DNA of 64,000 bases, taken from Polytrichum commune (taxonomy: Eukaryota; Streptophyta; Polytrichopsida; Polytrichales; Polytrichaceae). Below are positions 1-64,000 of this stretch, piece after piece (the first letter of the stretch is position 1; every line of letters begins with the position of its first letter). The notes under the pieces were generated by a model, which was not told the DNA's origin, did not search any database, and saw only the letters and a list, made by a program, of their open reading frames with translations. The DNA is taken from assembly GCA_950295325.1 (NCBI GenBank), contig OX485809.1, positions 37,327,081-37,391,080 on the forward strand. Direction: 5' to 3'. The position numbers and the translations under genes were made by a program.

Positions 1-1077
1 TCCTCAACCAATTGCCACATCCCATAGTGCTCATTCCCGCCTCCATGCAGAGGAGCCAACTATGGCATCCCCAACCTCAACAGATGGATGGGGAGATGCA
101 CAGGACCAGACTCTAGCAGTTGATGATGATGAGAAGGATGGATGGGGAGACATGGATCTGCCTGCAGAGCCAGCTCCTCCACCTGCTCTGGCAAGAATAC
201 GCGCTGCTCAGCAAAGACCAGTTGCATCCTCAACATCCACAACTGCTAAAGTTGTGACTAAACTTGGTGAGGTTTACAAATGCATCTATGTCTGTGTACA
301 GGGTCAATACCAATAGTTGCACTTGGAATTAGGTAGGGTTCACATCATTGGGTCTTCTCTCCTGATATTGGTGGTAAAGTTATCTCACTTCCCACCAGAC
401 CCTGTTGGCATCTAAATTGTACGTTAGCATCACACCAGTAAGTTCTACATTGAAACTCAAGCCTTTGTGTTGCTAACTTAGGACTTTAGGGATAGAAGAG
501 TTAGCTACTGTTAAGGATGTAATCTGCCATGTGCTGGCACATGATGAAGTATGGGTTAGGTGTAGGTGTTTTCATGATGGTATATGTGCAAAGTCAATGT
601 AGTCTACCAGTGGCAAGTATATGATCCTGGGTGGTGCGAAGGAAATGAGCAGTTGGTAGCTAACTGAACATGATGAAATCACCATCAAGGACTAAAGTCC
701 CTGGGTGGTGCAAACTGTACCTTAATCAGTGGCCAAGTTTAACCACATATCTCAGATGACCATGCTTGTTGCAGGCAATCTAATTATGTGGTTTTGTTTC
801 AGGTGGGGAAAGGGCAAGGGAAACCAGTACAAAGAGCACTGGTGATGGGTGGGCAAATGATGATGATCCTTGGGCTGCCATTGCAGCACCCCCTCCTTCT
901 ACCAATGTGCGTGCATTAAATCCGTCCGCAGGTCCTAAACCTAGTTCATTGGGCGCACCAAGAGTAAGACAAGCTCAACATGTTACCATTGATGGTGTAT
1001 CTAGTAGTGGGCGAGGGCGGGGCAGAGCAGCACCTATGAAGCTTGGAGCCCAGCGTGTTCAGCGTAGTTCAGAGTAA
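1..1077 (+). CDS. SCY1-like (SCYL) pseudokinase, C-terminal end, last two exons
   Basis: This is the 3' end of a gene that begins before the window. The reading frame is open from base 2, through an exon ending at 266 (donor G|GTGAGG), and resumes at 803 after the acceptor TTTGTTTCAG. The join is phase 1 and the stop is TAA at 1075-1077. An acceptor-like CAG at about 50 could shorten the first exon. The tail carries WGD/DGWGD acidic repeats, PPPALARIRAAQQRPV, DDDPWAAIAAPPP, a GRGRGR stretch and APMKLGAQRV. These match the low-complexity C-terminus of plant SCY1-like (N-terminal-kinase-like) proteins, whose pseudokinase and HEAT domains would lie upstream. Family members act in Golgi/TGN and coated-vesicle trafficking. 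Family assignment rests on these tail motifs only, but several match in order. The 536-bp intron shows no other gene. Confidence 0.85.
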
Positions 1078-2375
1078 TTGTATCTACCCATTCATGTAGT
1101 AAGTTATGGCTGCCATGTGGACCACAATTGACTAGGAGTGGGTTGCCTGGTGTCCATTACTAGGCCTAGTGTTCCACCCACTGTTTTTGTGGCCTTCACA
1201 ATTTTAGGCCTGAGGGTCTATGTTCTCTCAATTGCAGTTTTCTTTACAGTTTGTGTATGCAAGAGCAACCTCATTCAACCCCCTGTTTCTGTAGGTGGAA
1301 GGTGGGGTCCCTCATTGGTGACCCCCAATCATGTTGGTGTGTTTTGATAAATTAAGGCCATAAATTGTTCTTCGGTTAGGAAATAAAGATTAGTGTCACG
1401 ATACCATTCTCTTGATTCTTTCTGTAAACAAACTCCTCTGCGATTGTATTGCAGCTCTCACTTATGTTCTTTTGCAAGGCAGCAGGGATGGGGCTTCAAT
1501 GAGTGTATTGCATCATCTTCATTTTGTGGTGTTGACGCAGAAATGATCTTGAACCTGTTGCAGAATTGTGTGATGGTTCATTTGCATTGACTGCATGCCT
1601 ACAGTGTATTGAAGCTTTGTATGCACAATCCAATGTTACATTCAATTGTCGGTGCACGAACAAATACTTCCATATCATGTTACACCTGCTAGACGCATGA
1701 ATCAATTACATGTTTCTAGCCTTGAACTGTATCTACAGCCTCAAGGTTTTGAACCTTTGGCTTCCATTTGTTTTCAACACAGATGGCAACCCTCAACTCC
1801 CTGTTTCTGGCATGCTGAAGTCCCTCGAGTCTTACAATGTCATATGAGAAGAGACAGCAGATTGTTCTGAGGTATTGAAACCACCCTACCTCATTTATGT
1901 GACTAATAACTAATCTTATTTTGCAATGAATGTGGAAGACACTTATCAGACCACTGGTAATACAACACTATGAAAGATGTGGTCTGAAAGTAGTTTTGAA
2001 ACCCAAGGAGAATTAAGAGGGACCTTTGTACGATTTTCCTTTGATCCTTTACATTTTGGCTGGGGACTATGTCCATGCAGGTTGTTGTGCGGCATGGGTG
2101 ACCCTTCATGACCAAACAACATGTAGTGGGTATATGCCATTAGTTTTCCCAACTCTTTGGTGTGAAAAATATGATCTGTACGATGAAAAAGGATGCTTCA
2201 AGTACTATAATTTCATATAAAATTGCATGATGCATATATGAATGTAGGTTGGGAAAGGACCTTCAATACTGTCAAGTTCTTTGATATACAAAAATATTTG
2301 TAAGGAAGACAGTACTATTTCCACCCCCTACCTAATTCTGCCCCCTATACCCGACTTCCATTATTGTACCTTTAT
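1078..2375. other. 3' flank of the SCYL gene, no further gene seen
   Basis: Mostly unique AT-rich sequence. It probably holds the SCYL 3' UTR and spacer. Only short unsupported ORFs of 60-75 codons occur on both strands. None shows a recognisable domain. Confidence 0.5.
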
Positions 2376-2378
2376 TAA

Positions 2379-3372
2379 GAGCATCCGCAACACGCCCGCC
2401 AATTGCTCCAACCAACTGCACTTGGCGGCGTGGCAATTTCGGCGCACCTCAACAAGCTCGGGAAGACTCCCGTTAGTCTTCTGCGTCTTGCCAAATACAT
2501 CCCGGTCTCAGTAAGTTTTGTCCCTTTGGAGTGAGCTTTGTTCCTCCCACTAGACGCAGTCAACGCCATGATGGCAGTCATAGCTGCATTTTTGTTGAAT
2601 TCATAGCTCCAGTTGCAATATGTAACTTTTTGGGGGTTCTTTCTTGATTTCACACCTACATGTACAATTTAAAATTGTATCGCAACTCCATGTTGGTTTT
2701 GCATCCACAGTCGCGCTTTTATTTTTTTTCGCCCTGTTCGGTTGATGTTGCAGCTATAGCTGCAGTTTTTAAACTTTCAGCTTGTCCCGGTTTCCTATCT
2801 TCTTGATTGTGAAATTTTTGGTGTTTGTTTCGTGTCTTGATGCTGGTTGATATTTTGGTCTTTGTTTTGTGTCTGGATGCTAGCTTGATTTTTTGCTCTG
2901 TGTTTTGTGTCTTCATGCTGGCATGATTTTTCTTTTGCGTTTCGTGTCTTTATGCTAGCCTTTTTCTTTTCTTTTCCATCTTCGTTTCCTATTGTGATGT
3001 TGGGTTTTTTTTTCCCCATATTTGCTCTTAATCATAGTCACATTAGTGCACTGTGATTAACGTGACTAATGCCCTAAAAAGTCACATTAGTCACAATGTA
3101 CTAAATTAACCATAACCCTCACATAGTCATTCTAAAATTCATGTGATTTGTCTTTGACTTTTACATCAATTTGTTTTACTTTTTGTGCTGCTCTTCATGC
3201 TTCTACAAGCTCAGGCCATCGTGGCCACGGGAATAGGTCCTAGGACTACACGGTAGGTGCCGCGTTGAGGCGCCTGCTCAACACCTCCCCATGCCACTTG
3301 CCCTCACTGTCCCGGGGGCTTGTCAAATGACCTTTGATGGGCGCATATGATAGGCACCCATTCGCGATGCTC
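2379..3372. mobile_element. Non-autonomous PIF/Harbinger-like TIR element (994 bp)
   Basis: The left end starts GAGCATCCGCAACA and the right end finishes ATTCGCGATGCTC. Both are flanked by TAA (2376-2378 and 3373-3375), a 3-bp target-site duplication. A larger element with the same GAGCATC ends and TAA duplication lies at 42069-44718. PIF/Harbinger elements typically duplicate TWA, so this superfamily is the best guess. No transposase is seen inside; the interior holds a minisatellite and a GC-richer right third. Confidence 0.65.
2828..2960. repeat. Minisatellite, 37-38 bp unit, four copies
   Basis: The phrase TTTYGTGTCTTGATGCT recurs at 2828, 2865, 2903 and 2940, giving a period of 37-38 bp. 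It lies inside the TIR element at 2379-3372. On the minus strand it reads as lysine/glutamine-rich peptide, which is a compositional effect and not a gene. Confidence 0.75.
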
Positions 3373-3617
3373 TAAGCCTAATGGTGTCTTATGCTAACTA
3401 CTTGGCTCAAGGGTCGGCATTAAGTATGGTGAGTGTCGAGGGAAGGCTCATAATGGGTGTGTCATGCTCTAGAGAGTCGGTGAAGACTAATAAGGTAAGG
3501 ACTTCAAAAGACGTGGGTTAGATGTGTTATGATTAGTAAGTATTGTGGGAACTTATGGACATATTAAGGTTCATGAGGTGTGTAGGATGGATAGAATAAG
3601 GCTACAAGAGGCTGGAT

Positions 3618-5125
3618 GGGTGCAAGCACAGTCAAGTACACAACTCCATTACCCTACATAAGTTTTAAGTGAAAGTGATTCAAACTATGTACTAACTTTG
3701 AATTTTATGAAGGAAAAAATTCATAAAAATTTGAAAAACACATTGATCTACAAAGCCAAGCAATTTATGTTGATCAAAATCAATACAAGAAAAGTCTACA
3801 TATTCTAGAAGACAGTGCAAGTAGTGTGCATGTAGGTATGTTGAACACGTAATTGTTTAGTTTTTTTTTTAAAAATGATAAAATTGCATTAAATTCATGT
3901 TGTGCTACAAAAAAAAAAAAAAGATGCCCTCAAGTTTATAATGAATTCAAGGAATATGAAAAAAAATCCAACTTCAAAATATTGAAGGCACGGGGAGGTC
4001 ACTAGCGAAAATCGTAGAAACAACATGCAATAAAAAAATGGGTCTAATATATTCATTGTAAGTAAATTTTGCAAAAAAACGTACATATAATATAGGGGGT
4101 TTTAAAATAATAAAACTTGTTTACATGTAAAATACCATCACATATAATGGTCTCTTTTATCTAGTCAATACATGTAAAATATCATGGAAACAATTACTAG
4201 GGGTAGCAAGTTTAGGGTAGGGTCTGTGCTAGTGGATGAAAAAATATAATTTTCTGTTGAAAATGCTTGGATGGATGATTTCTCATGTTGGCTTGCTTGA
4301 ACGTTACTGAACCAACGGTTCCAATGTGGAGTTAATGGTCTCTACCCACATGCCGGGAGGGAAGATTTTGGCGCTTTGTTTGACTTTATTTCACAATCTA
4401 AGACAATGCTTTAGTTGGATGCCTTTGCCTTAGGTTTATTGTTTTGATTTAGTTCATGTGAGTTTAGCATTGTGGCTAAACTTCATAATTCATGGTTGTA
4501 AGAAGAGAAATTTCCTTCATGAAAAACATGTCGCTTACAGAACCAAAGAAAAATGGGGTGTACGAAATAAAATGTGGTTTAAGAAAAATATGGACAACAA
4601 TTGGGTTCAGAGAAAAAAAGTTGGGGTAAAGTCAAAAAAATTGGTTACTTGGGGTATGAGAAAAAATGCATTATAAATTAAATAGGGTATTTTTTAATGA
4701 TTCCCCCCAAAAATCATAATGACTGAAAGGGTGTATTAAAGTACAAGCATTTACCTTTATTTTGAAAAATACCATACCTTATAATTTTTTTCTGCATGGT
4801 AAATAGCCCCCTGATAAATAAGTTTTGGGCGCACGTGTATGCATTAATTAAAGAGGGAATGACCTCCCCATGATTTAAGGTCATGAAATCTACGTCCAAA
4901 ATCAAATTTACTCATTACCTTTTGAGCAATACTTTCAATAATAAGTTCTAAAGATCTCATCTTGATACTCTATATTTGAGTACTTAATATAACAATAGAG
5001 GGCGCCATGGAAAAAAAATCCAATTTAAACAACACTTTGCTATTACTTTTAGGCGTGTGACCAAAAATTTAATGGGTTTACTTACATTGGAACACTTTTC
5101 CATATACTTGACTGTGCTTGCTCCT
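3618..5125. mobile_element. Non-autonomous TIR element with 4-bp target duplication (long copy)
   Basis: The left end GGGTGCAAGCACAGTCAAGT and right end ACTTGACTGTGCTTGCTCCT are inverted repeats. The flanks show the 4-bp direct repeat GGAT (3614-3617 and 5126-5129). A related 620-bp copy lies at 20415-21034 with the duplication GCCT. Shared internal stretches include 'GTGATTCAAAACTAT' near the left and 'AAGGTCATGAAATCTACGTC' near the right. The longer copy has an extra central segment of about 0.9 kb (roughly 4.1-4.8 kb). No transposase is recognisable. Confidence 0.6.
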
Positions 5126-5129
5126 GGAT

Positions 5130-6864
5130 ATGGTGCATAATGGGATGGGAATGGACAAAATAATATTATAAAAGACTTGCTTTGCAGTTACACATTGGCC
5201 TAGTCAAGCACCCCCTTATAGGACGACATTGAGAAGGTACACTAATTATTCCAATTAGTTTGTGTTACTATTCGGGGTTACACAATGCAATAACGTCTTA
5301 CTAAGGAGTTCATTTTTTACTAATTTTTTTTCAATAGGTTGCTCGTACATCACTATGAACATAATTGACTTTGCTTTGTAAAATATTACATGCTCATTAA
5401 ATAGTTATAGCACTATGTAACTCACAATAGTAACATACACTAATTGGAATAATCAATATAGTACATGTTGTGATGACTTATTTATATATTTACTCATATG
5501 TTTCTTTAAAACATTTCTTTGACAATATGCTTCCATTTGCTAAATAATTTTTGCCCTCACTTATACAATTATGATGATATATATATATAGGTTACATCAT
5601 CTAAGGGTTGGTTCAAACACCCTCTACCTTACATCAGTTCTATAAAGATTGAGTCCACATTGAAGCATATCCATGATATTGAGACTATGGGGATGATTAA
5701 AGTCCTATTATTTTTTATCATATTTAGATACACATTAACACCCACATCCTTCTCAAGGTCCACTCAAGATTATACTCAAAGTATATTCTCACAAGGCTGA
5801 CCACATGTCCCGGGGTGGCAACTCAAACAAATAATTACAGGGGGCTCGTTCAAAAATTTCACAAAGGCATAGATTATGTACACATAATCGTACATATAAT
5901 GTAGATTATGTTTCAAATTATTTGGATTCAAGAGTTTCAAAAGAGAAGTGGTGGAGGAGCCACCAAGAGAAGTCGGGAAGAGAGTTAGGGTTAGGGCTTA
6001 CAAGCCAAAATAATCTAGATTATCTTCAATTTTCTTGTAGATTATATAAACTACAATTAGGTATGATGAAGACCAGATTATGGACGAACCCCCCTGTCCA
6101 AGAGAAAGTCCACATTATTTTCAAATTATCCATGTATTGTAATACATAGACATGTTCAAATCAAAAAATTATTACGTATTATGGACGGTCTCAATGTGCA
6201 CTACATCATTCCATTCTAAGTTCTGTAAAATTGTTCTTTGATATGAATGTACAAGGATAATATGGATAGATTATCTGTTACAAATTATTTTGCACTAGTT
6301 GCCACCCCCGGCCACTTGTCTGTGAACATGCACTCCTTTCTATCACCTTCTTCTACGTGACCGGCCGTGCCATGACAAGCCAAGTCATGGTATATGACAT
6401 GACGTAGACATGTCTGACATCTTAACAGTAATTCCAGAACAACAAATTGGTGGAATTTGCAGACCATGATCGGGGATTCGACACCCTATCTGCAAAACAG
6501 AACCCCAACATTTGTACATCAATCAAGAGAGTACAGCCAGTGCCACTTGGAAAACTGAATTACTGGAAAAGCAACACTGTGATGAAAGGAACCGACCGTG
6601 TCAGCGATCGATTGCTTTCACTTACAGCTACAAGGATCGGTGCTGAAAGGTTTTGGGCGTCAAGCAAGCAACAGGCTCAAGCCTCGAAACCATAGCCGGT
6701 GCTACATTAGCTGCTTGTCGTAACTAGGTAATCAAACTAGGTAAACAAGATCGGTGTAAGAATGGATCTGTTTGTAATGTTTTTGTCGAGTGAAACAATT
6801 TTCTCAAAGTTGTGACATCTTCCAGGTGTGACCTAAGTTAAAAATCACACCTGCAAATGCGAAA
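5130..6864. other. AT-rich intergenic stretch, no recognised gene
   Basis: Very AT-rich with many GATTAT/ATAATC repeats around 5870-6290. A GC-richer block at about 6440-6700 holds an open frame of about 80 codons preceded by acceptor-like TTTGCAG and ATCTGCAAAACAG. It could be an orphan exon, but no family is recognised and no partner exon was found. Confidence 0.4.
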
Positions 6865-7239
6865 GTATGCGGGTGGTACTTGGTTACTTTTCTTAATCAG
6901 ACAGCTATATTTGATTGGTGTGTGGTTAGGTGAGGATTAAAGAACAAACACCACAAAGACACATGTTTAAGAAGAGGATTGGACTACATCTTTCAAATTT
7001 TGTTAACTACTCCACACTCATCATTGAACACAATTTTGAGGACTTATACATTCAGCTAAGGAATTGACAAATGTGCACTTTCAATAACACTGACTGAATT
7101 AAGGGAGGTTTGATTTTCATTCCGGTTTTTTTTGGCTGATGCTTCATTGTAAATTTGTTAATGCAACACAAGCTTCATCTTGTAAATTTAATAGGTAGTT
7201 GGAGAACAAGATAAACTATCTGAATAACACCTACATACC
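6865..7239 (+). mobile_element. Interspersed TIR-like repeat, family F, copy 1
   Basis: Begins GTATGCGGGTGGTA and ends GAATAACACCTACATACC, an imperfect inverted pair. Related copies are at 21572-22080 (same orientation) and 46959-47250 (opposite orientation). All share a 'CTATATTTGATTGGTGTGTG'-type core or its complement, followed by ACACATGTTTAA. No coding capacity was seen and the target duplication is unclear. Confidence 0.5.
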
Positions 7240-8439
7240 TAAGAGAATTTGTTTATCACAGCTTCATTTGGTTGTCAAATTTTAGTCCAACAGTCGATTG
7301 TGACTGATGTACTTCTTTTATCATACATGGAGATTGCACAGTGGAGGTATCGGATTCCATAGCACTGTCTGTGCTTTTAGTTGCAGAAGGGTCGCACTAT
7401 CTTTTGATCCTGCGTTTGTCACCACAGCTGAATCTTTTCTACACAACAATATCAGCTGAAACACAAGGCTGTCCAATTGGGACCCACCTTTAGGTCAAAA
7501 AGTAGATCACAAAATTGGGCACTGTACTGTACATCAGCATGTTGCAATGATCTCAGTTAAACAATTATTTGATGCTTTAAAAATCAGTCGTGAAAAGTGA
7601 TGTCTGTAGAATATTCATGTTTTCAGACATATCATATGAGAGAAAATGTAATGTTTGGATGGCAGAATGTGACAATCATCTTCCTGCAGACTAACTCACA
7701 AAATGTGACATGTTCAGGTGTGTGGCCCTGTTGTGGCCCTTCCAACTCCAGGGACATTGAAATTGTCTAATCTACTTGAGATGCAAAAGTTAAAAGAGGT
7801 CAAAGTGAAGATTTTCTTTTTTTAAATTGATCATATAGATTCTTCCAATCGTGTTAGTTACTAAACTTAGAAGGGCGAGCATATTTTAAGCACATAAGTC
7901 CAATCTCATTCCAACACTTGTTTTTTTTGTGTCCGTTCTCAACCACAAGCTTGGAGGTATAGCACTTACCAAATATAAGCGCCCATTAAAAAGAATGGCC
8001 ACATGTTTTTATGTTCAATTTCTTTTCAAATGTTCATGTGGATAATGTGAAGACTTGGAGGGTGGATGGTCACCACCCACAATGGTGACAAAGACCGTCA
8101 CTTCAACATATTTACTAAGTCATGCACACGAAGCAAATGCCTACTTGTGCATATCATGGTCAAAGTGTAGGCTATTGAAGTTCCATAAGATGTAGCGTAG
8201 TTTGTTACTACATGAACTGGACACGTAGGATTCACGAAGGCGTGTTTGGAAAGTTGACAACCACAACATGATGGAAGCAACCTGCTACATGGACTCATTC
8301 CATACATTTATAGCACAAAATCCAACACATGTCAACATCATGGCGGCCAACTTCCCCTAGATACTTAAAAAAGTATCCAACTAACCACTAAGTTCTCGAA
8401 ACAATATTTAATTGGCCCCACCTATCAATTCAAGGCATA
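7240..8439. other. Intergenic, no gene seen
   Basis: Unique-looking AT-rich DNA with only short unsupported ORFs. Positions about 7885-7960 resemble 18176-18240 (shared GTCCAATCTCAT and GTGTCC(A/G)TTCTCAAC), so a dispersed repeat fragment is present. No RNA gene was recognised. Confidence 0.4.
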
Positions 8440-8594
8440 GCATTACTCAACACTCAATTCTCATTCAATGGACCCTTGGAATATAATAGTCGGATGCTTG
8501 AAAAACTGAGTCTCATTGCTCTGCTTTCCAAGCATCCGACTATTATATTCCGGGGCCCACTGAACAAGAAGTGAGTGCTGAGTGATGTAATGGC
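8440..8594. mobile_element. Foldback MITE, 155 bp
   Basis: The whole unit is a long inverted repeat. A perfect 23-bp arm GGAATATAATAGTCGGATGCTTG occupies 8478-8500 and its complement 8529-8551, around a 28-bp loop. Outer arms (GCATTACTCAACACTC against the complement of GAGTGCTGAGTGATGTAATGGC) pair imperfectly. A diverged relative lies at 29768-29926. If transcribed it would give a long hairpin, a possible small-RNA source. Confidence 0.7.
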
Positions 8595-9254
8595 ACCGGG
8601 CCATCTCATCATTTTCGCACTGTATGGAGAAAATTATTCAAACATTTTGAAGGTGATGCCAGCATCTGGGGCCCGGGCTAGGTGCCGGCCACCCACCGAG
8701 CCCAGCCCCCCCCATCGTAAAAATGTTTTGAAGTTTAGCACGAAACTCAAATTTAGGATGTCTTTGATGCCCTCGGCAACAATTCAGCTTGATTGCACGA
8801 AAGCTCGCAACTTGAACTCTCACTCTGGCCATGGAGATGGTGTGGACCTAAGGAATGAGTGGACCCAAGTTTCAAAGCCCTAGAAAGGTGTTGATTCAGA
8901 AGATTCAGCACTACATGATAACAGCTCATAAGACGATTCCAGGCGAATTGCAATATAGTTTTGATTCCCAAGAATGACACGAGAACAGCGCAGTTCCAGG
9001 GAATTGAATGTCAGAGATTGACAGTGGCCTGATAGTTGTTGTGGAAGGTCTTGCAAATTTCCTAATGCGTGTACAAGGCGCGCTGCGAAATCCAGCGGCA
9101 TAATTTCCATGTAACCAAAACAAAACTCTGTCCTACCTACCTACACACTACTACGATGTTGCTACAGACGCTATATAAAATTCGAATCATAAGAAAGATT
9201 TGAAAATTCAATATCCCACTGATATCCAGGATAATTCGGATCTATAAGAGGAGC
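8595..9254. other. Spacer before the dirigent 3' array
   Basis: Moderately GC-rich start (8640-8710), then unique sequence. A minus-strand frame at 8880-9110 has leucine spacing loosely like a decayed leucine-rich repeat, but this is too weak to call. No other structure was seen. Confidence 0.3.
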
Positions 9255-10779
9255 ATTTTAAGTGAAGAAGAGGAATGGCCCTCTGCATCCCAATTGCCGC
9301 TGGTTGAAATGCAGCTAGTAATGAATAATATGAACAAGAAAATCTGCCAATAATTCACAGCTAGTAGCGAAGGAAGGCCTTGGAATCCAGGGTGGAGACC
9401 TTTCCCCCATTGTAGAAATTGTCGGAAGTGGCGTACAGCAGTTTGTAGTGAATCTGGAGGATGACGAAGAGGAATGGCCCTCTGAACCCAATCCGCCGGT
9501 TGAAATGCGGCTAATGAGAAATTATATGAAAAAGCATATGAGACAAGGAAGATTTAGAAATGCTGGCCTTCCAGGGTGGAGATCTCCTCCGCCTCGTAGA
9601 AGCTGTTCAAGATAGTGCAGAGCAATTCTAGTGAAACCCGCGAGTGAAGAAGAGGAATGGCGACCCCCTTTATTCCAATCCGCCGGTCGAAATGCAACTA
9701 ATAATTAAGAATCTGAACAAGTGAGAGCTAGTAGCGCAGGAAGACTTGGAATTGCTAGCCTTCCAGAGTGAAGATCTGCTTCTCCTTGTAGAAATTGTTG
9801 AAGACGTCGCAGAGATATTCCAATGAATCCGGAAAATGAAGAAGAGGATTGATCCTCTGAATCCCTATCCGCCAATGGAAATTCTGCTAATTTTGAATAC
9901 GAACAAATAAATATACCAAGGAAGACTTGGATTTTCTGGCCTTCCGGGGTGCAGTTCTCCTCCTTGCAGAAAATGTTAAAGTGTTCGGGAGCATTTCTAC
10001 TGAACTCGGAGAATGTAGAAGAGGAATACCCGCCGTCTGAATTCTAATCCGCCGGTCGAAATGCACCTAATAATTCCTTGCAGAATTGTTGAAGATGGCG
10101 TTGAGTTATTCTAAGAACGAAGAAGAGGAACAAACCTCTGAATCTCAATCCGCCGGTTGAGACGCTGCTAAAAATTAGCGTAAGAACTAGTAACTCTACC
10201 AATAACTCACAGCTACTTGTAGCGAAGAAAGACTTGGAGATGTTGGCCTTCCAGAGTGGAGGTCTCCTCCACCTTGTAAAAATTGTTGGAGATGGCGTAA
10301 AGCAATTCTAGTGAACCTAGCGACTGAAGAAGAGGAATGGCCCTCTGAATTCCAATCCGCCTGCTGAACAAGTTAGTCTATCAAATCACTTGAGCTAGTA
10401 ACGAAGAAAGGCTTGGAAATGCTGGGCTTGCAGGATAGACATCTCCTCCTCGTAGAAGTTGTTGAAGATGGTGTGGAGAAATTCTAGTGAATGCGGAGCA
10501 TGAAGAAGAGGTATCATGGCCAATCCGCCGGTTGAAATGCAGGTAATAAAGATATGAACAAGCCAGTCTACCAAAAAAGTGACAGCTACTAGTAACAGAA
10601 GGAAGACATGGAAATGTTTCCCCTTCCCCTTCCAGGGTGGAGATCTCCTCGTCCCTCTTGCAGAAATTGTTGAAAATGGCCAAAAGCATTCATACTGAAT
10701 CCGGAGATTGAAGAAGAGGAATGGCACTCCGAATTCCAATCCGCCAGTTGAGAAACTTAACCTATCAAAATCAGTTCAC
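9255..10779 (-). repeat. Tandem array of decayed dirigent 3' ends (about nine copies)
   Basis: Units of about 180-190 bp follow one another directly downstream of the dirigent stop codon. Each reads on the minus strand as a relic of the last about 27 codons (a FNNFY..EE.STLEG..F..FLRY pattern) plus 3' flank. Plus-strand markers recur about every 185 bp: GAAGAAGAGGAATGGC, CCAATCCGCCGGTTGAAATG and CTAGTAGCGAAG. The marker GAGATCTCCTCC...GTAGAAATTGTTGAAG appears near 9570, 9765, 10445 and 10640, with variants elsewhere. Copies are 70-85% alike by eye, with several lacking one part. Two of the best preserved still read AIFNNFCKRDEEISTLEG and TIFNNFYEEEMSILQAQHF. Confidence 0.85.
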
Positions 10780-11391
10780 CTAGTAGCGAAGAAACACTTG
10801 GAAATGCTGTCCCTCCAGGGTAGAGATCTCCTCCTCCTTGTAGAAATTGTTGAAGGTAGCATACCCACGAGCGAAGCGAAACATACCCGTGCCACCGGTG
10901 ACAGTAATCTCACTAAAAGCAGGAGACGGAAAGTTATGCGTGGTCCCTTGAAAACTGAGAGTGCCATTGAACCCGTCACCATTACTACCCCCCTGGAACG
11001 ATGCAGTGAAATGCCACGAGAATGCCAACCCAGGTCCCCCCTTCCCAACCTCATCCACCACACGGATCCCCTGCGCTCTTCCCATCTCCACAGACCGCTC
11101 ATCACTCCCCTTGGTCAGCTTATTATCAAACGTAATAATGCTGCTCTTCAACGCCTTTCGGCTAGGTTTCATGGCCACTTGCTGCATGCCGGCGGAGTTC
11201 GGGAAGGATGTGAATAGCCCCGGGTTGTGCATGTAGAATTCCAAGCTGCTCGGAGGGGAAGAAGAAAATTGGTATTCCAGCTGCTGCAGCTGCGTCGTCA
11301 AACATCCTGCTGTCACTACACTGGTACATTGCAGCACTATTATGGCCACACTCAGCACGACTGCCAACATCCAAACGGCCACGAGTGCCAT
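10780..11391 (-). CDS. Dirigent-domain protein, secreted
   Basis: A single-exon frame of 203 residues starting at the ATG whose first base is 11391 (context GAGCTATGG). An open extension upstream to 11670 would add 93 residues. The shorter start is preferred because it puts a strong hydrophobic segment (residues 2-28, LVAVWMLAVVLSVAIIVL) at the N-terminus as signal peptide or anchor, and dirigents are usually about 180-200 residues. Dirigent hallmarks are GRAQG at 104-108, FNGTLSFQG at 141-149 with an N-glycosylation site NGT, and GGTGMFRFARGYA at 166-178. Dirigent proteins steer stereoselective coupling of phenoxy radicals in lignan and cell-wall phenolic synthesis in the apoplast. Substrate cannot be inferred here. 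The last about 27 codons are echoed in the downstream tandem array. Confidence 0.85.
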   Translation of the reverse strand: MALVAVWMLAVVLSVAIIVLQCTSVVTAGCLTTQLQQLEYQFSSSPPSSLEFYMHNPGLFTSFPNSAGMQQVAMKPSRKALKSSIITFDNKLTKGSDERSVEMGRAQGIRVVDEVGKGGPGLAFSWHFTASFQGGSNGDGFNGTLSFQGTTHNFPSPAFSEITVTGGTGMFRFARGYATFNNFYKEEEISTLEGQHFQVFLRY

Positions 11392-11953
11392 AGCTCGGAT
11401 ATGGAGCTTGTTGCAGTCCAAAGTTAAAACATGCAAGAAGGTGGTGTTCGGATGCTCCTCGCCGGATTCTGAGTTGGTTTCTGCTGCTTCGACGGCTACC
11501 AGTGCGTGGGCTACCATATCAGAGGAAGAAGATGGCCACATTCCTCCTGGCCCATACCTAGTCCCAACGTGATGAAGCGGTCGATGAGCGAGTGCTATTG
11601 TGGAATTTGATCCGAATGTTGAGTGTTTGTGAAGCAATGCATGGAAGTAGAAGCAAGGGAGTGAGTGCAAACTGTGGCTCTTGTTGGCTTATACTAGTGT
11701 GTCCTGTGGTGCTCATCCTGGCACTGGTACCGATGTTGAGGATGCATGGGTTGTGGAGTTTCCAAATTTGTAGAGACTGAAGTTGCGCGGCGCGAGTGTT
11801 AGTAGGTAGATTAGACCGATCCCACAGGCGCCATGCAAAGTGAGAGAGGAGATGGGAAATTGAAGAGGCAGAGCTAAGTTCCTGACTGCAAGAATCTATC
11901 GTGCGAAAGGACACGATCGACGTTGAAATGGGAAAAAGCCCAGCACACAGTAA

Positions 11954-12440
11954 GGGCCACTTCACACACCAGCCAAGAGCCGTGACCATGAAATTGTGAG
12001 AGCCCAAACGAAGTGTCCAAAGGTCGTCCCAACTCACGTCCACAATCAGGTCATGTTGGTTCGGGCCCTCAAGTGTAGTGTGAAGTCATATGTGATTGGG
12101 TCTTCAACCAAATGCTATTTCAATGAATTTTTATTCATGTGAGGTCCTTGCACATGATAAGATAAAACAAATCAACAGTTGTGAGATTTCGTAGTGCCAT
12201 GATCTCCCAATTTTGTGTTAGGCCTATCTCCAAGAGGCGGTTTTTGAAATAATCTAGGTGATCATGAAACATGATCCCATTTGATGCCATGTAGGAATTC
12301 ATGTAGACTTTACATCCATCTTGCATTCACTTACTTCGTTTGTCCCTCAAGCAAACTTGGACTAGCTTTATCTCCTCCACCAACAAGAGTGCTTGAAGTG
12401 CAATGGTCACAAGCCCTCAGCCTCATGTGTGAAGTGTTTG
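11954..12440 (-). mobile_element. TIR element, GGGCCACTTCACAC family, copy E1 (487 bp)
   Basis: Starts GGGCCACTTCACACACCAG and ends in a partly decayed complement (CATGTGTGAAGTGTTTG). The TAA duplication is at 11951-11953 and 12441-12443. The subterminal AAGAGCCGTGACCATG has an imperfect inverted partner near the right end. It is highly similar to 62658-63144 in opposite orientation and related to 47444-48024. The TNA target duplication fits a Tourist-like PIF/Harbinger MITE. It lies about 0.3-0.6 kb upstream of the dirigent gene, within its likely promoter. Confidence 0.75.
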
Positions 12441-12443
12441 TAA

Positions 12444-13430
12444 TGTACATAGTCACTAATGTGGTGTGATGTGTTAGAGGCATCCAAACTAGTGTTGCAC
12501 CGGTATATGAATTTTTTTTATAACATTGGGGTAAAGGTATTGGGGTTGAGGGCATAGATGTGGATGGTTATGGTGATGGTATTGGATGGTTTGTAAAGGA
12601 AAAGCATTGGATGGTATGTTTTGTGATTTAGGGTAAATGATTGCTTGGTATAGTATGTGTTAAAAAAAATTAAGCAGATTTCAACTTTGGTAGGTGCCAA
12701 TGTCTGGTATCCATCCCATTAGTATTGTATTGGAAGGTATTGCAAAGTCCTCAACCTCTTATTTGAAAAATGCATGGTATTGAAAGCTATGTAGTAGATG
12801 ATTTCGAACTAGACTTAGCAGATGCAATACAAATGAGTGATTTTATGTACATTCACTAAAATTTCATGGCCTTTGGTAATTTGCATATGAGATTGCACAA
12901 AGTCTCAATATAGACTAAGTTTTACATTCTGCTAGTTCTTCAAAAACCTCACTATGATAGAACATATGTACATGTTTGAAACCTTACATTTTGCTAATTC
13001 TTTGTAGTTGATTACTAATTGTTTACAAGTTCATGCTAATAAAATGCTACTCCTCTACAAACAATCTAGCATCCTCTATCTCCTCCTCATGGGCATCAAG
13101 AAGGTCCACTTTGGTGTTGATGTATTTTGCAACATTGCCCCTAGGGAACACGCATTCATCCCTAGGGTCTTTTGGCCAATTCTTGTAGATCATCACCAAT
13201 GCATCTAGGTTTTCATTACCTTACGAGCGCCTACGCAAATAACACAAAACTCCAGCCACAAAAAATCCTCTTCGTCTTGATTTGCGTTCCTGGTGTTCCA
13301 AGAATTTGACAGGTGAGGAAAAAGACAGTCATGATCTTGGCTTGGTGCTCCTTCCACCATATTAGAGGCTAGAAATCCCCATCTATTGTCACATGGGTTT
13401 GTTGAAAAAGACTCAAGTCCATATGTAAAC
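12444..13430. other. Intergenic, no gene seen
   Basis: AT-rich sequence with GGTATTGG-type short direct repeats at 12530-12600 and no supported coding region. Confidence 0.4.
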
Positions 13431-14910
13431 GCAATTTTTGGGCTATCGCCTAGCTGGAGAGCTACCATTTTCAAATTAGTGACAATTAGCGGCAATAGTC
13501 GTTTAAAGGCAAATCACCGGTGTGAAACGAGGGCGATAGTCGTTCCTAGACGGTTGCAACCGCCTTCACCTCCCCCGCCGATAAGGAGGAGGCTGACCAT
13601 CGCCAAGACATGCTATTTACCATTGAAGAATTTGACGTAGTCTCAAGATAGGAATAGGCTGATAGAAAGTTCATGCTCTCAGTGATTGAGGCTGAACGGT
13701 TGGCAATAGACAGCGCCAAGCAAGAGGCTGGCAGCACTAGGAACAGATGTGAGAGCTGAGTGATTCGGACTCGCAGAGAACTTGGAACTTTGACATTGAG
13801 CAGTAAACTGATTGAGAGCAATTGTCGTAATAATTCTGGAGTGACATTTTGATTGTAATTTCGGTGTTTGAATATGAGTATTGTCTTGTGTGATTTCTGG
13901 CAATAGTTGTGAGCGTTGGAATAGACATATCATCCGCCAAGAGGGCGAGGAAGAAAGAAGCAATGTCTGTGTAATAGCAATGGCCGAAGTCGGACTATGG
14001 CCATTGTCTTGTGAGTGAGTCATGTCAATGAAGCAAAGGCTGATTGCCGAGAAAGAAAGGCAATAGCCTAGTGGAAGAAGGAAGAGTCGGAGTCTGAATA
14101 TGGCCATAGACAGGAGAGAGACTTCTCTTAGCTTGGTGCACAGGTTAAAGACTATTTGCCTGAGAGAAGGACAAAGAAGCGTTGGCAATTAGGCAGTGAG
14201 TGGTAGAGTCTTGGAAGTCTGTAACTTCCATGAGGCAAGGCCTGGGCGATAGGCTATGTTGAGGGAAATCATGAGAGAAGTCCGTGAGGGTAAATAGTCG
14301 AGGTTAGGGCCATCGCCTGCTCGGACAGAGAGCCGAAGCGTCGAGGAAGGGCTATCGCCTAAGTCCCTTGGCTATCGCCTGTCTGTTACAGAGAGACTAT
14401 GAGTGAGAGTTGAGAGAGGAATGTCCTGTAGGGCCATAGGTTTAGCAGGTGTCGTCCGTGAGAGAGAAGAGAGAAAGAGAACAGAGAGGCCGCTCGTGGG
14501 AGCATAGCCAAAGGTAAGACATTACCTGGCGTGTAGCCGTTGCAGTGACTGCAGAGACGAGACGAGTTATTCGCAGGCGTGAGCTGCAAAAGACATTACC
14601 ATCTCAGGAAAGAGAGATTGACTACTTAGTGTAAGACATTACCAAAGGCTAATACTTTAGAGCTTAAAATGTAATTAGGCCTTAATCAAGGAATATCGCC
14701 TACATTGTTGATGCATTGATCATATATAATGCTGTGGGGATTTGTGTGGACAAGTTGCCAAATGAGTTGAAGATGAAGATGATGATTACAGTCTTGTGAA
14801 GATTGCCTGGATGACTGTAAGTCAAATTAAGATGAATTAATTTGAAATTATTGCAAAGCTCAATTCTTGTTATGCAAAGACGATGTGGTTACAAAAAGAC
14901 ATTACCCCGG
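13431..14910. repeat. Motif-rich segment with recurrent CTATCGCC and GACATTACC
   Basis: Within about 1.5 kb the octamer CTATCGCC or its complement GGCGATAG recurs at about 13443, 13532, 14245, 14352 and 14372. Close variants (CCATCGCC, ATATCGCC) lie at about 13598, 14310 and 14693. AAGACATTACC recurs near 14515, 14590, 14632 and 14898. The segment is GC-richer than its flanks and has many GAGAGAG runs. No protein domain was found. Its nature (LTR-like, regulatory cluster or relic) is unknown. Confidence 0.45.
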
Positions 14911-15233
14911 ACTTCGGTCCTGACGAATTGCCAAGGACTACTTGCCAAGCTTTTGAGCTTCACGACTGAAATAGGTCAAAGACATAGAGTGATAGAAACC
15001 TTCCCTAAAGATAGGACAAAATCACTTTTGACGGAGGAAGCACAAGGAACCATAAGAGTGGGGAATAAGTGGAATTAAGAAGGAATGAAGGAAGAAAGAT
15101 CCTAAGTTGTTATTATAGTCCTTAAATCCAATGTGACATTAACCCTTGTAGACACTATCTCAGTCTTCCTGGAGACTTTGTTCCCTGGGTTTTGTTGTTT
15201 TGAGCCATAGCAAAAACTTACTACACCATAGCA

Positions 15234-15908
15234 CTAACCCTTTTGTGGTTTCTCTCCAATGAAGTGGGCATCAGAAATATATTTTATTGCATGTGCAGCT
15301 TGTGTTGGAAGCACTTGTGCCACATGAGGATTCAAGTACTTTGTTGCCTTCACCAACATGGACAACAACACTTTCATATCATACTCTTGCACCAAGATTT
15401 TGGCCCTATCTCTACCAATATATTTTGTAATCCATGTCAAGTTGAACTCTTTAAATCTAGGGTCTAACATTAATGCCAACATGTTGTGAGTTTTTTCCTT
15501 TACAAAACATGTAGCAGAGGCTGAGAATGATGCGAAAACTCCAAATGCCCCACCTCCTATGTGAGCATACAAAATCTCTAACTCTGAATTGGCCTCCCCA
15601 AGTCTATAAGGTGGCACACGTGATGCCCTTGTGTTCACATCCAGTTGCAACTTTTTGCATATGGTAGTGCAAGCCACTAGTAAGGCATCGGAAAGCAACC
15701 AATAGTGAGGGAACTAGAAATGTTTGTTCTTCTTTAATGCATCTTGCCAAATCCTCCAAACTGCAAGTTCCTCCACCTCCAACATCTCATCATGCCCCTT
15801 AATTGTGGTGTTTTCAATGGCTTCGAAGCATGGGTAGATCACTCCATTGTCAAGTTGAACACCACGTGCGGCCAAAAACAATCTTCTTTTGGTAAGTTGC
15901 ACCACCAA
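15234..15908 (-). pseudogene. hAT-like transposase relic
   Basis: Two adjoining minus-strand frames (15908-15714 and 15698-15234) are separated by stops and a short gap. The second holds NMLALMLDPRFKEFNLTWI, which matches the conserved LDPR(F/Y)K block of plant hAT transposases before the dimerisation region. The zinc-finger N-terminus and catalytic segments are missing, so it cannot encode an active enzyme. No TIRs or 8-bp duplication were identified. The hAT assignment is by motif only. Confidence 0.55.
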
Positions 15909-16265
15909 AATGGGTCAAAATTTTATCGAATTTTTTTCATGAGTAGATATACACAGTCTTTATGACACAGTTAAAAGTGGTAACTAAATTTGATGATTTG
16001 TTTTTTTCATAAAACATACCATTTCTAACTAGAATGACACATAATTGAACTAAAACAATTACTTAAAAAAATAAAGATGACTAAAAATTTCAATAAAGTA
16101 TACAAAAGATACTATCAATGATGATGTATATGTAGAAAAAATATCATAAATTTTAAAATTATATATGACATGTAATATAGGGGTAGCAAACTTTGTCCGC
16201 ACGTGGTGTCAACTTGACAATTAAGTGACCTCCCCGTGCTTCGAAGTTGAAGGTGGTGCTACCAA
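15805..16265. repeat. Inverted duplication of about 70 bp around a 320-bp AT-rich spacer
   Basis: The stretch 15805-15872 (GGCTTCGAAGCATGGG...GTCAAGTTGAACACCACG) reappears in reverse complement at about 16195-16265 (CGTGGTGTCAACTTGACAAT...CCGTGCTTCGAAG). The left arm overlaps the 5' part of the hAT-like relic. The spacer is very AT-rich. Confidence 0.65.
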
Positions 16266-16374
16266 TCGCTTGGGTCTCCAACACCGACTCCATGGTGATG
16301 CATGTATTGCCTATATCCGTGAAGACAAACTCTTCGGAGAAGCTAGCACCCACCTCATCCATGATCAAAAAATA

Positions 16375-17810
16375 TTAAGGACGAAAGCATGAAATGCTAA
16401 ACCCTAAGCAATAATAGATCACCACGGCCGCTGGTAGCTCATAGCAACGAACACAAGAGGGCTGAGAGTAACCATTGCTACACCAACTAACCACTAGTCG
16501 AAAATCAACAAAATTATGCAACAAACCATTTTCACACATGAAATAGCAATCCTTGGTAGGAAATGCTAGCAAGGTAGCCTAGCACTAAAGACAAAAACAC
16601 CCCAGAAACCCCAAATGGCCATGATCACCCCAAATCCCACCAGCATTTAAATAGACACCAAAATCCACACCCAAAAAACCCTATGTGCTTGCTTGAAGGG
16701 GCAAAGATGAAACCAAGTGCCATAAAATTGTGGAAGCACCACAATCTTGTCATATCTTACGCCGCTAGTGGCACCATCAAAATGAAGTGCATGCAGTCAC
16801 ACCTCATATAGGTACTCCCTAAACCCTACCCTTATAAACCCCTCCAACTCCGTCTTTGCAATGGTCGAGGCAGGTCCTCCTCCTCCAAACACCCAAGCGG
16901 TAGGGTTTCGTGCATGTTCTAGAATCCCGCCCTATGGAAAATTAATTAATTAATTGCTTTTACACACTTTATAAATTCGGTAACCCATGTTACCGCCATA
17001 GGTCTCACATGCCTAATTCCGACACAACAATAATCTGAACACCTCTATGTGAGTGGTATATGGTTAGGTATGGATCACCATAGAGGATTTGGAGCTCTTC
17101 AGTCAACCACACAACTCATAACTTAATTAGTGCCGAGTTTCTTTCATTATTGCCGTTTCTAACCCTAACCCTAGCAAGTGACGTGGCCACCTCAGAGGGT
17201 GGCATTTCGAGAAAAGGCTATAAGCCTCCTCCTCGAAAAGTATCTTGTTTTCAAAGAGATTGAACTACATGCTCAAAATATGCTAACCATTCTAGGTTCG
17301 ATAATCAACATGATCCAAGGGAATTATATGACCACTCATTATTAAACATGAGAACCTTCACTTTGATATTAATGAATAAGATATTCATATGAGCTTTGAA
17401 TCAAGAGTTCAGTCTCATCTGGTTAGCCCTTGTAATAAATTAAATATCATGCAAAGTATCATAACAACTTTCATAAACGAAGTTTGAGATTCAAAAGTCA
17501 TACAAGACCAAAGTGAAGATTATCTTCCTCTTTGAGTATTCATGTAAGCCCCATGTAAGGTTTCAAGGAATGTGGCTGATATTGTAAACACTTCCAACTC
17601 CAAAGAAAATTTTGGCCCTTGGATCATATTGGGAATTCAACCTCATCTCGTTAGCAATTGCAAGGAATGATCATGCAGGCTGTCATTTCAAGTTTTATTG
17701 TACTAATTGGAACTCAGATGTCAATTGTGTTACAAGAAGTCAGATGAAGATTTTCCCCATCATTTTAAATGAGCATTGAGCACATAGACAATTGAACCTA
17801 GATTGAACAT
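16375..17810. other. Intergenic, no gene seen
   Basis: AT-rich DNA with only short ORFs. A short CTAACCCTAACCCTAG run at about 17160 is too brief to be telomeric. No structured element was recognised. Confidence 0.4.
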
Positions 17811-17814
17811 AGTG

Positions 17815-18120
17815 CCTATAGAGTAGAGGCGCCCATAAAAGATCACGTAAGAGATTATGCACCAAACTTGGAGAAGTGTAAGGCAGTGTAAATTTTTTCC
17901 CATCTAGGAAGATAGAAATCAAGAGGACTGTAAAAAAAAATTCGGTGATTTTATTCCTTGAATTGAAATTATTGTGATTTTTTAATGCCAAAAGTTGGCC
18001 CAAACATGTTACCAATGTCTAGATTCTGCCATACTTGCTCATTCCTCCTCGCTTTAACACTCAAAATCATGACATGTGTCATGGTACTATTGGTTTTGGC
18101 TTGCTCCAAATTCCGGTACC
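17815..18120 (-). repeat. Interspersed repeat G, inverted copy
   Basis: The reverse complement matches 19780-20060. Shared landmarks are GGCGCCCATAA...GATCAC, TTTGGAGAAGTRT and CATGACAYATGTC. The two copies lie about 1.9 kb apart in opposite orientation and are clearly diverged. No coding capacity was seen. Confidence 0.6.
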
Positions 18121-19093
18121 CTATAAATTTCCAATAGGGTGATGACTGGGAAAAGACACCTCTACTATATATGCAACACATGGTCCAATCTCATCATAAC
18201 AATTTTTTGTTTAGTGTCCATTCTCAACTAGCGTACAAACCTTGCCATATACACCCTAACTTCTGTAATATCAACCTCCATAATGTCACACACTCTCTAG
18301 TATCCCAAAACCCTAGGGAACGGATGTTCACAGTTCAAATATCACTCCTTATTGTCACATTTCTCTCCCTTATATCAGAATTTTTTTCATTAATGCAAAG
18401 CACCCAAGAAGTCAACCCACGCCCTTGCATTGCGCCAACATGTGGAGTGCCACCTTCTTATTCTTCTTCTTCTTCTTATGCCACTTGTTGAATATTAATC
18501 CATGCACCTGCCACATCACCCGGGAAGGCCACGTGGAGTGGACCACACTAGCGTAGATGACGGGAGAATGAATTCAAATTGTCCTCACATCTCCTTTGTG
18601 TTATTCCATAACGTCACAAGCTACACTAATTCTATAGTATCACGCATTCCTGATAACACTACAGAACTCCATAATATCACATGCACTTTGGTTGCCACAG
18701 GAGTGATACTACGGAGTTTAGAGTGTACCACTTGAATATAGGTGTCCACATAGGAAGAGGGAACGCCATAAGGTCCACATTAGTTAGACAACCCCACACA
18801 CACACAACCTTCCTCCAGGCCCACTCACCTACCCTTGAGCCACACATGCATGCCTGCCCACTTTTTGGACGCAATTTCATGTACATATATACAAGATCCA
18901 CTTATCATGGGCCACTGGGTTCAGGAGGAAAACACCAAACCCTGGAGAGAGGGGGAAATCAGCTCCACTGAAATTTAAGCATTCTCAACACACTCGTAAA
19001 TGACAAGTTCGTGCAAGAATGAGTGATCGGGATTGAGGTTTGGAACTGGAAACGGACAACAAGCTGATAACCCCAACACCATTGCACAGCTCA
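18121..19093. other. Intergenic with CTT-rich microsatellite, no gene seen
   Basis: A short (TTC)n tract lies at about 18457-18478 and a CACACACA run at about 18797. Two ORFs of about 100 codons are not conserved-looking and carry no domain signature. Confidence 0.4.
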
Positions 19094-19615
19094 TGCCCCC
19101 TTCCCACCTGACTTTACCAAATAACCAAAGTATTTCTTAAAAACCGGGTAAAGCTCCCTCGGTTATAGCGGAGGCATCCAGCTATCCCAATGCGCCTACA
19201 AAAACTTGCTCCGGAGATTTTCAAGTAGGTTTTAATTAAGTAGCTTTCACACATGTTCATTGTTTTATCTACCAAGCAATGACATGTTGGGTAGTTTTTG
19301 TCCCATCCCCAAATGCCTTACTACTCACCTATCTCACCATCGGTTTTTGTTGATGAAGCTCCTCGTGCCCTCATAGTTAAGACTAAAAAGCAACCAGTCA
19401 CAAGGGCGGGAGGTGACACTTTTGAAGGTCCTATGTTCTTGCCTCATGTTTAGGCACCGATGGGAGGGCTGGTGCTTGAGGCTTAAGACCTCCACTTTTA
19501 AGCCATGCCACATCATTTGCCAACTAGGCTCGGCACTAGATAATGTCGATGGTGTGAAGGCCGGGTTGTTAGAACCAACTTTTAGTCTTAGCTAAAGTTA
19601 GGTGGGAAAGGGGCA
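19094..19615 (+). mobile_element. TIR element, TGSCCC family, copy 1 (522 bp)
   Basis: The left end TGCCCCCTTCCCACCTGACT pairs with the right end AGTTAGGTGGGAAAGGGGCA. The body matches 61973-62506 in the same orientation with high similarity through about 440 bp, for example CTTGCTCCGGAGATTTTCAA and GGGTAGTTTTTGTCCCATCC. The target duplication is not clear for this copy. No ORF of note. Confidence 0.7.
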
Positions 19616-19779
19616 TTTCTTGGTGTGTTTTGACTCAGTAAAGTCATAAATATTTGACAGTACTCATGTTCATAAGAACAACTAGAGTAGAGGCACATGT
19701 TCCCGATTAGGACCCCATTGGGAACCTATAGGGTGCCATCATTTCAATCAAGATGGGTCGGGCTTACGACCAAGCTTGG

Positions 19780-20060
19780 TTTGAATTTCAATTAGGTCGG
19801 AATTGATAGTGACATGACACATGTCCGTGGTTTGAGTCTTAAAATGAGGAGGAATGAGTGGTTACGCCAAACTCTAGACATTGGTAATATGTTCAGGCCA
19901 ACTTTACAATTTTTTAAACTAAGAAATAAATTACCAAAAAATTTGGGGTCCTATCTTCCTACACAGGAAAATTTTCCATCACCTCATACTTCTCCAAATC
20001 TGGCGCAGAATCTCTTAAGTGATCAGTTATGGGCGCCTATACTCCACATGAATTGAGGTG
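19780..20060 (+). repeat. Interspersed repeat G, direct copy
   Basis: Partner of the inverted copy at 17815-18120; see there for shared landmarks. An 80-codon frame spans it but is interrupted in the other copy, so it is probably not a gene. Confidence 0.6.
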
Positions 20061-20414
20061 GTGATGGGAGATGTGCCATGTCAGGCTCAGTATGTATCAG
20101 TATATTTGAAAATAATAACAGTTTTAATTATATCTCATTCATATATTGAGCAAAAGTTCCAGAAGGTGAAGGATGAATCTTGTTAGTATTTTGTTAGTGG
20201 TGTACTTCCCAATGTTTTTAAATGTCATTTGGCATGAACATAAAGCCCAGGTTTGTAATTAGGACAGAATCTATGGGCATCAAATACCAAAGTGTAAATT
20301 CCTCAGATAGCCTAACTAGGGATGTCTTCATTTGACAAATTACCCTGATTGTGTTCAAATAAGCGTGCTTGTTATAAGTTAGGTGAGTGTTCCTCTTTCT
20401 TTTTTCTCATGCCT

Positions 20415-21034
20415 GGGTGCAAACACGGTAAAGTGGACAGCTCCTCATCCCTGCCTAGTGCTCAATGAAAGTGATTCAAAACTATACACTAACTTTGAGT
20501 TTTGTGAAGAAAAAATTCATAGACATTTCAAAAAACATATTGATCTACAAAGCCACGCAAATCATGATGACAAAAAAAAAATTCAAGAATAATCTACATA
20601 TTTTACAAGACAGTACAAGTGGTGTGCAAGTAGGCGATATTGAACAAGTGGTTGTCTAAATTTTTTTTGATAAAATATGATAAAATGACATTAAATTCAT
20701 GGTTTTCCACAAAGTTTTGTGATGATGCCCTCAAGTAGGTAGTGAACTCAAGGAATATGAAAGAAAACTCCAACTTCAAAATAGCTAAGGTCATGAAATC
20801 TACGTCCAAAACCAGACTCAACCATATGCTTTTGAGCATCACTTTTTATGATAAGTATTGAAGATCTCAACTTGATTTTCTTACATTTGAGTATTCAACA
20901 CAACACAAAGGTCATCATGAAAAGAAATCCAGTTTAAACAACGTTTTACTACTACTTTTTGGCCTTTGACCCAAAAAATGATGGTTTTAGTATACCGAAA
21001 CACTTTTTTGATCCACTTTACCATGCTTGCACCC
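20415..21034 (+). mobile_element. Non-autonomous TIR element with 4-bp target duplication (short copy, 620 bp)
   Basis: Ends GGGTGCAAACACGGTAAAGT and ACTTTACCATGCTTGCACCC are inverted repeats, flanked by GCCT at 20411-20414 and 21035-21038. It is a shorter relative of 3618-5125. A variable 4-bp duplication is unusual among plant DNA transposons; the Sola superfamily is known for 4-bp duplications, but no transposase is present to test this. Confidence 0.65.
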
Positions 21035-21571
21035 GCCTTTCGAATCTTCTGAACTCCATCTCTGAACGTGCTTCTATACCTTAAAGAAGGCAGACCAACC
21101 ATCAGTTGTTAGTGGACCTACAAATGCACGAGTGTTGTGGAGGAACAGCATTCTCAAATAGCAAGTTGCTAATGTGGAAATCCTCACAATGATTTAAGAC
21201 TCCAATCATCAGTTTTTGGGAAGATTTCAGTTGCACTTCCAATTGAACATCTGTTGGCTGCAATTCACAAAGTCAGACTGCTCCCTCCTAATCTCGTATT
21301 TTTCTCAGATATAACTAACCATGGCAGGTTCAAAACTTCTCAAGTCACATCATAATTCATTTGAACACCGAACTTCAATTTGATGAAAGTAGCAGGAACG
21401 TTCTCGTTTGCTGTCAGGAAAATTAGATTTTATGCTACATCAACTCTAGGTACCATGGTTCGGTCAAAGGCATTCTTGAAACTTGACATTGATGTCCCTT
21501 CAATAATGAATGAACTAATTATTGTCAACCTACCATAGTACTCTGGTATGCTCACTTCCTGCACTATATAA

Positions 21572-22080
21572 GGTGTGTGGGTGTTATTCTGATGTTTTTC
21601 TTAATCAAACACCTATATTTGATTGGTGTGTGGTTAGGTTCAGATCAAAGAACGAACACCATAAAGGCACATGTTTAAAAGAGATCGGAAGTCCTACACC
21701 TTAAATTTTTTTTTTAACTATTCCACACTCAATAGTGAACACAGTATGACGGGGTCCTACGTACAACTTCGTTTAGGAATCAACAAACATGCATTTTCAA
21801 TAACCATAAATAAATTTAAAAAAGGTCAGATTTTCAATCTCATTTTTGTTGATGGTTCAACGTAGCTTTGTTAATGCAACACAAGAATCATTATGTAAAT
21901 ATCATTATGTAAATGTTATCGATAGACTTAACATTACTTAGTGACAGGAGCTCTCAAAATATGACAATGGAATGCTAGGAACTCGGTCTGAATTAAAGCC
22001 CACGGAACAAGAATTGAACGCTAAGTAACGTTATGGATGTTGGAGAACACGAATAACGAACTGAACAACACTCACATACC
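21572..22080 (+). mobile_element. Interspersed TIR-like repeat, family F, copy 2
   Basis: Starts GGTGTGTGGGTGTTATTC and ends GAACAACACTCACATACC, an imperfect inverted pair. The first about 200 bp match 6880-7080, including ATATTTGATTGGTGTGTGGT. Confidence 0.5.
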
Positions 22081-25000
22081 GTACATAGAATCCATCCCGG
22101 TCTCAGGATGCAAGTCTCAGGATGCAGAGGTTTCATTTCATTTCCTTTTTGGAAATATGTGGGAGCTGGACCGCATGCGGCAGCACCTACTATTTTGATG
22201 ACTTAACTGATTGGTGTCCAGCGGTCCGTTCTGAAGCTTGTAGGGTACGTTGCATAAGGGAAGGGAAGAAAAGGGCTGGCCCTTTTATTGGTAACCGACA
22301 TAAGTTTACACTGCACACATTCGGTTCCAGGAACTGTTCTCAAAATGAGACAATTGGAACAGGAGTCCTGTTTACTAGACATGCACTCATTGGAGGCAGC
22401 TGGTGAGGCCAATTCCTTTGCCACAGTCAAGCCATGCCACAGGCCCTTTCCCTTTCGTCCGTAACTTGCTCTCGTCCAGTTACGTACCGAGTGTGAGTCC
22501 TGCACCGACACCTTTACGACACCGACAATTTCGGGCACCTCCTTGCAGTCTAACTTAGTGCACCAATTAGTTAAGAGAGTTGTGAGAGGGAATTGTCGTT
22601 TATGAGGATACTGCTAAGTGCCCGGGAAGTTTTCGAGCATATATAGTCGGTCATGATCCTAGTGATTCTAAATCCAGCCGGTTACATGTTCACATCTTCC
22701 GGTTTTGCTTTTTACACTCGTTCGAGGTATATTTTATAGATTCTTCTAACATGATCGGTAATTCTCCTGAAGTCTTTGACTTCAACCAGTTATTTCTCAA
22801 ACTCAACCGGTTCATCTTTAAACTAACTGATAGATCTCCCCGGACAGTGATATTGCTCATCCATCTGACATACAAACAAGATCTCCTATAGGTTTGTTGC
22901 TGATTCATCTCAAGTGATCTCGAATGAGTGAGTTGATTGGAGTGATCTCAAGTGTCAAATCACTTAAACCAAGTAATCTCTAGGGTGCACATTATTTCAA
23001 GGTTTTTTTCTTTCTGTGTTGCATGAATGAGAGGTACGTTTGTATATGATAATTCCCTCTCCTCAACTAGCTAGAGGAAACGGAAGAGGCTATAACCAAG
23101 AATTAGAACACGCCATAATTATCATACTAGTTAACTCCTAAAGGCTTGGAGTTGGGGGGTTGGTCTCATGTCAGAGATCCAAATAATGTATGGTTGCAAG
23201 ACTAGATATGGAGTTGGCTTTCAAAAGAGAGTTATGTTATATGGAGGATGAGTCCGTACAATCGAAACAAACAACATTATCATCAGTGCACTCTTGAACT
23301 TCTATCTTGTGTGGGTTTCATTATTTCAAAGCTTTGCCATTTATCTACTCATCTTGATTAAAAGTGGTGCACAAAATATTAGAACACCGCATTATTAGGC
23401 AAAGTACTTAAATTAGTGCAAGAGTTCATGTTTCCTAAATCAATGTGGTCTTAAACTTGCAAGCACATACCTAATCAAAAAAAAAAATCTAAATTCAATT
23501 TTTTCGTGTCAAGCGATAGTGGCCTGAAGGCATGGCAAGCCATTTTGGGATTCTTAGAGATATAATTCACTTTGAGAATAATGGTGAGAGTTTGCAAGGA
23601 GTTGTGGCCAAACAAAAGTGACGGAAGCCCACACAATGACTCATATGGATAAAAAATTGTTATATTGAGCCACTCTATTTCACCAAAAACCTTTCAATTA
23701 AAGTGGGCCACCCTAATATGATAGTACACTATTTAAGAGCCCACACTACATAGAAGAAATTAGAATGTAGTCACCAAGTAGTCATCAACTTACTTTAGAA
23801 GCACTACTTGAGAATTCTTCATCTTATTCATAGTTTTAAAATATTTAACAATTACTACATATTTAATTATCAATATTTTACAATGATTTTTTTAAAGAAA
23901 ATTACTATGATCAAAATCAAGGAAACCATGTGTATGCACATGATTGCATTGATACAATGAACTCCCATACACTTTTTTAACACATTTTTCAATCCGATTA
24001 TACGTGAGCTTTTGTTAAGAAAACCAACTGAAAAGCCTTGGCAATTAGTGTAACTTATACATAGGGTTCAATATTATAATGTAAGTGACACTATTGCCCG
24101 TCAATGACACCATAAACAGTGTAGGTCCAGTCAGGTTGGCAAATCAGAGCAATTTAATTCAGTCGGTGATCTCTTCCCTCAGGCACAGCCTCCCTCCTCT
24201 CCTTTATGCAATTCCGTATGTGTTCAGAAAGGACATTGTGGACACGTGACCTCACTTACCATGTAGTAAGACGTGATATATCACACAACTTCAAATTTTC
24301 CCAAAACAACTGCAGAGTGCCTCAGCTTCCTTAGGTGCTTTCTCGTCAGATAAAACAGAGTACCCAATAATTTCCATGTCCAAAAGAATGTACCTCGTAA
24401 ATAAAGCTGCTGTGGCTGCAGTCCTGGTTTGCTACAGAAAAGTTCAGATCGATCATTGTGATTCCACCTACAGAAAATTCCACTTAGGTTTGTTGAACCC
24501 CATCTCTAATCCTTACATCTGAGGAATCTCAGGGTTTAATTCAGGAACCATATATATTCCTATGTTGTTCCAGAGACTTCTTCACCAAGCCCTAGCTGGG
24601 GTTGGTTTAAAATGCTGCCAGAAGTTTTAGCCCTACAGTTTTCTTAAGTGGCGATCCGTATCCCATATGCTTGTATCCAATTTACACAACAGGATTATAT
24701 TCTAAAATACGAAGTTACATTGTATGAAGAGTGTAAAGAAAAGCATTTAATTACACTGACTACGGTTTATTGGTCAGTGTGGGTCACATATATTCTGAAG
24801 TCTGGTCAGTGGTTTAATAAAATGGGTACTACATAGCTGACAGTGCTTTGTAAGATTGACCAACCAATTACTGGATGATATGCACATGACTAAATTTAAT
24901 AACGACATTAGTTGCCTAGACTGAGACAAAATTCCAGATTCACTAGGACTGGTAAAAGAGGCCCTGCCAATATTTCTTCAATGGACCTTTGGGTGTTGAG

Positions 25001-25760
25001 GCAGTAGTGAGCTAGCTTTAGAATAGTGGAGATTTAACTGGCAGACGGCATCAACTCATGTCAGAAATACATCAAATTGATATCGAGTCCATGATTTAAA
25101 TGTTGTTTTCATCCATGATACAATGCAAGGTGGGGTAAGTCATCTCTCTTGCACACTAATTGACACAAATCAGCTCTCTACAGAGGACTAAACAGCTAAT
25201 GGCCATAACCACCACAATACAGATGGCAATGTTGATCTCGGTTTAATCCACAAAATGTTTTGTCAGGATTAATCCCACAATAGGCATGTCTCACTCAGCA
25301 TCAGATTTCGAGCAATCTTGTAAAAGCATAGCAGACATATCTTCTATAGGTTGAAGACAACTACAGAAACGTGCAAAAATATATCCATAAATTATTCCTA
25401 TAAGATTCTTTCAGTCCCTCTTCCATGGGATTCTCTCAAAATTGTCAAAGTGAATACAAGTGGAACCTGGTTTCATAGTGTTGGTTGACAAGGAAAGCCC
25501 TACAAAAGAGTGCGGCTACTTCATTGTTAACCAGATCTGCTGGTCGTTATTGAAACTGATCCAGACCAATTGCACGTAAACTAATTAGGATTTGCACATA
25601 CCACCGATTGCAATCTTCCTAAAGTTTCGGACTATACATATGCTCGGAAAGCTCAACTGAGGAAGGACAGTAATTCATACTTGAGATTTATTGAAGCCAA
25701 CCGGAGAGGTGAAATTGTAGGCCCATGAGGTTGAGGTTGGTGTGTTGCCATGTGATTTCT
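22081..25760. other. Long intergenic stretch, no gene supported
   Basis: A micro-duplication GTCTCAGGATGCA occurs twice at about 22102-22127. The block 22100-22560 is GC-richer and open on both strands for about 95-110 codons, but no family is recognised. The rest to 25760 is AT-rich, and the last few hundred bases are the likely 3' flank of the methyltransferase gene. Confidence 0.35.
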
Positions 25761-28358
25761 TCAAATCGAGCCATGTGGTTTCTCCCAGACAGCTGAGAAA
25801 TATATCTCATTGTCATTCTTGTCAGTCTTCGGACAGGTGATCCACATGTGACGTTTGTATCGAAGCCTTCTGAAGTAAAACAAATATTCTTGCAGGTCAT
25901 CTCGTGAGGCAAAAAACCTGTCTAGCCACAGAAGGCCGCCTGGACGCAGTACCCTGTCAAAATCAAACAGTATAAAATCCAGCAACTGGTGATCAACCCA
26001 TGCATCAAAGAACAGAGTTGTGTGTACCAAGTCGAGGGTGTTGTCGAAGAATGGCAGTCGCTGATTGATGGAGAGGTACAAGGGAAGAAGGCCTCTGAGA
26101 GCAATTGTCTCACTGAACGGTGCCCCAAGGTTAAGTGTGGTTGACGCTATGGTGACGTTATGCTCCTTCATGCGCGCTGCGAATGTCCCAGTACCCATAC
26201 TGTAATCTATACCAATCCGAATCTCCCCAGGCTTGATTGCCAAAACATCAGTAATCAAAAATTCGGCATCGGTTGTATTGGGAACCACCCATCGCTGCCT
26301 CTCATGCCCTTTTAGGTCAAAGCATGGGCTGCACTTGAAGAATTTCTTGCGATGCTTGTAATCTGCAAGGCAGGTGAAGTTCTTGCAGTAGTAGTTGTCC
26401 CACCGAATGTTTTGGTCTCCTGGAACTGCCCACAAGGCGTCGCTTGCAGGAAGAGGTTTTGTGTACTCCTTTGGACCTCGAGCTCTGCAGCGCCTCCGTG
26501 GTAGAGGATCACATCCCCTGATTATGAGTTGTTGTGCGGTCACCCAGTCATCCTTACAGTACTCTCCTACATCATAGTCCATGTACTTCTCCAGGAGTAT
26601 CTTGTTTGTCACACAGGCATGGCCAATTGCCCCGTATGTTGCATTCACTCCCATGAAGTTCTTCAGTCCCCCTCGATTCTCCCTCACCTGACATGACATC
26701 CCTTCCCTTGGCTCCGTAAGAAGCCAGAACAAATTTTGCTAACAGCTCATCTTCCGCACACAATTTCAGAGGCATGCCAGTAACGCTCCGTCAACTAACA
26801 TTGTACGTGGACACTTTGAAGAGTTTCCATCCTGTACAGGATTTGGTAATTGAATGGTAAGACCAAATCCTGAACGTCGCATCGACTAACATTTTCTAAG
26901 ACGAAGGCTGATATACAAAAGAGTGTACACTTCTTGAAGAAACTGTCAATATCGGGGTTATAGCAGGTTGGTTGCATCCCTTGGGATCGGTAGAAGCCAC
27001 AAACAAAATCACAAACAGCTCATCTTCCACACATAATTTCACATAAGCATGCCATTAACGTTCTGTCAGCTAACATTATAATTGGACACTCCTGTTTCCA
27101 TCTGTGCAGAGTTTGGCCAAAGCCCTGAACGCTGCAACGTCTATAAATTTCTAGGACGAAGGCTAACATACGAAAAAGTGCACATATCTTGAAGGACTTC
27201 CCTTCCTGGCTTCATTACAAACCAGAACAAAATTGGCTAACAGCTATCTTCCAAACACAATTTCATATGAGCATACCATTAACGCTCTGTCAACTAATAT
27301 TGTAACTGGACAATCCTGTCTCCATCCTGTACAGAATTTGGCAATTGAAAGGTCAGACCAGAATATTGATCAAAACCCTGAACGCTGCATCGTCTATGAA
27401 TTTCTAGGACGAAGGGTAAATATACGAAAGAGTGTACATTTCTTGAAGTAGTTGTCAATGTCGGGGTTATTGCAGGACGGTTGCCCTAACTTCTCTGTTT
27501 CGTCGTGCCGATGCATTGCAGGTCTAGGATATGTCAATAGTGAATAATGTTCAGTGTCAGACGCTCAGGTTACTTAATGAACTCAATCCTGGACGAGCAA
27601 TTTGTAGGATGCCGGAGAGGAAGATCGTATTGTGGGCGGGGGAGAGGGGAACCACTTACCTTGATATACTTGCGAATCTCTTCACGCTCAAAGAAATCAA
27701 TCAGAGGGTCATCTTCAAGGTCATCTGACTCTGAGTCTGCAAGCGGTTCTTTAATTTCAACCTTGGAATGTTTCCCATGATCAGCCTCTTGACCATTTCC
27801 CACCTTGAACTCCTTCTGGAGCACCGTCAACCGTCTTGCCACGCCTTCGAGCTCTGTCGACATCTCTACCAAGAAGTTGATACTTCTTTGTCTTTCAAGT
27901 TTCAGCTGCCCGATCACATTCCCTCTGGTACTCGGGAATTTTCTATCTGCGACTTGTTGTAACTCCTTGTAAGAATCATCGATCTTGTCCAGTAAATCTG
28001 TGATGATCGACGACAACTTTGTAACCTGGTCAGTCATGCTATTCACATTAAGTCTGACTGTGGATTCTACAAAACCGGAATTTTGCAAGCAAGCACCGAA
28101 GGAAGGGAAATGGAGCACCAAGCTCACAATGGCAAACACAACCAGCATTCCAAGGAGAAAGTAACTCCACTTTCCACCTTTGACTGCATTTCTCACAGAC
28201 ATGAAACTTCTCGCAGGTAAACCTCTTTCTCTTTCTCTTACAACCCTGTCACTGCTAACCGAGCGATCCTTCGAAACCCATTCTGTCATCACTTCTCGAG
28301 TCATCTTGCTCCCAACCCCACAGAGATCCCTGATCTCTTGATTGATCTTCCCCTCCAC
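25761..28358 (-). CDS. Membrane-anchored methyltransferase-like protein (At1g29790/At5g40830-like family)
   Basis: Two exons. Exon 1 runs 28358 to 27660 (233 codons, donor ATCAAG|GTAAGT). Exon 2 runs 26687 to 25761 (308 codons plus stop, acceptor CATGTCAG|GTGAGG). The intron is phase 0 and 972 bp, giving a 541-residue protein. Exon 1 encodes a short cytosolic tail, one membrane segment at about 64-83 (WSYFLLGMLVVFAIVSLVL) and a helical stalk, typical of type II Golgi/membrane proteins. The join restores the family block EEIRKYI...NFMGVNATYGAIGHAC. Exon 2 holds YMDYDVGEYC, CDPLPRRRC (about 292-300), a degenerate SAM-binding loop (GIDYSMGTGTFAARM, about 392-406) and DRVLRPGGLLWLDRFF. The family is annotated as SAM-dependent methyltransferase but enzymatic activity is uncertain. 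The intron contains a three-copy tandem array. Confidence 0.85.
26699..27487 (-). repeat. Three-copy tandem array inside the methyltransferase intron
   Basis: Copies lie at about 26699-26976, 26977-27196 and 27197-27486. Each begins CCCTTSSS...GAAGCCA..ACAAA, then AACAGCTCATCTTCC, GCATRCCATTAACGC, CTGAACGYTGCATCG and TTCTAGGACGAAGG. Copies 1 and 3 also share a 3' tail, GTCAATRTCGGGGTTAT. The array reaches to within about 10 bp of the exon 2 acceptor, so the amplified unit looks like the 3' end of the intron itself. Confidence 0.85.
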
Positions 28359-28747
28359 CCTCCCCTTGCCTAATTATCTCACAGACATCCAGCTAACCAT
28401 TTCATTAAATCAACACCGTGTTCCAGCTTCCAAGAGAACTGAAACCTGGAGCTGCCACCTCCCAGTTCAAGAAATTCCAACGTCAGCTTTCTCTTCAACC
28501 ATGGCCAACTCCTGCTTCCGACCAACTCCACGCTTCACATAAATAACCTGTATGTAAATTCAAATACACAACAACATGTAGTTCCACCAGCTCCAAACTG
28601 TAATAACATCCAAATTTCTCTTTAACTCAAAAACCCCGCAATCTTTGCCTACGTCACAGACCGGGCGTAGACTCCAGCCCCAAATGTGTAGCCGAGGCTC
28701 AAGACAAAGAATCCTCTAGCTGACAAATGCCCCTCACGCTATTGATC

Positions 28748-29010
28748 TGCATTCAACACTAGAACATAGGTTTTGCATCTTCGACATGTCCAGGTCCCCT
28801 CTCACACCCATGCATCAACCTTGATTAATCTTGAACTTGCAGACATCGTCCAGCAAGCAAGTGATCTGGCAACTCACATTATGAAATTCTGCATTCAACC
28901 TCCCCAAACATAGTACTTGTATCTCAGTCATGGCGATCGAGCTCCACTCTCTTTCACACCCATACATCAACCTTAATCTTGAACCGGAAATCGTGCAGAA
29001 AATAGCAACA
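28748..29010 (-). repeat. Two-copy direct repeat upstream of the methyltransferase gene
   Basis: CTGCATTCAAC starts at 28748 and 28889. TCACACCCATRCATCAACCTT occurs at about 28802 and 28953, followed in both by ATCTTGAAC. The period is about 141-151 bp, and the array lies 0.4-0.65 kb upstream of the start codon, in likely promoter or 5' UTR sequence. A CTT microsatellite (about 29036-29068) follows. Confidence 0.65.
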
Positions 29011-29767
29011 CACAATATCATCCCAACCTCCGTTCTTCTTCTTCTCCTTCTTCTTCTTCTTCTTCTTCAACCCCTCTCCTAACTGACAGTACTGATGACT
29101 GCACAACCCACGAAGTTTTACCCACTTGTAAACAACTGAATCCATTTGGAGTCGAGGCCATGTATGTATAGTCAGTCCAAACTAACTTACCACGAAGGTT
29201 GGGATCAGTATTTTGGTATGTGCCATATTTGATAATGCCGGTGCTACTGACCCTCCCTCACGTCGGTAGGGTGACAGCGTGAAGTTAAGCAGCTTACTAA
29301 CGATCGACCTGATCATCCGCCTGCCTCATGATCATGTGTGAGGTAGCAACTGAGGATCTCATCTTGATGGAGTGAAGTACGCCGGTGATGAGCGAGAAGT
29401 GTCCCAGTCTGTTGGACTGTTGCAGGGGAGAGCTCGCCTCGTGGCGGGGGGACACCGATGACGTACTGAAGAATGAGGTGATGTTGTTTAAGTACTTCTA
29501 CGTCTTCAGTTGACACCGGGAAGGGGTCCTTAAGAGCTTTCTAAACTACAGTATGTAAGTCTGCAAGTGGTGTCACGGGGTCCAATTGCAGGCACAAGTG
29601 GGGATTTGGGCAAGCCAACCCATACACTCGTTCCTTGTTGGATGCCTAAACCCTTGCCTCCAAGGCACGGATTGGTTCGCCCCAACCCACAAGTGGGCAC
29701 ATACCTCCCTCTCTCTGATCAAGTTAATGCATATTCAACTAAACAACGTCTACAATGTGCATCATAC
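29011..29767. other. Intergenic with CTT microsatellite, no gene seen
   Basis: The CTT/TTC tract is at 29036-29068. The GC-richer block 29220-29560 has GTGAAGTTAAGCAGCTT, faintly reminiscent of 5S rRNA, but the rest does not match. No ORF is supported. Confidence 0.4.
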
Positions 29768-29926
29768 CATTAGTACTCAACATTCAGCTCTCATTCCGTG
29801 GGCCCTCGTAATATAATAGTGAGATGCTCGAAAAGTTGCGCCAGCAGATACAACATCACATTGAACTCCTGGCATCTTAATGTCATATTATGAGGGTCCA
29901 CATCGCTAAGTGATGTTATGATCGAG
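29768..29926. mobile_element. Diverged foldback MITE, relative of 8440-8594
   Basis: The left arm (GTACTCAACATTCAGCTCTC, then GTAATATAATAGTGAGATGC) resembles the left arm at 8440-8500. The right side (GCATCTTAATGTCATATTAT, GTGATGTTATGATCGAG) is its imperfect complement. Arms have decayed far more than in the first copy. Confidence 0.5.
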
Positions 29927-30569
29927 TCACCATAACATTACTGGGTAAGTTACATGTGTTCGCTTTGCCCCTACTAGGCTAAGTTATGGCCCACCACCTG
30001 TCCCACTATCCATCATGGGTTTCCCAAACGGTCACCCATCCCACTATAACAAACAACATGCGGACATGTAGGTGGGAGGCAAATACCCATTAACAAGTGA
30101 GTATTTTAGGTGCTACATCCCAGTGACAAGCGCCAGCTGATAGTGGGTGGCACATGGGGGCCAGCCCCAAATTCAAATTGTGTGCCTCAAGATGCAAACA
30201 TCCGAAGACTTTATCCTCGAATAAGTTACTGGGATCTTGTGGTCCCAGATAACAATGGACCTTCCCTAAGAAATGTTATGATTGGCCTTGAGATAAAATA
30301 AAATAAAATAACATCCGAGTTCTTGTGCACAAACATGAACGGGAGCCCATTCATCATTACCTTTTGGTCATGTTTTACCAAGCTCCAAGGCAAGGTTTTG
30401 CTCAGGCACCCTACAAAAGACATGAAATCATCTGCATTGTGGGTTCATCAATCAAGCACCTACAAAAGGAAAATTTGAGGACAACCCCAAGCAAGTAGTC
30501 CTCATAAGGAATCTTGGGACATGCATACCTAAAATAAAATCATTTTCACATGCAATAAATGAAAAAATT
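29927..30569. other. Intergenic, no gene seen
   Basis: AT-rich spacer between the foldback MITE and the LINE relic. Only short ORFs. Confidence 0.35.
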
Positions 30570-33500
30570 TGGATTATGCCCACATGCTACTCAAAAACAT
30601 AGAGGAGGGCTTATATTTAGACTTATGAACGCATGCAAATAGACTTAAAGGTGTGCTCACATGAGTAAGCTCATGTGCCACTTGTGAAATAGTGTCATTC
30701 TCTTTCAGCTTATTGGAGGTTTGTGTATGGGCTATAAACTCCAAAGCCGACAAAGTTTCCAATGACAATGAATGAGCCGTCAGTGTAGATGCACATTTGT
30801 GATTCATTTTTTGGGGGGGGGAGGGGGGTTGTTTGTAGTGTGTTGGGTAAAGGGGTAATGTAATGGTTGGGTGTGGCCTTGGGCCTCTTGGAATTATTTT
30901 CCACTTTTTGTGAATGTGAATTTGTATTTGGGGGGCGTTCCTTGTATGTGGTTGGTTTCAACATGCGCATTGTAGAAGTTCAAGTATGTTGGTTGTGAGT
31001 GTGTTTAGGATTTGTTGGTTGTGGATACATAGGATGAAGGTGTGTTTGGTTCATGTATGTGGGGGTATTGTGGCCATTCGGATGTAGGCATGTATTCAAG
31101 GGTGTTTGGTGGGACGGTGAGGATTGTGTGCACTTCTTTGTGTGGAGGGTGTTGTCTTTGTGATTAACTATGACTATGATTATGGTTTTTCTATCTTCTC
31201 TTGCGGCCATTATTGCCCAATGGATTGTTTCCATGGCTATGTTCATGTCCGGTGCATAGGCCAATTCATTTCCTTCCCATTTTGATGAATTTGCTAGTTT
31301 GGATGAGCCAAATATGATGTCTCGGTTGGGTGGGAAATTGTAGTGCATGAGGTTCATTGGGCAAGTAAGGGGCAAGGAGTAGTATGAGTGGGTGATATTA
31401 TATGAATTGATGAGGATGTTGGATGTTTTTGCATGATGTGTTTGGTGACTAATGTTAAAAAAAACTTATAGTTTTTTAATTGGGAGGATTTTATTAACAT
31501 ATCTTAGACTAGCCATAGTGTTTCTCTGTCACAGTTTTGTGTTGATAGTTGTAGGAAGTTAATCATGGGATGTCATGGGGAAGTTAGTTATGAGGATACT
31601 TCCCATAGCCAATGTAATTTATTCATGGGGATGATTGTGATGTAGAGTCATGTTTCGTTGAATATATTGACTTCTAATCTCACAGTTTGTGGTGGGTGTG
31701 ATGATTGGTAGTGGTGTGATGAAACGATGGTCTTCAGACTAAGGAGTTGATACAATAGTTGAATGTGTTGATGGTGGTGTTAATATGGGCATTTTTTATG
31801 AACTAATCTGTCAGGATTAGATTGTGATTGATAATTATTTTGTCGGGTTGGAGGAGTTGAGATTTTTCAATCCATCTAGTGGTGATGTCTTGGTAGGTCA
31901 CTTAGTGCATTTTCAAAATGATCCGTAGTCTAATGTAAGGAGGATTATATTCATTTGACATAAAAGTTATATAAGACTTCCACATAATTAAGAGTTTGTT
32001 AAAAAAAAAAGTAGATAATCCTACTACAAGTAAGGTAGGTAGACTTTTATCCATTCAAATTATTTTAAAGATAATATAGGGGTTGAATTTTAAGAACCTC
32101 GGGATTGTGTTTCCCATCTAAGCACTTTGTTGTGATGCATGATGGTAATGTACGTAATATCGAACCTCATAATTGCAAATTTGTAAGTAGTTTTTACCTT
32201 GTGTTGCCAAAAACATTCATTGCATTTTCCATTCATGCTATATTCTTGGAATGCTTAGCTTCATTTGTTGCAATTGAATGATTTTGCAATGGTATGTATG
32301 CATCATGCCTTTTTGTTTCCATGCTTTTTTTGCACCACTTTTGCAATGTGTGTACTTTTGAATAAATCTTTCATACATAAAACAAATATACACTATCAAA
32401 AATTGCAATAACATTGGCAATATAACTAATGATAGCTAGGGTAGAGTAAAGAAGGTCATTTCAAAGAATTAGGCAATAATAGAGGTTTTTTAATTCGTTC
32501 CTTGGAGGTTAAAATAGCCCTTACAAAAGTACCCCTCAACTGCATGTGGTACGTGCATAGTGCACAAAATCCTATAGAGCGACCTACGCTAGTGGTGATG
32601 GTTGGTTGTGTGTGCCATTGGAATAGGTAGTGTTTTTTGATGGCTTGAGACCCCATTTGTCTTTCCATGTTGAGGTTTTGGAGTTAACGATAATTGTTAT
32701 GTGCATGCCATTGGTTGGGTGGTTGTGTAGGTAGTGTGGTAGTGGTGGGCAGTTGGACTTGGGGCGGGTTTTGTGGGAATAGAGTTTTGGCTTGTTTGAG
32801 AGCTTCTTCGATGAGTGGCGAGAGGGCTTTGTATTTGTTTTTTAATTCTTCAGGATTTATAATGAGCATTGTGATAAAGTTTTGGATTTGTTCAATGCTT
32901 GTGATGCTAAACATGTATAGTTTGTTAAGGTATTTCTTAGAGTTCATTTTTTGTCCTTGTCTAAGCAAGTTGTAGTAGGGTGAGTTTTACCATGTTATTT
33001 CAATGGGGGTGCAATTTATGGGGAAGTTGTGTTTATCAGTATTGAGTGGATTTCATGTTCCCTCTCTAGCATGTATAGGGTGCGGGCTATGGGTGATCAT
33101 GAGCAAGCCTAGTATTTGAGGTGTGGGAGATGGAGTACTCTATTGTGCTTAGCGGTTATGTGTTTAATTAAGCCTTGGTAGATTGATTTAATTGGCATTA
33201 ATTGCAAAGTGCATGTATTAAATGTTTGCCTATACAGTTTATGTAATATGGCAATATAGATGTGATGTTAATGCTAAATTCTTCATGGGGGAGGTGGGTA
33301 GGTATGTTGGCCGCATTTTTTGGATATTTTACAATTTTCTTTAGTTCGCTTGCTTGAGACTTTGTCAAGTTTTCTTATGCGAGGTTTGAAGAAGGGGACC
33401 ATATATTAGGCGTATGCTATGGCTAGCTTACTTTCTATATTTAGTGTGTGGAGTTTTTGTTTCAAGAGGAGAGTGAGGTTGTTACTAGTTTGATTCTTTC

Positions 33501-35592
33501 TTTCTTTTTTGCCTTGCCCATGGTAATGTCTTTTTGTAATTTCCATTTAGTGATGGTACAAGATGTAATCCTAGGTAAATGTATCATTCACTTTGTGTTA
33601 GGGTACGGAAAGGCATGTTCATGGATGAGAATGTTTTGTTCTTGGACGAAGGCTTTACAAATGAGAGGGTTTAGTTTGGATTTACTTGGGCATCATATCA
33701 ATTTGGGGTTGTATTTGGGTGATTTTATCCATTACGATGGCTAGGCCATCTACATAGGTTGTGGTGTTGCATGTTGCAGTAGATGTGCTAAAGTGATAAC
33801 CAACATTGTCTTTTTGGGGCTATCATATGAAGAGAGCTAAGAAGGTGATGAAGAGATAGGGACCTAAGGTGTCTCCTTGGATGGCCCCCTTATTGATTTG
33901 GATTGGTGGGGTGGCGCCAAAGTGGCTACCATGAACGGAGGTAGTGTGGAGTTTGTGCATGGGTTGCCTATAAGTTCATGTCTTTAGGGTAGCCTAGATC
34001 TCCCATTATTGCTAATGGTCTCACATGGTCAATTGAACTAAAAGCTTTTTGGAAATATATGTTTGTGAGGCAAATATTGTTGTTGGTAAGACGTGCATCT
34101 TCTAGGGCCGATATTATCATTTGTATTTGACTTGTAGTGTTTCTTTGTGGTCTGAAGCTCTCTTGACTACAGTGTAGGATTTTATGTTTTTCTTCATAGT
34201 TTGTGCGGAGTGCGGTAAGTGTGCTAATGTATATTATGTGGTGTTGGCAAGGGCTATGGGTCTATAGTTTGTGAGTATAAGGGGTTATTTTTTTATGTAG
34301 TAGTATTGTTTTCTTGTTCTTTCAGTAGTCCGGGTTTTCTTTTTTGTGTGTAGCATTGTTGGAAGAAGAGAAAGAGCAGGTCATGGAAGTTTGGGGATAA
34401 GGCTTTGAGGATTTCGTTGGCAATGTCATCTGGTCTTGTTGCGTTACGTGTGCATTACCTCTTGCTAGCCTTTTAAGGCTCCTATCAAAGACTTATCTAG
34501 TGAGGTTTTTGGCTATGCGGGCATCATGTGGTCCTCATTGTTCTATGATGCACCTGTCTTTCTCAAGCAATGGGTATTTGCATATTGCACATTGGCATGT
34601 TGGGGGGGTGGTCTGTAATATCATTGGATATGGGGGGCTTGGCGTTTAAAGGATTCTTGATGGGTTTGTAATATGTCTAGTAGGTTATTGAGTATGTTGT
34701 TGTTGGAGTCTTTTAGGAAGTCAAGTGGTGTGTTGGTGGTTGGTTTTAATATATTATTATGGATGACTTTGGGCTTGAGGTTGAGTATAGTTCGGTAGTA
34801 TGTGATGTTTTGTTTAGTTATAATTTTGTGGGCTTTTGTCTTGGCTATGCGGCCTAGACTAGGGAGTTTTGCTATTCATTTTGGGGCTTCTATGTTAGTG
34901 GTGAGAAGTGGTGGAGTGGTTATGTGTGTAAGAGGTTGGAGTTGTTAAATGTCTCAATGTTGGGGCCAGGTTGAGCATGGTTGTGTGGAGATCACTCTTA
35001 TTGTTTTCCTTATGGTGTGATATATTTTTAAATTGTTTTTCAAGCTTTTTGTTGCTTTTGGTGGGAGGAAACCTCTTTGTTGTTGGGCTTGGTGGGATAG
35101 TGAGGAGGGTGGGGTGTAGTTGTTGATGCATGTTTCTTCCATCCATGACTTAGCGTGTTGATGTTATCTTGGAATTTGTCTTAGACAGTAGGTGAAGGTT
35201 TTGTAGTGTTTGTGTGAGTGATTGTATGTTTAGGTTGGTGGTTTCTAGGAACATCGTGAGTAGATTTTGTATGTTATCTTGTGGTATAGGGCATGTGATT
35301 TTTGGAGGTTGTGTCTCTTTTTGTTTGTACTTTTTTACTAGGTTGTTGGAGTCGAGTTCCAAGCTAACTGGGTAGTGGTTTGAGTTTTGTTGTTGTTGGT
35401 TAGTGTTTTGCATGTTGGTTGTGGTGTTGTGATAAGTTAGTGTAAAAAGTATTTATTAGATTGGTGGATGTGTAATTATGTCCACCTTGGCGTGAGAATG
35501 TTTTGGCATTTTGGATGGGGTGTAAGGTTACGTCTTGCATGTGTTGTGCCCGTATTCTATCATCATTGTTAGGTGTTTGATGAAGGTTGTTG

Positions 35593-35628
<36 letters not shown>

Positions 35629-35800
35629 TTATAGTAGGATGTCTTTATTGAAGTCCCCCGCTTAGTAGTATTTTGTGAGTAGGGTGGTGTTTTGTGAGGA
35701 TTTTTATTTTATCTACAAATTCCAGGATGAGATCATTGTCACTCATTTTGATGAGAGGGCATGTATAAGTTCAATGAGAGGTGCCCTAGGATATTATAAA
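30570..35800 (-). mobile_element. Decayed LINE with endonuclease, RT and RNase H remnants
   Basis: Domains lie in LINE order on the minus strand. The APE-type endonuclease motif AGDFNKD is at 35641-35661, and HYPVSLEL, like the terminal endonuclease block, is near 35370. Reverse-transcriptase motif B, GAIQGDTLGPYLF, is at about 33850-33895, and the catalytic-box region reads TYVDGLAIVMDKI at about 33725-33775, where YADD is expected. KKAFSSIDHV is near 34045. The RNase H motif IYTDGSF is at about 30780. Many stops and frameshifts break it, and the YVDG in place of YADD removes a catalytic aspartate. An RNase H domain after RT places it among I-type or RNase H-bearing plant LINEs. It is G/T-rich on the plus strand throughout. 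Confidence 0.75.
35594..35626. repeat. (TG)n microsatellite
   Basis: About 16 uninterrupted TG dinucleotides inside the LINE endonuclease remnant. Confidence 0.9.
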
Positions 35801-35847
35801 ACAACACATATTGCTATATTAGCAACACTGCACTTAGTGAGTACATT

Positions 35848-35998
35848 CATAACATTATTCATATCCACAACTATGTTTTGTGGGACTGACAATATTCCAC
35901 GAAATATTCCCGAATGTGAATGTGGGAATATTTGGAAGTATTATGTGGAATATTGTCAGTCCCACAAAACATTGTTATGGATCTTAATAATGTTATGT
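35848..35998. mobile_element. Foldback MITE with 28-bp perfect arms (151 bp)
   Basis: The arm at 35873-35900 (ATGTTTTGTGGGACTGACAA and on) is perfectly complementary to 35945-35972. Outer parts CATAACATTATTC and AATAATGTTATG also pair. A second, diverged member starts at 63862 near the window end. Transcripts would fold into a long hairpin. Confidence 0.7.
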
Positions 35999-36745
35999 TA
36001 TTGGTACAATATGGAGGTGCACTAACAAACATGTGGGTTTTAACTTACCCAATATTAATTGTTTCACATAATTCCATAAATAGTGTCCTACCATGATGAT
36101 TGCATTGTTTGAACTATGTAAGGAGCTCCTGAGGGCACGAGCTAGGAGAAAGGGAATCATCATATATGAGCGTATCTCATTCATCTAACATAAAAACCCT
36201 AAAGTAATATGTTGGTTGGAGGTTACTCTTTGTTTATTTTACAATGAAACTAGTTTTAAAGACCCCAAATTGGTCTACTTGAGGTCATTTGAGATGAATC
36301 AACAACAAACATGAAAGGGGTCAAGTTTTTGTTTTGGATGGGATAAGAGGTATGCTTGTATATGATTGTTCCCTCTCTCCCATATGGTCAAGGCCATCTC
36401 TTACATGTGCAAGTGCATTGGTTTTTGATTGTTGGAGTTTTAATTTGCTTATTAGATTGGCACGTGCAAAATTGAGACAAGTGGACACCCGACCACTCTA
36501 TATAGTGCTTGATATGAAGCTTATGATTTTGGCATGATTTTCTTCTTATTAATTTTAGCAATGTATTTTCCTACATGAAGTAATATGGGATGGTCACAAT
36601 TGCTCCCCACACCACAAGGGTGTTCTCAATATCAGGGGGCTGAGAGCCAAAACGTCCACATGATAAGTTCCAGAAGCATACTAATGTACTTACAATTAGT
36701 GTACCTTGGGCATTTAAGGGTCTGACATTCTTCATACAAAGAAGG

Positions 36746-37530
36746 TTATTTGACTTTCGGTTGAGTTGTTTTACAAATATTCTTGAGGTTTGATACAGTG
36801 ACTCTGCTTGAGCCAAATTTTATATAAATCATTAGTTTGGGATGCAGTAGGAATGGAACAATATCTTTTTTCTGTTTAAAGTCCGGAAAGCTGAAAGGTT
36901 TATGGGACAAAAAGTACACTAAGATGGTATCAAAGAATTTTTTTTCTTTGGAGTGGTGGAGTGCAATAACCTCTATGAGATAGAGGGTAATATCAACTTG
37001 ATGGTCCACTTGAAAGATAAACTTGAGGCTCCCTAATACTACATTTTCAAACAACGATTGAAAGTTATCTCTAATGGAGTTATATTGAGGACACTCAAAC
37101 ACAAAGTGTGTCTCATTGTCAACTACATTATAAGAGCACATGTGACATAATCTATTATCTCTTGAGATTGGATAGACAGCCGCCATCCAACTTCAATGAC
37201 AAGTCTATGATTTGAGATGCAAAAAGCAACAATGATCTTGCATTAGGGTGGTGTCAATGCTCGCTTCAAGTACAATTCACATTCATATTTGAGAAAGTCC
37301 TTGAGGTGGAAGTAATGTAGTTTCTTCCCTGAGAGATGGATAGAGTTCCCCTTTATAGCTAGGTTGGAAGAGGGGCTAGGTTGGTCACACGTTGGCAGAA
37401 TTGACGCATGGAGTAGATTTAAGAGTGAATCTTGATGTAAGGGAGGGCTAATTGCACTGTCCTTGTGTACTGTGAGCTCTGATACTAATATGGAGGGAAG
37501 GGGCCTCATTGGAGTGTATTTCAACATGCT
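36746..37530 (-). mobile_element. LINE C-terminal fragment with CCHC-type zinc finger
   Basis: Minus-strand frames read CKIIVAFCISNHRLVIEVG, then after a frameshift YPISRDNRLCHMC and ETHFVFECPQYNSIRDNF. The C-x2-C...H-x4-C arrangement after an 'SNHRL.IE.GR' block is the usual C-terminus of many non-LTR retrotransposon polyproteins. It lies upstream of the 30.6-35.8 kb LINE in minus-strand terms, so it is a separate insertion or a rearranged piece. Confidence 0.65.
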
Positions 37531-37856
37531 CTACAAAAATTCTTCAGTTGCAACCGAAACCAACATTTATGAAATGAAATGAAATTGATTATGAAGTCAT
37601 GGAAGCCAAAAAGGCTAATGGGAATAATGTTCTCTTGGCAATTCATAAGAGTTGCTTCTTCACAATTGAAGACATATCACAGACAAAAATTGCACAGTAG
37701 GAGTTGTTCCCAATACCTTCCTTGAAAAAGCATAGGCAGGGTTCAAACTTCAGACTCCAGGCATAACACAATCCATGTCTATGATGAATATTGGTTGAAA
37801 TTGCAGTTGAACAAAGTCCAAAAAAATTCATACAATGGAAACAGAGTGGGAGGTTA

Positions 37857-39284
37857 TTATCGCATCACAGATTCCTTGACACATTCCCGATCCCCAGATC
37901 TATACTTCAAGTGGATGTTCAAAAAGCGAGGATTTTCCCTACTTTGCGATAATTCTATGGAGCCCGAAATCTCTTGGTCTTGAGTAACCTTAATTGGGTC
38001 ATACACATATAAAATAGTCTGAGCCCAGTGAGTTGGAGTTGCATCAGGAGCTGTGGAAAGGGTAACACAATCACTCGGATTCGCTCGTTTCTTCAGCCGG
38101 TTCGAACCCACAATAACATCATCATGGCCACCTGACAGGCTACTACTTCCCGGAGACGATTCTGATTGTGGCTCTCCTTGATGAATTACCCGTGTGCCAA
38201 AGGATACATCAAACCAAATCGCAAAACCGTGCAAAGATGCCATCATAATTGAGGAAACACAAAAATCGGCTTTAACAGTCTCGAGCTCTTCAATTGTGAC
38301 TGTATTGCAATCAATTTGCTTCACCACTACAGGCCATGACAGAACATTTTCCGCAGGAATTGCTTCGATGCACGGCTCCTCAAAGGAGCATTGCTTTGCC
38401 AATGGTATCATCGCTGACATGTCAATCCCATAAACACTTCGCCAAAAATCGATGTTTTCGTGATACTTGTCGTTATTTGTGATGGGCGCCATGTACAAGG
38501 TAGCAAAAGAGGGAAGCATCAAACCTCCGGGCTTCAACCACCGATCCCGCGCACACACCACACTCGCCAACATGCTCTCGTAAAGAAGCATGTAGCCCAT
38601 CCACTCGGACACGATGACGTCCACTTCTTCATCTATTTGCACTTCCTCCACTCTGCCATGCAAGACTGTGATAATGTCAGTGAGATTGTTGGCTTTCACC
38701 ACTTCTCTTGCCTTCACAGCGATGTCACTCGCATCCACAGCATACACTTTTCGAGCGCCAGCGTAAGCACAGAAGATGGAAAGTATGCCAGTTCCACATC
38801 CGACGTCCACAACAACCTTGTCTCGTATGAAGTCAGCGTGAAAGAAGATTGCATCTCGATACGCATCTGTTCGAGCTCGGTCCTTGATCATTTCTTCGTG
38901 AATCCCCACATGTGAATACGCATGAAAATACGCCGCATCTTGTTCCAAGAAGTTGGAAGCAACAACCCCCTCTTTCGCAGCTGCGGGAGACACCATAGCC
39001 GGCTGCAGCCCATATCCATCTACCTTTGCCCTCCTCGCATCTTGCACTTTGTTGTGATGATGTCTTCCTCTCGCAGGAGTGTACTTCTCCTTTGCTCCTC
39101 CAACACCCTTTTGTAACAATGGGGATCCCACCATGTCAACCCGACGTTGATGTTGATATTGATGCTCGACCTCACGAACTGGATTCACCTCAGCTCCAAA
39201 CATCACTCGCACGTCTTGCCTGCCTGCAATAAGACTCAGAGTATCATATGGGAAGCAATCCCTTGTGATGAACAAGCCTTCCAA
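37857..39284 (-). CDS. PRMT6: Protein arginine methyltransferase, PRMT6 type, intronless
   Basis: An uninterrupted 475-residue frame. Class I PRMT core: YFHAYSHVGIHEEMIKD (119-135), SAM motif I VDVGCGTG (159-166), YAVDAS (181-186), the double-E loop SEWMGYMLLYE (226-236, both glutamates present), WLKPGG (249-254) and the THW loop PTHW (417-420). The end, VKESVMR, matches plant PRMT6. All catalytic residues are intact. Class I PRMTs make asymmetric dimethylarginine on histones and RNA-binding proteins in nucleus and cytosol. Residues 1-115 do not resemble the usual PRMT6 N-terminus. Plant PRMT6 genes normally have many introns, so this looks like an intact retrocopy. An acceptor-like TCTTATTGCAG falls at codon 20, so a 5' intron with the true start upstream or at Met28 (39203) is possible. 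Confidence 0.88.
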   Translation of the reverse strand: MEGLFITRDCFPYDTLSLIAGRQDVRVMFGAEVNPVREVEHQYQHQRRVDMVGSPLLQKGVGGAKEKYTPARGRHHHNKVQDARRAKVDGYGLQPAMVSPAAAKEGVVASNFLEQDAAYFHAYSHVGIHEEMIKDRARTDAYRDAIFFHADFIRDKVVVDVGCGTGILSIFCAYAGARKVYAVDASDIAVKAREVVKANNLTDIITVLHGRVEEVQIDEEVDVIVSEWMGYMLLYESMLASVVCARDRWLKPGGLMLPSFATLYMAPITNNDKYHENIDFWRSVYGIDMSAMIPLAKQCSFEEPCIEAIPAENVLSWPVVVKQIDCNTVTIEELETVKADFCVSSIMMASLHGFAIWFDVSFGTRVIHQGEPQSESSPGSSSLSGGHDDVIVGSNRLKKRANPSDCVTLSTAPDATPTHWAQTILYVYDPIKVTQDQEISGSIELSQSRENPRFLNIHLKYRSGDRECVKESVMR

Positions 39285-39736
39285 GCTTTATGGCTACCTT
39301 CTGTGCGCCTCTTTCCCAAAGCTCCGAATCGCTTTACCCTATTTCCAATGAAACTTCAAAACAGTCTCAAGTGACTCCTGATTCAGTAATAGAATCGACC
39401 TCTTCTTCGAGACTTCTGCTGCTCTCTACTTCGAGACCTATGTTTCTCTACTTTGTGAACCTGGTTCTCTAAATGTGTTTTATGTACGAATCATTGTCTT
39501 GAAAGTCTTTTAGACTCCATATCAGAAACTCAGACTACCATAGTCTGAAAGGCCTGCAACAGGCACCCAAACTTGAATAGACACAACTTTACATTGAAAA
39601 GCACAGCCTATGATGAGCTATAAGTTGTAAACCTCTCGTCATCTACTTTTCTTCGAGGTAGACAGAAGCAACAACTTCGCCAGCTCAGCTTAAACAATCC
39701 CCAACTTTTTTATGCATGCTCAAAAATTCAGCCTCA

Positions 39737-40445
39737 ACTCACGGTATCATATAGGCATCGGATTAGGGTCTGTGCCTCTCTCCAACCTCCTAACCCTAAT
39801 TCGGAGAGAAAAAACCCACTCAACAGTATCTCGGAACCTTCCCAAAAACTTAGGTCGGCATAGCCAGCAAGAACGATGCAACTGGCACCGACACTGGTAA
39901 AGTCACAAAGTTACACGAGAAATTGCAACTTACAACTCAAACATCAACGGCCTCCAAATATTCACCTGCAAGTATGCAAGTTCCAAAAACTGAACTATAC
40001 TTCACTAATCTAGCTAACTACATATCCTACATGAAAACATTAAATCTCTGAATGGAAGACTTTTGCTCCCCTGGACCTGTGTCTGTGCTTCCCTCCAACT
40101 TCTTAACCCTAAATTCGGCGAGCAGACAAATATAGTCAAAATTGTGGCTTAGACTCCCTTCCAGGAACTGTGCTCAACATAGCCAGCAAGAACGCTGCAA
40201 CTGGCACCGAAACTCGTACAGACACAAAATTACACTAGAACCCTTGCAGAGCTCCAAAACCTAAAACGCAACAGCTCCACATGGACAACCCCAATAATGT
40301 GAACTTGAGTAATCCTAGACTTCAGTCTTGACACCAAGGACGATATATGACAGACTCGATCTCATCGAGGCTTTTGCTCCATTTTAAACTCTGTCTTTTC
40401 CCCCTTGCAGATTCCTAAACCCTAACTTCATACAGACAACTCAAT
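39737..40445 (-). repeat. Tandem array upstream of PRMT6-like gene
   Basis: Units of about 305-315 bp. CTGTGCYTCYCTCCAACYTC followed by TAACCCTAA starts near 39769 and 40084, with a decayed third (CTGTCTTTTCCCCCTTGCAG, CTAAACCCTAAC) near 40391. CATAGCCAGCAAGAACG recurs at about 39857 and 40177 with CAACTGGCACCGA. The unit start (ACTCACGGTATCATATAGGC) resembles 39232-39255 in the PRMT6 5' coding end (ACTCAGAGTATCATATGGGA), suggesting the array again began from the gene edge. That last link is weak. Confidence 0.65.
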
Positions 40446-42065
40446 GACAGCTTCCACAAACCCAACTAAAGACCTTCGTTAGAAAGATTCTTACTCACGT
40501 GGCGTCTAATGAGTGGCCAAGAGGAGACAGCTTATAATTACCCTGCGGTCTTATTAGTTATCGAGTTCTTAATATATGTATGTATAAATGTATGTATTTC
40601 CTATTCATGTATGTGTACATGTATCCACTCGTATTCAGTGTATTCTAAATACACTCGAGTACAAGATTAGAACGATACGGAATCTTTACACAATATTACA
40701 CATAACTATTGTAGAGTGTAAACTTGAGTTCAAAACAAAATCTTTGCAAAACCATAAACATAATTAGTATACAAATGGATCAAAAAATTTGTAGAACATA
40801 AAATTGAGGACAAAACATAATCTTTAGAGAATATCACACATGACCAACATACAAATGAATCAAAACATTGTATAGTGCATGATTGAGTCCAAAAGAAATC
40901 TTTAGAGAATAATAAGAGGATCATACACATATCTTGCATACAAATGGACCAAAAATGTGGTATAGTACAAGATTGAGTTCAAAAGAAAATGTTTAGAGAA
41001 TCACACACATGACTAGTATACAAATGTGGGAAAACCTAGAATATGCAAAATTTTAGGTTTATCCTTGCTTTGGTTTGCACCTCAAGATGATGACCAACTC
41101 AATATTTGACTACAACCGAGCGTCATTGTAGAGAGCATATCAACTTATTTGTTGAAACCTCCTCCTAGGTGTGAGAATGTAACCTACTACCAAGTAGAGT
41201 TGTAGACACCTCTACTACCCTAACTTGTAATCATGAAATCCATGTCATACTTGGTCCATGCTTAAGGTCAATCAATTGTTCATTTCTAGGGCCAAAAACA
41301 GACTAAGACCCATGCATCAACTTGCACTTGCCACCACGTATTAATAACTCTTCACAACTATGAATTTGACTACAACTGAGGTGCCATTGTTGAGAACATA
41401 TCAAATTGTTTGCAACTCACAGTTGTGATATTGTAACCTAGTGCCAACATAGACTCTTGAGAAATGTGCTTCGCAAAAAAACCTATAATTTGTTATTGAA
41501 CAAATACTTTTTAAATTATTCTATTTGTCCCTCAAAGCAACCTCATAACTTCCTTTCTAATGACAGTAACAAGATTGGAAGTATTATCACAATAACAAGT
41601 GTTGAAAATATTGGAGGTTTGGAATCGAATGCAATATCAACAAATTGGAAGAGAACTCACAAAAACCACACAAACTATGATATTCAATGTCATATGGTAT
41701 TTTATGTCACTATGGTATTTTTTGGATGACACTTCTCATGAATAAGTGAACAAATATTGTCATGGATGATGGATGAGTTCATCCATCAACCAAAACCCTA
41801 CCATTCTCTTGTTACCAACTTGTGATGAAACATTGTCATGGATGATTGAAATTTGGATGAAAAATCATTGGGTAAGTGATGGTAATTACAACACTGTAAA
41901 TCTATAATCCCCCCCAAAAATCACAAGGAATGACAAATAATGTTGGGTTAACATTTGGTGTTGGTGACACTACACCACAGTTTACAATTAGTATTGAGCA
42001 AGACAATTAGAACTGGTGACACTAAATATCATATTTAGTGTAGTTTCTTACTTTCAAGTTACATC
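40446..42065. other. AT-rich intergenic, no gene seen
   Basis: Around 40680-41040 a loose theme AATCTTTAGAGAATAT...CATACAAATGGATCAAAA recurs about every 60-80 bp (near 40740, 40820, 40895, 40985), a diverged short tandem repeat. No coding evidence beyond short ORFs. Confidence 0.45.
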
Positions 42066-42274
42066 TAAGAGCATCTCCACCCATACGCGCTAAAGGGACT
42101 CGGCAAGCCCTTTAGCGTGGCCTTGAAGAAAAACTTGCCCCACCCCTCTTGCCCGGGCTCTTCAAACTTGCCAGGGCTCTTCAAACTTCGGGCTCCACTC
42201 ACTATCCTCGCGGGTGAGCGTTGCTCTTGCTGCGCCCACATTCCGGGCCTCATCCTCTTGCGATTCAGTGAATC

Positions 42275-42505
42275 GTGCCACTTTTGGGAATCAAGAGCGG
42301 TTCTGTAGGGCGGACATGGCGGGAAGTGGGCGCAGTCGCGGAGGAGATTCTGCAAGCGTTGGGCGCAGCCGGGGAGTGCGTGGACGAGGCCGCGGGACGG
42401 CAACTCAACGATCATCCGCAGGTGGTTGCGATGTCGGAGGTGCAGTGCGGGATCAGGTACTGGAACTCTACATCGTTTTACACTCCGCCTCATCAGCCGT
42501 AGCTG
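42275..42505 (+). pseudogene. GC-rich coding-like block inside the TIR element
   Basis: A 75-codon frame reads EVGAVAEEILQALGAAGECV and RQLNDHPQVVAMSEVQCG, with amphipathic, helix-like spacing unlike the noise in neighbouring frames. Its GC content is far above the flanks. Splice-donor-like CTGTAAGAG follows within 15 bp of the stop. A competing frame gives an RG-rich peptide that is probably a shadow. I do not recognise the family. Most likely a captured exon, broken from its gene. Confidence 0.3.
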
Positions 42506-42617
42506 TAAGAGAATGTCGCATGTAAGCTTTCAAATAGAGGATTACGGGAGGATTACAGGAGTGATGCATTCGTAGTCACGTTTCTTCGAACTAAATGTCT
42601 TGGCAGAATCTGTCGTA

Positions 42618-43080
42618 AATTTGAGAGACAGGTAAATCCTGGGTAATTCTCTGGTTGTTTAGCAGACCTGTGTCCATATTCGGGAGTTTGGGAATTCATT
42701 TCGACAGCTCGTGTCTGTGCAATTAGGTGATATGTGTGATTTGTTGTGGTTGAATTCTTTTGATGCTCCTTTCAATTCGTAAGTTCTTGTTCTGAGGTTA
42801 AGCTCGGTGGAACTGTGCAATTCAGTTGGTATCCTAAAGTGATGTCTGCAGGAATTTGAGATACCCAATCTCTCTGAATTTCTTTCGGTGTTTAGCAGAT
42901 CTGTGTCCATGTCCGGGAGCTGGGGAATTCATTCGGCGGCTCGTGTCTGTGCAATTAGGCGATATGGTGTAATTTCTTGTGATTGACATCTTTTGATGCT
43001 CCTGTCACTTTGTGAGTTCTTGTTCTAGGGTTAAGCTCGGTGGAGCCGTGCAATTTAGTTGGTGTTCTAAGATGATGGGG
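42618..43080 (+). repeat. Two-copy tandem repeat, period about 233 bp
   Basis: TTTAGCAGAYCTGTGTCCAT starts at 42658 and 42891. CTCGTGTCTGTGCAATTAGG and TTAAGCTCGGTGGA also recur once per unit. It lies directly after the coding-like block inside the TIR element. Confidence 0.8.
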
Positions 43081-43091
43081 CAGGGATTGGT

Positions 43092-43830
43092 GTAGGTTGT
43101 ATAAATTTTCAGGGTTTAGGGTGTTCAACAATCAGCTCCACCTCGTATGGGCTCCAGATCCTTCTGTGTATCTCCTGAATCATGAATGTGGTGATGTAAT
43201 TGTGGTTTGCCAACCACATAACCTACTTTGCCTGTTATCTAAGTTCTTAGTACATTTCACTGAGAATGAAGGTCAGCCATGTTGGTGCTATTCATCTGTG
43301 AATTGCAAGAGATTGACATTATCATTTGGTTTGTGGGTTAATGAAATTGATGCAAGAATATGTTGTTGTGGGGGGAAAGGGGTTGTTGAAGGTTGTATGT
43401 ATTTCCGAGGTTTAGGGTGTTCTACATTGAGCTCCACCTCGTATGGAGTCCAGATGCCTCTGTGTATATCCTGAAGCATGAACGTGGTGATGCATTTGTG
43501 ATTAGCCAAGCACGTTACCTATTTTGACTTTGATGCAAGTGCTTAGTACATTTCCCTGGATAGCATGAAGGTCAGCCATGTTTCTGCTATTTATCTGTGA
43601 ATTGCAAGAAAATGACATTCGCATTTGGTTTGTGGTTAAACGAAATTGGTGCAAGGATATGTAGTTGTGGCGGGAAAGGGGTTGTTGTAGGTTTTGTATA
43701 TGTCCGGGGTTGAGGGCGTTAAACATCCAGCTCTGAGTTGGATGGAGCTCAAATGGTTCTGTGTAAATCCTGAAGTCTGAATCTGATGATACAATTGTGA
43801 TTAGCCAAGCACATATCTACTTGCAGTTGA
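43092..43830 (+). repeat. Three-copy tandem repeat, period about 298 bp
   Basis: Units start near 43092, 43388 and 43687 (G(T/A)AGGTTGTAT...GGTTTAGGGTGTT). Shared landmarks are CAGCTCCACCTCGTATGG, GAAGGTCAGCCATGTT and GTTGTTG(T/A)AGG. It follows the 233-bp repeat in the same element. Confidence 0.85.
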
Positions 43831-44721
43831 CTTAACTGCTTATTACAGCCATGGAAGTGCCGTTTATCCGCGAATTGCATGAACAGGACACCCATATACC
43901 TTAGACGATATGATGGGGTCCAGTTGCCTCAATTCCTTAGTAAGGTATTGCGTAATATTCCTGATCATGACAGAGCAGTGTTGCTCAAGACACATGAGAT
44001 TGGGCATACCTTCTCCGTGCCAAACTTGCAGAATAAAAAAAAAGACCACATGTAATGAACTTCAATTGTTTATAACAGAAACACTTCAACCATGCCACTA
44101 AACCCTAAAACCCTTCACTCAGGATATACGATGAGGAAAGAGACGAATACACACAGGCGTCCTTGACAGTACTGGAATATACAAAGCTTTGGATACCTAT
44201 TATGATTTCGGTACAAGAATGCAGTCAGAACAATCGATTTATTTGGAAATTTATCAAACCAGAGGACTTGCCTGTTGTCCCTTGGAGTTCGGAGGATTCG
44301 AGCAGGCAGCCAACCTTGAGCTACAACTCACAGAGCAGAGTGTATCCCGCAGCAGCCATTCAGGAAAACAGAGCGTTCATTGACCCTAAACCCTCAAAGC
44401 TACAGAAACAGCAGCCTCCCTCAAAGCTACAGAATCCTCCCTCAAGGTAATCACTGCCAGCAAGGCCAGCTAAGTGACAAGCTCTCATTTCAACACCTTC
44501 CTTGAAACAGGTTCGAAAGTGGAAAGTGGACAGGTGGGTTATTTTTGGCCAGGGTCGGACATGTCATCACAGGGAATATTCCTGACCGTTTTTGGCTTGA
44601 AGAGCCAATATGCAAGTAACGGTGGGGGAGTGCCACTCTAAAGAAATTTAATGGATGTTTGGAGCCCTTCAAAGCGCATTTGGAGAGCCTGCCTTACTGC
44701 CCAAGGGTGGAGATGCTCTAA

Positions 44722-45434
44722 GATCTTCAATCAAAATGACCACAGGGGGGACTTATGAGAACCAAATATGATAACTGAGAACTTCATTAGAAGCGTATGA
44801 ATTTCTGCTACTATCTATGTTTTGCACTTGAATAGCTTTAACTGAACAAAGATATCTACCTAGACATACAAAAGGCAATTAGGGACAACAGAAGCTTACT
44901 TGATAGCCACTTCTTCGCACTCATGGATACTCTTTATGTCAGAATTTGAAAAATTCAAATCAATAGAATCTTGTACTTGGCCTAGGAGTTCTAATTCTTG
45001 TATGTAGTTTGTTTTAACAAATGCAAATTCATGCGACCGTCAATGTTGTCACCTTCTTGTTCACTTTCTGTCAAGGATAGCATTTTCTGCACTTCCAATT
45101 CCAAGCCATCTTATACAATTTGCTAAAATATTCCATACTAGTCACCTCAGACCTTAGCGGAACAACAAGAATGGTGGTAAAGGAAAAAAACATCAAGATG
45201 ACCTAAATAGGTCTCTCAAATGAACATCCAAGCATGTTTCAAAGGGCCATGCAATCTTAGAGGGCAATCCCAAGCAAACTACACTAGCCAATACTAATGT
45301 GGCCTTCCACAAACAATGTAGAGTAAGCTCTCAACCTAAGCACAAACTCTGAAACCAAATTTTAAGTTTATAATAGCATCAATTGATGTTCTTGGAACAA
45401 GAAAAACAACACTACATCATCATGAATTTGAGTA
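44722..45434. other. Intergenic spacer, no gene seen
   Basis: AT-rich DNA between two TIR elements. No ORF or repeat is supported. Confidence 0.4.
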
Positions 45435-45437
45435 TGA

Positions 45438-46488
45438 GGGCCGGTTTACATTATGGACCATGAAGTTGGACCATGGCTCTGCAAGGCAGCTGATTGGCTG
45501 TTGAAGTTGTGCCAGGACAACTTTGGTTTACACTAAGAAAAAAATGTCAGAGGGACCATGAAGGCCGAGAGGTGGTCGGGTAGGAAAAGGCAAGGGCCCA
45601 TGGCAAAGAAATGCCATCTTAGTAAATTTTTAATGAATCCACCCTCCATGTGCCTTAGTCATATCATAGCCCATGAGACATACCATTACTACCTTGCCCT
45701 ACCCCTTAAACCGGCTCCCATGTGTTTCACAAAACAATGTGGGACATCTAAATCTCAAGAATTTGAGTGTAGATTTTTTTTTTTGCTCAACCAACTGAAA
45801 TGTTTGGAATTTGTGGGCTTGTAATATACCGTTGGAAAAGGTCTTGAAAATACCTTTCCAACGGTATATTACATGCCACAAGAAAATGTAAAATTGCAGT
45901 TGAAAACAAAAAAAGAAAAATTTGTAGTCGTTTAGTGACTGTAGATCAGGGTGGTCAAAAGAATTGCAATGGGAAATCTTCTAACACTAATCATCAAAGA
46001 ATTAAACTTTAGTGTTGAGCAAGGTATGGCGGTAACAACATTAAATATAATCAAACACTAAATATCTTATTTAGTGTATTGACAACACAAGATACATGTC
46101 ACATGTAAATTACAATGAACATGTACAAGTTAAATCGCTCATTTTTTGGTAAAAATTGTTGTGAGAAGATTTGCAAGCCACATCTTCGACACATTTAACA
46201 TGAAGTGAAGACAAATGAAGCCCAAGAAAAGACAAGAGAATGGTCAAACTTGATTTTTTTTTCAAAATTTCCCTTTTTGGGCATGTATTAAAAAAATCAA
46301 CACCTTTACATTTTGGTGTATGGTCATTCTTCTTGGTCCACATTCGGTTTACACCTAGCGAGGGGCCCAAGTCTCTTGAAACTAATTGTTTATGAAGTTG
46401 GACCATGAAAGTCGGACCATGAACTCGGACCATTGACAAAGGCCATCTTCCATGGTCCGACTTCATGGTCCATAGTGTTAACCGACCC
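45438..46488. mobile_element. TIR element GGGYCGGTT..., 1051 bp, TGA duplication
   Basis: Left GGGCCGGTTTACATTATGGA and right TCCATAGTGTTAACCGACCC are inverted repeats, continuing through CCATGAAGTYGGACCATGG. The flanks are TGA at 45435-45437 and 46489-46491. Several GGACCATGAA motifs crowd the right end. The 3-bp TNA duplication again fits a PIF/Harbinger-like MITE. The interior shares about 200 bp with the MITE at 55291-55598, so one was probably nested in the other's ancestor. Confidence 0.75.
45821..45872. repeat. Near-perfect hairpin
   Basis: GTAATATACCGTTGGAAA and its complement TTTCCAACGGTATATTAC enclose a loop of about 15 bases, GGTCTTGAAAATACC, itself partly paired. A decayed version lies at about 55430-55475. 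It is inside the 45438-46488 element. Confidence 0.8.
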
Positions 46489-46958
46489 TGATTTAAACAA
46501 ACTGCTTGTTCATAGTGCATTATAGAATAAGAAATGCCCATTGCTCAAGTATTACTTCCAATGATGACCACGTACTAAACTATACTTCTAACAAACAAAA
46601 GTAGAAAACCACAGTGTTTGAATGTGGCTCCCAAGGTAACACCTCCCCTCAAGAACAAGTGACCTCGAAACTAATTGGGAACTAAGCATTCCCAAGGTGG
46701 ATGCTCCACCATACATTTTTGCTTGCCCGCAAGGACAAAATACATGCAATTAGGGTTTCGGGAGACTTGAACATGAGAGGTCCGAAAGTTGTCCGAGTAT
46801 AAGATATAGAATATGTCCGAGTACATGTATTTTGTATCATGAGTACATGTACACGCCAACACTGATTGTGGTAGTGGGAATGAAGATCCCATTTTTGGAC
46901 TTGGCACAATCTTACTAGAGAAGAGCTGGGTGAAGCTCGTTTTGAGCCTCCAACCTAA

Positions 46959-47250
46959 GGTATGTGGGTGTTATTTGGTTCCTTTTTCATGTTCTCCAAC
47001 TTCTACCAATTAGGTTTGCACAACAAAACTTGTGTTGCTTTAGCAAATCTATGATGTAACATATGCGAAAATCGGATTTCATGTGCTTTAGTTATGGTTA
47101 TCGGAAGCGCATCTTTGTTGATTTCTTAACTAGACACACAAGTCCTCCCATTCGTGATCATTATTCGGTGTAGAGTAATTATTAGTATATGAAGATGTAG
47201 TCCAATCTCTTTTAAACATGTGTCTTTATGATGTTTGTTCTTTGATTTCA
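46959..47250 (-). mobile_element. Interspersed repeat family F, copy 3, truncated
   Basis: Starts GGTATGTGGGTGTTATT. The right portion (TTTTAAACATGTGTCTTTAT, TTTGTTCTTTGATTTCA) is the complement of the left end of the copies at 6865 and 21572. One end is missing. Confidence 0.5.
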
Positions 47251-47443
47251 CTGAACCATATAGTATTAGAAGAAAAATGGGCCTCCAAAAAACCTTTACA
47301 TTATTATTTGTTGGGTGCTAAAACTTGTGAATACTTGCAACATCCAAAAGGCACCATATGTGCTAACATCAAATTTGGAATGGGTCTAGATCAATAAGAG
47401 TAATTTGCGAGTTGGCACCAAGTACATGAACTTAACACCCTCA

Positions 47444-48024
47444 GGGCCACTTCACACACAAGGTTGAAGGCCCTTAGACCATGGCAATGTAAGAGCTCTC
47501 ATTGGTTGAAAAGGCGGAAACCGTCTAGGTTCACTTCACACTAGGAGGCGAAGGTCCAAAGAAAAGTTCGTGGATGAAAAGTCTACATGGAATCATACAT
47601 GGCAGGTTGTGGATAAGGGTGCATGGTCTGCCAGAATTTGCATCAGACCTACCTCCAAGAGGTGAGCTTGACGCAAATTCCGGGAGACCATGATTTTTTT
47701 GATTTTTTTCCCAACATGACATATTTCATGACAAACTGCATGGCAAATTCCATAATAGATTCTAGGACAGACAAACGCCACCAAGTAATTCTCTTAAACT
47801 GATTAAATTTGAAACATATTATATTAATCCAATTCCTCCCCTCTTTTTCTACCAACAAAATATGCAATGGTCCCGCAACATGGTCCACTCTCACTTCACA
47901 CTATGCTTGAAGGCCCATGACTACATAAAACAATTCCCAACACCCATGGTCCGGCCTTTGGATGAGAGTCAAGGGTCCTCACCATTACAAGGTCACGGCT
48001 TTTGGCTCATGTGTGAAGTGGCCC
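47444..48024 (+). mobile_element. TIR element, GGGCCACTTCACAC family, copy E3 (581 bp)
   Basis: Perfect ends GGGCCACTTCACACA and TGTGTGAAGTGGCCC, flanked by TCA at 47441-47443 and 48025-48027. Internal text shared with E2 includes TCTCATTGGTTGAAAAGGC and GGGAGACCATG. It is best preserved at the ends of the three copies in the window. Confidence 0.8.
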
Positions 48025-48276
48025 TCAATGTCCTTTGGCAGTCCACATTCAAGTCATCCACCTTGGGACAATCCTATTTGAACGCCCATATTATAATGGC
48101 AACACATGAATACATGATCACTATGTACTATACAAGAAGGACGTGAAAGAACTTCTTTCCAAGAGGCTACAATTCGGATGGAGGTGTTGTAGACAAAAAT
48201 TGGGGGGAAATGTGTAGTTAGTTTGATGTAGCAGATTTTAGAAGCTCCCTTTGTTCTCCTCGAATTTCGACTTCTG

Positions 48277-51001
48277 TTGTTGTCACCAGATAGCTTGTGC
48301 ACCATGGCATCAAGACGTCCTCAAAGCTTAGTCCATGGAGTCATTATTCACAATGCTCATGGTGAGTTGGGCCATTGGATTCCTCTTAAGTTTGAGCTAG
48401 GATCATGGGTTACTTTACACCCTGGTAGACATGGTGTTTGGGGTAGATTTGCACATGTGTGTGAAGCAACTACTTATGTTAGAGCATACAAAGGGTAGAT
48501 CAAAGGATTCGGCTTTAAACATGCAAACAGAGGATATGCTTCTAACAATACTAGTGCCACAGACTTGGAAGCAATCTTCATGAGGCATTCGTACATGGGC
48601 AGTGAGCTAAATTTGGACCTACAAATTGCCAACCAAGAACACAAATACTGCAACTATTGAGTACAAGTTTTGCAAAAAAACCTTGTATTAAGTCCATTTT
48701 TATTCTTGGTGTCATGGTTTTCCCAAATGCTTCATGTGAGAGGTTATTGCATTCTTACTAACTTGTTTTCAATTGGTTGTAGATCTTTATGCATCATGTT
48801 TGAAGATTGGGTGGATCCTACATTCATACTTGGAGTCATCTATGTCATTCATGCTCAAATTAGTGAAGCCACTAAGACTGGAAGATCACATTGTGAATTA
48901 ATGAACAACAAGACAGTTTATTTGGAAGCAATTTGTGCTCTTCAAGCACCTGGTCAATTGTTTGCAGAGTTGGAACCTATGCCCTTCCTAGACATGCACA
49001 CAAGTGAATCCATTCATATCAATTTGTTTATTGATTTTTTTGTCATGAAAGCAACCATTGGGTCCAAATTTGCTCACATCCCAGTACACGTTGATGTTGA
49101 TTTGTTTGATTTGGGTTATCGAATTGTGCACTTTACTCCAATCTTATATGTGTTCAACGATCCATCTCAGGCATTGTTGGATGGCTTGATAGATCTAGGT
49201 TGGAATGAACATGCTTATGATGAGCAAGACATAATCAAATGTGTGGTCTCCCTTGGAACTATGATCTTCAAGTGGCGTGACTAAAACAAGTATTCTTTTG
49301 AGTTATGGGTCATTATCATTTTTGTTGTTGTATCCAATTTGAAAAATGTTGCATTGTTTTGGTCTCACTGTGAGGTGGATGTCTAGGTATCATGGGGGTT
49401 GCCAAACACTTTACACCAATTTTCAATATGGCCAACATTGTCTCCTGATTGATATTCAATTATGAATGTCATTGGACCAAGTGAAGGTTGTTGAGACACT
49501 TGATTTGGTGTGTTCTTTAAGAAGTCAAGACCTTCCAGTCAAAAAGTTGCCATCACTCTAGGTGTTGATACACTTGATTCCTTCACATTTAAGGTGGTGA
49601 AACATCTAAAGCATAATCTAAATTTAAATTTGAAATTGGTTCAATCATACATATTTGTAGTTGTTTGTTATTTTAATTCCAAAATTTCATTGATATTTGT
49701 AGTTTGATCCAATTGAAATCACTAATATCCAAGTTCATGGGCTTTGTGACATACATATCAACATCACATATGGAAAAAGGGTCCAAGTTGGGGATATGTT
49801 GCCTCCAAAGAAGTTGTTAATTACACTCCAACCTAGACCATTACTAGTAGGTACATTACCATCTTATGTTATAACCATGGACATCAAATTTGTATGTTTC
49901 TTCCCCAACCCAACCAACTTCCTTTCTCTTCATCCACTTCCTAGTGATTTACTAATTTTGCTACATGTTGTTCCAAGCAATAGCAACTTCTTCCTCCTTA
50001 GATTGCTTTCCTTTGTGTCTTCCAAATTTACACCAAAGATTGAGTGTTTAGTTTGGACTTAGTGTAGTTTGTGGCAAAATTGAAGTGTGTAGTGGCACTT
50101 GTAGCACTTCTATTCATTTGAATCATGTAAAGACCTATAGCTCTTTGCGCTCCAATTTTCAAGAAGTAGTTGGTGCCAACAACTCCTAGGAGGCAAAGTG
50201 TTATTGTTGTTTTTCAAGTGTGCACCAGAGTAAAATTGAGGGCGTTTCATGATCCAAATTCAAATTTTTTTGTAGGGTTTAAGGACTATCTATGGCTTCA
50301 AAAGAAAAGAGAACGTGGAGTACAAAGTAGTGCCTCCAGTAAGATAAAAAAGGTAGTATTTGGAGTCTTTAGAGATGAATAATGATGATAGCATTGAGGT
50401 TCGGAGGATGACATGAGATGAATCACTTGAGCTCATTGGATACCTTGCTGACATTGTTGCCAAGTTGAAAGTTGATGCACCTGTTTAATGTGGTATGAAG
50501 AATGTTGTGTATGATGCTACTTTCTTCCACTCGACTTTGGGTTTGCATAGAGGAGGCTTCACGTGGACCAGATCACTACAAAAAAAAAATCCAAAGTTTT
50601 GGTGGCAACATACTTGGCCACCTCAAAAAGGAGAGAGGGCAAAAGTCCACATAGATGTTTGCAACAACCAGGAGGTGAAACAACAAATCTTACTCTTGTA
50701 CAAGCGAACATATGGACAAAAGCCAAACAATAAATTCTTCTCCATCCACTTTGTGCATGTTGCCACTTTAAGGTGTCGATATGATATCAGCATCACTTTT
50801 GCGGAGAATGCTGCAAAAATCACTCTAAAGCACATCAACAAAGCTCACTCGAATCCTTGGAAGCATACTCTCCTTACATTGCGTGAGCACGTTCAAGCCA
50901 TGCTCACCATTCTAGCAGGTTTTGAAGCACCTATCCTCATAGGTAGCACACACACCAAACACCTACGATTTCATGTAGCATCCACGTCTGGCATTGGGTG
51001 A
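48277..51001 (+). pseudogene. Run of broken plus-strand ORFs of unknown origin
   Basis: Five or more consecutive plus-strand frames follow one another. 48304-48660 reads MASRRPQSLVHGVIIHNAHG, meets a single TAG, then continues in the same frame with GFGFKHANRGYASNNTSATD to a TGA. 48670-49284 is a 204-codon frame. 49796-50062, 50170-50382 and 50495-51001 (168 codons) follow. None shows a motif I recognise (no RT, integrase, DDE or helicase signature). The strand bias and the single-stop frame suggest a decayed multi-ORF element or gene, not random DNA. Confidence 0.35.
48670..49284 (+). CDS. Unidentified 204-codon ORF
   Basis: Largest open frame in the 48.3-51.0 kb block. It contains FEDWVDPTFILGVIYVIHAQ, hydrophobic and acidic clusters, and ends GTMIFKWRD. 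Composition is ordinary protein-like rather than low-complexity, but no family, signal peptide or catalytic motif is recognised. The first about 35 residues look like translated non-coding sequence, so the real start may be later (for example Met at about 48796). It may be one surviving piece of the larger broken unit around it. Confidence 0.25.
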   Translation: MQKNLVLSPFLFLVSWFSQMLHVRGYCILTNLFSIGCRSLCIMFEDWVDPTFILGVIYVIHAQISEATKTGRSHCELMNNKTVYLEAICALQAPGQLFAELEPMPFLDMHTSESIHINLFIDFFVMKATIGSKFAHIPVHVDVDLFDLGYRIVHFTPILYVFNDPSQALLDGLIDLGWNEHAYDEQDIIKCVVSLGTMIFKWRD

Positions 51002-51299
51002 AACTCCAATGGCTTCTCCACTTTCCTTAGTTCCACCAAGCACATTGGTGCAAATTGAGAAGACACTTGACGGGCTCAAGCGGATGGTTGAGCGAGGGCA
51101 AATTCTTCAGTAATCATGGATGTTGCAACACAAACTCCCAAATCCTCTCACTTGTTGAAATTTGGGCGATGAAACAACTACCTATCCTACGGCCCTTTCC
51201 ACCCTACCCACAAGTAGCAATCTCACTGGCAATTTATGCTTCCCAGGTATTCGGAGAAGCTGATGTTTCATAATGTACAACATTGAAGTGACACAGACG

Positions 51300-52216
51300 A
51301 AGTCTCTCTCCGGTAGAGATACTCATCTGCATCATCCTCAGGCTCACACATCCATATCTTCCTATCTACCTAAGTGACATCCTTTAGGTTGCACTAAGAA
51401 TAGATCCAGACGAAGAATTGGCATGTTTAACTTAGGTTACAACAATATATGTACATGATAGTCACTTGCATGCAATCCATCCGAGTTTCTAACTACATGT
51501 CAGAGCTTCTTCGTCCACAACTTGCTTCCGAATTGCATCACAAGGATTGACATGTATTGCATTGGAGAGCCCCAGCTTGTAGATGTTGCGGAATGAGTAT
51601 CCAGATGTGGCATTAGCATTCCGTTGGCGGAGTCTGGACTGCGCCTCCCATAGAATCCTCATCTGTTAGTAGAACCTGATTTGTTTGTATACACATCTAT
51701 GTACATGGCTACTTGCATCCAATGCAATCCATCGAGTTTGCTATATGTCAGAGCTTCGTCGTCCACAGCAGCTACTCTGAAATGCATCACAAGTATTGAT
51801 GGGTCTTGAAGGTGATGAGCTTGTCCTGCACTGGCTTGGGAAGGAATGAAGCAGCTGCTCATTGCGCATGCGCTTGGCGCTGCATTCGAGCATCCGAGGT
51901 TAAAGATGTTGCGGAATGCGTATCCGCGACGGGACCACAAGTCGTAGCATTAGCATTTCATTGGCGTAGTCTGGAGAGCTGTGGCTTTCAGTGAATCCTG
52001 ATCTGCATCATCCTCAGGCTCACGCATCCATCTGTGGAAGAATCATGTGGTGTCCTCAATTGGTAAATTAGGTTACCACATCTGTATATGTACGTGGATA
52101 CTTGTATACAATCCATCGAGTTTCTACATGTCAGGGCTTCTCAGAATTGCACCACAAGTACTGATGGGTCATGAAACGTGATGAGCTTGCAATGAACTTG
52201 AAAATAAAGCAGCAGC
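51300..52216 (-). repeat. Tandem copies of the 3' end of J-protein gene 1
   Basis: Downstream of the stop codon at 52217, two clear copies and one partial copy follow at about 320-360 bp spacing. The marker AAGRTGTTGCGGAA...GTATCC lies at 52261 in the gene, 51903 and 51580 in the copies. TAGCATTAGCATT..RTTGGCG.AGTCTGGA and AATCCTC/GATCTGCATCATCCTCAGGC also recur. The repeated part covers the last about 40 codons of the CDS plus 3' flank (GCTCATTGCGCATG encodes the C-terminal MRRQTHAQ region on the minus strand). The farthest copy (51300-51525) keeps only flank sequence (CAATCCATC.GAGTTTCTA, CATGTCAGAGCTTC). Confidence 0.85.
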
Positions 52217-52930
52217 TCATTGCGCATGTGTTTGACGCCGCATCCGAGCGCCCCAGGTTGAAGGTGTTGCGGAAGAAGTATCCGTGACGGGATCACCGCA
52301 TGTAGGATTAACATTCCGTTGACGGAGTCTGGAGAGCTGAACCTCCCATTGAATCCTCCACGCATCCGATGCACCGTCGGTCCCCCGAGTCCGCCGTGAT
52401 CCCCTGGAATATTGCCAACTCGATCCCGCACCCATCTCCAGCGCCTGCGCAAACAAGGGATGCAGCAAAGCGTAGTCGTAGTCGGCCTTCTTCTCGGGGT
52501 CGGACAAAACCTCGTACGCGTGTTGGACCTCCAAAAACTTTTGAGTGCATTCCTCGCGCTTGTCGAGTGGGCAGACGTCGGGGTGGTACATTCTTGCCAT
52601 CTTCCGGTATGCCATCTTAATGTCGGAGATACTTCCGCTCATGTGGTCCACGCCCAACACACCATACAGAGTGGAGGAGCTCGTGGTGGATGATGCTGGC
52701 TCTGCGATTGCACTGCACCGGCAATTCAGAGACATATGGCGATGGTCTGGTGCATCATTTCCGGTCCGGTTGGACTTCCAGCTCCTATGATCTGTTTGGT
52801 TCAGTTGATTCACACCACCAAAGCTCACCAAATTTTTGTGAGAGAAGATTGAGCGGGACGATGAGCGCGCCACCGATCCACCCAGAGATGCTAAAAGTGG
52901 CAGAGTTGAAGTTGCGCTTACAAATTCCAT
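52217..52930 (-). CDS. Plastid-type J-domain protein 1 (DnaJ/J20-like)
   Basis: A single exon of 237 residues from the ATG at 52930. The frame is open upstream to an ATG at 52957, but 52930 is preferred because it gives a Ser-rich transit-like N-terminus beginning MEF, matching the MEA start of the paralogue at 60967. The J domain spans about residues 88-152: TLYGVLGVD, AYRKMARMYHPDV with the HPD triad at 116-118, and FLEVQHAYEVLSDPEKKADYD. No Gly/Phe or zinc-finger domain, so type III. Small plastid J-proteins of this sort (J20/DJC class) hand clients to stromal Hsp70. The C-terminal TWGARMRR block is shared with the paralogue. Both ends of the gene are copied in flanking tandem arrays. Confidence 0.85.
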   Translation of the reverse strand: MEFVSATSTLPLLASLGGSVARSSSRSIFSHKNLVSFGGVNQLNQTDHRSWKSNRTGNDAPDHRHMSLNCRCSAIAEPASSTTSSSTLYGVLGVDHMSGSISDIKMAYRKMARMYHPDVCPLDKREECTQKFLEVQHAYEVLSDPEKKADYDYALLHPLFAQALEMGAGSSWQYSRGSRRTRGTDGASDAWRIQWEVQLSRLRQRNVNPTCGDPVTDTSSATPSTWGARMRRQTHAQ

Positions 52931-53590
52931 ACGTGATTTCTTACGCTTGCACTTCAAAACCCTACAACAATTCTATCAGAGTGCTGCTCGCTTCGACGGG
53001 ACAGAGATTGGAACGGCCAAAGCGGTGACCACACTCGCAGACAAATTCAGCTCGAAACACCTTCCCTGTCTTCAACAGAAAACCTGAGAGATTGCATTGA
53101 ATCTGAGGTTTGACTGGTTGCAACTTTCATGTTAGATGTCAACGTGAGCCTACAAATTCCATACCTGATTTTTGAATCTTGCTCTCCAAAACCTAAAAAA
53201 ATTCTATCAGAGTGCTGCTCATTTCGACGGGATAGAGATTGGAATGGGCAAAGCGGTTACCATACTCACAGGCGAATTCAGCTCGAAACTCCTCCCCTGT
53301 CTGGAACAGAAAACCTGAGAGATTGCACTAAATCTGAGGTTTGACAACTTGTAGGACTTCAATGTGAGCCTACAAATACCATACGTGACTTGAAGCATGC
53401 ACTCCAAAACCTACAACAATCCTATTAGGGTGGTGCTCGCTTAAACAAGACAGAAATTGGAATGGACAAAGGGAACACCACAATTGGATACGAATTCAGC
53501 TTAAAACACCTTGCTGTGTACAAAACCTGATCGATTGCACTGACTCACTCTGAGATTTTGACTAATTGCAAACTTGAATGCGGACACTAC
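52919..53590 (-). repeat. Tandem copies of the 5' end of J-protein gene 1, start codon included
   Basis: Three units, period 220-232 bp. The minus-strand start region CRYATGGAATTTGTA lies at 52930 (true start), at 53162 (ATGGAATTTGTAGG) and at 53382 (ATGGTATTTGTAGG). Other landmarks once per unit are CAATTCTATCAGAGTGCTGC, GGGAYAGAGATTGGAA and AACCTGAGAGATTGCA. Similarity to the gene stops a few bases after codon 5, so only about 10-15 coding bases were amplified with the 5' flank. If transcribed, each copy supplies an upstream ATG. Confidence 0.88.
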
Positions 53591-55290
53591 AGTGCCTCCC
53601 ACCGCTGTCTTACGAGACCTTCCAGTAAACTTTGCGTACAGACTTGCAAGTATCCACCAAAAAAACGAGGTTAATTAAGTTTATGTACAACGAAAGTGAG
53701 TAGACAACATCCTGCAACACAAGTTGGTGGACCCAGTAGCCTCATATACCAACCAACTCGATTTCTGCAACGACATTGCGAGTCTCGTAGGAATGACGAG
53801 GATGACACGTGTCCCGCACCTTCCTCTCCTCCTCTACAATACAGGTCTACACACACACTCTTCGCCATAAGATAAGATTCTATTCTCTACACAATTTACT
53901 ATGTTTTTGACCCCTTCCTCAACTTGATGCAAACTTCATTGAAAACAACATCAACATGTGGGAAGCAGATCCCAAGGGTGCCTGTGAGTCGTTGGATCAA
54001 GTAGGCAAGTAGGGCGAGCTTCTAAGGATGCAAGTGGAGGCCCCAAGCGGATGGGCAGGTGATGAGCTCCGAAGTTCGGGTTATTGAGGAGTAAGTTAAA
54101 GATCACTCACCTTTTTCCTCCTCGTACTGTACCATTTTCTACCTACACCTGCAATATAGTGTGTTGGACTGTGTTGAGTTTCCTTCAATTGAAGTTTATC
54201 TTCCACGTCAGTGGGTAACTTATCCCATCGATTACGCCTGCCTTGTCACTGGGCCTATCAGTGATGAGAGCTTTCCGCTTTACATGCAAGCAGCCCAAAT
54301 CCACTCCTTAGTTGTAGATTGAGGGATGCGGTCTTCAAATTTAGCTGAGAGGGGGTCATTCATTGGGAGGCGATGGACAGAGAGCTTGAAAATTGTCTGT
54401 CAGAGAACTCAACTTTGTCAATCCTCAGGTTTCGCTTTGGATGCTTGGATCCCAAGCGGATCTCAACCATCTAGTGGATCATTGTTACACGCTCTTGAAG
54501 GATACAGAGTCTGTTTCCTAAGATCCTTGCAATGTGAGGAAATTTATGGGGAAGACACACAATTATGGCATGTGCTTCTTCATGTTAAGAAATAAAGGTC
54601 CTCGATGTGCAGGCATGAAGCAAGGAAGGCCGAGTGTGTACTATGTAGTGGATTAAGCTAGATCATTATGTGTCTAAGACTCCCATGCATCTCACAAACA
54701 ATCCACTGCTCAGCCTCAGAAGAGGCTGTTAATATGCAATGAAATATCATGAAGTATCCATAGAGAGTTCTGGACAGGACATCTGAGATTTCAGTATTTT
54801 ATATCACCACTAAGTCTATGCACATGGACATCATTCACAGCGTCAAGCATCAAGCATTTCAAAGATGAGTTGCACATTGTCATCATCTGCTTCGACTGAC
54901 AGTCAAAGAGGAACCCTGAACTGAAAACTAGGCTTGAAACATCTGTTCAACATTCAAGTCGATGACACGTGTCGTGAGAAACATCTCTTCAACATTCGAG
55001 TCGATGACACGTATAGTGGCATCGGCAGACAAAAGAATTCTTTTGATTGTAAGAGGGTCACACTTTTGCAGGTTAAGGAAATAATTAGAAACTTGGGAAG
55101 CCCTATATATTGAGTTCAATTAGAATCAAGGTTTCTTTTGGTTTTACAAGTATTTGCATGTTGGCTGCACAATGCATAATGAAGAATGCCATTTGGTTTT
55201 TGTTTGTTAATTCAAAATTTAAAGTTGGTGATACGATGCAATTAAATGGATTTTTTTGAAGTTAGGCTCAAAGGAACATTAGAAGTAAAC
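53591..55290. other. Intergenic spacer with a small 42-bp duplication
   Basis: The unit AACATCT.TTCAACATTCRAG followed by TCGATGACACGT is repeated at about 54939 and 54981. A hairpin AAAAGAACCGCAG...CTGCAGTTCTTTT-like stretch begins the MITE downstream. No supported gene. Confidence 0.4.
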
Positions 55291-55598
55291 TATGCCAAAA
55301 AGAACCGCAGTTGAAATCGGCCGCAGTTCTTTTAATCAACCTCATCTACAATTGCTAAACGACTACGCATTTGTTTTTTTTTTTTTCGTTCAACAACTTT
55401 AATTTTAAGAATTTGGGGGTATGTAAGATACTGATTGGAAAGGTCTTGAAAATACCTTTCCAACGGTATATTGCACGCCTTGAATTTTTTTAAAGTTTTA
55501 GAGAAAAATAAATAAAAATAAAAATTTGTAGTTGTTTAGTGACTGCACATCAGGTTGGTCAAAAGAATCCGATTGTGATTGCAGTTTTTTTGGGCATA
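55291..55598. mobile_element. MITE with TA duplication, TGCCMAAAA ends (308 bp)
   Basis: Left TATGCCAAAAAGAACCGCAG and right CTGCAATCACAATCGG-complement ending TTTTTTTGGGCATA form an inverted pair. TA sits at both edges, consistent with a Tc1/mariner-type duplication. The interior shares AAAATACCTTTCCAACGGTA and TTTGTAGTYGTTTAGTGACT with the element at 45438-46488. Confidence 0.55.
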
Positions 55599-55599
55599 T

Positions 55600-56439
55600 T
55601 TTTCTACTAGAGCTTTCAAAAAACTTTGTAGTAAGAAGCTCGTTAGCTCGTCGTGCATCAGAGCCTATTTTAAAAGTTGGCTGAAATTTTTGAGACCTCA
55701 TCTTTCCACTTCTTACACTTTGAAAGAGTTCTAGAATAAGAAATAGGGTATGTGCATGGGACCTGCTTTCCTAAATCTCAAATCGGCCTGTGCAAGGTCA
55801 CCTTGGGCCACCTATCCTAGTAAGACAAGCTAGAAAACCGGATTTTAATAACTTGAAATTCACTTATAAATTCATAAATCCTAGGACCCAACCATATTGC
55901 AATAGATTGGCATCCAAAGTTCCTAAAGACGTCAAATGAAGCATGTGGCTATAGTGCATTCCTCCATATTGTAGCTCCAACTTTTGGTATAAAATTCTTC
56001 ATATGAGTATTTGCTAGAGGCCATTTCTCATATGTATGCGGACAAGTTCTGTTGCATTTGATACAAGAAAAACTTCTAGTTGAAAAAATAGGAAAATGTC
56101 AAAGGCTTGTCAAATAATGCAAGTGAGGAAATGAAGGGGGATATATAGATTCATTGCGCACAAAATATACTTTGCTAAAGTGTGCACCGTTGTATATCTC
56201 ACAACATATATGTCATGGCTGTAGATCTAGATGGCGTAGCGAACGCAAACATACATATAAAGGCACAACATTTAACTAATTCTAGCTTGGCGTATATGAT
56301 CAGGGTCTGCTTTGGCCCGCCTCTGGCCCATTGGTAGGTGGCCCCCTGTGGTTGGTTGGCGGAGGGGCGGTCAAACCACTAGAACAATGGCTACTGTGTT
56401 AGTCGGCAGTCACCGCCTTCTTACCGTTGCGTGAAAATT
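55600..56439. other. Spacer before copia remnant, no gene seen
   Basis: AT-rich unique sequence with a GC-rich block at 56310-56380 (GGCCCGCCTCTGGCCC). No ORF is supported. Confidence 0.35.
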
Positions 56440-57120
56440 GCCCACGGAATTAAAAAATTTACCAAGTAATTTAAGAGTAAGTTGTCGTGCAGTCAAAGTG
56501 CTCTTCGTTTGGCCATGAATCCTGAGTTTCATGCCCATAATAAGCACATTGACATTAAGTATCACTACACTAGAGAAAAAATTCTTCTCCAATCCATTCG
56601 ACTACATTATGTCAATATGCATGATCAAATTGCAAATATTTTGACGAAACCATTGACTCCAGACCAGTTTCGTAGACTCCGAGCTAGTATGCTTACCGAT
56701 GTTTACCCTTCACCCTCTGAGACTTGAAGTGGGAGATTTTCCTAATATCAAGTCCCTGAGGTTAAGTGGAGTGGGAGTTTTAGTTCATTCATCCAATATG
56801 TTCATCCATCTTAGATTCATTCGTCAATCTCTTAGAAGAATGTAGAAGGCTCGGAAGAATGTAGAAGGTTCATAAAATCACTCAACCACAGGGTTGATAT
56901 TAGGAGAGAAATGTAGGATGTAGTGGTTGTTACAAGTTGTAGTATCACTCTTGGAGTGACGCAGTAAAGAGTTGATTCTATCCGGTGCATACTGTTTGTC
57001 GATGGATTGTTGTTTACTGTCTGCATATCCGTCATCACATGCAAAAAAAGTATGAATCGATGCATCTGCAGAAGCATCATCTGTTTGTAGAATCCCTCGC
57101 TGGGTGTTGTTGTTGCTTTA
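56440..57120 (+). mobile_element. Ty1/copia retrotransposon 3' remnant (end of RNase H and probable LTR)
   Basis: The frame ending at 56727 reads SCSQSALRLAMNPEFHAHNK, then HIDIKYHYTREK and QIANILTKPL. These are the hallmark last blocks of copia RNase H (…HIDI.YH..RE…, D.LTKPL). Upstream pol, integrase and gag are absent. A purine-rich AAGTGGGAGA follows the stop like a polypurine tract. 56737-57120 may be a decayed 3' LTR, containing AGAATGTAGAAGG twice. Confidence 0.8.
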
Positions 57121-57370
57121 GAAGCTAACCTCCAACAGGAGTGTCCATTTGAGACATGACATCGCAGATGTAGTTGTGATAACCCTCACGGTCAGGCTGC
57201 ACAAGTTTTGGCGAGATATATAGAGCGAAGAAATTGATTAATTCACTGACCGAAGAGAAATAAGTGACAGAATAAATTATTTGTGTCTGCAGGCTGTGCT
57301 GCTCCAACAACTTCCAATGGGCAGTGTTGACGGGGAAGGCAGCTGTGAATTTTAAGATTGTGAAAAGGTG

Positions 57371-57520
57371 ATGTCGAGCCATGAGTTGCAGCAACAAGAG
57401 GAGCTTGATCTGTTAAGGAAGGTAGTAATTGCAGAGGTCCCAGATCTCTGTGCTGTGCAAGCAGGTACTTTCACAGGAGAATCAGATCTCTGTGCTGGGC
57501 AAGGAGCCGGCCTTCCTTAG
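57371..57520 (+). CDS. Short ORF, possible first exon of an unidentified gene
   Basis: A 49-codon frame starts MSSHELQQQEELDLLRKVVI and continues AEVPDLCAVQAG. It contains a donor-like GCAAGCAG|GTACTTT. Splicing there to the acceptor GATGTTGCAG at about 57919 would extend the frame phase-correctly by SKIKCLQSALGERGNN before a stop. This reads like a small protein of about 50 residues, but I do not recognise it and the last step is an inference from two splice-like sites. Confidence 0.25.
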   Translation: MSSHELQQQEELDLLRKVVIAEVPDLCAVQAGTFTGESDLCAGQGAGLP

Positions 57521-59386
57521 GCTCAGATTGAAGCAATCACATGCCCTCAGAGACATTCCCACATCTCACTTCGATGGCACCTTAAAAGATAGGAGTGATT
57601 GTATATACAAATATTCAGGGGTTGCAACACGGGAGATCAGTTACAAAAGGGCCATCCACTGCTGTGTTCTGGTAATTAAGATGTTCTTGGCCTCATACGT
57701 ATGTATGAAAATCACCTCATAGCTGTGATTCCAGGGGGAAATATAATGTTTGTCCTACCTTAAGTTCTTGCAATTTCTTCCAAGAGCGTTATGTTGTGCC
57801 TGATCAGCGTGACTGAGATGTTAAGGCTGTACAGTAGCAAGACACGAACATAATTTCACTATGTTGATCATGCAGTTCTGTCTCAGTAACCAAACCTGCG
57901 GGGTTGTTGATGTTGCAGGCAGCAAAATCAAGTGTCTTCAAAGTGCACTTGGAGAGCGTGGCAATAACAGATAAATTACTGTTACCTCCACCAAATCTGC
58001 AGTCCCAGAAATTTCAAGACAAGAGTGTGAAAGATAGCAATGTCTTGAACACTTTCGTCGATTACTTATACCATATCTGGTTCGTACATCATTTTCATGT
58101 GGGAGGACCTTTTGCATGTCGCTAAGGATTATGAGCAGGTCCTGGAAACCGGCATACCTATAAACGGGTCCAACACTTTCAAAATCCTTAAGGTGGAGCC
58201 GACATGCACATCGGAAGTTGCTTTAAGATGTGCCATTTAGAGTTTTGAGGACCCCAAGGCTTATCTCCTACAATTTAATAGTACAAGAGGCTTGAAGACC
58301 AAATCTCCACGCTCAAGTGACCCAGGGTGAGCAGGCTGCCAGGAGTCGTCAGGGCACAAAATTGATAAACTGCTATCAAGGCTTCACTGAGGACACGTAC
58401 TAGGTCAAACGCTCAATCGAAACTTCCTAGAATTGGACATTGATCGTACCTGCAAGATTGTTTCTGTAGTTTTGTGTGGGCTGCTCGATCATTCCAGGTG
58501 GGTGAAACCCTTAGTGGTTGTCCTATTGAATGTTATTATAGGCGTGCACAAATGTCTAAACATTGAGAGATTAGTGCTTTCTTGGCGGAATTTTGTTCAA
58601 GAATTACACCACAACGACATACATAGACCTCAAACTATGATCAAAAAACACATAATAATTGTCGGTGACATCCAAAACAGTTTTAAGGTCTTGAGAGAAT
58701 TAAAACACCTAAATTGTCCAGTGTAGTATAAGAAGCACCTTCAACTTAGATCGAAGCTTGGTTGCAAACACTTGGACTCTGTTGCTCAATGAAAGAAATT
58801 AGGCTGCTGCAGAGAGTAACCTCTCGGCCCTCGGGAACCACCTAGACCAAATAATTTCATAAAATTGCAGCGTACTTGATCAGCTTCCAGGTGCATGTTG
58901 AATGCTTTCAAGTGAATGTCCAATAGAAATGAAAGTTTGGATGTCTTTTCTGACTATGAATGAATATTTTTACCTTTTGTTCGCTCCCACCATAAGATGA
59001 CTTGTGACAGAAGGAAAATTTCAATCAAGAGTTCAAAAAAGAACAGAAAGAAGACATCACACCATATCACAGAACCTGCAACATCGATATTGGAAGACAC
59101 TCCATGAGACGCAAAATTGTATTCAGCTACTGAAATGCAGTTAATGTGTGTTATCTAATAGCGATAAAGCAAGCTTGCAAAATGCTCCTGACATGGTACA
59201 ACTCATCGGCGGAATGTCAACCTACCTAAAACCTAAACTCCTCCCAATGAGCGTCGAACCTGTTATGAATACAATCCACAGCTGCAGTCGACTTGGATGG
59301 TCTAACCTCCACCTTCGTTCAATCTACGTCTCCTATTCTCTCATTGTCAATGCCTCCACATATGGTCCAGTTCATGAAGTCGTTGC
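57521..59386. other. Intergenic, no firm gene
   Basis: Mixed-composition DNA with plus-strand ORFs of 70-97 codons at 57904-58125 and 58433-58726 and no recognisable domains. It may hold further exons of the unidentified gene suggested at 57371. Confidence 0.3.
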
Positions 59387-60292
59387 AGATTGACCATGAG
59401 TTGTGGATGCATCAGGTTTCTTGCTCCCCCCTGCCGCAGTCGCTTCCGCACTAATGCTATTCCATCTGTACACAAACGACGATACCAAAACCGTTTCGGC
59501 CATGGATGAGTGACAAAAGGCTGAAAATCGTGCTCGTCGCATTCGCTTGCATTCACACATATGCTGTGGATGCATCAAGTTTCTTGCTCATCCTTGCCGC
59601 AGTCGCTCCCGTGCGAATGGCTATCCATCTGCACAGACAAACAGCGATACCTAAACCATGTCGGCCATGGATGACTGACAAATGTCTCGACATCTTTTAG
59701 GTCCTTGTGCTTGTCGCATTCGCTCGCATCCACATATATGTTGTGGATCCATTAAGTTTCTTTGCTCATACTTACTCATCCGAACCCCAGTCGCTTCTGT
59801 ACCGATGGCTTTCCATCCGTACACAGACGGCGATACCTAAACCATATTGGCCATGGATGATTGACAAAAGGCTGGAAATTGCTATGTTCCTTGTGCATGT
59901 CGCATTCGCTCGCATTTACAGATGTGTTGTGGATACATTGAGGTTCTTGCTCATCCTTACCACAGTCGCTTCTATACGGACAACTTCCCATCTGCACACA
60001 AACGGCGACACCTAAACCAGTTCGGGCATAAACGAATGACAAAAATGCTGGAAATCTCTGAGTTCCGATACCAAATCTATTTCGGCCATGGATGAGTAAC
60101 GAAAATCTGGAAATTGCAATTTCCTTATGCCTATCGCAGTCGCTCGCATCATGTGTTGTGGATGCATCAGGTTTCTTGCTCATCCTTGTAGTAGTTGCTT
60201 CGGTACCAACACCATTCCATCTGTACACAAACAACGAGCCTAAACCATGTCAGCCATGGATGAGTGACAGAATGCTAGAATGGCTTACAACA
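59387..60292 (-). repeat. Tandem copies of the 3' end of J-protein gene 2
   Basis: At least four copies plus a partial one. The marker TTCCTTGTGCNTGTCGCATTC lies at 60301 in the gene, then 60121, 59887, 59701 and about 59525 (spacing 176-234 bp). Also once per unit: GTTGTGGATGCATCAGGTTT, CCGTACCAATGCYATTCCAT, and CGGCCATGGATGAGTGACAA. The amplified part spans the last about ten codons (MRQAQGTR) and about 170 bp of 3' flank. Between 59887 and 60121 about 50 extra bases are inserted. Confidence 0.88.
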
Positions 60293-60967
60293 TCACCGAG
60301 TTCCTTGTGCTTGTCGCATCCGCTCGCCCCATGTCTTCTCGACAGGACCCCTGGCATCACGCTCCCGAAGTCTAGTAAGCTGAGTGAGCTGAGCTTCCCA
60401 TCGCATTTTCCAAGCTTCCGACACTCCATTATTCCCCCGTGCCCGCCGAGGAGGTCGACCACGCGAGTCCCCGACACCCATCTCGAAAGCTTTTGCGAAC
60501 AAAGGATGCAGCAAATGGTAGTCATAGTCAGCCTTCAGCTCAGGGTCTGACAATACCTCATACGCATTCTGGACCTCCAGAAACTTCTGTGTGCACTCGT
60601 CTCGCAAGCTCACAGGACACACATCGGGATGGTACTTCCTTGCCATCTGCCTGTAGGCTGCCTTGATTTCCAACAAGCTGGTGCCCTTGTCCACCCCTAA
60701 CACACTGTAAAATGTGGAGTCCGCGGATGCACTGCATCGGCAAGCTCCACCACCACCGCCATAGCTGCCCTCTTGTTCATGTGACCATCTCAGCTTCCTT
60801 ATAACACATGACGACTTCGAACTTCCAAACCATGCCCCTCCATGGTGTGAGGAGGGGAGTTTGAGAAACTGAGCATGTTGCACAGATGCACGAGAGTAGT
60901 TACGTGGTGGACATAAGCAGGATGCCGAGAGCTGCGACCTTAATGGGCTGAGTACAATTGCTTCCAT
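60293..60967 (-). CDS. Plastid-type J-domain protein 2 (DnaJ/J20-like)
   Basis: Single exon, 224 residues, ATG at 60967 and TGA at 60293-60295. Residues 1-80 are Ser/Arg-rich and acid-poor, like a chloroplast transit peptide, ending at a GGGGGACRCSA stretch. The J domain is at about 86-149: TFYSVLGVD, AYRQMARKYHPDV (HPD 113-115) and FLEVQNAYEVLSDPELKADYD. The C-terminus KTWGERMRQA parallels the paralogue at 52217-52930, which lies 7.4 kb away on the same strand, so a tandem duplication with divergence. Role inferred from the class: stimulates plastid Hsp70 ATPase and delivers clients. Its start and stop regions are both amplified in flanking arrays. Confidence 0.88.
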   Translation of the reverse strand: MEAIVLSPLRSQLSASCLCPPRNYSRASVQHAQFLKLPSSHHGGAWFGSSKSSCVIRKLRWSHEQEGSYGGGGGACRCSASADSTFYSVLGVDKGTSLLEIKAAYRQMARKYHPDVCPVSLRDECTQKFLEVQNAYEVLSDPELKADYDYHLLHPLFAKAFEMGVGDSRGRPPRRARGNNGVSEAWKMRWEAQLTQLTRLRERDARGPVEKTWGERMRQAQGTR

Positions 60968-61930
60968 GCCGTTTTCGACTCACTCTTCTTCAAAATACTG
61001 TAATCTATGATACCTTCAGTATGTACACAGAAACTTTTTTGTGGGAGCTGCCACACCGGCAGGAAAGGAACGAACAAGAGCAAGACTAACTTACTCACTC
61101 TCTGTACGAGTCCTGGCCGATTTCAAAAATTACTTCTACAGCAGAAAAGGAAACCACAATCGCGTGCACCCACTCAGAGCAAACTATTATCATTTCAAAA
61201 CTCCATCAGAACAATGTCACCAACGTGCATTCAACTACTCCCATGCCGTAGTCGACACACTCTACTCTTTTTTGGAATACTGTGACCTATAATACTCTAA
61301 AATTAGCTGCAAACTTGAAGCTTGCCACACTCGCAGGAAAGGATCGAACAAGAGTAAGAGTAGATTACTCACTCCGAATATACTGGCCGATTGCAAACAT
61401 GCCTTCAAGCACTTCTACGGCAGGAAAAGGAAACCACACTCGAGTAAACTTGCTCAGAGTAAACTAATATCCTTTCAAAACTCCATCAGAACAACGTCAA
61501 CAATGTGCTTACAACTGCTTCCACGCCGTTGTCGACACGGTTCTCTTCGGTGTATTGTACGCCCTATAATAACAATGCTCAAATTAGCTGCAAACTTGAA
61601 GCCTCGCTGGCAGGATTCAAGGTCCCAAGGATCGAAAGAGCAAAGAGAGTAACTTACTCACTCTCTATATATGAGTTGCCAATGGGCCTTCAAGCACTTC
61701 TACAGCAGAGAAGGAAACTACAGCGGACGGGTCAGAGCAAATTTATCCCTCAAAACTCCTCGGAAAGAAGTTCACCGATATGCTTAAAGCTGCAAACTTT
61801 CTGCCACACTATGTAGCACCTAAGCATCGCACAAACTAGGGCACTGTCTCTTGCTAACTTATTTAACACCTGGATTGCAAAGCTGACTACAGTTGTAGAG
61901 CAGAAAGGGAAGTTTCTGCATTTGCTCCGA
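60955..61930 (-). repeat. Tandem copies of the 5' end of J-protein gene 2, start codon included
   Basis: The start region CGGCATGGAAGCAATTG (ATG 60967) has counterparts at 61244 (ACGGCATGGGAGTAGTTG) and 61524 (ACGGCGTGGAAGCAGTTG, ATG lost), spacing 277-280 bp. A fourth, partial copy follows to about 61930. Landmarks once per unit are CAGGAAAGGAWCGAACAAGA, TTACTCACTC, GGCCGATT, TACAGCAGAAAAGGAAAC and CAAAACTCCATCAGAACAA. Similarity to coding sequence ends within about six codons. Confidence 0.88.
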
Positions 61931-61972
61931 CAGCAAACTGATCCTTCAAAACTCATAGCCCACCCACACTTA

Positions 61973-62506
61973 TGGGGCATTCTCACCTGACTTTAGCTAA
62001 TAACCAAAGTATTTCTTAAAAATTGGGTAAAGCTCCCTCGGTTATAGCAGAGGCATCTGACTATCCCAATTCACCTACAAGAACTTGCTCCGGAGATTTT
62101 CAAGTAGGTTTTAGTTAAGTAGCTTTCACACATGTTCATGGTTTTATCTACCAAGCAATAAATGTTGGGTAGTTTTTGTCCCATCCCAAATGCCTTACTA
62201 CTCACCTATCTTACCATCGGTTTTTGTTAATGAAGCTCCTCGTGCCCTCATAGCTAAGACTAAAAAGCAACCAATCACAAGGGTGGGAGGCGACACTTTT
62301 AAAGCTCCTATATATATTCTTGCCTCATGTTTAGCTCCCGATGGGAGGGCTGGTGGTTGAGGCTTAAAACCTCCACTTTTAAGCCATGCCACATCATTTG
62401 CCACCTAGGCTCAGCATTAAAAAGAGCCGTATGTGTGAACCCTAGATAACTAAAGCCGCTTTTAGACTAAAACTACTTCTAACTAATGTCAAGTGGGAAT
62501 GCCCCA
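61973..62506 (+). mobile_element. TIR element, TGSCCC family, copy 2 (534 bp)
   Basis: Ends TGGGGCATTCTCACCTGACT and AATGTCAAGTGGGAATGCCCCA-type (inverted), flanked by TTA at 61970-61972 and 62507-62509. The body is highly similar to 19094-19615. TTA is the classic PIF/Harbinger duplication. It lies about 1 kb upstream of J-protein gene 2, just beyond its 5' array. Confidence 0.78.
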
Positions 62507-62657
62507 TTAGTGGTGCTGGCCAACAACAGTGAACGGTTCCTACCAGCAAGGGCAGCTTTTAGAGCTGGTTAGCCAGTGAGAGCTATTGGTGTTGGTACTC
62601 ATTGTTCACTGGTGGCCCGCACCAGTAAGTGTGGTGGGCTATTAGTCTCAGACTATA

Positions 62658-63144
62658 GGGCCACTTCACACATGAGACTAAGAGCTCGTGACCATTACAT
62701 ATCAAGCACTCTCATTGGTGGAAAAGGCAAAGCCGGTCCAAGTTTGCTTCACACTACACTTTAGGGACCAACGGAGTATGTGAATGCAAGATGCATGAAA
62801 AGTCGACATGGCATCGAATGGACCATGTTTCATGGTCACTTGGATTCTTTTCAGAAACCACCTCTTGGAGATAGACCTAACACAAAACCGGGAGACCATG
62901 GCACTCCAACGTTCACAACCGTTGATTTATTCTATTTTATCATATGTGAGGACCTACATGAATATAAAATTCAATGAAATAGCATTTGGTTAAGGGCCTG
63001 GTTGCATATGATTTCACACTACACTTGAGGATCCGTGACCACACTACATGGTTTTGGAGGTGTCTTGGGACGGCCTTTGGATACTTTCTTTTGGGCTCTC
63101 AGAATTTCATGGTCACGGCTCTTGGCTTGTGTGTGAAGTGGCCT
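62658..63144 (+). mobile_element. TIR element, GGGCCACTTCACAC family, copy E2 (487 bp)
   Basis: Left GGGCCACTTCACACATGAG; right TGTGTGTGAAGTGGCC. It is the reverse complement of E1 (11954-12440) over essentially its whole length, for example GGGCTCTCA.AATTTCATGG and ATGGTCACGGCTCTTGGCT. The target duplication is not clear. It shares TTTCACACTACACTTGAGG with E1. Confidence 0.75.
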
Positions 63145-63861
63145 TTGGTACTGCACTGTAACCCATGGAGATGATTATAACACATGAAATTTTAGATCAG
63201 ATTTTTGCATGGGACTAACGGACAGCTGTTCGTGATTGGCACACGGCACCTGGCACACCACGATCGTTAAGCATCATGAACAATCTTCAAAGATATATAT
63301 GAATCTCTTTGGCATACAATGCCAGATAGTGTGATGTAGAATTCATGAATTCACTTAAACTTATCAATCACCATCACATCATACTCCTGAAGGTGTACCT
63401 TAACCACGATTAGACACTAAGGTACATGGGTCTTAAATGGCTACTTTTCTCACTAGCCCACTTGTAATATGATACAGAACACAAGATTAGTACATACGAG
63501 ATGGTTAGCAAATGCAAATTGAGGCCATGAACACTTTCCTCATAATTGTGGGAGCTCATATGGATACACTACTGATTATCAAAGTGAGATTCTTGCATTC
63601 ATAGAATGGTCGTATAGGACAACCCCCTAAATTATGTTAACCATTGAGTTTAGAATAGTTATTATATTATGAGCAGATAGTCCACAAAAAATAGGACATG
63701 TGTCTTTTTGGTATCTATTCTTGAAGCCGCACCAAACCATGTGCCACTTAAATATAAGTGTTCAAACAAGATAAGTAACCGAAATAGGCATGTCTTAGCA
63801 AGTTAGGCTACCATAGTGTGATGCAACCCTAAATCAACATCAAAATCCCTTTACCACCTCA
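63145..63861. other. Intergenic, no gene seen
   Basis: AT-rich, unique-looking. No ORF or repeat is supported. Confidence 0.4.
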
Positions 63862-63980
63862 CATAACATTATTCAGATTCATAACAGTATTTTGAGGGAC
63901 TAACAATATTTCACATAATATTTCCGGATATTCTTCACATTCAAACTGAATGTAAGTATTCCATGTCTATCTTTGAATTT
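63862..63980. mobile_element. Diverged foldback MITE fragment, relative of 35848-35998
   Basis: CATAACATTATTCAGATTCA, GAGGGACTAACAATATTTCA and ATAATATTTCCGGATATTC follow the right-arm complement of the 35848-35998 element. The other half is weak or lies past the window. Confidence 0.5.
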
Positions 63981-64000
63981 TATATGCTATTGGTCAAACA

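Follow-up and report, generated by a model that had tools for sequence, protein, structure and literature searches.

We characterized the window (the whole 64,000-nt stretch of DNA that was analysed) by setting arrays of local direct repeats, detected by self-blastn, against its open reading frames (ORFs), with gene identities assigned using Pfam. Self-blastn revealed 11 such arrays (periods of ~140–313 bp), and none in any of ten dinucleotide shuffles of the window, which rules out chance repeats as their source; the arrays that the first-pass annotation had reported at the boundaries of five recognised genes are therefore real. Genes and arrays are arranged as follows.

9255–10863, minus strand: dirigent stop-side array, nine units (~124–203 bp as cut)
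10780–11670, minus strand: dirigent-like protein gene (PF03018, E 3.2e-19), an ORF with a TTG start; start putative
25761–28358, minus strand: putative SAM-dependent methyltransferase gene, two exons (ORFs 25761–26732 and 27570–28358)
26695–27484, minus strand: methyltransferase intron array at the acceptor end, three units (282, 218 and 290 bp)
28733–29001, minus strand: methyltransferase upstream array, two units, period 140 bp
37857–39284, minus strand: arginine methyltransferase (PRMT) gene, a single ORF with a TTG start; start putative
39510–40429, minus strand: PRMT upstream array, first of three, 313-bp period
40657–41052, no strand given: PRMT upstream array, second, period 161 bp
41095–41447, no strand given: spaced direct repeat upstream of PRMT (offset 260, span 99), not head-to-tail
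42618–43847, no strand given: element-borne array inside a repeated 2.66-kb element (~42066–44723), not at a host gene edge
51428–52358, minus strand: J1 stop-side array, irregular, reaching 141 bp into the coding sequence
52217–52957, minus strand: DnaJ-domain protein gene J1 (PF00226, E 4.7e-20)
52902–53591, minus strand: J1 start-side array, three units (232, 221 and 237 bp)
59389–60327, minus strand: J2 stop-side array, five units as cut, reaching 34 bp into the coding sequence
60293–60967, minus strand: DnaJ-domain protein gene J2 (PF00226, E 1.6e-20)
60942–61793, minus strand: J2 start-side array, three units (290, 270 and 292 bp)

Copies are adjacent head-to-tail in 10 of the 11 arrays, and the junctions between units are too diverged to be read. 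A tandem-repeat finder, the check first proposed for these arrays, recovered them only in part within the window: TRF reported parts of two of the 11 (42618–43847 and 59389–60327), because the copies are too diverged for standard tandem-repeat settings. Coding sequence lies inside the duplicated segment in five of the ten arrays outside the element (dirigent, J1 twice and J2 twice), and the gene-side dirigent unit takes in the final 83 bp of the gene's coding sequence at the stop end. J1 probably starts at the ATG near 52930 (MEFV), as read from the translation; its start-side array overlaps this likely start by ~28 bp and that of J2 overlaps the start by 25 bp, with the units of both arrays ending just beyond the start codon. 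The motif GTATGG(A/T)ATTTGTA around the start codon is kept in all three J1 start-side copies, and at J2 the start codon is kept as ATGG in the two inner copies and reads GTGG in the outermost. J1 and its neighbour J2 are paralogues, and each has an array at both ends. These arrays show no mutual similarity at E 1e-3, and insertion of either gene into an older array is ruled out because the start-side and stop-side arrays share no similarity. In the methyltransferase gene, the downstream exon matches PF03141 (E 4.3e-07) and the upstream exon has no Pfam match; we infer that the two ORFs are joined as exons. Its intron array stops ~6 bp before the likely AG acceptor, in agreement with the first-pass placement of an array at the intron end beside an acceptor. 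Arrays had also been claimed in the upstream flanks of the methyltransferase and PRMT genes, and these lie 375 and 226 bp from the respective ORF starts (28733–29001 and 39510–40429); at 41095–41447 the copies are spaced. The PRMT gene matches PRMT_C (PF22528) and methyltransferase families in Pfam; "PRMT6-like" is a label from the earlier annotation.

Beyond the window, we sampled 11 random pieces (110 kb) and 39 gene loci. The first 45 stretches yielded 59 arrays (39 head-to-tail and 20 spaced), with periods of 119–478 bp (5th–95th percentile, all 59), and ~6% of the DNA in random and gene pieces lies in head-to-tail arrays. At the sampled genes, 12 of 19 head-to-tail arrays ended no more than 200 bp from a coding edge (3.8 expected), 9 of 19 within 100 bp (2.7 expected) and, with curated edges, 8 of 12 were at an edge (2.5 expected, P 0.0007); these definitions (head-to-tail split, 200-bp limit and curated edge list) were all set post hoc, after the data had been seen, and for multi-exon genes the coding edges are approximate. 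Among the 12 near arrays the gap to the coding edge was −82, −35, −34, 23, 39, 45, 54, 63, 75, 114, 120 and 184 bp; the other seven lay 483–1795 bp away. Enrichment at gene edges was weaker when all arrays were counted: 10 of 34 lay within 100 bp of a coding edge (5.5 expected, P 0.03), compared with 10 of 30 (P 0.007) before six loci were added that yielded four arrays, of which none was head-to-tail or lay at an edge. No array was found at 16 of the 39 gene loci. Arrays were not absent away from genes either, with ten head-to-tail arrays in the 110 kb of random DNA (0.91 per 10 kb, versus 1.15 at the first 33 gene loci). The suggestion of a process acting on gene edges thus survives as a preference of head-to-tail arrays, and not as a process confined to edges.

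One possible, though rather doubtful, alternative is that edges are not targeted at all—duplications would arise everywhere, be lost in coding sequence and be hidden by transposons far from genes. The density of all arrays is indeed alike in random DNA and at the first 33 gene loci (1.64 versus 1.82 per 10 kb), and arrays outside the window cross into coding sequence no more often than chance predicts (3 of 19 head-to-tail arrays versus 1.7 expected; 4 of all 34 versus 3.3). Transposon domains occur in three of the 11 random pieces (L001–L003): among the 20 of at least 56 random-piece ORFs searched with Pfam, five had matches (gag, DDE, Helitron and PIF1-type domains and one weak AAA lid) and none had a clear host-gene domain. 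Against this alternative, head-to-tail density is about nine times higher in the edge zone (reaching from 150 bp within coding sequence to 200 bp outside; 78 edges) than beyond it (4.4 versus 0.49 per 10 kb), whereas the fraction masked by sampled repeats climbs just from 0.13 to 0.17 over that distance, with a mask estimated to detect repeat families only from about a thousand copies upwards. The edge effect also persists when the null is confined to unmasked DNA (9 of 19 versus 3.1 expected, P 0.001; 12 of 19 within 200 bp versus 4.07).

As far as the searches reach, most array units are unique. The first-pass annotation held that the arrays are not one repeat family, and no cross-similarity was found among the window arrays at E 1e-3, shared J coding sequence aside; the J1 start-side unit departs from that picture, having relatives (70–78%) at three sites on C6 and C1, one of which carries them as an inverted pair. 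The genome search, which may overlook common words and weak repeats, gave no further match for the dirigent array or for the J2 arrays on either side; of the methyltransferase and PRMT arrays, it took in only whatever falls within 41000–47500. The window also holds an eleventh array, 42618–43847, beyond those noted at first, in the 2.66-kb element, copies of which are 98–99% identical at five other places. A match to another sampled locus was found for one of 39 head-to-tail arrays, compared with 11 of 24 spaced repeats and 93 of 300 background 500-bp pieces, in a check insensitive to low-copy repeats (the element-borne window array passed it despite its five other copies). One dispersed repeat family is therefore ruled out for the J2 and dirigent arrays and, as far as the sample goes, for 38 of the 39 head-to-tail arrays; dispersed-repeat identity is retained for 42618–43847 and partly for the J1 start-side unit.

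These observations bear on a mobile-element origin, which we consider unlikely: the arrays would be left over from elements that either contain tandem repeats internally or land close to genes. Such an origin fits the one window array of 11 that lies inside a repeated element, in part the dispersed relatives of the J1 start-side unit, and L045, which, read by eye, we take to be an intron of a kelch-type phosphatase gene and with which L046 and L047 align. It does not fit the J2 and dirigent arrays or the 38 head-to-tail arrays that match no other sampled locus. Minisatellites and satellite DNA share tandem repetition with the arrays described here; however, the present units are longer than those of classical minisatellites, and the arrays are far shorter than satellites and mostly private to one place. 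Nor do the arrays show the satellite hallmark of one family forming long homogeneous stretches at numerous sites—copies are few and diverged. A single-copy local source accounts for most arrays, the exceptions being the J1 start-side unit and the element-borne array.

Nearly all of the arrays are old. Copies in the window are ~62–83% alike, and only one of 39 head-to-tail arrays has K<0.1. Under constant birth, a single array at K<0.1 among the 24 head-to-tail arrays with K<0.3 has P 0.0008; when each array is represented by its youngest pair, the count is 2 of 26 (P 0.0025), and simulated detection was 0.99–1.0 at the young ages tested. The tree of the nine dirigent units is close to a star, with short inner branches of low support, and the units differ on average by 0.26 between adjacent and 0.25 between non-adjacent units; in the J2 stop-side tree, inner branches are better supported (0.83 and 0.90), and the tree is not a clean star. 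Copies had been described as fading with distance from the gene, as if duplication were repeated over time. Outward fading holds for two of seven arrays (the start sides of J1 and J2) and fails in the other five, in which stepwise outward growth is likewise unseen; the dirigent tree and the scarcity of young arrays lend no support to duplication repeated over time.

We put roughly even confidence in a past period of local tandem duplication, mostly of unique DNA and preferentially at gene ends, that has since fallen largely silent. Ordinary local tandem duplication would create the arrays, and further duplication or unequal exchange would expand them to a few copies (nine at most were seen). 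Duplications may start preferentially in open chromatin at both gene ends, sites of many double-strand breaks in plants. Arrays would then survive at gene ends because a copy spanning the end leaves the gene intact, with the gene-side copy retaining the start codon and 5′ UTR or the stop codon and 3′ UTR. Expansion would be mostly past and nearly stopped, which would leave the window copies at their present low similarity. The break-driven origin, the role of open chromatin in the edge preference, the selective tolerance and the past episode are what we infer from these patterns, and the arrays look less like a named genetic system than like the fossil of a past duplication bout at gene ends. 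More tentatively, and with considerable doubt, this may have been an ancestral, lineage-wide burst of 100–500-bp tandem duplication at the break-prone ends of thousands of genes, followed by shutdown; if so, gene-end arrays would mark, as fossils, where recombination or break hotspots lay in the ancestor.

Known processes resemble parts of this pattern. Tandem duplication from staggered breaks or adjacent nicks has been described in plants (Vaughn and Bennetzen 2014; Schiml et al. 2016, as cited in PMC7464560) and likewise gives direct head-to-tail copies of local DNA without dedicated machinery. Mammalian work on break-repair duplications concerns short (<100 bp) insertions (PMC8355091), whereas the present arrays have periods of 119–478 bp and some have several copies; in contrast to break-repair duplications, they are also nearly all old, and the head-to-tail ones favour gene ends. 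Arabidopsis Spo11-1-oligos accumulate in gene promoters and terminators (PMC10804481)—the same places, at both gene ends—although those data are a break map and ours a duplication record read from the genome alone. In the grapevine VvmybA1 promoter, two, three or five copies of a 408-bp segment (GCE) lie upstream of the start codon, and expression rises with copy number (PMC7464560); these are also head-to-tail promoter copies of a few hundred base pairs, but that report describes one gene, perfect copies and somatic copy-number changes, unlike the many unrelated genes, both gene ends and old copies seen here. By analogy with grapevine, selection might retain arrays if extra promoter, terminator or 5′ UTR copies altered expression. 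We regard this as improbable: the start-codon context kept in three of three J1 and two of three J2 start-side units is in its favour, as is the grapevine expression result, whereas near-edge head-to-tail arrays occur at stop sides at least as often as at start sides (seven versus five of 12) and copies differ by 17–37% in the five arrays cut into units. A search of the literature found no description of gene-edge arrays of this pattern in mosses or plants, which is not proof of absence.

Should a past phase of duplication at gene ends hold genome-wide, tandem duplication would have reshaped gene ends in this lineage to an extent that goes unseen at standard tandem-repeat settings. The arrays would then be a sequence record of past break or crossover positions, comparable with break maps, and the question would arise why the duplication process slowed. 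In the best pairs of the 59 arrays, the transition/transversion ratio was 1.04, with no sign of repeat-targeted C-to-T point mutation behind the divergence. Direct clusters outnumbered inverted ones at offsets <500 bp (57 versus 24), and inverted duplication is ruled out as the main local process—among the inverted matches listed, 31 of 32 are self-palindromes.

We located the window at 37327081–37391080 of contig C7, in a 407.8-Mb assembly of 64 contigs of which nearly all lies in seven contigs (42–78 Mb each). Self-comparison of the window with sensitive scoring revealed 11 local direct-repeat arrays and yielded none when applied to 10 dinucleotide shuffles, confirming, with corrections, the arrays described by the first-pass annotation. 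Ten of the 11 have head-to-tail structure (adjoining copies), and ten of the 11 lie at or upstream of the five Pfam-identified genes (dirigent, methyltransferase, PRMT and the DnaJ-domain genes J1 and J2). One array is a spaced repeat:
41095–41447, spaced repeat (copies apart), without head-to-tail structure

The arrays of J1, J2 and the dirigent gene overlap coding sequence by 25–141 bp. The start-side unit boundary falls just past the start codon in both J1 and J2; start-codon context is retained in all three J1 start-side copies, and the J2 copies carry ATG (two inner) or GTG (outermost). The methyltransferase intron array ends ~6 bp short of the likely (inferred) acceptor, and the upstream arrays are separated from the ORF start by 226 bp (PRMT) and 375 bp (methyltransferase). 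J1 and J2 are paralogous, yet none of their flanking arrays resemble one another at an E-value of 1e-3; hence each array probably formed, or displaced an earlier one, once the genes had separated. Copies had been proposed to fade with distance from the gene, which fails as a general rule: identity to the gene-side copy, given outward for each further copy, falls at the start sides of J1 (83.5, 79.1%) and J2 (80.1, 72.3%) only, with no fading at the stop sides of J1 (78.1, 83.3%) and J2 (77.7, 82.5, 83.1, 82.7%) or in the dirigent (78.2, 81.7, 79.2, 80.6, 70.5, 78.4, 76.2, 80.7%), methyltransferase (78.6, 83.2%) and fragmentary PRMT (70.4, 87.8 (41 bp), 73.8%) arrays. In trees, the nine dirigent units are near-equidistant with short, poorly supported inner branches; the five J2 stop-side units have longer inner branches (support 0.83 and 0.90).

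Beyond the window, the sample comprised 11 random pieces of 10 kb (seeded draw) and 33 gene loci (5 kb each) picked by hand among the hits to three Pfam families (18 of 46 DnaJ, 9 of 25 HSP20 and 6 of 34 LHC hits). Loci were chosen by quality of the hit, an open frame and spacing, with their DNA still unseen; six further 3.2-kb loci (three DnaJ, three HSP20) were added after the first edge result. Densities of all arrays per 10 kb were 1.64 in the random pieces (18 in 110 kb; 10.6% of bases), 1.82 at the first 33 gene loci (30 in 165 kb; 9.7%) and 1.72 in the window (11 in 64 kb; 14%). Over the 39 gene loci, 16 of which lack any array, coverage was 17% at <600 bp from coding edges versus 10% at 600–2000 bp (difference zero or less in a fraction of 0.024 of bootstraps). 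A ~95-kb stretch of the assembly (G000 C5:1751760–1846160) holds a cluster of 14 matches to chlorophyll-binding protein genes, whose domain scores are identical.

The process acting on gene edges suggested for the window fared unevenly: edge preference recurs at genes outside it, and edge exclusivity fails. By the criterion set first, which let the gene-side array end lie from 150 bp inside to 100 bp outside the coding edge, 10/30 arrays at the 33 genes were at an edge (4.3 expected, P 0.007). All four arrays contributed by the six added loci lay away from an edge, giving 10/34 (5.5 expected, P 0.03). Ends at or inside the coding edge numbered 4/34 (3.3 expected, P 0.43). Preference is thus weak for all arrays and clear for head-to-tail arrays, a class split from spaced repeats after the data were seen: 9/19 lay within the 100-bp limit (2.7 expected, P 0.0003) and 12/19 within 200 bp (3.8 expected, 0/3000 trials), versus 1/15 spaced repeats at an edge, with 3/19 head-to-tail ends at or inside the coding edge (1.7 expected, P 0.23). 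Among 38 edges judged secure from protein ends, a list compiled once gaps were known, 8/12 head-to-tail arrays were ≤200 bp away (2.5 expected, P 0.0007). A transposon-dilution effect is a rival explanation; with the null limited to DNA without sampled repeats, the head-to-tail edge tests gave P 0.001 and 0/3000.

Another rival is that the repeats are element-borne. Matches to other sampled loci were found for 11/24 spaced repeats versus 1/39 head-to-tail arrays (background, 93/300 500-bp pieces), so the split carries biological meaning, spaced repeats matching other loci as transposon parts would. This check is poor at catching low-copy repeats—the window's eleventh array (42618–43847) passed, and lies inside a repeated element:
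42066–44723, 2.66-kb repeated element with sharp borders; copies 98–99% identical on C1 (two), C2, C3 and C4

Further copies elsewhere are partial or split. The element carries diverged internal arrays, which must predate its spread. A genome search, which can overlook common words, returned self-matches only for the J2 and dirigent loci. This does not hold for the J1 start-side unit, which has 70–78% relatives at three places (L045–L047); of these, L045 is presumably intronic, within a kelch-type phosphatase gene (read by eye). Two copies ~20 kb apart on C6 are 93–97% alike, and one has an extra ~190-bp block (L045 ~288–479 versus L046), an inverted copy of the adjoining segment; its absence from L046 and L047 points to a local inverted duplication of recent date.

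Young arrays are scarce, a finding additional to the first-pass account. K2P between best copies (K) had a median of 0.258 in 39 head-to-tail arrays, a small sample in which local alignments understate K; the 0.05-wide bins between 0 and 0.4 held 0, 1, 6, 1, 10, 6, 12 and 3 arrays. All 29 arrays from the gene loci and the window had K of 0.1 or more. In simulations, detection was 0.99–1.0 for K up to 0.2 and fell to 0.93 at K 0.3 and 0.65 at K 0.4. Among arrays with K<0.3, 1/24 fell below 0.1 (P 0.0008 under constant birth), or 2/26 using the youngest pair per array (P 0.0025). Under constant birth with any loss, no younger class should hold fewer arrays than an older one, so arrays were probably born at a higher rate in the past. 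Repeat-targeted C-to-T mutation is unlikely to explain this pattern, because transitions and transversions between copies are about equal.

As a mechanism, we favour break-driven tandem duplication: breaks at open gene ends would produce tandem duplications, unequal exchange would expand them, and edge-spanning copies would survive because the gene is left intact. Break repair is known to yield small tandem duplications (PMC8355091), and in Arabidopsis promoters and terminators are sites of Spo11-1-oligo accumulation (PMC10804481). A further rival is selection for regulatory copies; a grapevine promoter repeat with copy-dependent expression is described in PMC7464560.

Eight local palindromic or fold-back sequences also occur in the window, all away from the edges of the five genes:
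5238–5460, palindrome or fold-back
8436–8592, palindrome or fold-back
15821–16246, palindrome or fold-back
35848–35997, palindrome or fold-back
45774–45918, palindrome or fold-back
46414–46471, palindrome or fold-back
47622–47692, palindrome or fold-back
55280–55609, palindrome or fold-back

A ~920-bp repeat family at 45567–46489 has many 86–93% copies genome-wide (40 of 14804 candidates scored); ~130 bp directly before this copy are repeated along with the family, whose ends share short inverted matches. Strand asymmetry is strong over 6 kb (30001–36000), with GC skew of 0.27–0.44 and AT skew of −0.11 to −0.33 in 2-kb steps, beyond the range of the remaining window.
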